A DNA stretch of 39,071 nt from Stramenopiles sp. TOSAG23-6 (taxonomy: Eukaryota > Sar). The notes below the pieces were generated by a model, which was given only the letters and a program-made list of their open reading frames with translations, had not been told where the DNA came from and did no database searches. The position numbers were made by a program, and so were the translations under genes. The stretch is taken from contig LT635938.1 of NCBI GenBank assembly GCA_900128565.1, forward strand, positions 1 to 39,071, read 5' to 3'. Of the stretch, positions 1-39,071 are shown piece by piece; positions within the stretch are counted from its first letter, which is position 1, and each line of letters starts with the position of its first letter.

Positions 1-52
1 TTCGTACGAAAAATAAATTCGATTTTTTTGTAAAAAAAAAAATAAAACATAC
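1..52 (-). mobile_element. Introner-like intron J, truncated by contig end
   Basis: Only the 5' part is present, starting GTATGTTTTATT on the minus strand after an exon ending in AT (phase 2). The window stops inside the element at the palindrome TTCGTACGAA. Confidence 0.8.
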
Positions 53-1550
53 ATGATATTTTCTGATGAATTTTCTACTACATTATCTACTATTTTTTTT
101 GAATTTTGAATTTGAGATCCTATAGAAATATTTTCTATTCTAATTCTTGTCAAATAACCATGTATTTTGGAAAAATATTTCAAAATTTTTTTACCAAAAA
201 AAAAAAAAATTTGTTAGGTACAAAATTTTTTTACCAAAAAAAAAAAAAATTCGACTTTTTTGTAAAAAAAAAATAATAAAACATACATGTCGACCAAATG
301 GAAGCTCAACTCCTTGAGGTATTTTAGGAATTTTAGGAGGTATTTCAGGAGAAGTAGTGCATTCATTGTAACATGTATCTAAAACTTTTGTCTCTGTAAT
401 AGAATCTAAAGATTTATTCTTTAGGCTTGACAATAATTCCGAATCATTACAATTTTCATCATTTACTACAGTTGTATTAAACACTTGTACTGGTATGTAC
501 ATTCTAGATGTTAGTGAATACACACCAAATACAGGAGCATGATCACTTATATCACAACCTTGAACTTTATGCACTGCTTCATATACATATTTCATATTTG
601 TCTTGTCATTGGCTACTACTGACACTAATCCTACTTGTTTATCATGTTGTTGTTGTTGTTGTTTATCATGTTGTTTATCATGTTGTTGTTTATCATGTTG
701 TTGTTGTTGTTGTGGCATTGGACAAAGGATACCTGGATCATACATATCCTTTTTTGCATCTGAAAAAGAAAGTTGAGAGTAAATAATTCGATCACACCAG
801 CCAGGACAACGTTCTTTGACACTTCTACCTTTATATATGGGTTCTTTATACAACGTACGATAGACTTTTCGTGGCCAATCTACTCGAATCATTTCGATTT
901 CATCATCTTTTTCAAGTTTAATTGGAGATAACGGAACATCATAAATTTCATCATTTTTTACATTTATATGCGCACTCTTTCGTACAGACTGTCTTGGTGT
1001 ATTGCACCAATTGGAGAGATTCTCATTTCTACCTTCATATAGCTTATGTATTGTGAATTTTTTTTTTTTCTGATTTTTTTTTGTTAGGTACAAAATTTCA
1101 TACGAAAAAAAAAAACATTGGAAATGAATTATAAAAACGTACATATGTAGGAAAGAAGTTATCTGCTTTTTTAGGTTCTTTAAACCCAACCCATGCATTA
1201 CCCATTTTCTGATCTAATCGAAAAGTGTCATAATCATCATGTAAATGACGTAATTTTGTCTCACCACCACCGATACAATTTAAAACATTTTCAGTAGTTA
1301 CATGTATTTTGAAAAAATATTATTTTTTTTTTTTTGGAAAAAAAGTTCGTTAGGTACAAAATTTGCTATGAAAAAAAACAATGAAGAAAAAAATCATGAT
1401 GTAAGACATACACTTTCCAATCTGTAATTTAAATCACCCATCCAAACTAAGTTATGAAATTGTTGATTCAAATCAAAATGTTTATCACCAAGTCGATTTC
1501 CAAGTCTATTCATAATATCCGCTATTTGAATAATTCTTGCTGCAGGGTTC
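1..1550 (-). CDS. Inositol polyphosphate 5-phosphatase, partial (left copy)
   Basis: Four exons on the minus strand (1412-1550, 1143-1301, 287-1045, 53-159) are separated by introner-type introns and encode about 387 residues. The family motifs appear in order: VWMGDLNYRL (the Mg/phosphate-binding WxGDxNYR motif), FFPTYK, CPGWCDRII (the PxWCDR motif) and SDHAPVFG. These are the signatures of Mg-dependent enzymes that remove the 5-phosphate from phosphoinositides or soluble inositol phosphates. After the catalytic domain an exon reading YLTRIRIENISIG could begin a C2-like domain. A Gln/His/Asp/Lys low-complexity tract lies between PGWCDR and SDHAPV. Both ends are missing: the 3' end runs off the contig inside an intron, and the 5' part is replaced by the end of the lipase maturation factor gene, joined out of frame. 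Family assignment is firm; the specific paralogue is not. Confidence 0.88.
160..286 (-). mobile_element. Introner-like intron I (left copy)
   Basis: A 127-nt phase-0 intron between GRH and GYLTRI codons. It begins GTATGTTTTATT, contains GTACCTAAC and ends CCAAAATACAT, with TG on both sides of the element body. It is longer than its relatives because a segment of T-run plus GGTAAAAAAATTTT occurs twice in tandem. Confidence 0.85.
636..713 (-). repeat. CAA/CATGATAAA low-complexity tract in 5-phosphatase exon
   Basis: On the coding strand, runs of CAA alternate with CATGATAAA and encode Gln-rich units broken by HDK. The tract sits between the PGWCDR and SDHAPV motifs, where the family usually has a short loop, so it is probably a tolerated surface expansion. 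Confidence 0.85.
1046..1142 (-). mobile_element. Introner-like intron H (left copy)
   Basis: A 97-nt phase-0 intron starting GTACGTTTTT and ending CACAATACAT. Splicing at this AT restores FPTYK, whose Lys is conserved in the family. The nearest AG, three bases downstream, would delete that Lys. The core is GAAATTTTGTACCTAAC. Confidence 0.85.
1302..1411 (-). mobile_element. Introner-like intron G (left copy)
   Basis: A 110-nt phase-0 intron just after the GDLNYRLES codons. It starts GTATGTCTTAC, carries GTACCTAACGA and ends AAAATACAT. The next AG downstream is 42 nt into the exon, and using it would remove the VTTENVLNCI segment that fits the family spacing. The body is flanked by TG on both sides. 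Confidence 0.85.
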
Positions 1551-1614
1551 ATGGATTATGAAAAAATATTTCAATAAAAAATTCGTTAGGTACAAAATTT
1601 CGTATAAAAAATAC
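1551..1614 (-). mobile_element. Introner-like intron F, short version at LMF/5-phosphatase join
   Basis: At 64 nt this is the shortest copy. It reads GTATTTTTTAT directly into ACGAAATTTTGTACCTAACGA and ends ATAATCCAT. The right arm carries 35 extra nt at the 1603/1604 boundary. The exons on its two sides are not in compatible frames: the lipase maturation factor side leaves one base over and the 5-phosphatase side needs two. The two flanking gene pieces probably belong to different genes. Confidence 0.75.
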
Positions 1615-3513
1615 ATAGACATAAAGCAATGATTGATACTGTCGTTGACTTGATACAACTAATTACGTTTACGACAATATTAAAACATATTTGTCTTCTT
1701 TTACCCTTTTTTTCTGTGATGCATGTATTGGTGAAAAATATTTTTTTTTTGATAAAAAATCATTAGGTACAAAATTTCGTATGAAAAAAAACGTTTTGAA
1801 ATGAATGATGAAAACGTACATATTTTTCGAAAATTTAATAAAAAGGTATATATCATTTGTAGTGAAATTCCTATACAAAATGTACCTAATATATATGGGA
1901 GTATTTGACTACATATTGCATTTAATGTTTTTAATGGAAGCGACCACGACATGCTCATTTATTTTGGTAAAATATTTCAAAAAAAATCTAAAAAATTTTG
2001 TTAGGTACAAAATTTCCTATAAAATTCGAAATTGAAAAAAATAAAACATACATTTTACCCAATGAAGGATCATTTAGAAACAAATGTACTAAAAACTTCA
2101 CAAAAGAAAGACTAAAATTTTCAGATAAAGTTATAATTTTTGGATCATTTTTTGTATCATTTTCGTTCCAAATCTTCAATTCAAATACATGTATTTTGGA
2201 AAAATATTTCCAAAAAAAATCGTTAGGTACAAAATTTCGTACGAAAAAAAATTCAAATTTGAAAAAAAATAAAACGTACATACGCAGAAATTCCAATACA
2301 AAATGAAATAAACGCTACAAAAAATGCACTGCTCATAGTTCGAGAATTATATTTGCTATCCACTCCAGAAGAATGTTTGTATGCTCTATTTTGTTTTTTT
2401 CGTAGGAAACAAGTACAAATACATGAAAACAGCCATGTTGGTGAAAAAATATGTCACACAAAAAAAATCGTTAGGTACGGAATTTTCTATAAAAAAAAAA
2501 ACATTGATATTCATCATAAAAACATATAGGATAGACAAAAATCGTCGACCAATGGAATACATAAGCAAATCGTTAGAAGATTAAAAAATGTATAATTCCC
2601 AGTCATAATTATGAGTACCTGCAAGGCTGATTGTGTAACTGCAGCTGTAAGTCTTAAGAAACGAATAAGTATTGTGAAAAAATATTTCAAAAACAAATCG
2701 TTAGGTACAAAATTTCGTATGAAAAAATTAAATTTAAATCTGAAATTCGTGATGAAAATGTACAGGACAAATAATTAATATAGACAGTGGAATTTCTATA
2801 AGTAGGCAAATTCCAACAGAAAGTTGCTGATAAAACGGAGGCAATTGGTGAGCAAACCATGCAAAAGGTGTTGGTATACACTGTGTGGCATAATGATAAT
2901 CAAGAGCAGTCAAGGATTTCCATGTTTTACACCTTGACTGGAGTTTTACTACTCCCGAGAGAAGCATTAACTTAAAAAAAATTAGGCGAAGCAACCAACG
3001 AACTACATGTGAAGGACTTTTACCATTGTAAATTTTTATCCATGGTGCCCATAGAATTGATGCGGCGCCGACCTCTAAAAGTAAAATATCCCACTGAAAA
3101 CTCATGAACGTCCTACCCGTTGAATAAAGTGAGAAATAGGTGATCCACTGAATATACAAAAATACAGCTGGATAGGTTCCTAATAACACAAAAAAGGAAA
3201 CAAGTACACCAAGAAGAGACAATAGCTCATGAAATGTATCAATATCGAAAGCCAAATGATTGTGAAAGATTGCAAGTGTGGTGGGCTGAAAATTTAACGT
3301 ATTCTCAACAAAGAAGGTGATAGGATCTGAAGTCACTGGTATATTTTGTATAGGAATTAAACCATTTTGTTGAGAGTACAGCCCCGGGTACTGCCAAAAA
3401 TATGAAGAAAATGCAATCAAATATACAAAACCAATTGCTCGAAGAAATATCTTTCTTGACAGTACATACGTACTCTTCTTGTGTTCATTGTCATGCTTGT
3501 GCATGGTTACCAT
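1615..3513 (-). CDS. Lipase maturation factor-like membrane protein, 3' truncated (left copy)
   Basis: ATG at 3513 opens a first exon of 250 codons (2764-3513), followed by exons 2528-2666, 2280-2434, 2052-2188, 1820-1956 and 1615-1722, all joined in frame across introner-like introns, for about 475 residues. Hallmarks of the LMF1/LMF2 family are visible: [44 protein letters not shown] and LVDD. Members are multi-pass endoplasmic-reticulum proteins that help dimeric lipases fold. Several hydrophobic segments fit that topology. The luminal C-terminal domain of the family (NxYGLF region onward) is absent: the frame meets a stop created at intron F or runs into another gene. It is divergently arranged with the calpain-like gene, 216 bp apart. 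Identity of the first 300 residues is solid; the later exons rest on frame continuity. Confidence 0.85.
1723..1819 (-). mobile_element. Introner-like intron E (left copy)
   Basis: A 97-nt phase-1 intron starting GTACGTTTTC, with the core variant GTACCTAATGA, ending CCAATACAT. Flanks are TG on both sides. The next AG downstream would create an immediate stop. Confidence 0.8.
1957..2051 (-). mobile_element. Introner-like intron D (left copy)
   Basis: A 95-nt phase-2 intron starting GTATGTTTTATT, core GTACCTAACAAA, ending CAAAATAAAT. Flanks are TG on both sides. An AG three bases into the next exon would also keep frame, so this copy alone does not decide the acceptor. Confidence 0.8.
2189..2279 (-). 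mobile_element. Introner-like intron C (left copy), consensus-like
   Basis: A 91-nt phase-0 intron and the cleanest copy: GTACGTTTTATT, then TTCGTACGAA, GAAATTTTGTACCTAACGA, the hairpin TTGGAAA-TATT-TTTCCAA, and AAAATACAT at the end. Flanks are TG on both sides. Confidence 0.88.
2435..2527 (-). mobile_element. Introner-like intron B (left copy), atypical 5' end
   Basis: A 93-nt phase-1 element. Alignment with its relatives puts the 5' end at ATATGTTTTTATG, so the first bases are AT rather than GT. A GT nine bases upstream (GTCTATCC) keeps the same phase and is the alternative donor. It has GTACCTAACGA and ends CACCAACAT. Confidence 0.7.
2667..2763 (-). mobile_element. Introner-like intron A (left copy)
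   Basis: A 97-nt phase-0 intron that starts GTACATTTTC, carries CATACGAAATTTTGTACC and ends CACAATACTT. Joining the exons at this TT gives CPIRFLRL, which aligns without gaps to the lipase maturation factor family. None of the nearby AGs restores that frame. Confidence 0.85.
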
Positions 3514-3729
3514 TTAATTTTAATCTACTACTAAGTCTTGATAAAATTTTTGTAGCATTCTGAATATTTTTTGATAATTAAATCATTTGAAAATCACGAA
3601 TTCTGGAACAGAATGACCGTTTCACTTCTTCGAAAAATGAAGTCTAAAATACAGTATCTATCTTGATTTTTGTTGCCTGTGGCTTGTTTTCCATTGCATA
3701 TCGAAATTGAATAAACATCGTAGGTTACA
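3514..3729. promoter_or_regulatory. Divergent promoter region, LMF / calpain-like
   Basis: 216 bp separate two start codons on opposite strands, so both promoters and 5' UTRs must lie here. The sequence is AT-rich and I recognise no specific factor site. Confidence 0.5.
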
Positions 3730-6700
3730 ATGGTGGTACCACCAATATTAGTAGACGATATCATTCCCCATCAGTTATTGCCAGAATGGGACGTCTCAAA
3801 GATACCCAACGAAGAAGCAAACGAAGAAGCTTCTCCTTTTGAAGATCCCCAGGGTTTGCCTGAGCTTCCAGCGAATCTTGAGTGTCAAATTTCAGAGTGG
3901 GTTAGACCGAAGGAATTGGCTGCACTAAAGCGCAGTAAGGAAGAATCTAATTCAGCAGGCGATGCAAACACATCCGAGGCAGTGGATGGAAGTCAAAATG
4001 CCGATACATCTGATAATACTACAGAAACTGTAGGAAAAGATAATGAAACTTTGGAGGAAAAAAAGGATGAAACAAAAGATACAGAAGATGAAGATGTAGT
4101 AGCACCAATTGAAGACAAAATTACTTACGCTGTTGCTAAACCAATATATGTTGCAAATACGATAGTAAAAATGTTACCGCGTAAGTTAGTGGCAGCAAGC
4201 AGTGACGCTGCAAAACTTTTAGCTTCACAATTGGAGTTAGTAGGTAATCATTCAAAACTTGTCAAAAACGGGTCTTTTTTATGGGAATTAATTCATCCTC
4301 AATTAGACGAAAACGCCTTGCCAAAACTAAGTAACACTGGAAGATACTTTGTGCGTTTGTTTGTAAGTGGTGCGTGGCGATGTGTCGAAATTGACGATCG
4401 CGTTCCTGTAGACGCCTTGGGGAACTGCCTATTCCCAGTATCAATGGATGCTGGTGAGATTTGGCCACTTATTCTTGCTAAAGCTCTCTATAAAGTGGCA
4501 GCTTCACAACGTGCTACTACTATTGTGAATGATGCTACAAGTCCAACTGTGTTGCGAAGACTCACTGGATGGGTATTCGAGCCATATACGTTAGGTCCTT
4601 TACAAGCATCAATCCCGGTGCAACTGAAAGCGACAGGATATCCTGATATTGACAAAATTGATTCGGATGCGTCTGAAAGTACCGGGCAGAACGACAATGA
4701 AGACTCTACGAATGAAAATAAAACTAGAGTTCCAAGATTACTCTGCCTACTATGTACTGATAGCACCAATGTCAATGGTGTAGAAGTTGGTTGCATTTAT
4801 GGCGTGTCAATGGTAAAACCAAAATCAATAAAGATACAAGGAAGTATTAACTATGCGATGTGGAGACACGAAATTCGCCGAGCTTTTGATACTCTGTCTC
4901 CAGTTGATGGAAAGAAGGAGTCTGTACTTCAAACAGAGCTTGTTGACATGTTGCATGAAGATGATATGCAGCTTGCATTAAAAGCTGCGTGTCTTGCGAA
5001 ACCTGGGGCTTTGAATAATCTTGATATTAGCGCGCAATCAGAGGAAAACAATCAGGCATCGATATCATGGGATGAATTTATTCGCATGTTTGATAATCTT
5101 ATACTAATTGAAGAGTCTGATATTGACGTACCATTCGGTGATATTTTACAAGCTTTTTCACCTGTAACAAATCTTGTATTCTGTCACAATGCACCCAATA
5201 TTAATGTTTCTGAGAAAAAGGCGGAAGATGATGATACTACGGAAACAGAAATTGATACAAATACTAAAACTACAAATATTGTATCAACAAGTTTTCATTG
5301 GAATTGGAAAAGTCCCACAACTGATACTGTTTCTGCAGAAGGTGATGACAACCAAAGTACAATTATAGTAAAGTCAGGAGGTAAAAATAATGCACGTTTG
5401 GAAGATGGATATATACGTCAAGGTGATGGTGATGCGTCCATTGAAGCGGAAAGTTGCATCGAGGAAATGTACTCGCCTATGCTTTGGGTTGATGGAGGTA
5501 TCACAGGAAGTCGTGTGGTTATAAACTTTGAAACAGATGCAACTTTGAAATCGAACACAGATGACGAAAAACACACGGGGTACATTTTGCTTATGGAGGA
5601 AATAAAAGGAAGTCCTTGGAGGGAACAGACCAAAGAGCAAGATGGAATATTTGGGTCACAGAGGCCGTGCGTGCCTCCAAAGACTTACCAAGTGATGTGT
5701 ACACGTGGTGACATTGCTGCTATGTCTTTCAATGTGTCTCCTGGCGAACATTTTTATCGTATGTCTGTTGACTGCTCTTGGGGTTGGAATGTGACATATT
5801 TTTCAGATGCCCCTATTTTATTAGGTCCGGTGACAAAAGTATTAAAAGATGTATCAGGAATGAACGGGACACAATTTAAAAGTCAATATTCACTAGTAGA
5901 AAATGAGGATTTTGTCGAAGAAAGTATTGTTGATGGTTCTAATAATAGTTGGCGCATTCTTGGAGCCCAAGTATTTCGTGTTCCAGAGCAAAGTGGTACT
6001 TCTGTCGGTGCTACATTGCATATGTCGGATCATATATGGCAACAATACGTGCGATTATCAATCATTGATAGAGATACTGGTACAAAGACATCCATGGGAT
6101 CTTTGGAGATGTCTATTCGAAATCTCCCTGCAAATTCGGAAGGGTATTGCCTTGTAGCAACGTATGAAAACTCTGTGAAAGATTTGCCTGGGAGTAAATG
6201 GAGAATGAGTATATTAAGTAGCGACCCATTATTGGATTGTGTCCCAGTTAATTTTGATAAACTGAAGACTGTTCTTGGAGTATACCAACCAAATAAGTAC
6301 AAGCGATTCTTTCGATTACGAATAACATCGCCAACTGGTGATGATGAAGAAGAAACATCTTTCAATCAGCACCTTGCACTGCGACTTTCGGTATCTGACC
6401 CATCAATTTATGTTCAATTGAATGTTCTTATGGTACTGGAAGAAAACCAAAGTGACCAAGATGATATTTTACCCGAACATCCAGTATGTAAATATGTTCG
6501 TAGTGATGGTGGTGTATCTGACGATTTCGTTGTTGTATCTAAACGTGGCAAGGGTTCAGCAGAATTACTGTATGTACCTGGTTTTGGTCCGAAAGGTAAA
6601 GAAGTTTTAATACAAGCTAGTTTCGATGCAGAAAGGTTTTTAGTTCCATCGAAGTGGAGTTCAGAATCTCCCTATTGGGAAAAAGGTGGACAAGATGTCG

Positions 6701-7338
6701 ATGGTGGTGGTGAAGACTCAGAATCAAGTCCTATTTCGAGCATTGATGAGCTCAGTTGGAAACTTACTATGAATAGTAAGATTGCAGTTACCGCTACACC
6801 ATGTAGGAAGCGTGAAGATTTATTCAATAATATTCGTGATCTCTGGGAGAAAAATTCTCCAGGTCGCGCAGAGAATGCAAAGAAATATTTTGATGAAAGA
6901 AATTCAAATAGCAATACTGAAACAAATACCGAAATAAATACTGAAGGAAGTACTGAAGGAAATGAAGATGCTTCTCCAAGTTCAAACATGCGACCAAATA
7001 TTGAACTGAAATATATTGCATCAAATTCTGCCCCTGATGAAGTTTCCGTCATCACCGTAGGCGAATGGAATGACGTAAAAGCATCAAGAAAAAAGCAACT
7101 TGAAGGGATGAAAGAGTTTTGGACGCAATGGGATGAACAAAGAGTCACAAACAAGCAAGAGCGTTTTAGAATACTTCAAAGTATTATTGGTGGAACAGAT
7201 GAGGATGAGACTGCAAGTGGCATATTAGGCGACATGAATAGATCTCAAAAGTCATACAATGCGTTTTTGTTAGATAGATTCAATACAATCACTAAATTAT
7301 CAGAATCGCCAGAAATAGTTCCTACAGAATCTTCATAA
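3730..7338 (+). CDS. Androglobin-like calpain-domain protein, probably non-catalytic (left copy)
   Basis: An intronless frame of 1202 codons from ATG 3730. The first 140 residues are acidic and low in complexity. Residues about 190-330 resemble the second half of a calpain protease core: FLWELIHPQ, GRYFVRLFVSGAWRCVEIDD, GEIWPLILAKALYKV and LTGWVFE. This arrangement is typical of androglobin and related calpain-like proteins, known in animals from sperm and cilia. The catalytic triad looks lost: no GDCW-type cysteine motif precedes the domain, the usual GHAYS histidine position reads GCIYGVS, and there is no NPWG asparagine motif. Beta-rich repeated modules resembling calpain domain III follow (about residues 590-1010), with a charged C-terminus. 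I cannot identify a globin domain. It is divergent from the lipase maturation factor gene and convergent with UTP18, whose frame ends 92 bp away. Sure of a calpain-like fold, less sure of orthology. Confidence 0.65.
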   Translation: MVVPPILVDDIIPHQLLPEWDVSKIPNEEANEEASPFEDPQGLPELPANLECQISEWVRPKELAALKRSKEESNSAGDANTSEAVDGSQNADTSDNTTETVGKDNETLEEKKDETKDTEDEDVVAPIEDKITYAVAKPIYVANTIVKMLPRKLVAASSDAAKLLASQLELVGNHSKLVKNGSFLWELIHPQLDENALPKLSNTGRYFVRLFVSGAWRCVEIDDRVPVDALGNCLFPVSMDAGEIWPLILAKALYKVAASQRATTIVNDATSPTVLRRLTGWVFEPYTLGPLQASIPVQLKATGYPDIDKIDSDASESTGQNDNEDSTNENKTRVPRLLCLLCTDSTNVNGVEVGCIYGVSMVKPKSIKIQGSINYAMWRHEIRRAFDTLSPVDGKKESVLQTELVDMLHEDDMQLALKAACLAKPGALNNLDISAQSEENNQASISWDEFIRMFDNLILIEESDIDVPFGDILQAFSPVTNLVFCHNAPNINVSEKKAEDDDTTETEIDTNTKTTNIVSTSFHWNWKSPTTDTVSAEGDDNQSTIIVKSGGKNNARLEDGYIRQGDGDASIEAESCIEEMYSPMLWVDGGITGSRVVINFETDATLKSNTDDEKHTGYILLMEEIKGSPWREQTKEQDGIFGSQRPCVPPKTYQVMCTRGDIAAMSFNVSPGEHFYRMSVDCSWGWNVTYFSDAPILLGPVTKVLKDVSGMNGTQFKSQYSLVENEDFVEESIVDGSNNSWRILGAQVFRVPEQSGTSVGATLHMSDHIWQQYVRLSIIDRDTGTKTSMGSLEMSIRNLPANSEGYCLVATYENSVKDLPGSKWRMSILSSDPLLDCVPVNFDKLKTVLGVYQPNKYKRFFRLRITSPTGDDEEETSFNQHLALRLSVSDPSIYVQLNVLMVLEENQSDQDDILPEHPVCKYVRSDGGVSDDFVVVSKRGKGSAELLYVPGFGPKGKEVLIQASFDAERFLVPSKWSSESPYWEKGGQDVDGGGEDSESSPISSIDELSWKLTMNSKIAVTATPCRKREDLFNNIRDLWEKNSPGRAENAKKYFDERNSNSNTETNTEINTEGSTEGNEDASPSSNMRPNIELKYIASNSAPDEVSVITVGEWNDVKASRKKQLEGMKEFWTQWDEQRVTNKQERFRILQSIIGGTDEDETASGILGDMNRSQKSYNAFLLDRFNTITKLSESPEIVPTESS

Positions 7339-7430
7339 TATAATCTATCAATAAAAAGAATAATCCAAAAAATCAAAATATATGTTTTGTTTTATATTTA
7401 TTACAGTAGCAATACTATATAATCATTCTA

Positions 7431-8951
7431 TTAAGCCTGGGTGTAGTGCTGAAGTCTGTACAATAAAACCTTGCCTTTGTCATTTCCTATAGAAAGAAAG
7501 CCACTATGTGGGCTAAATGAAGTAGAACTAACGTACCCTAAAGGTGTGTTTGAAGTAGGCCAATTTTGGTAAGTTGTGAAACTTGGACAATGAACAATTT
7601 TAAATTGATCTTTAATTCGTTGAGACCGAATTGAAAGCAACTGTGAATCATGGTTAAACGTTAAACCATCAATGGCTGTGGTTAAATTCATAATAGCTTT
7701 GGTTGGTACAGGTGTAGCTTCTTTAGATGCCTTTTCTGCATCATATATGTTAACTACACCTGCTTCTGATCCAATTGCGTAATATTTACCATTTGGAGAA
7801 ACTGCAATTGCACTGCCTGTCATTCCACCTTCATCAGCGTGCCTGTGAATACATCTTCTGTCATTCAGACTCCATCTGTACACATCTCCATCAGTACCAA
7901 CAGTGAGTAACTCAGAACAATCAGGCGTAAAAGCAACAGCACGAACAGCCCCGTTCATTTTGAGGTTGGCAATCCATTGTTTTGTTTTTCCTGAAACTAG
8001 TATCACATATCCGTCATTACCCAAAAAAGCAATCCAACGACCATCTGACGAAGCCACAACCTTTTCAAGAGATTTCTCTTTACGACCAGCAATACGCGGA
8101 ATTTTAAGAACAGAACCTGATGCTATATCAACTGTGTAAAAGAATGGTCGACGGCCAGTTGCAATTATTTGTTCTGATCCCACTGCTGAAGAACCACAAC
8201 CTGAAAATGTTGCAGTCCTGATGGGCATGTCTGGAAATACAACACCTTGAATTTTTCTATTAAACTTTCCATCTATATCAAATAGTCTCAATTTTTTATC
8301 CAATCCAGCAGTAAGCATCAACGAGCGTCTCGTGTGAAATTCTACAGATTGCACAACAGCATCAGAAATTTCTTCAGCATTTGCGTCTTTTACTCGCAAT
8401 ACCGAGAGTTGTTCCTTTCTAATTGCAGCAGTTGAAGACCTCAGCATTGAGGCAGATGTTTTAAACAAATCTACAGCCAGACCATTCGTCATGTCATCAG
8501 CAATGGCAGAAGCAAACTTGAGACTTGGGGGCACTTCAGGTATGGCGGCCCACGACGTCGCAGGGTTCATTTTACAAAATTGCGAACGAAGACGACGCGC
8601 GTATTCAGCACCTGATACAACTGTTTCTTCTTCTGTCTTTCGAAGTTTCCGAAGCCGGTTTGTTGCACTAATATCAAAACTCTCTCTATCATCATCTGAA
8701 TCATTCCATGCAGGTTTTAAACACAGCTTTCTCTTACCGCCTGATTTTGATGAATTTCGAAAGTCGTTGTTTATTGTTTCTGAAGTACCACCTGTAAAAA
8801 TTGCATCACCTTCATTTCCAGACTCAGAGTCAGACATACTGTCACTCTCCTCCCCAAATTTCAATGCTGGACCACCAAATAGACTAGATGCAAGCTCTTT
8901 TTCTGAATCATCTGCATGCATTATCGCTGGAGTTGGTTTAGATTCTCCCAT
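7431..8951 (-). CDS. UTP18: U3 snoRNA-associated WD-repeat protein UTP18 (left copy)
   Basis: A 506-residue intronless protein. An acidic, serine-rich N-terminal half contains the family's short conserved block AEYARRLRSQF followed by NPATSWA. From about residue 200 a WD40 propeller follows: VQSVEFHTRRSLMLTAGLDKK, RLFDIDG, RRPFFYTVDI, GSDG-like turns and VNIYDAEKAS. UTP18 is a component of the small-subunit processome (UTP-B module) that works in the nucleolus on early 18S rRNA maturation. Length is close to yeast and human homologues. ATG 8951 is taken because no upstream in-frame ATG precedes it and the N-terminus is a normal acidic start. The gene is convergent with the calpain-like gene and divergent from the 240-aa gene (about 220 bp between starts). 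Confidence 0.9.
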   Translation of the reverse strand: MGESKPTPAIMHADDSEKELASSLFGGPALKFGEESDSMSDSESGNEGDAIFTGGTSETINNDFRNSSKSGGKRKLCLKPAWNDSDDDRESFDISATNRLRKLRKTEEETVVSGAEYARRLRSQFCKMNPATSWAAIPEVPPSLKFASAIADDMTNGLAVDLFKTSASMLRSSTAAIRKEQLSVLRVKDANAEEISDAVVQSVEFHTRRSLMLTAGLDKKLRLFDIDGKFNRKIQGVVFPDMPIRTATFSGCGSSAVGSEQIIATGRRPFFYTVDIASGSVLKIPRIAGRKEKSLEKVVASSDGRWIAFLGNDGYVILVSGKTKQWIANLKMNGAVRAVAFTPDCSELLTVGTDGDVYRWSLNDRRCIHRHADEGGMTGSAIAVSPNGKYYAIGSEAGVVNIYDAEKASKEATPVPTKAIMNLTTAIDGLTFNHDSQLLSIRSQRIKDQFKIVHCPSFTTYQNWPTSNTPLGYVSSTSFSPHSGFLSIGNDKGKVLLYRLQHYTQA

Positions 8952-9170
8952 TCTGTGTTTATAGGTCAGAGAAACTTGTACTTACACTAATCCTAGTTTT
9001 TCACTCGCTGACTATTTATTTCCGATTAATTGCACGAACCTGCTTTTCGACCAGAAATGTAACTGTTGTGTCGGTTGAAAGTAATTTGAGTTCATTTATA
9101 TGCATCATGCAAAACCCAAAAGGTAATACAAACAAATCATTTGGTTCATTTTTTATTTCAAAATGAGAAA

Positions 9171-9893
9171 ATGAATAGCCTTATCAAACATAAACTGCAC
9201 AAAAATATGCAACAAATAGATGAGAGTTCAAATTTTGTTATGGAGGGGTTGAGTGAACTTCGTTTTCTCAAAGGAAAACTTCCAGTTCCAAGTCCATCAG
9301 AAAAACTTCCAAAAACAAAATTTCCAGTAAAACAGAATATGGATATTTCGTACCCAGACTTATGCCCTGATATAGCTTACCAAAATGCTTCCACGGATCG
9401 TTTCTTAGAACTTCCAAAGCCACGTACGCAAGTAATAAAACCATTCAGAAGTCAAGTTTATCTCACGAAGGAGGAGAAAATTTTAATAGTGCAACAAAGA
9501 GCTGGAAAAATCAAGAAAGACACGAAACTCATGGAAGATATACCATCACGACACATACAAAGAAATGTTAAGTTTGGTTCTACTCAAACTAATCAATACT
9601 TTCGCAATTCTCGTGATGTTACTTATCAAGTGGATGATTTTGATCTACATGATTCTAAATTTCATAGAACCATCGATGAGGGTATTACAAATGTCGTTAA
9701 TTCAAAAGTCGCTAGTTGGCGAGCGGCACAATACTCAGCTCTAGCAGCGTTGCATGCAGAGGTAGTTACAGGGAAAATGTTACTACGTTTAAATGGAATG
9801 AAAAGTCAGAATTTTATACGGCAAGTTACTAAAATGCGATTAGATAGAAACAAATGTCAGTTTTTGTGGAATAATTTGATAAATCATAAATGA
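9171..9893 (+). CDS. Unrecognised 240-aa basic protein (left copy)
   Basis: ATG 9171 is chosen because the longer frame has no ATG before it and runs into the UTP18 promoter region. The 240-residue product is hydrophilic, lysine-rich, and has no signal peptide or membrane segment. The middle carries KPFRSQVYLTKEEKILIVQ, and the second half (from about residue 160) is predicted helical, with AALHAEVVTGKMLLRLNGM and many basic residues. I do not recognise the family. Intronless, convergent with the receptor gene (80 bp between stops), and present identically in both arms. A cytoskeletal or ciliary scaffold would fit its composition, but that is only a guess. Confidence 0.7.
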   Translation: MNSLIKHKLHKNMQQIDESSNFVMEGLSELRFLKGKLPVPSPSEKLPKTKFPVKQNMDISYPDLCPDIAYQNASTDRFLELPKPRTQVIKPFRSQVYLTKEEKILIVQQRAGKIKKDTKLMEDIPSRHIQRNVKFGSTQTNQYFRNSRDVTYQVDDFDLHDSKFHRTIDEGITNVVNSKVASWRAAQYSALAALHAEVVTGKMLLRLNGMKSQNFIRQVTKMRLDRNKCQFLWNNLINHK

Positions 9894-9972
9894 AAAACTA
9901 TAGTTATTTTTATTACATTATACCAAATTGGTACAAAAGCAAAATTAAATTGCATTACATTGTTTGCAATAG

Positions 9973-11256
9973 TTAAGACCTTGTGTTTTTAATAGGAAGC
10001 TTGCTTAAATTTATGCTCCTACAAACTTCCGCATTTAAATTTGAGTTGCAGTTTGTCGATGATATTTTCTGTTGCGTGGGTTGCATACTACGCCAGCATG
10101 AAAATAGTACATCATTTTTATACCCGTACATATATAACATAAGAAATCCTTGAAGGAAGAATATAAAATTATACGCAAGTGACAAAGCTGGAAAACTATT
10201 AATTATCAAGCCACAGCCACTGCTAGAGAGACTATCTACATTTCCGTCTATTAATCCAGACATTTTAGAACAACTTTTCAAAGATGCATTTAGATCATTT
10301 ATATTCGAATGGTCTCTAAAACTTTGAATGATACAATCTTGCCACAAACTCGATTTATTAACAAGGCCCAATGCAGGTTTCATATTTCCATTGAGGTAAT
10401 TAGCCAAGAGGCAAGATCGCCAAGAGACACTCGCTTTCCTTTTGACATGAAAGACCTTTAAAAGATTTAGGAGCATTATTGGGACTACCATCGAAGAGAA
10501 ACTAAGCATAAATGTCAAAAATCCTGTCAGCCCCAAGCAACATGTTTTCACACCTCTAAGTTTTTGTATTTTTCTTAATTCTATAAAACAAATACAGAGC
10601 AAAACGTTGCCAACAAACCAAATGAATGTAATAGGTCCGAAAAATAACACCCATCTCACAGGCCCAGTACCCCTAAAAAATAAACAGAAACTATTTGGTT
10701 CAGTGTGCCCAAATGCTTTATAAGTAAGAAGGATAGATACTATTATCAGAGGGAAAAGAAAACAAAAAACTAACGAACGAAAGGGGTCTAACCTTACTTC
10801 ACTTTTTAGCTTTACGAAAAATTGTAACACGGTTCGAAACCATAAACAGCACATGACTAGAGTGAAAAAAGCTATAGATGTTGCCTGTATAATACAAGGT
10901 GCAGTTTTGGAGTTAAAGCCGTGCCTTTTCATTTGAACGTGTGATACGTTGTCAAAACAAAATGATCCATGCTCCCCTCCAGTAATGTCACGAAGAGTTA
11001 TAGAAAAAACCAGAAAGAAGCTTACAATCAAAGTCACAATCGGTGACCTCAATTTCCTCAATTTGGGATCGATTAAGTATGCTAATATATGTAATCCTAG
11101 AAGAAGGCAAATGATAGTCCCAACGGTTGTTTCTAGAACGAGCATCCTATTGGAATCTCTCTTGGAAATAAACGGAGCTTCGCAAGGAATTTCACAGTCT
11201 CCAAGTGGGCTACGTTCTAGTGGTACAGGACATGATTTTAAAGAATCAAAATACAT
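9973..11256 (-). CDS. Frizzled/Smoothened-like seven-transmembrane receptor (left copy)
   Basis: A 427-residue protein with seven clear hydrophobic segments (about residues 42-64, 74-96, 120-152, 160-185, 200-228, 240-272 and 352-380). The short N-terminus has CEIPCEAPF, matching the CxxPC linker found just before the first membrane helix in Frizzled, Smoothened and Dictyostelium fsl proteins. The third helix begins with a Cys (APCIIQATSIAFF) and is followed by LWFRTVLQF, as in the Frizzled class. There is no cysteine-rich ligand domain, and no clear signal peptide before the first Cys. The large loop between helices 6 and 7 is serine- and cysteine-rich. It shares a 398-bp divergent intergenic region with NBS1. 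Ligand and signalling partners cannot be inferred. Confidence 0.72.
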   Translation of the reverse strand: MYFDSLKSCPVPLERSPLGDCEIPCEAPFISKRDSNRMLVLETTVGTIICLLLGLHILAYLIDPKLRKLRSPIVTLIVSFFLVFSITLRDITGGEHGSFCFDNVSHVQMKRHGFNSKTAPCIIQATSIAFFTLVMCCLWFRTVLQFFVKLKSEVRLDPFRSLVFCFLFPLIIVSILLTYKAFGHTEPNSFCLFFRGTGPVRWVLFFGPITFIWFVGNVLLCICFIELRKIQKLRGVKTCCLGLTGFLTFMLSFSSMVVPIMLLNLLKVFHVKRKASVSWRSCLLANYLNGNMKPALGLVNKSSLWQDCIIQSFRDHSNINDLNASLKSCSKMSGLIDGNVDSLSSSGCGLIINSFPALSLAYNFIFFLQGFLMLYMYGYKNDVLFSCWRSMQPTQQKISSTNCNSNLNAEVCRSINLSKLPIKNTRS

Positions 11257-11654
11257 TTCACGTAATATATGACCAAGGAATTAATATATGGTATGCCTAA
11301 TGGAATGTACACAGAAACGTATGGCGTAACCTTCCCTTTTGCTTCTATGTTACTGTGTAATTGAATTCGTGGTGGTGGGTAGCAAAGCGGTAGCAAAAGT
11401 TGATGGATGACCGTTCTTTAAAACTTTCCCTAAAACTTTCTTCGTGTTGTGTTACTTGAAAGTTTGAAACCTAAAAATAAATTTGAAATTGAGCTTTCGA
11501 GTCAATATTATTAGTCAAACGGTCAAAAAATCCAGGACATAGAGAGATAAGAAGACTCTCAAGAAGAAAAAATGAACTAAGTCTTGGACATTACACATTT
11601 TGAGTTCATCACGAAAAGTCTTGTTAGTGTTGTTACTTGGCTAATTTGAAGCTT
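11257..11654. promoter_or_regulatory. Divergent intergenic region, receptor / NBS1
   Basis: This 398-bp stretch lies between two divergent start codons and must hold both promoters. It contains two copies of AAAACTTTC about 12 bp apart near 11420-11440 and a GGTGGTGGGTAGC stretch near 11372. No tRNA or other RNA gene is visible. Confidence 0.5.
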
Positions 11655-14522
11655 ATGTGGTATCTAGAGAGCACTGCGAATGCTACGACTGTGTCACAAT
11701 TTTGGTTGGTAGCAGGTAGGCACACGGTGGGCCGAAAGGGAGCAATTGCGTTGGTTAACGACAAGTCTGTTAGTCGTCATCACGCGACGGTTATAGTAGC
11801 TGTTTCATTTGACTGTAAAGACGAACAATCAATTCCAAGTATTCAAATAGAAGATAAATCCAAATTTGGTACAAGTGTAAATGGAGAACGTCTCCAAAAA
11901 GGAGAAACTTACAATCTTTGTGACGGAAGCCTCATCGAGTTTGGCGTTTCGAAGTCTGTGTTTGTATTACGTTGGAAGCCGCTTTTATTATGTGTTTCTC
12001 GTGCAGACAAAGCATCTAAAAAGAGAGTTAAAGTTTTAGCAATGAAAATCGGTGCTCATATCACAAGCGTTTGGTGCAGTCGTTGTACTCATCTGGTTCT
12101 CTGTGGTACATTTGCGATAACGTTCAAAGTAATTTGGGCTCTTCTTCAAAGCAAACCGATTATTACACCTAGATGGCTCAGCGATGTCGCGGGAGGTCAA
12201 CCTACATCGATGAGTAATGGCACAGTACATAAATTACGCACGACTTTACCTCAAATACAATCTTATCTTCCTGAAGGTCAGGAGTCGTATACTTGTCAAC
12301 TATTACCAAATTCTCAGAGAAATCAAATGTTTCAAGGTTTTACTTTTATTTTCACTCATCCTTCAGACTATTCAGATATTGTCGAAGCTGGTCAGGCGCA
12401 AACTATTCGGTTGTTTTTATCTACTGTTGAATGCACAGATGATGATTTTCAAAAGTGGTCTAAAAATGATACATGCTTTGTGTACATTTAAAAAATTGAA
12501 TGTTTTACATAAATTATTTTTCGTACGAAAATTTGTGCCTAACAAAAACAATTAAATTAAAATATTTTTTTCACAATACATGGTTGAACCTATCCAAGGT
12601 CTAGTTCATAGATCCTCACAAATTTCATCCATAACACAGGCTAGTCAAGTATTTGGTGTATCTCATTCTAAAGGGCATTTAAATACATTTTGTTCAGATT
12701 TTATTCAGACTGAGAATTTTAATAGAGCTTCAGAAGCAGGAATTGGTGTATTTTCAGAAGGCGATTTCCCAAAGTGTATACTACAAATGATTACCCCAAT
12801 TAAAAAAAACGTAGAAAAAACTGTACACCAAGAGATTATATATGAAAATCCTGTAGGAAAAATGAATAATGAAAAATCCAAAAATGTATCTGTCATGAAT
12901 GCTTGTCGTGTAAATGTAGATAATAAAATAATTCAACAAGTAGAAGATAAAATAATTCAACAAGTAGATAATAAAATAATTCAACAAGTAGAAGAAATCA
13001 ATAATTGCGAAGCGAGTACATCCGTAGACAAACCTAACACACATAATACTACAGTGAAAACTTCATCGAAGAAAGATATTTTGTCGTCTTCGACAAAACA
13101 AATAACAAGAAGTGCAAGGAAGAAACGATGTGGGAGGAATGGACGCCGAGTCGGTCATATTGGTAAGAGAAAACCTATTGAAGTATTTACAAATGATAAT
13201 AAAAGCGATGTAAACGATGTGCAAAATAGTGCAGAGGACAAAGAGAGTGATAAAATTGTGAAGGAGTGTGTTGAAAGTACCAAAGTTGATTGTGGCAATG
13301 ATGAAGTTGTACCATCACTAGTACAAGATAATGAAGTTATACCATCACTAGTACAAAATAATGAAGTTATACCATCACTAGTTCAAGATAATGAAGTTAT
13401 ACCACCACTAGTTCAAGATAATGTAGTTATACCACCACTAGTTCAAGATAATGAAGTTGTACCATCACTAATACAAGATAATGAAGTTATACCACAACTA
13501 GTAATTGATAGCAATAAAAATAAATCTGCATGTCGTTGGCAAACAAAAAAGCGTCATCGAAATGAAATAGGAAATAAAAGTGAAAATTCTTCAAATGAAA
13601 ATGATTCTGATAATGACGGTTTCATTTCAAAAAAGAGGAAAACTCAATCATCATCATCACAAAAAAAAGGAGGCGACATTCTTGTCGGCGACTTGGAAGA
13701 AATAGATACTCTAAACCCGAGTAATGTTGATAATAGTAGTAATGCGTTTATACCTCCAAATGAGCGAAGACATGTATGTTTTATTTTTTTTTCAATTTCG
13801 AATTTTTTTTCATACGAAATTTTGTACCTAACGATTTGTTTTTGAAATATTTTTCCAAAATACATTTGAACGAAAATGGTCCATGTTGGATCTCGGCAAT
13901 ACACAAAGAAAATACATCGAATAGTTTGAACAGTTTTGATGATGAAAAGAATGTAAAATATGCAAAAGTAATTCCACGACAAATTCATACAAATAATCAA
14001 ATACAATCTAATGATGAAAATGAGGGAAGTGCGATTAAATTTTCTCAGGATCATCGGAAAAATAGTGAGGACTCTGGTACTAATTTTAAAAAATTTCGGA
14101 AAAATTTTTACACAGTTTCTAAACAACATCACAGAGTTGCATTTTGTAGTCCAAGAGAATATGTTATACCTGGAAATGGTTCGGAAGCGTTGCAACGTCG
14201 TCGCAACCAATATGCACACGAGGAGATGCTTGAGCGTGAAGCTGAGGAGCTTTGGGTTTTTGATCAGAGGCAAGTGAAGAAAGCTCCATTATCAAAAGCA
14301 CAACAAGAAAAAGCAGAAAATGCAAAGTCTAAAGCAAAATCTAAAGCAAACGAAGCGAAACAAAACGCAAATGCAATTGATTGGCAACAATTGCGCCGTG
14401 ATGGTTTAGTTCAAAAACAAAAAGTTTCTGTTCTAAAAGCCTTCTTACGCAGCAGAAAGTTAAAAGTTGGAGGTCGGAAGGGTGAATTAGTCGAGAGAGT
14501 TTTAATTGAACTTGGGGGATAA
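11655..14522 (+). CDS. NBS1: NBS1/nibrin homologue with C-terminal SAP domain (left copy)
   Basis: Three exons (11655-12481, 12582-13773, 13866-14522) join in frame across two introner-like introns into 891 residues. The start MWYL resembles the nibrin N-terminus. An FHA domain follows (VAGRHTVGRK, DKSVSRHHA, FGTSVNGE), then two BRCT-like domains (about residues 110-190 and 210-290; CFVVEP is created by the first splice). The middle is low complexity, with two in-frame tandem repeats. The C-terminal part has NFKKFRK at about 746-752, the MRE11-binding motif of nibrin, then EREAEELWVFD at about 794-804, resembling the acidic-aromatic ATM-binding tail. A SAP DNA-binding motif (about 860-889, VSVLKAFLRSRKLKVGGRKG) ends the protein. 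NBS1 is the nuclear regulatory subunit of the MRE11-RAD50-NBS1 break-repair complex. The terminal SAP is unusual for nibrin. Confidence 0.88.
12482..12581 (+). mobile_element. Introner-like intron N1 in NBS1 (left copy)
   Basis: A 100-nt phase-2 intron starting GTACATTTAAA, with TTCGTACGAA, the core variant AATTTGTGCCTAACA, and the end TTTTTTCACAATACAT. Splicing at the terminal AT gives CFVVEPIQG and keeps frame; the nearest downstream AGs lead to stops. Flanks are TG on both sides. Confidence 0.85.
12919..12990 (+). repeat. Three 24-bp tandem repeats in NBS1
   Basis: Three in-frame units encode DNKIIQQV, EDKIIQQV and DNKIIQQV in the low-complexity middle of NBS1. Confidence 0.9.
13300..13509 (+). 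repeat. Seven 30-bp tandem repeats in NBS1
   Basis: Seven units encode variants of the decapeptide NEVIPSLVQD. The 30-bp period keeps the frame, so unit number could vary without breaking the gene. Confidence 0.93.
13774..13865 (+). mobile_element. Introner-like intron N2 in NBS1 (left copy)
   Basis: A 92-nt phase-0 intron: GTATGTTTTATT, CATACGAAATTTTGTACC, CTAACGA, and CCAAAATACAT at the end. It joins ERRH to LNENGPCW in frame. No AG occurs in the first dozens of exon bases. Flanks are TG on the 5' side and TT on the 3' side. Confidence 0.87.
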
Positions 14523-14600
14523 GCTATTTCAAAATTTTCGCACATTTTTTTTTGTTTAGTTTATTTAGTTGCTACTATAAACTTTAATTTGACTAAGTCT

Positions 14601-16688
14601 TCATTGTTGAACTGCTTTAATATACACATCAGAGCACATCTCATTAGTAAAGGAAATCACTTTAAATGCTGGTTGAACTTCTGCTATCTTTAATAACCAT
14701 TCTTTACAAGCCCCACATGGATTTAAAGGGTTTGATGCAACTCTAATCGGATAGCCGTTATCTGCTATAGTGTCAGGAGCTTCTATTCCTTGTTCAAATA
14801 AAAATTTATTATAAGAATCACCACGTCGCCTAGATCTTCTACTCGTGGAAGAAGCATCATTTAAACAAGAATTGTGGTTACTATTTACTCCTATTTTTTT
14901 TTGGTGTATACAAGGGCTTTGACTACGACATGTAAAATTTAATGTTCTTTCGATTTTATTATCATCCTCATTTATTGCGTTTTTCCTTGAACTTGATATA
15001 TGATTTTGAGGTTTTGCCCTGTTTCGCTTCTTCTTGATTGGACTAGAAACTACAGGAATTTTTGGTAGTGATAACACTGCTATCATTTTTAAGTCTCTAC
15101 GCCTAAGGGTTAAATCAGAAGCAAGAGCAGTACCTATACAATTTCGTTCAGCACATAAACTACCAGTAGGCATTGATACCTCTAAATTAATTCCACAGTG
15201 AAATATTGGCTCTTTTTGGTTTTCTTTTTTTATCATCAAAACAGCTAACACGGGACTTCTCGTTTTTCGTAACCAGAAAGAAGATAACTCTGTTTCATAT
15301 TTTGTGTCTTTTGTATTTATTTTATTGACTTCTGATTTTGAAATATTTGATTCATTATCATTTGCCGAATTGTCATCATATACACGAGCACACATCATCT
15401 CTGGACCAAATTCAGTATCTGTAAAATTAGATTCCTCAACTTTTTCTTTTTTATTGTCTTTACCTTGGTGATCAAAACTTTTAAGAAATGACCTTTTGAA
15501 CTTTATGACTTCTTTTACAAGTCTTTGTACATCTCTTGATGTGTCACAGACACGTTGTGCAGGCTGCATTTCTAATTGCTCAAATGTCTCCCAACACAAC
15601 AAAGAGGGGCGTAGACGTTGAGACTGCCAGAAGGATTTTGGTTGCCAAAAATGAATATAATCTGGGCGAAAACGTCGTAAACCGGCAATGAGTGCGGAAG
15701 TGCGAGCAGGAGTTCCGTCAGTGACAGTAAGACAAAGATTAAAAAAATCTTTCCAGTCATCTAGAATTTCTGATGCGAGATACTCGCAATGTGCTTCAAT
15801 GTGTGGCTTCAAAACTGTACTAATAAATGCGCTATTTTGTCTGTATCTGAAGACTCCAGAACCACTGTTTAATGTAAATACTTCAATTTCAGGAAAAAAT
15901 GTCTGTACAAATACTTGTAGAATCATGGCAGAGCCTTCCGTTGAGTTTCCTTTTTCTTGATGATCAGGATTCCGTGGAGCACCAGATCCAGAAATTAAGT
16001 ACAGAATTTGTTTACTATTTGTAGGGTGAGCCATGGCTTTTCTCCACTTCGGAATAACCAGAGCAAGGAGTGGGAAAAATATATATATAAAATTAGGTGG
16101 AACATTTGCATCTATCAAACGCCCATCATTACGTACATGAAATTCGGACCAACCACCCAACTGTAAAGGTTTTTGTCCAAGTTTTGATCGAGACTCTTGC
16201 AAATTAAACCCAGCGATGACTCGTTGAGGTATTTCATTTTTGCTATTTAAACTATCTTCTGTGTTGTGCCAACCTTTTGTTTCTATTTCTCCAGGTTGTT
16301 TTTGTAATTGTGTGCGGGAGTTAGTGTCAGCTCCAAATGATAATGGGAATAATACTGGTTCCAAGCATCCTGCTACTTCTGCTTCTTTTGTAAAATAAAG
16401 TAGAGCTTCCATATGAGACATGAGACAGCTGAACTTTGATTTCATAAATATTTGCTGAGCAAAATCTGGATTTGTCTTACCGTCACCACGCTGTTCAATA
16501 TGGCGAGCATATTGAAAATTCTGACTCTTTGGACGAAAAGTATTCTGATGGGCACATAGTACAACATCACTATGAGATACATTATGAACTAAAATCTCTA
16601 AAGGTTTTGGACACGTCGAACTTGAGTTACTTTGTATATTTTTATTGTTCAATTCGTAGGCCTCGTCATTTCTCAACGAAATATCCAT
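14601..16688 (-). CDS. Long cytidine-deaminase-like protein (complete copy)
   Basis: ATG at 16688 gives 695 residues; a longer frame begins only at a TTG. The C-terminal third carries both zinc motifs of the cytidine deaminase family: CAERN at 512-516 (zinc Cys plus catalytic Glu) and PCGAC at 657-661 (two zinc Cys), followed by VISFTNE. The two motifs are about 146 residues apart, against roughly 25 in classical cytidine deaminases, because a basic, low-complexity insertion lies between them. The N-terminal 430 residues form another globular region (PPNFIYIFFPLLALVIPKWR, ISGSGAPRNP, TDGTPARTSALIAG, RPDYIHFWQPKSFW) that I cannot name. Substrate is unknown; free cytidine/deoxycytidine or an RNA base are both possible. 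It is convergent with NBS1 (78 bp). The inner arm boundary cuts through it after residue 194, so only residues 195-695 are duplicated in the right arm. Confidence 0.78.
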   Translation of the reverse strand: MDISLRNDEAYELNNKNIQSNSSSTCPKPLEILVHNVSHSDVVLCAHQNTFRPKSQNFQYARHIEQRGDGKTNPDFAQQIFMKSKFSCLMSHMEALLYFTKEAEVAGCLEPVLFPLSFGADTNSRTQLQKQPGEIETKGWHNTEDSLNSKNEIPQRVIAGFNLQESRSKLGQKPLQLGGWSEFHVRNDGRLIDANVPPNFIYIFFPLLALVIPKWRKAMAHPTNSKQILYLISGSGAPRNPDHQEKGNSTEGSAMILQVFVQTFFPEIEVFTLNSGSGVFRYRQNSAFISTVLKPHIEAHCEYLASEILDDWKDFFNLCLTVTDGTPARTSALIAGLRRFRPDYIHFWQPKSFWQSQRLRPSLLCWETFEQLEMQPAQRVCDTSRDVQRLVKEVIKFKRSFLKSFDHQGKDNKKEKVEESNFTDTEFGPEMMCARVYDDNSANDNESNISKSEVNKINTKDTKYETELSSFWLRKTRSPVLAVLMIKKENQKEPIFHCGINLEVSMPTGSLCAERNCIGTALASDLTLRRRDLKMIAVLSLPKIPVVSSPIKKKRNRAKPQNHISSSRKNAINEDDNKIERTLNFTCRSQSPCIHQKKIGVNSNHNSCLNDASSTSRRSRRRGDSYNKFLFEQGIEAPDTIADNGYPIRVASNPLNPCGACKEWLLKIAEVQPAFKVISFTNEMCSDVYIKAVQQ

Positions 16689-16991
16689 GAGTGAATACAA
16701 AATGCACTAGTATGTGTTTGGAAAAAAATTGAGGCTTGAATAAATACAACCCTACGTAAATTCACAAGTTGATGCAACACAAACGCAAAACTAGAACAAA
16801 TAAACAGAAGGTTTTTCAGATCTGATATCTTTACTAGATCGATCTCGATCTTGTCTTTGGTGATATCTTGTGGAGAGAGACTTTGTTTGAAATTTAAATT
16901 GAAAACGAACGAACGTCAACCGCTTCGTTCGCCGATAATTTCAAATGATTCGCGTTGGATATTATCAGATATCAGGAGATTTCGTGTTTTA
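16689..16991. other. Intergenic region upstream of deaminase
   Basis: Both neighbours are on the minus strand, so these 303 bp hold the deaminase promoter and the kinase 3' UTR. The region contains clustered GATATC/GATC/AGATCT sites (about 16816-16856 and 16970) and an ACGAACGAACG stretch. No gene seen. Confidence 0.5.
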
Positions 16992-18076
16992 TCACAATTT
17001 TATTTTTTCATGAATTTTATAAATATTCTTCTCTATTTTGTTCATAGCTATTTCTGTAGCATTATACACTTCTTCTTGACTAAGCGATGCATCAATAGGA
17101 TACACTTTAGAATCGTCAATTTCTCTGAAAAGTTCGACTATTGGAAAAGTTTCTTTATAAAATGTGTTGAACCCTATGAAGTGAAAAAATATTTCAAACA
17201 TTTGAAATTCGTTAGGTACGAAATTTTGTATGAAAAAAAAAAAATGAAGTGGATAAACATACTTTTTCTAATTGATAAAATATTATCATCTTCTCTACCA
17301 CTGACTTTCCCTCTTTCTAATAGTCGCCTCTCTAATATCTTTTGATCGCATGTATAGTACAACATACCACTATATTTGATTGTAGGGTTAGGTGCAGTTT
17401 TTCCGACAGAATTTATAAAATTTTCATTTCTCAAAAGCTTCAGTTGATCAATCCAACCAACGAAATTATCCAAATTTCTTGGGAATCCATCCACCAGAAA
17501 GTTTTGTTTATCACTTTGTGCAATTTTTCGTTGAATCAATCGAACAGTCAATTCTGCAGGAACAATTGAGCCATCTTTAATACACTTGGAAATTAAAATG
17601 CCGTCTTGACTCTTGGGATTACATTGTTCTTCTCGTAAACAATCTCCGGCTGAAATGTGAGTAAACTTGGAATATTTTTTTTCTATCAATTTCGATTGAG
17701 TACCTTTTCCAGAACCAGGACCACCAAGTATGAAGACTACCGACTTAATGGGGTGTAAAGACTCTGTTTTAGTTAAGCTCTCCACATCAAAAAACCCTGA
17801 CATACTCAAGTTTTCTTTCATATGAGGTGAAAGCCAGGTAGTAAATTTTTGTGTTGAGCACTCTACATCAAAGAAACCTGACATACTCAAAGTTTCTTGA
17901 ATATGTGGTGAAAGCCAGGTAGTAAAACTTCGTACTTTAGCTGGATCGACATGAGCTTGGAATCTACAGAAACTTCCCGATAAAGATAAAACAGAAGAAC
18001 GTTGTGCGAGATAACTCGAATGAGGTTTCGGCCAGCGACTTAAGAAACGATTGAAGAAACGATTAAACGGCTGCAT
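16992..18076 (-). CDS. UMP-CMP kinase-like nucleoside monophosphate kinase
   Basis: Two exons (17263-18076, 16992-17173) join to 331 residues. The P-loop GGPGSGKGTQ is at 118-127. It is followed by THISAGDCLREE, NPKSQDGILI, IVPAELT, FLVDGFPRNLDNFVGW and ERGKVSGREDDN. The short LID and NP.SQ.G pattern match UMP-CMP kinase rather than long-LID adenylate kinase; the enzyme would phosphorylate UMP/CMP with ATP. The first 110 residues are an extra N-terminal extension. It starts with an Arg/Phe/Ser-rich stretch that looks like a mitochondrial presequence and then contains a 27-residue unit repeated twice (51-104). The intron belongs to the introner family but uses a GT-AG boundary, giving RKRFNTFYKET, which aligns without gaps to the family. 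Divergent from the transporter gene (368 bp). Confidence 0.88.
17174..17262 (-). mobile_element. Introner-like intron in UMP-CMP kinase, GT-AG
   Basis: An 89-nt phase-1 intron. It starts GTATGTTTATCC, carries CATACAAAATTTCGTACC and CTAACGAA, and ends TTTTTTCACTTCATAG. It shares the family core, but here frame and family alignment require removal of a final AG beyond the usual CAT. It is the only copy outside the duplicated arms. Confidence 0.85.
17765..17926 (-). repeat. Two 81-bp in-frame tandem repeats in kinase presequence region
   Basis: The unit encodes FTTWLSPHIQETLSMSGFFD plus seven residues, and is repeated with a few changes immediately before the catalytic domain. Its function is unknown; the conserved TTWLSPH and SMSGFFDVE pieces suggest recent duplication or selection on a short motif. 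Confidence 0.9.
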
Positions 18077-18444
18077 AACAAAAGCTATAAATATTGATGC
18101 TGATATTCTACCTTTGTAAAGTTATGTGGAAGGTATTACGAAGCGTTCAAAAAAGTACAGTTTATGCAATATTCATGTAAAGTCGCACTTTTACAGTCAA
18201 AAGTCTCCAGAAAGTTCAAAAAGTAGTCAATTCAATTGACGACATCTGGATTTTGGACTGACTTGTACAACACGAATTCTGAGTTCCTACGAAAAATTTG
18301 CTACCCTTTAAGTAGGAAATTTTGTACCAAATACCATGGCCATCGAAAACCAGTAATATAAGTGGTTCCTGTGCAACCGGATAATACGTAGGTAATTTTG
18401 ACAGAACGACGACTTCACTTGTAAATTTCCGAATTTCGTCTTAA
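18077..18444. promoter_or_regulatory. Divergent promoter region, kinase / transporter, with introner-core match
   Basis: 368 bp between divergent start codons. It contains TTCCTAC (18284-18290) and its inverted copy GTAGGAA (18312-18318), running into GAAATTTTGTACC (18316-18328), a 13-base match to the introner core. No gene seen. Confidence 0.5.
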
Positions 18445-19678
18445 ATGGTACTTCATCCTGAATGCGATGACTATAATGATGACATAGAAGCAAGTAGAGT
18501 ACAAATATGTGACATTAAAGTTGAAAGCGGTACTGTACCACCAAATATACTAACCAAAGTAAGCAAAGAGCCATCATCGTGGCAAAAACAAAAAACAGGA
18601 TTATTACTTGGCACTATTGCAGTTCTATTGTTTTCTCCAGATGCTGTTGTTGTAAAGATAGGTTTAGAACACAATATTACTCCCTTCCAAGTAGCATATC
18701 TAAAATACTTTCCTTGTGTACTTGTCCTAGCGCTGGTGTCCTTGGGTTCTTTCATTTTAACCAAAGTCAAGTCAGCTGATAGTACTATAAACCCAATATC
18801 GAAGGAAACTAGTATTGATGTCAGCGTGAGACTAAAATACATTTTAATTGGTTCTTTGGCATGTTGCCTTACAAACATTTGTTTTACTCTGGCATTTTCA
18901 TATGCAACAGCAGCCGCTGTGCTATCAGTAAGTGCTCTTTCGCCTGTTTGGGCGTCACTTGGGGCGAAATATATTTTGGGTGAGAAGCTAGCAAAAATTA
19001 CCACGTTTGCATGCGTGGCTGTAGTATTAGGTATCATCGTGTCATCTAGCGGGTATTTTCTATTTGATGAAAAAGATGAAAATGAAAGTTTATACACTAT
19101 TTTGTTGGGAATAGGTCTAGGACTAGGAGCCGGCATTTCTGTAGCTGCATAGTATTTAAAATTTACTACAAGACAAATTCATAATAATTTAATCCTTTGA
19201 TAATCTCATGATTTACTCATTTATATTATACTTGACATATTACATGAACTACAGCGCTCTAATTTTACGATATGCGTACACACGATATCCAGGAATCAAT
19301 ATGACGAGTACACCTATTATTGGGTTAGGCTTCTCAGGAATTTTAGCTTTCATCGTTTCGTACTTCATCCAACGACCTGGACTTAACTTTGAGGGCGACT
19401 TATTCGGCACTTTAGTGGTTGGTATTGATGGACTCTTGCTTTTGCCACCAGCATTTCTTTGTTATACATCAGCTCCGAAATTCATTGATCCTGCCGTGGT
19501 AGGTGTTTTAATGCAACTCGAAGCAGTCTTTGGACCTTTACTTGCCTTTTTCATTATTAATGAAAAAGCCAAAATTACGACGATTGTTGGAGGTTCAATT
19601 ATCATATTAACGGTAATAGCACACGAAATTGCAAGAATGCCATCAATGAAAAGAACTTGGATCGGTCAATTCGGATAA
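18445..19678 (+). CDS. EamA/DMT-family membrane transporter
   Basis: Exons 18445-19151 and 19255-19678 join in frame to 376 residues. After a 50-residue polar N-terminus come about ten hydrophobic helices arranged as two EamA halves. The first half has FSPDAVVVKIGLE and the repeat signature ALSPVWASLGAKYILGEKL; the second has ALILRYAYTRYPGINM and VGVLMQLEAVFGPLLAF followed by INEK. These are typical of drug/metabolite transporter superfamily proteins that carry small metabolites across membranes; the substrate cannot be told. The splice restores VAAYALILRYA, expected for the middle of the protein. Divergent from the kinase and followed in the same direction by the IQ/WW gene. Confidence 0.87.
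19152..19254 (+). other. Conventional GT-AG spliceosomal intron
   Basis: A 103-nt intron starting GTATTTAAAA and ending ATGAACTACAG. It has none of the introner core, hairpin or terminal repeats, so the genome also has ordinary introns with an AG acceptor. Phase 2; splicing makes a Tyr codon. Confidence 0.8.
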
Positions 19679-19963
19679 TAATGTAATCCAACATTTTATG
19701 TATAATGAGCAAGATAATAAAAAACAAACATGTAGTATGATTTTTTTTTTTTTATTTCGTGTTTTATACAGTTTCAAAAAGTAACGATTTTTATTTGTTA
19801 TTTTGCTATATTTCTCAAAATAATATACCGAGTGTTTGACAAAAAACAGTGTGAGTGATGAGTATTCTTTTGGATTATCATTAAAATGTTGTTGTGAAGT
19901 TAGGTAAATATTAGGACACATTTACTAACTTAGGATTTTCTTCAGTCCCAATTAGTTGGGAAA

Positions 19964-22900
19964 ATGCTAGTTTTCGGAGGTAAAACCTCAACGAATGAAA
20001 ATGCAAAGGCTATATTGGAAGAGGCAAAAGAAGAAAGTAAACGACTTGAACAAATAGAACGTTTGGAGAGAAAAGAAGCTGATCTATTAGCTGAATTAGC
20101 CGCAACACGAACAGAAATAGAAAAATCGTCACCTCGGCATCGACATCAGAAAAGTGGGCGCTCTTCAATGTTTCGTTCAACTAAACTTAAACGGAGCCCA
20201 AGACATCTACATAGTGCTACCTCTATGACCTCTTCCTTCAGGTCTTTAAAACCGCCGCCCATAGATAGGGAAGGTAATCAAAACATGGTTAATAGTAGTG
20301 CTGGGAGGATGCTGTCCCCGAGCAATAGCAATATCGGTGGAACCAATTTGAATAACATTCAGTTTCCTGCAAGCGGACATTACGATTTACTTCCTGTACT
20401 AACAACAAAAGGAGTTGAGGCATTTGAAGTAGGTTTAAACCAAAGTCAAACACCTCATATGCTACCCGTATTTCATCTACCAAGTGTATCCTTTGATGCC
20501 GAAGATAGAATCCAGAATAGACTGCCGACATCGTATAATGTTCGAAATGCCCAAGCAAGTCAGTTGCTACGGCAACAACAATCAAAAGATATACAAAATG
20601 CCTTAGGTATTGCCTCTTCTGAAATGGAGAAACTTGAGACAGACCTTTTTTCACCTCAAGTATCAAAATATTCACTTGCATCTGGTAAAGACGCACTAAA
20701 TATTGGACATGCGGGAAATAGTACATATAGTGCGACGTCTACAAGATCAAATATTGAAACGAACATTTTTTTAGATCAGATCCCTCTTGGGGTTCGAGGT
20801 ACTTTTTCAGAAACTAAACATAATCGGAGTAAAAAGCAGTATCAAAATTTGTATCAACAAGAACACAAAATGATTCATGAAAGCAGAAGAAACACTCAAA
20901 AACAATCAAAACAAGTAGGACATTCTAATCTCAATATAAAAAAAATTAGTAAGAGGAGTAGACAAAAAAGCAGTGGTGGGCGAAATAGTAAAAGATATAA
21001 AAATAACGATTTAGTTAAAGGTGGAAACGACAGATCTATACAAGATGTTGGTAAACTTCGGTCTGATTTATTGAAAAGTCTTCAAGCTATACAAGATAAT
21101 ACTTCTGCAGTGGAAGAAGGGATCATGTGGGTCCGGCAAAAATGCCCAGTAACGTCAATCAGAGCTCAAATGTATATGAAAAGATGGGGCCTTGAAAAAG
21201 TGAAGCGAGTAATGATGGCAATGCTAAGTCGTGAAGTCCGGTTATCTTTTCTCTGTTGGCGCGATGCAGCTTATGAAGCTGTTGAAAAGGAAAAACATGA
21301 AGAATTTTCTAGGCTATCAGGAGCTTCGAGAACATTCCAAACTTTTATGGAGTTGTATTACAAGACTTTGAGAAAAGGTTTCAGTAAATGGAAAGAAGAT
21401 GTGCAAGCCGAAATACTTCGTGAAGACATCGCTATGAAAGTAGAATACGCCTGTGTTTTACAGCGATGGGTCCGAAATGCACAAGCTCGTAAGTTTTTGA
21501 GAATAATTAGAGAAGCACGTATACGAAAAGAGCAAGACATAGCTGCTGCTGATATACAACGACATGTTCGTGGTAAAATATCACGTAAGCAAACGGATCA
21601 TTTAATGATGATATACTATCGTAAACGTGCTGCTTGTCGTCTTCAGCTGATGTATAGAAAATGGGCTGGTCGGAAAATGTTACGCATTATATTTGAGACA
21701 CAAAGGCGTAACCGTGCTTCAGTACACATTCAAAGAGTTGCGCGTGGGGCTGCTGGTCGTCGTCGAAGAGATTATATGCTTGCAAATAAATATAAGGAAG
21801 CCTCAACAATGCTTGTACAAAGAGTATATCGAGGTCACCTTGGAAGAAATCGTGTTGCTCGCATTCTCCGGGATAAACAGCGGGTTATTGCGACTACTAT
21901 CATGCAGCGTCGAATTCGTGGAATGCAAGGTCGAAAGAAAATGGCTCAGCGACGAGCTGAACATGCAATTTATTTGCGCAAACTAGAGCAATGTGCAATT
22001 CGTGTTCAGTCGGTATATCGTGGTCATCGTGGCAAACTCTCGTACCACCTCAAAAAATCTGCAATGCGGAAACGCAGGGAAAAAATGAAGACAAGCGCAT
22101 CTGTTATACAACGATGTTATCGTGCATACAAAAGTCGTGGTATCCTCGGCATGGCAAAGGATGCAAATTTTTTTAAGATGGTTGTGGATGCCCGTGCATG
22201 GGTGGAGTATTATGATGACCAAGCAAGTAAACTTTTTTACTTCAATGCAATGACAGAGGAAGCTTTATGGGAGCCACCCTCTACAGGTTACACTCGATCT
22301 GATGGTAAACTTATTCTATATAATGGAAATGAAATTGATAATCCAAAGGAGGATGAAACAAGAGAACATGTGGAAGCAAAACTCAAGGCAGAGAAGCAGG
22401 CTGCAGAAGGCGGAGAAGCTGGAGTTGTAGAACAAAAAACGTGTATCGAATGTGAAGAAATTGCAGCTGACGGTATTTGTGTCGAATGTGACGATATATA
22501 CTGTGAAAATTGTTACTACAGTCTTCACTCAAAAGGAAACCGAGCAAAACATACCTGGCAACCCTTCAAACAAAATGATGGTGGAAACTCCACAGATGGG
22601 AGTGTTGCCGCAGCAGTCGAGGATGGCTATGAGACAGGGTACGAGACTGCAGATGGATATGAGACTGGTTATGAAGAAACAGGATGGGAAGAAAATTCAG
22701 GCTATGAAGGCCAAGATACTACTGAAGGGCAAGTTGCAGCAATTCCTGCTGAAGGAACCGATGACCCTTGGCAAGAAGTAAACGACGAAGAAGGCAATAC
22801 TTACTTCTGGAACAGTGAAACAGGAGAATCTGCATGGGAGCGTCCAGTATTTAAAAAGCTCAAAACCATGATGAAATTAGGTTTATTTAATGCTGCTTCT

Positions 22901-24436
22901 GTAGAAAATAGTGCATTTGGAATAGATGCTAATGTTCCACCTAATTTTATATATATATTTTTCCCACTCCTTGCTCTGGTTATTCCGAAGTGGAGAAAAG
23001 CCATGGCTCACCCTACAAATAGTAAACAAATTCTGTACTTAATTTCTGGATCTGGTGCTCCACGGAATCCTGATCATCAAGAAAAAGGAAACTCAACGGA
23101 AGGCTCTGCCATGATTCTACAAGTATTTGTACAGACATTTTTTCCTGAAATTGAAGTATTTACATTAAACAGTGGTTCTGGAGTCTTCAGATACAGACAA
23201 AATAGCGCATTTATTAGTACAGTTTTGAAGCCACACATTGAAGCACATTGCGAGTATCTCGCATCAGAAATTCTAGATGACTGGAAAGATTTTTTTAATC
23301 TTTGTCTTACTGTCACTGACGGAACTCCTGCTCGCACTTCCGCACTCATTGCCGGTTTACGACGTTTTCGCCCAGATTATATTCATTTTTGGCAACCAAA
23401 ATCCTTCTGGCAGTCTCAACGTCTACGCCCCTCTTTGTTGTGTTGGGAGACATTTGAGCAATTAGAAATGCAGCCTGCACAACGTGTCTGTGACACATCA
23501 AGAGATGTACAAAGACTTGTAAAAGAAGTCATAAAGTTCAAAAGGTCATTTCTTAAAAGTTTTGATCACCAAGGTAAAGACAATAAAAAAGAAAAAGTTG
23601 AGGAATCTAATTTTACAGATACTGAATTTGGTCCAGAGATGATGTGTGCTCGTGTATATGATGACAATTCGGCAAATGATAATGAATCAAATATTTCAAA
23701 ATCAGAAGTCAATAAAATAAATACAAAAGACACAAAATATGAAACAGAGTTATCTTCTTTCTGGTTACGAAAAACGAGAAGTCCCGTGTTAGCTGTTTTG
23801 ATGATAAAAAAAGAAAACCAAAAAGAGCCAATATTTCACTGTGGAATTAATTTAGAGGTATCAATGCCTACTGGTAGTTTATGTGCTGAACGAAATTGTA
23901 TAGGTACTGCTCTTGCTTCTGATTTAACCCTTAGGCGTAGAGACTTAAAAATGATAGCAGTGTTATCACTACCAAAAATTCCTGTAGTTTCTAGTCCAAT
24001 CAAGAAGAAGCGAAACAGGGCAAAACCTCAAAATCATATATCAAGTTCAAGGAAAAACGCAATAAATGAGGATGATAATAAAATCGAAAGAACATTAAAT
24101 TTTACATGTCGTAGTCAAAGCCCTTGTATACACCAAAAAAAAATAGGAGTAAATAGTAACCACAATTCTTGTTTAAATGATGCTTCTTCCACGAGTAGAA
24201 GATCTAGGCGACGTGGTGATTCTTATAATAAATTTTTATTTGAACAAGGAATAGAAGCTCCTGACACTATAGCAGATAACGGCTATCCGATTAGAGTTGC
24301 ATCAAACCCTTTAAATCCATGTGGGGCTTGTAAAGAATGGTTATTAAAGATAGCAGAAGTTCAACCAGCATTTAAAGTGATTTCCTTTACTAATGAGATG
24401 TGCTCTGATGTGTATATTAAAGCAGTTCAACAATGA
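19964..24436 (+). CDS. IQ/WW-domain protein fused in frame to deaminase tail
   Basis: One open frame of 1490 codons. Residues 1-989 are encoded in the spacer. They comprise an N-terminal coiled coil (about 8-50), a long polar region, and from about 490 to 725 a row of at least seven IQ-like calmodulin/myosin-light-chain motifs (for example IQRVARGAAGRRRR, VQSVYRGHRGK, IQRCYRAYKSRG). A WW domain follows at about 745-770, a small cysteine zinc finger of B-box type (CIECEEIAADGICVECDD region, about 826-868), a Gly/Tyr/Glu-rich stretch and a second WW domain at about 934-963. Such IQ-rich scaffolds are common in flagellar or cortical structures. After residue 989 the frame continues as residues 195-695 of the deaminase, exactly at the arm boundary. 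The native C-terminus is therefore unknown, and the fusion is probably a chimera. Confidence 0.85.
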   Translation: MLVFGGKTSTNENAKAILEEAKEESKRLEQIERLERKEADLLAELAATRTEIEKSSPRHRHQKSGRSSMFRSTKLKRSPRHLHSATSMTSSFRSLKPPPIDREGNQNMVNSSAGRMLSPSNSNIGGTNLNNIQFPASGHYDLLPVLTTKGVEAFEVGLNQSQTPHMLPVFHLPSVSFDAEDRIQNRLPTSYNVRNAQASQLLRQQQSKDIQNALGIASSEMEKLETDLFSPQVSKYSLASGKDALNIGHAGNSTYSATSTRSNIETNIFLDQIPLGVRGTFSETKHNRSKKQYQNLYQQEHKMIHESRRNTQKQSKQVGHSNLNIKKISKRSRQKSSGGRNSKRYKNNDLVKGGNDRSIQDVGKLRSDLLKSLQAIQDNTSAVEEGIMWVRQKCPVTSIRAQMYMKRWGLEKVKRVMMAMLSREVRLSFLCWRDAAYEAVEKEKHEEFSRLSGASRTFQTFMELYYKTLRKGFSKWKEDVQAEILREDIAMKVEYACVLQRWVRNAQARKFLRIIREARIRKEQDIAAADIQRHVRGKISRKQTDHLMMIYYRKRAACRLQLMYRKWAGRKMLRIIFETQRRNRASVHIQRVARGAAGRRRRDYMLANKYKEASTMLVQRVYRGHLGRNRVARILRDKQRVIATTIMQRRIRGMQGRKKMAQRRAEHAIYLRKLEQCAIRVQSVYRGHRGKLSYHLKKSAMRKRREKMKTSASVIQRCYRAYKSRGILGMAKDANFFKMVVDARAWVEYYDDQASKLFYFNAMTEEALWEPPSTGYTRSDGKLILYNGNEIDNPKEDETREHVEAKLKAEKQAAEGGEAGVVEQKTCIECEEIAADGICVECDDIYCENCYYSLHSKGNRAKHTWQPFKQNDGGNSTDGSVAAAVEDGYETGYETADGYETGYEETGWEENSGYEGQDTTEGQVAAIPAEGTDDPWQEVNDEEGNTYFWNSETGESAWERPVFKKLKTMMKLGLFNAASVENSAFGIDANVPPNFIYIFFPLLALVIPKWRKAMAHPTNSKQILYLISGSGAPRNPDHQEKGNSTEGSAMILQVFVQTFFPEIEVFTLNSGSGVFRYRQNSAFISTVLKPHIEAHCEYLASEILDDWKDFFNLCLTVTDGTPARTSALIAGLRRFRPDYIHFWQPKSFWQSQRLRPSLLCWETFEQLEMQPAQRVCDTSRDVQRLVKEVIKFKRSFLKSFDHQGKDNKKEKVEESNFTDTEFGPEMMCARVYDDNSANDNESNISKSEVNKINTKDTKYETELSSFWLRKTRSPVLAVLMIKKENQKEPIFHCGINLEVSMPTGSLCAERNCIGTALASDLTLRRRDLKMIAVLSLPKIPVVSSPIKKKRNRAKPQNHISSSRKNAINEDDNKIERTLNFTCRSQSPCIHQKKIGVNSNHNSCLNDASSTSRRSRRRGDSYNKFLFEQGIEAPDTIADNGYPIRVASNPLNPCGACKEWLLKIAEVQPAFKVISFTNEMCSDVYIKAVQQ
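22922..22931. other. Inner junction of the inverted duplication
   Basis: The 8-mer ATAGATGC at 22922-22929 equals the reverse complement of 16108-16115. Position 22930 differs from its partner, and from 22931 outward the arms match. This is an 8-bp microhomology at the switch point. Confidence 0.85.
22931..24436 (+). pseudogene. 5'-truncated deaminase copy (right arm)
   Basis: This is residues 195-695 of the deaminase-like protein, including both zinc motifs, but lacking its own start and first 194 codons. It is readable only as the tail of the IQ/WW frame. Confidence 0.85.
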
Positions 24437-24514
24437 AGACTTAGTCAAATTAAAGTTTATAGTAGCAACTAAATAAACTAAACAAAAAAAAATGTGCGAA
24501 AATTTTGAAATAGC

Positions 24515-27382
24515 TTATCCCCCAAGTTCAATTAAAACTCTCTCGACTAATTCACCCTTCCGACCTCCAACTTTTAACTTTCTGCTGCGTAAGAAGGCTT
24601 TTAGAACAGAAACTTTTTGTTTTTGAACTAAACCATCACGGCGCAATTGTTGCCAATCAATTGCATTTGCGTTTTGTTTCGCTTCGTTTGCTTTAGATTT
24701 TGCTTTAGACTTTGCATTTTCTGCTTTTTCTTGTTGTGCTTTTGATAATGGAGCTTTCTTCACTTGCCTCTGATCAAAAACCCAAAGCTCCTCAGCTTCA
24801 CGCTCAAGCATCTCCTCGTGTGCATATTGGTTGCGACGACGTTGCAACGCTTCCGAACCATTTCCAGGTATAACATATTCTCTTGGACTACAAAATGCAA
24901 CTCTGTGATGTTGTTTAGAAACTGTGTAAAAATTTTTCCGAAATTTTTTAAAATTAGTACCAGAGTCCTCACTATTTTTCCGATGATCCTGAGAAAATTT
25001 AATCGCACTTCCCTCATTTTCATCATTAGATTGTATTTGATTATTTGTATGAATTTGTCGTGGAATTACTTTTGCATATTTTACATTCTTTTCATCATCA
25101 AAACTGTTCAAACTATTCGATGTATTTTCTTTGTGTATTGCCGAGATCCAACATGGACCATTTTCGTTCAAATGTATTTTGGAAAAATATTTCAAAAACA
25201 AATCGTTAGGTACAAAATTTCGTATGAAAAAAAATTCGAAATTGAAAAAAAAATAAAACATACATGTCTTCGCTCATTTGGAGGTATAAACGCATTACTA
25301 CTATTATCAACATTACTCGGGTTTAGAGTATCTATTTCTTCCAAGTCGCCGACAAGAATGTCGCCTCCTTTTTTTTGTGATGATGATGATTGAGTTTTCC
25401 TCTTTTTTGAAATGAAACCGTCATTATCAGAATCATTTTCATTTGAAGAATTTTCACTTTTATTTCCTATTTCATTTCGATGACGCTTTTTTGTTTGCCA
25501 ACGACATGCAGATTTATTTTTATTGCTATCAATTACTAGTTGTGGTATAACTTCATTATCTTGTATTAGTGATGGTACAACTTCATTATCTTGAACTAGT
25601 GGTGGTATAACTACATTATCTTGAACTAGTGGTGGTATAACTTCATTATCTTGAACTAGTGATGGTATAACTTCATTATTTTGTACTAGTGATGGTATAA
25701 CTTCATTATCTTGTACTAGTGATGGTACAACTTCATCATTGCCACAATCAACTTTGGTACTTTCAACACACTCCTTCACAATTTTATCACTCTCTTTGTC
25801 CTCTGCACTATTTTGCACATCGTTTACATCGCTTTTATTATCATTTGTAAATACTTCAATAGGTTTTCTCTTACCAATATGACCGACTCGGCGTCCATTC
25901 CTCCCACATCGTTTCTTCCTTGCACTTCTTGTTATTTGTTTTGTCGAAGACGACAAAATATCTTTCTTCGATGAAGTTTTCACTGTAGTATTATGTGTGT
26001 TAGGTTTGTCTACGGATGTACTCGCTTCGCAATTATTGATTTCTTCTACTTGTTGAATTATTTTATTATCTACTTGTTGAATTATTTTATCTTCTACTTG
26101 TTGAATTATTTTATTATCTACATTTACACGACAAGCATTCATGACAGATACATTTTTGGATTTTTCATTATTCATTTTTCCTACAGGATTTTCATATATA
26201 ATCTCTTGGTGTACAGTTTTTTCTACGTTTTTTTTAATTGGGGTAATCATTTGTAGTATACACTTTGGGAAATCGCCTTCTGAAAATACACCAATTCCTG
26301 CTTCTGAAGCTCTATTAAAATTCTCAGTCTGAATAAAATCTGAACAAAATGTATTTAAATGCCCTTTAGAATGAGATACACCAAATACTTGACTAGCCTG
26401 TGTTATGGATGAAATTTGTGAGGATCTATGAACTAGACCTTGGATAGGTTCAACCATGTATTGTGAAAAAAATATTTTAATTTAATTGTTTTTGTTAGGC
26501 ACAAATTTTCGTACGAAAAATAATTTATGTAAAACATTCAATTTTTTAAATGTACACAAAGCATGTATCATTTTTAGACCACTTTTGAAAATCATCATCT
26601 GTGCATTCAACAGTAGATAAAAACAACCGAATAGTTTGCGCCTGACCAGCTTCGACAATATCTGAATAGTCTGAAGGATGAGTGAAAATAAAAGTAAAAC
26701 CTTGAAACATTTGATTTCTCTGAGAATTTGGTAATAGTTGACAAGTATACGACTCCTGACCTTCAGGAAGATAAGATTGTATTTGAGGTAAAGTCGTGCG
26801 TAATTTATGTACTGTGCCATTACTCATCGATGTAGGTTGACCTCCCGCGACATCGCTGAGCCATCTAGGTGTAATAATCGGTTTGCTTTGAAGAAGAGCC
26901 CAAATTACTTTGAACGTTATCGCAAATGTACCACAGAGAACCAGATGAGTACAACGACTGCACCAAACGCTTGTGATATGAGCACCGATTTTCATTGCTA
27001 AAACTTTAACTCTCTTTTTAGATGCTTTGTCTGCACGAGAAACACATAATAAAAGCGGCTTCCAACGTAATACAAACACAGACTTCGAAACGCCAAACTC
27101 GATGAGGCTTCCGTCACAAAGATTGTAAGTTTCTCCTTTTTGGAGACGTTCTCCATTTACACTTGTACCAAATTTGGATTTATCTTCTATTTGAATACTT
27201 GGAATTGATTGTTCGTCTTTACAGTCAAATGAAACAGCTACTATAACCGTCGCGTGATGACGACTAACAGACTTGTCGTTAACCAACGCAATTGCTCCCT
27301 TTCGGCCCACCGTGTGCCTACCTGCTACCAACCAAAATTGTGACACAGTCGTAGCATTCGCAGTGCTCTCTAGATACCACAT
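24515..27382 (-). CDS. NBS1: NBS1/nibrin homologue with SAP domain (right copy)
   Basis: Mirror copy with exons 26556-27382, 25264-26455 and 24515-25171 and an identical translation: FHA, two BRCT-like domains, tandem repeats, NFKKFRK, the acidic-aromatic tail and the SAP motif. The start is again the MWYL methionine, because the frame upstream has only a TTG. Here the gene converges on the IQ/WW-deaminase fusion instead of the complete deaminase gene. Confidence 0.88.
25172..25263 (-). mobile_element. Introner-like intron N2 in NBS1 (right copy)
   Basis: Mirror of 13774-13865: 92 nt, phase 0, ends CCAAAATACAT on the coding strand. Confidence 0.87.
25528..25737 (-). repeat. Seven 30-bp tandem repeats in NBS1 (right copy)
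   Basis: Same unit number and same variants as the left copy, so the repeat array has not diverged between arms. Confidence 0.93.
26047..26118 (-). repeat. Three 24-bp tandem repeats in NBS1 (right copy)
   Basis: Mirror of 12919-12990, identical units encoding the KIIQQV motif. Confidence 0.9.
26456..26555 (-). mobile_element. Introner-like intron N1 in NBS1 (right copy)
   Basis: Mirror of 12482-12581: 100 nt, phase 2, core variant GTGCCTAAC, ends CACAATACAT. Confidence 0.85.
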
Positions 27383-27780
27383 AAGCTTCAAATTAGCCAA
27401 GTAACAACACTAACAAGACTTTTCGTGATGAACTCAAAATGTGTAATGTCCAAGACTTAGTTCATTTTTTCTTCTTGAGAGTCTTCTTATCTCTCTATGT
27501 CCTGGATTTTTTGACCGTTTGACTAATAATATTGACTCGAAAGCTCAATTTCAAATTTATTTTTAGGTTTCAAACTTTCAAGTAACACAACACGAAGAAA
27601 GTTTTAGGGAAAGTTTTAAAGAACGGTCATCCATCAACTTTTGCTACCGCTTTGCTACCCACCACCACGAATTCAATTACACAGTAACATAGAAGCAAAA
27701 GGGAAGGTTACGCCATACGTTTCTGTGTACATTCCATTAGGCATACCATATATTAATTCCTTGGTCATATATTACGTGAA
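27383..27780. promoter_or_regulatory. Divergent intergenic region, NBS1 / receptor (right copy)
   Basis: Mirror of 11257-11654, with the same AAAACTTTC pair. No gene or RNA seen. Confidence 0.5.
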
Positions 27781-29064
27781 ATGTATTTTGATTCTTTAAA
27801 ATCATGTCCTGTACCACTAGAACGTAGCCCACTTGGAGACTGTGAAATTCCTTGCGAAGCTCCGTTTATTTCCAAGAGAGATTCCAATAGGATGCTCGTT
27901 CTAGAAACAACCGTTGGGACTATCATTTGCCTTCTTCTAGGATTACATATATTAGCATACTTAATCGATCCCAAATTGAGGAAATTGAGGTCACCGATTG
28001 TGACTTTGATTGTAAGCTTCTTTCTGGTTTTTTCTATAACTCTTCGTGACATTACTGGAGGGGAGCATGGATCATTTTGTTTTGACAACGTATCACACGT
28101 TCAAATGAAAAGGCACGGCTTTAACTCCAAAACTGCACCTTGTATTATACAGGCAACATCTATAGCTTTTTTCACTCTAGTCATGTGCTGTTTATGGTTT
28201 CGAACCGTGTTACAATTTTTCGTAAAGCTAAAAAGTGAAGTAAGGTTAGACCCCTTTCGTTCGTTAGTTTTTTGTTTTCTTTTCCCTCTGATAATAGTAT
28301 CTATCCTTCTTACTTATAAAGCATTTGGGCACACTGAACCAAATAGTTTCTGTTTATTTTTTAGGGGTACTGGGCCTGTGAGATGGGTGTTATTTTTCGG
28401 ACCTATTACATTCATTTGGTTTGTTGGCAACGTTTTGCTCTGTATTTGTTTTATAGAATTAAGAAAAATACAAAAACTTAGAGGTGTGAAAACATGTTGC
28501 TTGGGGCTGACAGGATTTTTGACATTTATGCTTAGTTTCTCTTCGATGGTAGTCCCAATAATGCTCCTAAATCTTTTAAAGGTCTTTCATGTCAAAAGGA
28601 AAGCGAGTGTCTCTTGGCGATCTTGCCTCTTGGCTAATTACCTCAATGGAAATATGAAACCTGCATTGGGCCTTGTTAATAAATCGAGTTTGTGGCAAGA
28701 TTGTATCATTCAAAGTTTTAGAGACCATTCGAATATAAATGATCTAAATGCATCTTTGAAAAGTTGTTCTAAAATGTCTGGATTAATAGACGGAAATGTA
28801 GATAGTCTCTCTAGCAGTGGCTGTGGCTTGATAATTAATAGTTTTCCAGCTTTGTCACTTGCGTATAATTTTATATTCTTCCTTCAAGGATTTCTTATGT
28901 TATATATGTACGGGTATAAAAATGATGTACTATTTTCATGCTGGCGTAGTATGCAACCCACGCAACAGAAAATATCATCGACAAACTGCAACTCAAATTT
29001 AAATGCGGAAGTTTGTAGGAGCATAAATTTAAGCAAGCTTCCTATTAAAAACACAAGGTCTTAA
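27781..29064 (+). CDS. Frizzled/Smoothened-like seven-transmembrane receptor (right copy)
   Basis: Same 427 residues as the left copy: CEIPCEAPF before the first helix, seven hydrophobic segments, no cysteine-rich ligand domain. ATG 27781 is the first in frame and is followed directly by the Cys-containing linker, leaving little room for a signal peptide. Confidence 0.72.
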   Translation: MYFDSLKSCPVPLERSPLGDCEIPCEAPFISKRDSNRMLVLETTVGTIICLLLGLHILAYLIDPKLRKLRSPIVTLIVSFFLVFSITLRDITGGEHGSFCFDNVSHVQMKRHGFNSKTAPCIIQATSIAFFTLVMCCLWFRTVLQFFVKLKSEVRLDPFRSLVFCFLFPLIIVSILLTYKAFGHTEPNSFCLFFRGTGPVRWVLFFGPITFIWFVGNVLLCICFIELRKIQKLRGVKTCCLGLTGFLTFMLSFSSMVVPIMLLNLLKVFHVKRKASVSWRSCLLANYLNGNMKPALGLVNKSSLWQDCIIQSFRDHSNINDLNASLKSCSKMSGLIDGNVDSLSSSGCGLIINSFPALSLAYNFIFFLQGFLMLYMYGYKNDVLFSCWRSMQPTQQKISSTNCNSNLNAEVCRSINLSKLPIKNTRS

Positions 29065-29143
29065 CTATTGCAAACAATGTAATGCAATTTAATTTTGCTT
29101 TTGTACCAATTTGGTATAATGTAATAAAAATAACTATAGTTTT

Positions 29144-29866
29144 TCATTTATGATTTATCAAATTATTCCACAAAAACTGACATTTGTTTCTATCTAATCG
29201 CATTTTAGTAACTTGCCGTATAAAATTCTGACTTTTCATTCCATTTAAACGTAGTAACATTTTCCCTGTAACTACCTCTGCATGCAACGCTGCTAGAGCT
29301 GAGTATTGTGCCGCTCGCCAACTAGCGACTTTTGAATTAACGACATTTGTAATACCCTCATCGATGGTTCTATGAAATTTAGAATCATGTAGATCAAAAT
29401 CATCCACTTGATAAGTAACATCACGAGAATTGCGAAAGTATTGATTAGTTTGAGTAGAACCAAACTTAACATTTCTTTGTATGTGTCGTGATGGTATATC
29501 TTCCATGAGTTTCGTGTCTTTCTTGATTTTTCCAGCTCTTTGTTGCACTATTAAAATTTTCTCCTCCTTCGTGAGATAAACTTGACTTCTGAATGGTTTT
29601 ATTACTTGCGTACGTGGCTTTGGAAGTTCTAAGAAACGATCCGTGGAAGCATTTTGGTAAGCTATATCAGGGCATAAGTCTGGGTACGAAATATCCATAT
29701 TCTGTTTTACTGGAAATTTTGTTTTTGGAAGTTTTTCTGATGGACTTGGAACTGGAAGTTTTCCTTTGAGAAAACGAAGTTCACTCAACCCCTCCATAAC
29801 AAAATTTGAACTCTCATCTATTTGTTGCATATTTTTGTGCAGTTTATGTTTGATAAGGCTATTCAT
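29144..29866 (-). CDS. Unrecognised 240-aa basic protein (right copy)
   Basis: Identical to the protein at 9171-9893. The start is ATG 29866; the upstream extension of the frame has no ATG. It converges with the receptor gene. Between the two stops lies the near-palindrome TACCAATTTGGTA (about 29104-29116), a possible 3'-end hairpin. Confidence 0.7.
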   Translation of the reverse strand: MNSLIKHKLHKNMQQIDESSNFVMEGLSELRFLKGKLPVPSPSEKLPKTKFPVKQNMDISYPDLCPDIAYQNASTDRFLELPKPRTQVIKPFRSQVYLTKEEKILIVQQRAGKIKKDTKLMEDIPSRHIQRNVKFGSTQTNQYFRNSRDVTYQVDDFDLHDSKFHRTIDEGITNVVNSKVASWRAAQYSALAALHAEVVTGKMLLRLNGMKSQNFIRQVTKMRLDRNKCQFLWNNLINHK

Positions 29867-30085
29867 TTTCTCATTTTGAAATAAAAAATGAACCAAATGA
29901 TTTGTTTGTATTACCTTTTGGGTTTTGCATGATGCATATAAATGAACTCAAATTACTTTCAACCGACACAACAGTTACATTTCTGGTCGAAAAGCAGGTT
30001 CGTGCAATTAATCGGAAATAAATAGTCAGCGAGTGAAAAACTAGGATTAGTGTAAGTACAAGTTTCTCTGACCTATAAACACAGA

Positions 30086-31606
30086 ATGGGAGAATCTAAA
30101 CCAACTCCAGCGATAATGCATGCAGATGATTCAGAAAAAGAGCTTGCATCTAGTCTATTTGGTGGTCCAGCATTGAAATTTGGGGAGGAGAGTGACAGTA
30201 TGTCTGACTCTGAGTCTGGAAATGAAGGTGATGCAATTTTTACAGGTGGTACTTCAGAAACAATAAACAACGACTTTCGAAATTCATCAAAATCAGGCGG
30301 TAAGAGAAAGCTGTGTTTAAAACCTGCATGGAATGATTCAGATGATGATAGAGAGAGTTTTGATATTAGTGCAACAAACCGGCTTCGGAAACTTCGAAAG
30401 ACAGAAGAAGAAACAGTTGTATCAGGTGCTGAATACGCGCGTCGTCTTCGTTCGCAATTTTGTAAAATGAACCCTGCGACGTCGTGGGCCGCCATACCTG
30501 AAGTGCCCCCAAGTCTCAAGTTTGCTTCTGCCATTGCTGATGACATGACGAATGGTCTGGCTGTAGATTTGTTTAAAACATCTGCCTCAATGCTGAGGTC
30601 TTCAACTGCTGCAATTAGAAAGGAACAACTCTCGGTATTGCGAGTAAAAGACGCAAATGCTGAAGAAATTTCTGATGCTGTTGTGCAATCTGTAGAATTT
30701 CACACGAGACGCTCGTTGATGCTTACTGCTGGATTGGATAAAAAATTGAGACTATTTGATATAGATGGAAAGTTTAATAGAAAAATTCAAGGTGTTGTAT
30801 TTCCAGACATGCCCATCAGGACTGCAACATTTTCAGGTTGTGGTTCTTCAGCAGTGGGATCAGAACAAATAATTGCAACTGGCCGTCGACCATTCTTTTA
30901 CACAGTTGATATAGCATCAGGTTCTGTTCTTAAAATTCCGCGTATTGCTGGTCGTAAAGAGAAATCTCTTGAAAAGGTTGTGGCTTCGTCAGATGGTCGT
31001 TGGATTGCTTTTTTGGGTAATGACGGATATGTGATACTAGTTTCAGGAAAAACAAAACAATGGATTGCCAACCTCAAAATGAACGGGGCTGTTCGTGCTG
31101 TTGCTTTTACGCCTGATTGTTCTGAGTTACTCACTGTTGGTACTGATGGAGATGTGTACAGATGGAGTCTGAATGACAGAAGATGTATTCACAGGCACGC
31201 TGATGAAGGTGGAATGACAGGCAGTGCAATTGCAGTTTCTCCAAATGGTAAATATTACGCAATTGGATCAGAAGCAGGTGTAGTTAACATATATGATGCA
31301 GAAAAGGCATCTAAAGAAGCTACACCTGTACCAACCAAAGCTATTATGAATTTAACCACAGCCATTGATGGTTTAACGTTTAACCATGATTCACAGTTGC
31401 TTTCAATTCGGTCTCAACGAATTAAAGATCAATTTAAAATTGTTCATTGTCCAAGTTTCACAACTTACCAAAATTGGCCTACTTCAAACACACCTTTAGG
31501 GTACGTTAGTTCTACTTCATTTAGCCCACATAGTGGCTTTCTTTCTATAGGAAATGACAAAGGCAAGGTTTTATTGTACAGACTTCAGCACTACACCCAG
31601 GCTTAA
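30086..31606 (+). CDS. UTP18: UTP18, small-subunit processome WD-repeat protein (right copy)
   Basis: Same 506-residue protein as the left copy: acidic N-terminus with AEYARRLRSQF, then a WD40 propeller that includes RLFDIDG and VNIYDAEKAS. No introns. The divergent start region with the 240-aa gene and the 92-bp convergent end with the calpain-like gene are preserved in mirror image. Confidence 0.9.
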   Translation: MGESKPTPAIMHADDSEKELASSLFGGPALKFGEESDSMSDSESGNEGDAIFTGGTSETINNDFRNSSKSGGKRKLCLKPAWNDSDDDRESFDISATNRLRKLRKTEEETVVSGAEYARRLRSQFCKMNPATSWAAIPEVPPSLKFASAIADDMTNGLAVDLFKTSASMLRSSTAAIRKEQLSVLRVKDANAEEISDAVVQSVEFHTRRSLMLTAGLDKKLRLFDIDGKFNRKIQGVVFPDMPIRTATFSGCGSSAVGSEQIIATGRRPFFYTVDIASGSVLKIPRIAGRKEKSLEKVVASSDGRWIAFLGNDGYVILVSGKTKQWIANLKMNGAVRAVAFTPDCSELLTVGTDGDVYRWSLNDRRCIHRHADEGGMTGSAIAVSPNGKYYAIGSEAGVVNIYDAEKASKEATPVPTKAIMNLTTAIDGLTFNHDSQLLSIRSQRIKDQFKIVHCPSFTTYQNWPTSNTPLGYVSSTSFSPHSGFLSIGNDKGKVLLYRLQHYTQA

Positions 31607-31698
31607 TAGAATGATTATATAGTATTGCTACTGTAATAAATATAAAACAAAACATATATTTTGATTTTTTGGATTATTCTTTTTATTGATAGATTATA

Positions 31699-34600
31699 TT
31701 ATGAAGATTCTGTAGGAACTATTTCTGGCGATTCTGATAATTTAGTGATTGTATTGAATCTATCTAACAAAAACGCATTGTATGACTTTTGAGATCTATT
31801 CATGTCGCCTAATATGCCACTTGCAGTCTCATCCTCATCTGTTCCACCAATAATACTTTGAAGTATTCTAAAACGCTCTTGCTTGTTTGTGACTCTTTGT
31901 TCATCCCATTGCGTCCAAAACTCTTTCATCCCTTCAAGTTGCTTTTTTCTTGATGCTTTTACGTCATTCCATTCGCCTACGGTGATGACGGAAACTTCAT
32001 CAGGGGCAGAATTTGATGCAATATATTTCAGTTCAATATTTGGTCGCATGTTTGAACTTGGAGAAGCATCTTCATTTCCTTCAGTACTTCCTTCAGTATT
32101 TATTTCGGTATTTGTTTCAGTATTGCTATTTGAATTTCTTTCATCAAAATATTTCTTTGCATTCTCTGCGCGACCTGGAGAATTTTTCTCCCAGAGATCA
32201 CGAATATTATTGAATAAATCTTCACGCTTCCTACATGGTGTAGCGGTAACTGCAATCTTACTATTCATAGTAAGTTTCCAACTGAGCTCATCAATGCTCG
32301 AAATAGGACTTGATTCTGAGTCTTCACCACCACCATCGACATCTTGTCCACCTTTTTCCCAATAGGGAGATTCTGAACTCCACTTCGATGGAACTAAAAA
32401 CCTTTCTGCATCGAAACTAGCTTGTATTAAAACTTCTTTACCTTTCGGACCAAAACCAGGTACATACAGTAATTCTGCTGAACCCTTGCCACGTTTAGAT
32501 ACAACAACGAAATCGTCAGATACACCACCATCACTACGAACATATTTACATACTGGATGTTCGGGTAAAATATCATCTTGGTCACTTTGGTTTTCTTCCA
32601 GTACCATAAGAACATTCAATTGAACATAAATTGATGGGTCAGATACCGAAAGTCGCAGTGCAAGGTGCTGATTGAAAGATGTTTCTTCTTCATCATCACC
32701 AGTTGGCGATGTTATTCGTAATCGAAAGAATCGCTTGTACTTATTTGGTTGGTATACTCCAAGAACAGTCTTCAGTTTATCAAAATTAACTGGGACACAA
32801 TCCAATAATGGGTCGCTACTTAATATACTCATTCTCCATTTACTCCCAGGCAAATCTTTCACAGAGTTTTCATACGTTGCTACAAGGCAATACCCTTCCG
32901 AATTTGCAGGGAGATTTCGAATAGACATCTCCAAAGATCCCATGGATGTCTTTGTACCAGTATCTCTATCAATGATTGATAATCGCACGTATTGTTGCCA
33001 TATATGATCCGACATATGCAATGTAGCACCGACAGAAGTACCACTTTGCTCTGGAACACGAAATACTTGGGCTCCAAGAATGCGCCAACTATTATTAGAA
33101 CCATCAACAATACTTTCTTCGACAAAATCCTCATTTTCTACTAGTGAATATTGACTTTTAAATTGTGTCCCGTTCATTCCTGATACATCTTTTAATACTT
33201 TTGTCACCGGACCTAATAAAATAGGGGCATCTGAAAAATATGTCACATTCCAACCCCAAGAGCAGTCAACAGACATACGATAAAAATGTTCGCCAGGAGA
33301 CACATTGAAAGACATAGCAGCAATGTCACCACGTGTACACATCACTTGGTAAGTCTTTGGAGGCACGCACGGCCTCTGTGACCCAAATATTCCATCTTGC
33401 TCTTTGGTCTGTTCCCTCCAAGGACTTCCTTTTATTTCCTCCATAAGCAAAATGTACCCCGTGTGTTTTTCGTCATCTGTGTTCGATTTCAAAGTTGCAT
33501 CTGTTTCAAAGTTTATAACCACACGACTTCCTGTGATACCTCCATCAACCCAAAGCATAGGCGAGTACATTTCCTCGATGCAACTTTCCGCTTCAATGGA
33601 CGCATCACCATCACCTTGACGTATATATCCATCTTCCAAACGTGCATTATTTTTACCTCCTGACTTTACTATAATTGTACTTTGGTTGTCATCACCTTCT
33701 GCAGAAACAGTATCAGTTGTGGGACTTTTCCAATTCCAATGAAAACTTGTTGATACAATATTTGTAGTTTTAGTATTTGTATCAATTTCTGTTTCCGTAG
33801 TATCATCATCTTCCGCCTTTTTCTCAGAAACATTAATATTGGGTGCATTGTGACAGAATACAAGATTTGTTACAGGTGAAAAAGCTTGTAAAATATCACC
33901 GAATGGTACGTCAATATCAGACTCTTCAATTAGTATAAGATTATCAAACATGCGAATAAATTCATCCCATGATATCGATGCCTGATTGTTTTCCTCTGAT
34001 TGCGCGCTAATATCAAGATTATTCAAAGCCCCAGGTTTCGCAAGACACGCAGCTTTTAATGCAAGCTGCATATCATCTTCATGCAACATGTCAACAAGCT
34101 CTGTTTGAAGTACAGACTCCTTCTTTCCATCAACTGGAGACAGAGTATCAAAAGCTCGGCGAATTTCGTGTCTCCACATCGCATAGTTAATACTTCCTTG
34201 TATCTTTATTGATTTTGGTTTTACCATTGACACGCCATAAATGCAACCAACTTCTACACCATTGACATTGGTGCTATCAGTACATAGTAGGCAGAGTAAT
34301 CTTGGAACTCTAGTTTTATTTTCATTCGTAGAGTCTTCATTGTCGTTCTGCCCGGTACTTTCAGACGCATCCGAATCAATTTTGTCAATATCAGGATATC
34401 CTGTCGCTTTCAGTTGCACCGGGATTGATGCTTGTAAAGGACCTAACGTATATGGCTCGAATACCCATCCAGTGAGTCTTCGCAACACAGTTGGACTTGT
34501 AGCATCATTCACAATAGTAGTAGCACGTTGTGAAGCTGCCACTTTATAGAGAGCTTTAGCAAGAATAAGTGGCCAAATCTCACCAGCATCCATTGATACT

Positions 34601-35307
34601 GGGAATAGGCAGTTCCCCAAGGCGTCTACAGGAACGCGATCGTCAATTTCGACACATCGCCACGCACCACTTACAAACAAACGCACAAAGTATCTTCCAG
34701 TGTTACTTAGTTTTGGCAAGGCGTTTTCGTCTAATTGAGGATGAATTAATTCCCATAAAAAAGACCCGTTTTTGACAAGTTTTGAATGATTACCTACTAA
34801 CTCCAATTGTGAAGCTAAAAGTTTTGCAGCGTCACTGCTTGCTGCCACTAACTTACGCGGTAACATTTTTACTATCGTATTTGCAACATATATTGGTTTA
34901 GCAACAGCGTAAGTAATTTTGTCTTCAATTGGTGCTACTACATCTTCATCTTCTGTATCTTTTGTTTCATCCTTTTTTTCCTCCAAAGTTTCATTATCTT
35001 TTCCTACAGTTTCTGTAGTATTATCAGATGTATCGGCATTTTGACTTCCATCCACTGCCTCGGATGTGTTTGCATCGCCTGCTGAATTAGATTCTTCCTT
35101 ACTGCGCTTTAGTGCAGCCAATTCCTTCGGTCTAACCCACTCTGAAATTTGACACTCAAGATTCGCTGGAAGCTCAGGCAAACCCTGGGGATCTTCAAAA
35201 GGAGAAGCTTCTTCGTTTGCTTCTTCGTTGGGTATCTTTGAGACGTCCCATTCTGGCAATAACTGATGGGGAATGATATCGTCTACTAATATTGGTGGTA
35301 CCACCAT
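31699..35307 (-). CDS. Androglobin-like calpain-domain protein (right copy)
   Basis: Identical 1202-residue frame to the left copy, with the pseudo-calpain core (WRCVEIDD, EIWPLILAKAL, LTGWVFE), missing Cys/His/Asn catalytic motifs, and downstream beta-rich modules. Divergent from the lipase maturation factor gene. Confidence 0.65.
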   Translation of the reverse strand: MVVPPILVDDIIPHQLLPEWDVSKIPNEEANEEASPFEDPQGLPELPANLECQISEWVRPKELAALKRSKEESNSAGDANTSEAVDGSQNADTSDNTTETVGKDNETLEEKKDETKDTEDEDVVAPIEDKITYAVAKPIYVANTIVKMLPRKLVAASSDAAKLLASQLELVGNHSKLVKNGSFLWELIHPQLDENALPKLSNTGRYFVRLFVSGAWRCVEIDDRVPVDALGNCLFPVSMDAGEIWPLILAKALYKVAASQRATTIVNDATSPTVLRRLTGWVFEPYTLGPLQASIPVQLKATGYPDIDKIDSDASESTGQNDNEDSTNENKTRVPRLLCLLCTDSTNVNGVEVGCIYGVSMVKPKSIKIQGSINYAMWRHEIRRAFDTLSPVDGKKESVLQTELVDMLHEDDMQLALKAACLAKPGALNNLDISAQSEENNQASISWDEFIRMFDNLILIEESDIDVPFGDILQAFSPVTNLVFCHNAPNINVSEKKAEDDDTTETEIDTNTKTTNIVSTSFHWNWKSPTTDTVSAEGDDNQSTIIVKSGGKNNARLEDGYIRQGDGDASIEAESCIEEMYSPMLWVDGGITGSRVVINFETDATLKSNTDDEKHTGYILLMEEIKGSPWREQTKEQDGIFGSQRPCVPPKTYQVMCTRGDIAAMSFNVSPGEHFYRMSVDCSWGWNVTYFSDAPILLGPVTKVLKDVSGMNGTQFKSQYSLVENEDFVEESIVDGSNNSWRILGAQVFRVPEQSGTSVGATLHMSDHIWQQYVRLSIIDRDTGTKTSMGSLEMSIRNLPANSEGYCLVATYENSVKDLPGSKWRMSILSSDPLLDCVPVNFDKLKTVLGVYQPNKYKRFFRLRITSPTGDDEEETSFNQHLALRLSVSDPSIYVQLNVLMVLEENQSDQDDILPEHPVCKYVRSDGGVSDDFVVVSKRGKGSAELLYVPGFGPKGKEVLIQASFDAERFLVPSKWSSESPYWEKGGQDVDGGGEDSESSPISSIDELSWKLTMNSKIAVTATPCRKREDLFNNIRDLWEKNSPGRAENAKKYFDERNSNSNTETNTEINTEGSTEGNEDASPSSNMRPNIELKYIASNSAPDEVSVITVGEWNDVKASRKKQLEGMKEFWTQWDEQRVTNKQERFRILQSIIGGTDEDETASGILGDMNRSQKSYNAFLLDRFNTITKLSESPEIVPTESS

Positions 35308-35523
35308 TGTAACCTACGATGTTTATTCAATTTCGATATGCAATGGAAAACAAGCCACAGGCAACAAAAATCAAGATAGATACTGTATTTTAGACTTCAT
35401 TTTTCGAAGAAGTGAAACGGTCATTCTGTTCCAGAATTCGTGATTTTCAAATGATTTAATTATCAAAAAATATTCAGAATGCTACAAAAATTTTATCAAG
35501 ACTTAGTAGTAGATTAAAATTAA
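35308..35523. promoter_or_regulatory. Divergent promoter region, calpain-like / LMF (right copy)
   Basis: Mirror of 3514-3729; AT-rich, with no recognised factor site. Confidence 0.5.
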
Positions 35524-37422
35524 ATGGTAACCATGCACAAGCATGACAATGAACACAAGAAGAGTACGTATGTACTGTCAAGAAAGATATTTCTTCGAGC
35601 AATTGGTTTTGTATATTTGATTGCATTTTCTTCATATTTTTGGCAGTACCCGGGGCTGTACTCTCAACAAAATGGTTTAATTCCTATACAAAATATACCA
35701 GTGACTTCAGATCCTATCACCTTCTTTGTTGAGAATACGTTAAATTTTCAGCCCACCACACTTGCAATCTTTCACAATCATTTGGCTTTCGATATTGATA
35801 CATTTCATGAGCTATTGTCTCTTCTTGGTGTACTTGTTTCCTTTTTTGTGTTATTAGGAACCTATCCAGCTGTATTTTTGTATATTCAGTGGATCACCTA
35901 TTTCTCACTTTATTCAACGGGTAGGACGTTCATGAGTTTTCAGTGGGATATTTTACTTTTAGAGGTCGGCGCCGCATCAATTCTATGGGCACCATGGATA
36001 AAAATTTACAATGGTAAAAGTCCTTCACATGTAGTTCGTTGGTTGCTTCGCCTAATTTTTTTTAAGTTAATGCTTCTCTCGGGAGTAGTAAAACTCCAGT
36101 CAAGGTGTAAAACATGGAAATCCTTGACTGCTCTTGATTATCATTATGCCACACAGTGTATACCAACACCTTTTGCATGGTTTGCTCACCAATTGCCTCC
36201 GTTTTATCAGCAACTTTCTGTTGGAATTTGCCTACTTATAGAAATTCCACTGTCTATATTAATTATTTGTCCTGTACATTTTCATCACGAATTTCAGATT
36301 TAAATTTAATTTTTTCATACGAAATTTTGTACCTAACGATTTGTTTTTGAAATATTTTTTCACAATACTTATTCGTTTCTTAAGACTTACAGCTGCAGTT
36401 ACACAATCAGCCTTGCAGGTACTCATAATTATGACTGGGAATTATACATTTTTTAATCTTCTAACGATTTGCTTATGTATTCCATTGGTCGACGATTTTT
36501 GTCTATCCTATATGTTTTTATGATGAATATCAATGTTTTTTTTTTTATAGAAAATTCCGTACCTAACGATTTTTTTTGTGTGACATATTTTTTCACCAAC
36601 ATGGCTGTTTTCATGTATTTGTACTTGTTTCCTACGAAAAAAACAAAATAGAGCATACAAACATTCTTCTGGAGTGGATAGCAAATATAATTCTCGAACT
36701 ATGAGCAGTGCATTTTTTGTAGCGTTTATTTCATTTTGTATTGGAATTTCTGCGTATGTACGTTTTATTTTTTTTCAAATTTGAATTTTTTTTCGTACGA
36801 AATTTTGTACCTAACGATTTTTTTTGGAAATATTTTTCCAAAATACATGTATTTGAATTGAAGATTTGGAACGAAAATGATACAAAAAATGATCCAAAAA
36901 TTATAACTTTATCTGAAAATTTTAGTCTTTCTTTTGTGAAGTTTTTAGTACATTTGTTTCTAAATGATCCTTCATTGGGTAAAATGTATGTTTTATTTTT
37001 TTCAATTTCGAATTTTATAGGAAATTTTGTACCTAACAAAATTTTTTAGATTTTTTTTGAAATATTTTACCAAAATAAATGAGCATGTCGTGGTCGCTTC
37101 CATTAAAAACATTAAATGCAATATGTAGTCAAATACTCCCATATATATTAGGTACATTTTGTATAGGAATTTCACTACAAATGATATATACCTTTTTATT
37201 AAATTTTCGAAAAATATGTACGTTTTCATCATTCATTTCAAAACGTTTTTTTTCATACGAAATTTTGTACCTAATGATTTTTTATCAAAAAAAAAATATT
37301 TTTCACCAATACATGCATCACAGAAAAAAAGGGTAAAAGAAGACAAATATGTTTTAATATTGTCGTAAACGTAATTAGTTGTATCAAGTCAACGACAGTA
37401 TCAATCATTGCTTTATGTCTAT
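35524..37422 (+). CDS. Lipase maturation factor-like protein, 3' truncated (right copy)
   Basis: Exons 35524-36273, 36371-36509, 36603-36757, 36849-36985, 37081-37217 and 37315-37422 join in frame (phases 0, 1, 0, 2, 1). Family landmarks are [42 protein letters not shown] (made by the first splice), [10 protein letters not shown] and LVDD. The last exon leaves a single T, and the next exon begins GA, so an exact splice would create TGA. The family's luminal C-terminal domain is missing, which suggests that the true 3' half lies elsewhere in the genome. Confidence 0.85.
36274..36370 (+). mobile_element. Introner-like intron A (right copy)
   Basis: 97 nt, phase 0, GTACATTTTC to CACAATACTT. The acceptor position is fixed by the gapless family match CPIRFLRL. 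Confidence 0.85.
36510..36602 (+). mobile_element. Introner-like intron B (right copy)
   Basis: 93 nt, phase 1, ATATGTTTTTATG to CACCAACAT; the alternative donor is the GT at 36501. Both donors preserve frame. Confidence 0.7.
36758..36848 (+). mobile_element. Introner-like intron C (right copy), consensus-like
   Basis: 91 nt, phase 0. Carries every family element in order: TTCGTACGAA, GAAATTTTGTACCTAACGA, a 3' hairpin with loop TATT, and AAAATACAT. Flanks are TG on both sides. Confidence 0.88.
36986..37080 (+). mobile_element. Introner-like intron D (right copy)
   Basis: 95 nt, phase 2, GTATGTTTTATT to CAAAATAAAT. Flanks are TG on both sides. Confidence 0.8.
37218..37314 (+). mobile_element. 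Introner-like intron E (right copy)
   Basis: 97 nt, phase 1, GTACGTTTTC to CCAATACAT, core variant GTACCTAATGA. Flanks are TG on both sides. Confidence 0.8.
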
Positions 37423-37521
37423 GTATTTTTTATTTTTTTTTTACAAAAAAATCGAATTTTTTTTTCGTACGAAATTTTGTACCTAACGAATTTTTTATTG
37501 AAATATTTTTTCATAATCCAT
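37423..37521 (+). mobile_element. Introner-like intron F, long version at LMF/5-phosphatase join
   Basis: 99 nt, GTATTTTTTATT to ATAATCCAT. It includes 35 bases (37434-37468) absent from the left arm; these resemble the 5' part of introns I and J (T-run, ACAAAAAAATCGAA, T-run, CGT). The flanking exons are out of frame with each other. Confidence 0.75.
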
Positions 37522-39071
37522 GAACCCTGCAGCAAGAATTATTCAAATAGCGGATATTATGAATAGACTTGGAAATCGACTTGGTGATAAACATTTTGAT
37601 TTGAATCAACAATTTCATAACTTAGTTTGGATGGGTGATTTAAATTACAGATTGGAAAGTGTATGTCTTACATCATGATTTTTTTCTTCATTGTTTTTTT
37701 TCATAGCAAATTTTGTACCTAACGAACTTTTTTTCCAAAAAAAAAAAAATAATATTTTTTCAAAATACATGTAACTACTGAAAATGTTTTAAATTGTATC
37801 GGTGGTGGTGAGACAAAATTACGTCATTTACATGATGATTATGACACTTTTCGATTAGATCAGAAAATGGGTAATGCATGGGTTGGGTTTAAAGAACCTA
37901 AAAAAGCAGATAACTTCTTTCCTACATATGTACGTTTTTATAATTCATTTCCAATGTTTTTTTTTTTCGTATGAAATTTTGTACCTAACAAAAAAAAATC
38001 AGAAAAAAAAAAAATTCACAATACATAAGCTATATGAAGGTAGAAATGAGAATCTCTCCAATTGGTGCAATACACCAAGACAGTCTGTACGAAAGAGTGC
38101 GCATATAAATGTAAAAAATGATGAAATTTATGATGTTCCGTTATCTCCAATTAAACTTGAAAAAGATGATGAAATCGAAATGATTCGAGTAGATTGGCCA
38201 CGAAAAGTCTATCGTACGTTGTATAAAGAACCCATATATAAAGGTAGAAGTGTCAAAGAACGTTGTCCTGGCTGGTGTGATCGAATTATTTACTCTCAAC
38301 TTTCTTTTTCAGATGCAAAAAAGGATATGTATGATCCAGGTATCCTTTGTCCAATGCCACAACAACAACAACAACATGATAAACAACAACATGATAAACA
38401 ACATGATAAACAACAACAACAACAACATGATAAACAAGTAGGATTAGTGTCAGTAGTAGCCAATGACAAGACAAATATGAAATATGTATATGAAGCAGTG
38501 CATAAAGTTCAAGGTTGTGATATAAGTGATCATGCTCCTGTATTTGGTGTGTATTCACTAACATCTAGAATGTACATACCAGTACAAGTGTTTAATACAA
38601 CTGTAGTAAATGATGAAAATTGTAATGATTCGGAATTATTGTCAAGCCTAAAGAATAAATCTTTAGATTCTATTACAGAGACAAAAGTTTTAGATACATG
38701 TTACAATGAATGCACTACTTCTCCTGAAATACCTCCTAAAATTCCTAAAATACCTCAAGGAGTTGAGCTTCCATTTGGTCGACATGTATGTTTTATTATT
38801 TTTTTTTTACAAAAAAGTCGAATTTTTTTTTTTTTTGGTAAAAAAATTTTGTACCTAACAAATTTTTTTTTTTTTTGGTAAAAAAATTTTGAAATATTTT
38901 TCCAAAATACATGGTTATTTGACAAGAATTAGAATAGAAAATATTTCTATAGGATCTCAAATTCAAAATTCAAAAAAAATAGTAGATAATGTAGTAGAAA
39001 ATTCATCAGAAAATATCATGTATGTTTTATTTTTTTTTTTACAAAAAAATCGAATTTATTTTTCGTACGAA
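37522..39071 (+). CDS. Inositol polyphosphate 5-phosphatase, partial (right copy)
   Basis: Exons 37522-37660, 37771-37929, 38027-38785 and 38913-39019 read in frame through introns G, H and I. Motifs are VWMGDLNYRL, FFPTYK, CPGWCDRII and SDHAPVFG. The first exon covers only the region just before the WMGDLNYR motif, so the start and first part of the catalytic domain are missing. The last exon runs into intron J at the contig end. Confidence 0.88.
37661..37770 (+). mobile_element. Introner-like intron G (right copy)
   Basis: 110 nt, phase 0, GTATGTCTTAC to CAAAATACAT. The first AG in the following exon is 42 nt downstream. Flanks are TG on both sides. Confidence 0.85.
37930..38026 (+). mobile_element. 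Introner-like intron H (right copy)
   Basis: 97 nt, phase 0, GTACGTTTTT to CACAATACAT. It splits the FPTYK motif between Tyr and Lys. Confidence 0.85.
38359..38436 (+). repeat. CAA/CATGATAAA low-complexity tract (right copy)
   Basis: Mirror of 636-713, the Gln-rich stretch with HDK interruptions; same length in both arms. Confidence 0.85.
38786..38912 (+). mobile_element. Introner-like intron I (right copy)
   Basis: 127 nt, phase 0, GTATGTTTTATT to CCAAAATACAT. An internal tandem duplication of T-run plus GGTAAAAAAATTTT surrounds the GTACCTAAC core. Confidence 0.85.
39020..39071 (+). mobile_element. Introner-like intron J, truncated by contig end (right copy)
   Basis: The 5' part only, phase 2, starting GTATGTTTTATT. 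The window stops at TTCGTACGAA, the mirror of base 1. Confidence 0.8.

Follow-up and report, generated by a model that had tools for sequence, protein, structure and literature searches.

A candidate family of introner-like elements with mostly non-AG 3' ends in an apparent MAST-3 stramenopile

It is quite probable that a single family of introner-like elements fills many genes of an uncultured marine protist, apparently a MAST-3 stramenopile, and that the 3' ends of its copies are determined by position and come from a duplicated target. Judged from the genome sequence, by reading frame and protein homology, these elements are introns, and in our best reading the family supplies most or nearly all of the detectable ones. 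The more unusual part, which is absent from the preliminary description of this DNA, is that the 3' ends are mostly not AG.

Introner-like elements in the window

The window, i.e. the whole stretch of 39,071 nucleotides analysed, forms an almost perfect inverted repeat (palindrome) of 39 kb. The 17-mer core GAAATTTTGTACCTAAC has 24 matches in it at up to 3 mismatches, with 0.34 expected and no more than 2 in each of 100 shuffles. The match at 18316 lacks the element ends, and the other 23 correspond to 11 complete elements present in both arms and one that occurs once. The two contig ends cut through a twelfth doubled copy (1-51 and 39021-39071). This gives 25 places and 13 distinct copies, the same figures as in the preliminary description. 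Its gene names LMF, 5-phosphatase and UMP-CMP kinase agree with Pfam matches to LMF1, Exo_endo_phos2 and ADK, respectively; for its NBS1 gene, here called NBS1-like, we found FHA/BRCT matches, the name NBS1 being that description's own. LMF and the inositol 5-phosphatase contain five copies each (the last one of the latter truncated), the NBS1-like FHA-BRCT gene two and the UMP-CMP kinase one.

In LMF (plus strand; mirror copies on the minus strand are given in brackets and splice junctions are marked with a slash), intron 1 at 36274..36370 (2667-2763) reads CCT/GTACAT..AATACTT/ATT and its removal restores the frame as CP/IRF within the Pfam LMF1 match. Intron 2 at 36514..36602 (2435-2523) reads TATAT/GTTTTT..CCAACAT/GGC; further on, inside the following exon, the reading frame breaks. 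Introns 3, 4 and 5 lie at 36758..36848 (2189-2279), 36986..37080 (1957-2051) and 37218..37314 (1723-1819), and read TAT/GTACG..AATACAT/GTA, AAT/GTATG..AATAAAT/GAG and TAT/GTACG..AATACAT/GCA, respectively.

The 5-phosphatase, also on the plus strand, has intron 1 near its start codon, at 37423..37521 (TCTAT/GTATTT..ATCCAT/GAACCC); the automatic parse placed its 5' end wrongly upstream, and the left-arm copy (1551-1614, minus strand) is 35 nt shorter than the right-arm copy. Intron 2 at 37661..37770 (mirror 1302-1411, minus) reads AGT/GTATG..AATACAT/GTAACT. A one-residue gap adjoins this junction in the homologue alignment, and the public gene model ends the intron at the AG at 37811-37812. Intron 3 at 37930..38026 (1046-1142, minus) reads TAT/GTACG..AATACAT/AAG and joins PTY/KLYEG; intron 4 at 38786..38912 (160-286, minus) reads CGACAT/GTATG..AATACAT/GGT and has an internal duplication; intron 5 at 39021..39071 (1-51, minus) is truncated by the contig end ahead of the core.

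The NBS1-like gene (plus strand) contains intron 1 at 12482..12581 (26456-26555, minus), TTTGT/GTACAT..AATACAT/GGTTGAA, and intron 2 at 13774..13865 (25172-25263, minus), CGAAGACAT/GTATG..AATACAT/TTGAAC, which joins RRH/LNEN. The UMP-CMP kinase intron (17174..17262, minus strand), a single copy between the palindrome arms, reads GAAAAA/GTATGT..CTTCATAG/GGTTC and joins RK/RFNTF. It is the canonical GT-AG copy of the window, an exception among the mostly non-AG ends.

Most elements are about 90-130 bp long. A typical one has the 5' site GTAYGT and a T-rich half, followed by a long fixed core block that includes the branch-point-like GTACCTAAC, then a T-run, and closes with AATAC. The plan outlined earlier (GTAYGTTTT start, T-rich half, core, T-run, AATACAT) was recovered, except that LMF intron 2 starts with GTTTTT and that the proposed hairpin before the 3' end stands less firmly, being only slightly more stable than in shuffles (mean z -0.71; 38/94 below -1 and 1/94 above 1). 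Terminal GTAT..ATAC pairing is present in 30 of the 109 introns parsed (see below), and inverted repeats of the consensus ends reach 4-6 bp at most.

Abundance, reading frame and genic position

Throughout the 8.03 Mb assembly, the core has 2,618 matches (1370+1248) compared with 1 (1+0) for the reversed control, a total inflated by duplicated contigs, as genome-wide duplicates were left in. A strict three-part pattern ending in AATACAT occurs 545 times (277+268) and one ending in AATACAG 13 times (5+8), a few copies being counted twice (e.g. in C28); reversed controls gave 0 for both. The family therefore has the high copy number of introners, and its copies are spread genome-wide; confinement to the genes of the window, which the preliminary description had named as an outcome that would speak against it, is not what we observed. 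The exact core lies within 60 nt of a contig end in 10 of the first 34 contigs, as expected if the assembly breaks at near-identical copies.

Further analysis was based on a 264 kb sample, mostly drawn around known core hits, so that densities are biased upward. From 173 core-like matches (up to 4 mismatches) 109 distinct introns were parsed, and 57 core-like matches outside them (unparsed, degenerate and contig-edge copies plus chance matches) were excluded. Removal keeps the exact reading frame in 94 of 107 sampled introns, the other two frames accounting for 7 and 6; some of these 13 are visible misparses. Flanks are coding-like on both sides in 86/107 introns, on one side in 21/107 and on neither in 0, while at random places both were coding-like in 1,349 of 4,000. 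Within this sample, the elements are thus located in genes. By flank coding score 105/107 lie in the sense orientation. Two have a better antisense score: in L018+6551 the scores themselves are negative or close to zero, and L033-5385 is probably a false parse. In L033, two introns abut with zero exon between them.

Coding gaps of 20-400 nt in the 264 kb numbered 45, of which 30 contained the core (up to 4 mismatches), one contained it within 5, and 14 did not; by eye, six of these 14 have the ends of the family and eight look intergenic. No clear second, ordinary intron class was found among the 45 gaps, a test blind to long introns and to introns beside short exons.

Evidence for copying

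Pairs of 5' halves at least 90% identical numbered 67, against a column-shuffled mean of 6.8 (maximum 21), and pairs of 3' parts 340, against 38.4 (maximum 66), an excess possibly overstated since the column shuffle ignores dependence between neighbouring columns in T-rich, gapped sequence. As in introners, there are groups of introns in unrelated genes that are alike up to both splice boundaries.

Direct repeats were scored in the 88 of 109 introns that passed the filters. The dinucleotide position -2 of the exon equals that of the intron in 72/88 (shuffles: mean 57.1, maximum 65). The -1 repeat (75/88, P 0.044) is barely above chance and is uninformative because T is nearly fixed there, and positions -3 to -6 are at chance. 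We interpret this as a target site duplication of 2 nt, which rests mainly on -2.

A kinase paralogue lacks one intron exactly (ACCT-intron-CTGC versus ACCTCCGC). Two weaker empty sites were also seen in paralogues: in one only the 5' half of the intron is visible, and the other has 50% identity over 24 aa. Presence/absence differences were found in paralogues only, and they do not tell gain from loss. The excess over column shuffles in unrelated genes, together with the exact absence from a paralogue, gives good support to the earlier claim, likewise sequence-based, that the introns themselves appear to have multiplied.

Non-AG 3' ends

The 109 parsed introns end in AT (88), GT (6), TT (5), AC (4), AG (2) or other dinucleotides (4), a few being misparses (e.g. 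L018+2473, entered as TT). The AG expected of canonical GT-AG introns is therefore present in 2/109, in line with the 13 AATACAG versus 545 AATACAT patterns. Ten junctions are non-sliding. Three of them fail the frame test (L020-8436, L022+3235 and L030+424), the 5' end of W+17846 is misplaced and L021-5451 is apparently a misparse. The other five read GT-AC, AT-AT, AT-AC, GC-AG and GT-AT.

In PP1, the junction with a non-AG end falls in a gap-free alignment to PP1-gamma; the best 120 matches of the PP1 protein search included no conspecific entry and hence yielded no independent transcript. In HACL2/ILVBL, 7 of 9 junctions are without a nearby gap against at least one homologue (alignment read by eye). 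A 16-residue gap is found six residues upstream of junction 1, and the alignment around junction 4 is gapped. Compared with the PDB 2-hydroxyacyl-CoA lyase, junctions 7 and 8 are gap-free and a one-residue gap lies beside junction 6.

U12-type introns have the 5' site RTATCCTTT and the branch TTCCTTAAC. The consensus of the present elements is different, with GTATGTTTT and GTACCTAAC; at least one copy (L025, minus strand, script coordinates 5929-6024) reads AT-AC unambiguously and in this respect resembles AT-AC introns.

Alternative explanations

One could suppose that the introns are canonical GT-AG after all, with the AG inside the presumed downstream exon. The public gene models of this organism (GSMAST32), built partly from transcripts (PMC5778133), use AG sites, those of two genes do so at most of the junctions crossed, and an AG is often present in the first 15 nt after the parsed junction. 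Nevertheless, we find this scarcely credible. The next AG falls in the three frames 29, 27 and 35 times, i.e. at random, and the two public models compared (EukProt GSMAST32), by taking it, lose residues that are conserved in homologues, including WGDGS and TQIEREQ in HACL2/ILVBL. A hidden AG junction was rejected by these frame statistics, by protein conservation in PP1 and HACL2/ILVBL, and by the kinase paralogue, where homology is gap-free with a non-AG end. In this lineage, public models probably have many introns wrong; as both compared models lose conserved residues, functional inference from them needs care. Removal without the spliceosome, be it ribosomal bypassing, DNA elimination or an RNA mechanism such as has been proposed for the introns of Amoebophrya and euglenids, would suit the non-AG ends with their direct repeat and the possible short pairing ATGTAT/ATACAT. 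It is nonetheless very unlikely: GTATGT, CTAAC and a T-tract form a spliceosomal layout, some copies end in AG or AT-AC, and the nearly uniform sense orientation counts against DNA elimination. The genome also encodes a normal-looking Prp8, 916 aa of which can be aligned to the human protein with one gap of a single residue. Searches for U2 (covariance model and pattern) and U6 (pattern) gave no match, but they were insensitive, the assembly is partial and the U2 control matched no genome.

Less far-fetched, yet still unlikely, is the view that these are ordinary ancient introns, alike without copying because of rigid splice signals (a long branch motif and fixed ends). Budding yeasts and Trichomonas are lineages with unusually rigid signals. 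It is true that the element is best conserved in its core, its ends and the branch-like CTAAC, and that these are common to most detectable introns, which is what a constraint acting genome-wide would produce. Such a constraint does not account for similarity outside the signals above that of column-shuffled controls, for the -2 repeat, for the exact absence in a close paralogue with its two weaker companions, or for contigs that end in elements and the abutting introns of L033.

We therefore favour a mobile family. The element would carry its own GTAYGT 5' splice site, branch-like block, T-run and AATAC end, and its insertion site would be an NT dinucleotide, as a rule AT before a G, which is present in two copies afterwards. 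The intron removed would be the element plus one dinucleotide copy; mRNA length would hence be unchanged, with the final dinucleotide derived from the target and not AG. Removal would be by the spliceosome, the 3' site being chosen by position downstream of the branch block, and new copies may have been inserted as DNA through an enzyme working in trans. No autonomous partner came to light in the course of these analyses.

Relation to known introners

The introners of Aureococcus, which is also a stramenopile, and of Micromonas are short mobile introns. The host elements resemble the introners treated by Gozashti et al. 2022 (PMC9860276) in occupying many genes of an aquatic protist, in their similarity near both splice boundaries and in leaving mRNA length unchanged. 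They share the scheme that the Fig. 2C legend of that paper gives for Chrysochromulina, in which the 5' site is borne by the element and the 3' end comes from target duplication. They differ from what the paper describes in their mostly non-AG 3' ends, in that most detectable introns seem to come from a single family, and in a duplication of 2 nt, the range cited there for earlier families being 3-9 bp. Its main text contains neither 'MAST' nor 'stramenopile'.

Amoebophrya, another marine protist, also has introns that are repeated, end non-canonically and carry direct repeats across the exon/intron boundary. Farhat et al. 2021 (PMC7789003) describe its introner elements as lacking clear terminal dinucleotides, with inverted repeats of 8-20 nt and direct repeats of 3-5 nt, in 252 and 1954 families; according to the same paper, Aureococcus elements always combine direct repeats with constant terminal inverted repeats and canonical splicing motifs. 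The host elements have neither such inverted repeats (their ends pair over 4-6 bp at most) nor such direct repeats (-3 to -6 at chance), and compared with Amoebophrya they show a mostly canonical 5' site, a fixed branch block and one family with subfamilies, in another lineage. Candidate introners of mirusviruses, marine viruses of protists, are reported as overwhelmingly canonical GT-AG (Medvedeva et al. 2025, PMC12768974). Sharing with viruses was rejected, as the exact core occurs in four IMG/VR contigs, where the matches lie in GC-richer, coding-like sequence and have no element ends.

A literature search, with most subscription papers and all bioRxiv preprints outside its scope, brought up no description, for MAST-3, of introners or of introns with non-AG ends; the word 'intron' occurs twice in the main text of Seeleuthner et al. 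2018 and not in that of Labarre et al. 2021.

Few features of eukaryotic introns are as constant as the AG at their 3' end. With most detectable introns apparently ending in AT, as a copy of the insertion site, this genome would allow tests of how a spliceosome chooses a 3' site without AG and of how an intron family can take over a genome. More tentatively, with a little less than an even chance in our estimate, one mobile family may have replaced essentially the whole intron complement, AG being dispensable for the spliceosome and the 3' site a position set by the branch block and spacer of the element, so that any final dinucleotide provided by the insertion site would do. If this is true, the invader would either have loosened the 3' splice-site rule or have taken advantage of one already loosened.

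Abundance and distribution of the elements

The preliminary description had counted 13 distinct elements at 25 places, a count borne out by folding the window. Over the whole window, the nearly invariant 17-mer core was matched 24 times, far above chance (0.34 expected). The element-bearing genes are LMF, an inositol 5-phosphatase, an FHA-BRCT gene (the name NBS1 is that of the preliminary description) and UMP-CMP kinase. The near-perfect inverted repeat of the window (1604-16115/22922-37433 and 1-1616/37456-39071; window coordinates 1-based) is probably a product of amplification or assembly, and the window ends inside an element copy. One intron measures 64 nt in the left arm (1551-1614) but 99 nt in the right (37423-37521). 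The arms, otherwise nearly identical, differ by 35 nt here and are thus not plain mirror images of a single molecule. The LMF frame is broken in the exon after intron 2 (about 36630-36655, near a run of seven A), either by a length error of one base or by a genuine mutation. An 81-nt tandem duplication (17767-17928) lies in the N-terminal portion of the UMP-CMP kinase gene, and the NBS1-like gene carries in-frame 30-nt tandem repeats (13268-13537).

The elements are spread genome-wide. In the assembly containing the window (8,027,113 bases, 408 contigs), the core occurred 1370+1248 times with up to 2 mismatches, against 1+0 for its reversed control, and a strict pattern (5' end, branch block and AATACAT) 277+268 times, against 0, distinct copies being fewer than counted owing to duplicated and palindromic contigs. 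Contigs C13 and C14 are such duplicates, with identical core places shifted by 2 bases. The sample analyzed below (25 pieces of the assembly, L013-L037, together with the window's right half; 263,563 bases in all; coordinates with 0-based start on the element's own strand) is enriched in elements, since most pieces were picked around listed core matches: 50.5 matches per 100 kb versus 32.6 in the whole assembly (2,618 in 8.03 Mb).

An exact core lay at most 60 nt from an end in 10 of contigs C1-C34 (C4, C11, C13, C14, C15, C19, C23, C26, C29 and C30, with C13/C14 duplicates and far ends checked in part of the contigs only), the expectation being 0.3-0.4 by arithmetic for 100 places over roughly 1 Mb. 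Degenerate core copies cluster in L037 (about 5635-7900), two of them close to telomere-like CCCTAA repeats. In L019 the core is found in both directions at one place (1959 (+) and 8033 (-)), without element ends and in GC-richer, apparently non-coding surroundings; L026 (minus strand, 2935) is similar.

The elements as introns

From 173 core-like matches in the sample, 109 distinct introns were parsed with both ends. The coding score of the 90-nt flanks was better in the orientation of the element than in the opposite orientation in 105/107 cases, and was above zero for both flanks in 86, for one in 21 and for neither in 0 (n=107), with both flanks coding-like at 1,349 of 4,000 random control places. 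Removal of the segment that begins with GTAYG and finishes with AATACNT kept the frame in 94/107 cases (other frames, 7 and 6); some of the 13 exceptions are visible misparses. Phases 0, 1 and 2 were represented by 44, 31 and 32 introns, respectively. On these sequence features, the elements appear to be introns.

Their 3' ends are mostly not AG. As parsed, the last two bases (n=109) were AT in 88 cases, GT in 6, TT in 5, AC in 4, AG in 2, AA in 2 and others in 2, and the strict pattern ended in AATACAT 545 times genome-wide versus 13 for AATACAG. The proposal that a downstream AG is usually the true end was rejected: the next downstream AG fell at offsets distributed over the three frames as 29/27/35, so that the next AG is, as a rule, not the intron end, and protein homology argues likewise. 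The PP1 junction in L025 (FDNAGG/MMIMRENLMCSF) aligned gap-free to PP1-gamma, as did 5-phosphatase junction 3 of the window (PTY/KLYEG) to SHIP2; junction 2 of the latter gene adjoins a one-residue gap. For HACL2/ILVBL in L022, 7/9 junctions, read by eye, had no nearby gap versus at least one homologue, the exceptions being junction 1 (a gap of 16 residues lying six residues upstream of it) and junction 4 (inside a gapped stretch). The UMP-CMP kinase copy is an exception with GT..AG ends, and its junction (RK/RFNTF) is gap-free to human UMP-CMP kinase. An apparently unused AG lies between the branch block and the end in 26/91 introns.

Public gene models

Protein searches returned two EukProt entries, GSMAST32.ASY1.ANO1 (P0003 and P0241), whose models are identical to the assembly exons except at junctions and at ends running into an intron; the assembly therefore derives from the GSMAST32 organism or a very close one. 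A further match at 50% (P0006) bears the EukProt prefix INCI, which we take to be Incisomonas, and the 18S 5' end of the assembly is stramenopile-like. Together with the name, these two points lead us to infer that GSMAST32 belongs to MAST-3. In passages of Seeleuthner et al. 2018 (PMC5778133) Incisomonas is called MAST-3, and GSMAST32 would be a single-cell genome of the kind reported there.

The public 5-phosphatase model has the GT at 37661, as here, but lets the intron run on to the AG at 37811-37812, thereby losing VTTENVLNCIGGGE, and reads into the last intron. In the HACL2/ILVBL model, CYHLD is reduced to Y, WGDGS (the ThDP motif) is missing, and I and Y stand in place of TQIEREQIPILDS and AQK, respectively. 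Public models, judging from the two compared, seem to miss non-AG 3' ends.

Target duplication at the intron ends

Exon and intron ends agreed at position -2 in 72/88 filtered introns (shuffles: mean 57.1, maximum 65). Near-fixation of T at -1 left a weak signal there (75/88, P 0.044), and agreement at -3 to -6 was at chance level. Set against the exon background, the joined target was enriched in A at -2 (79/108), T at -1 (95/108), G at +1 (57/109) and C at -3 (39/108). These counts point to a duplicated 2-nt target of the form NT, mostly ATG, in which the 5' site comes with the element and the last dinucleotide from the target. Owing to the repeat, the junction can slide in 91/101 cases, and the readings GT..AT, TGT..CA and AT..AC are inseparable there. 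Five of the 10 non-sliding junctions look reliable (GT-AC, AT-AT, AT-AC, GC-AG and GT-AT), and all five have A at -2.

Multiplication of the introns

That the introns themselves multiplied, as first proposed from the window, is upheld by an alignment of 91 introns: 67 pairs of 5' halves were at least 90% identical (column shuffles: mean 6.8, maximum 21), as were 340 pairs of 3' parts (mean 38.4, maximum 66), under a control that ignores dependence between neighbouring columns. This excess indicates subfamilies beyond shared positional signals. Introns 7482-7587 and 7587-7678 (L033, plus strand) abut with no exon between them, and, among longer introns, several resemble fused or duplicated units. 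A tandemly repeated gene segment in L030 (about 2500-2888) has an intron in both copies, with the family's ends and no core.

For a minus-strand kinase of L025, the L015 paralogue (76% over 272 aa) shows an empty site: ACCT[102-nt intron]CTGC corresponds, without a gap, to ACCTCCGC. Two further comparisons are weaker. In one, another L025 intron, after VSD, has only its 5' part visible at the contig edge, and L015 reads an uninterrupted VSDDGKDF; in the other, a more distant L032 kinase has an intron following VLIS at a point where L025 is continuous (50% over 24 aa). All are paralogue comparisons, in which gain and loss look alike.

Probable mechanism and relation to known introners

We know of no described introner family with this consensus. 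The elements show most introner features that were tested, but mostly lack canonical AG ends; short terminal inverted repeats (GTAT..ATAC) occur in 30/109 introns. Non-canonical ends are shared with the Amoebophrya introner elements, whereas the long inverted repeats, 3-5 nt repeats and family diversity described for the latter in PMC7789003 are absent here. The hairpin that the preliminary description placed before the 3' end is at best weakly supported.

Copying by a trans-acting transposase would fit the target duplication. Among 57 core-like matches outside parsed introns, no non-coding or antisense copy with both ends was noticed by eye; their lack, if it holds, is compatible with elements inserting into transcribed DNA as well as with other copies having been lost.

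The genome encodes a Prp8 that looks normal over 916 aa. Its gene (locus L038, 652-3477 (-)) is one open frame across the 941 residues read, with 2021 aa reported on the contig; another gene of this genome has nine family introns. Since GTAYGT, CTAAC and the T-tract form a spliceosomal layout and Prp8 looks normal, the major spliceosome would remove the introns, its rule for the 3' end being relaxed.
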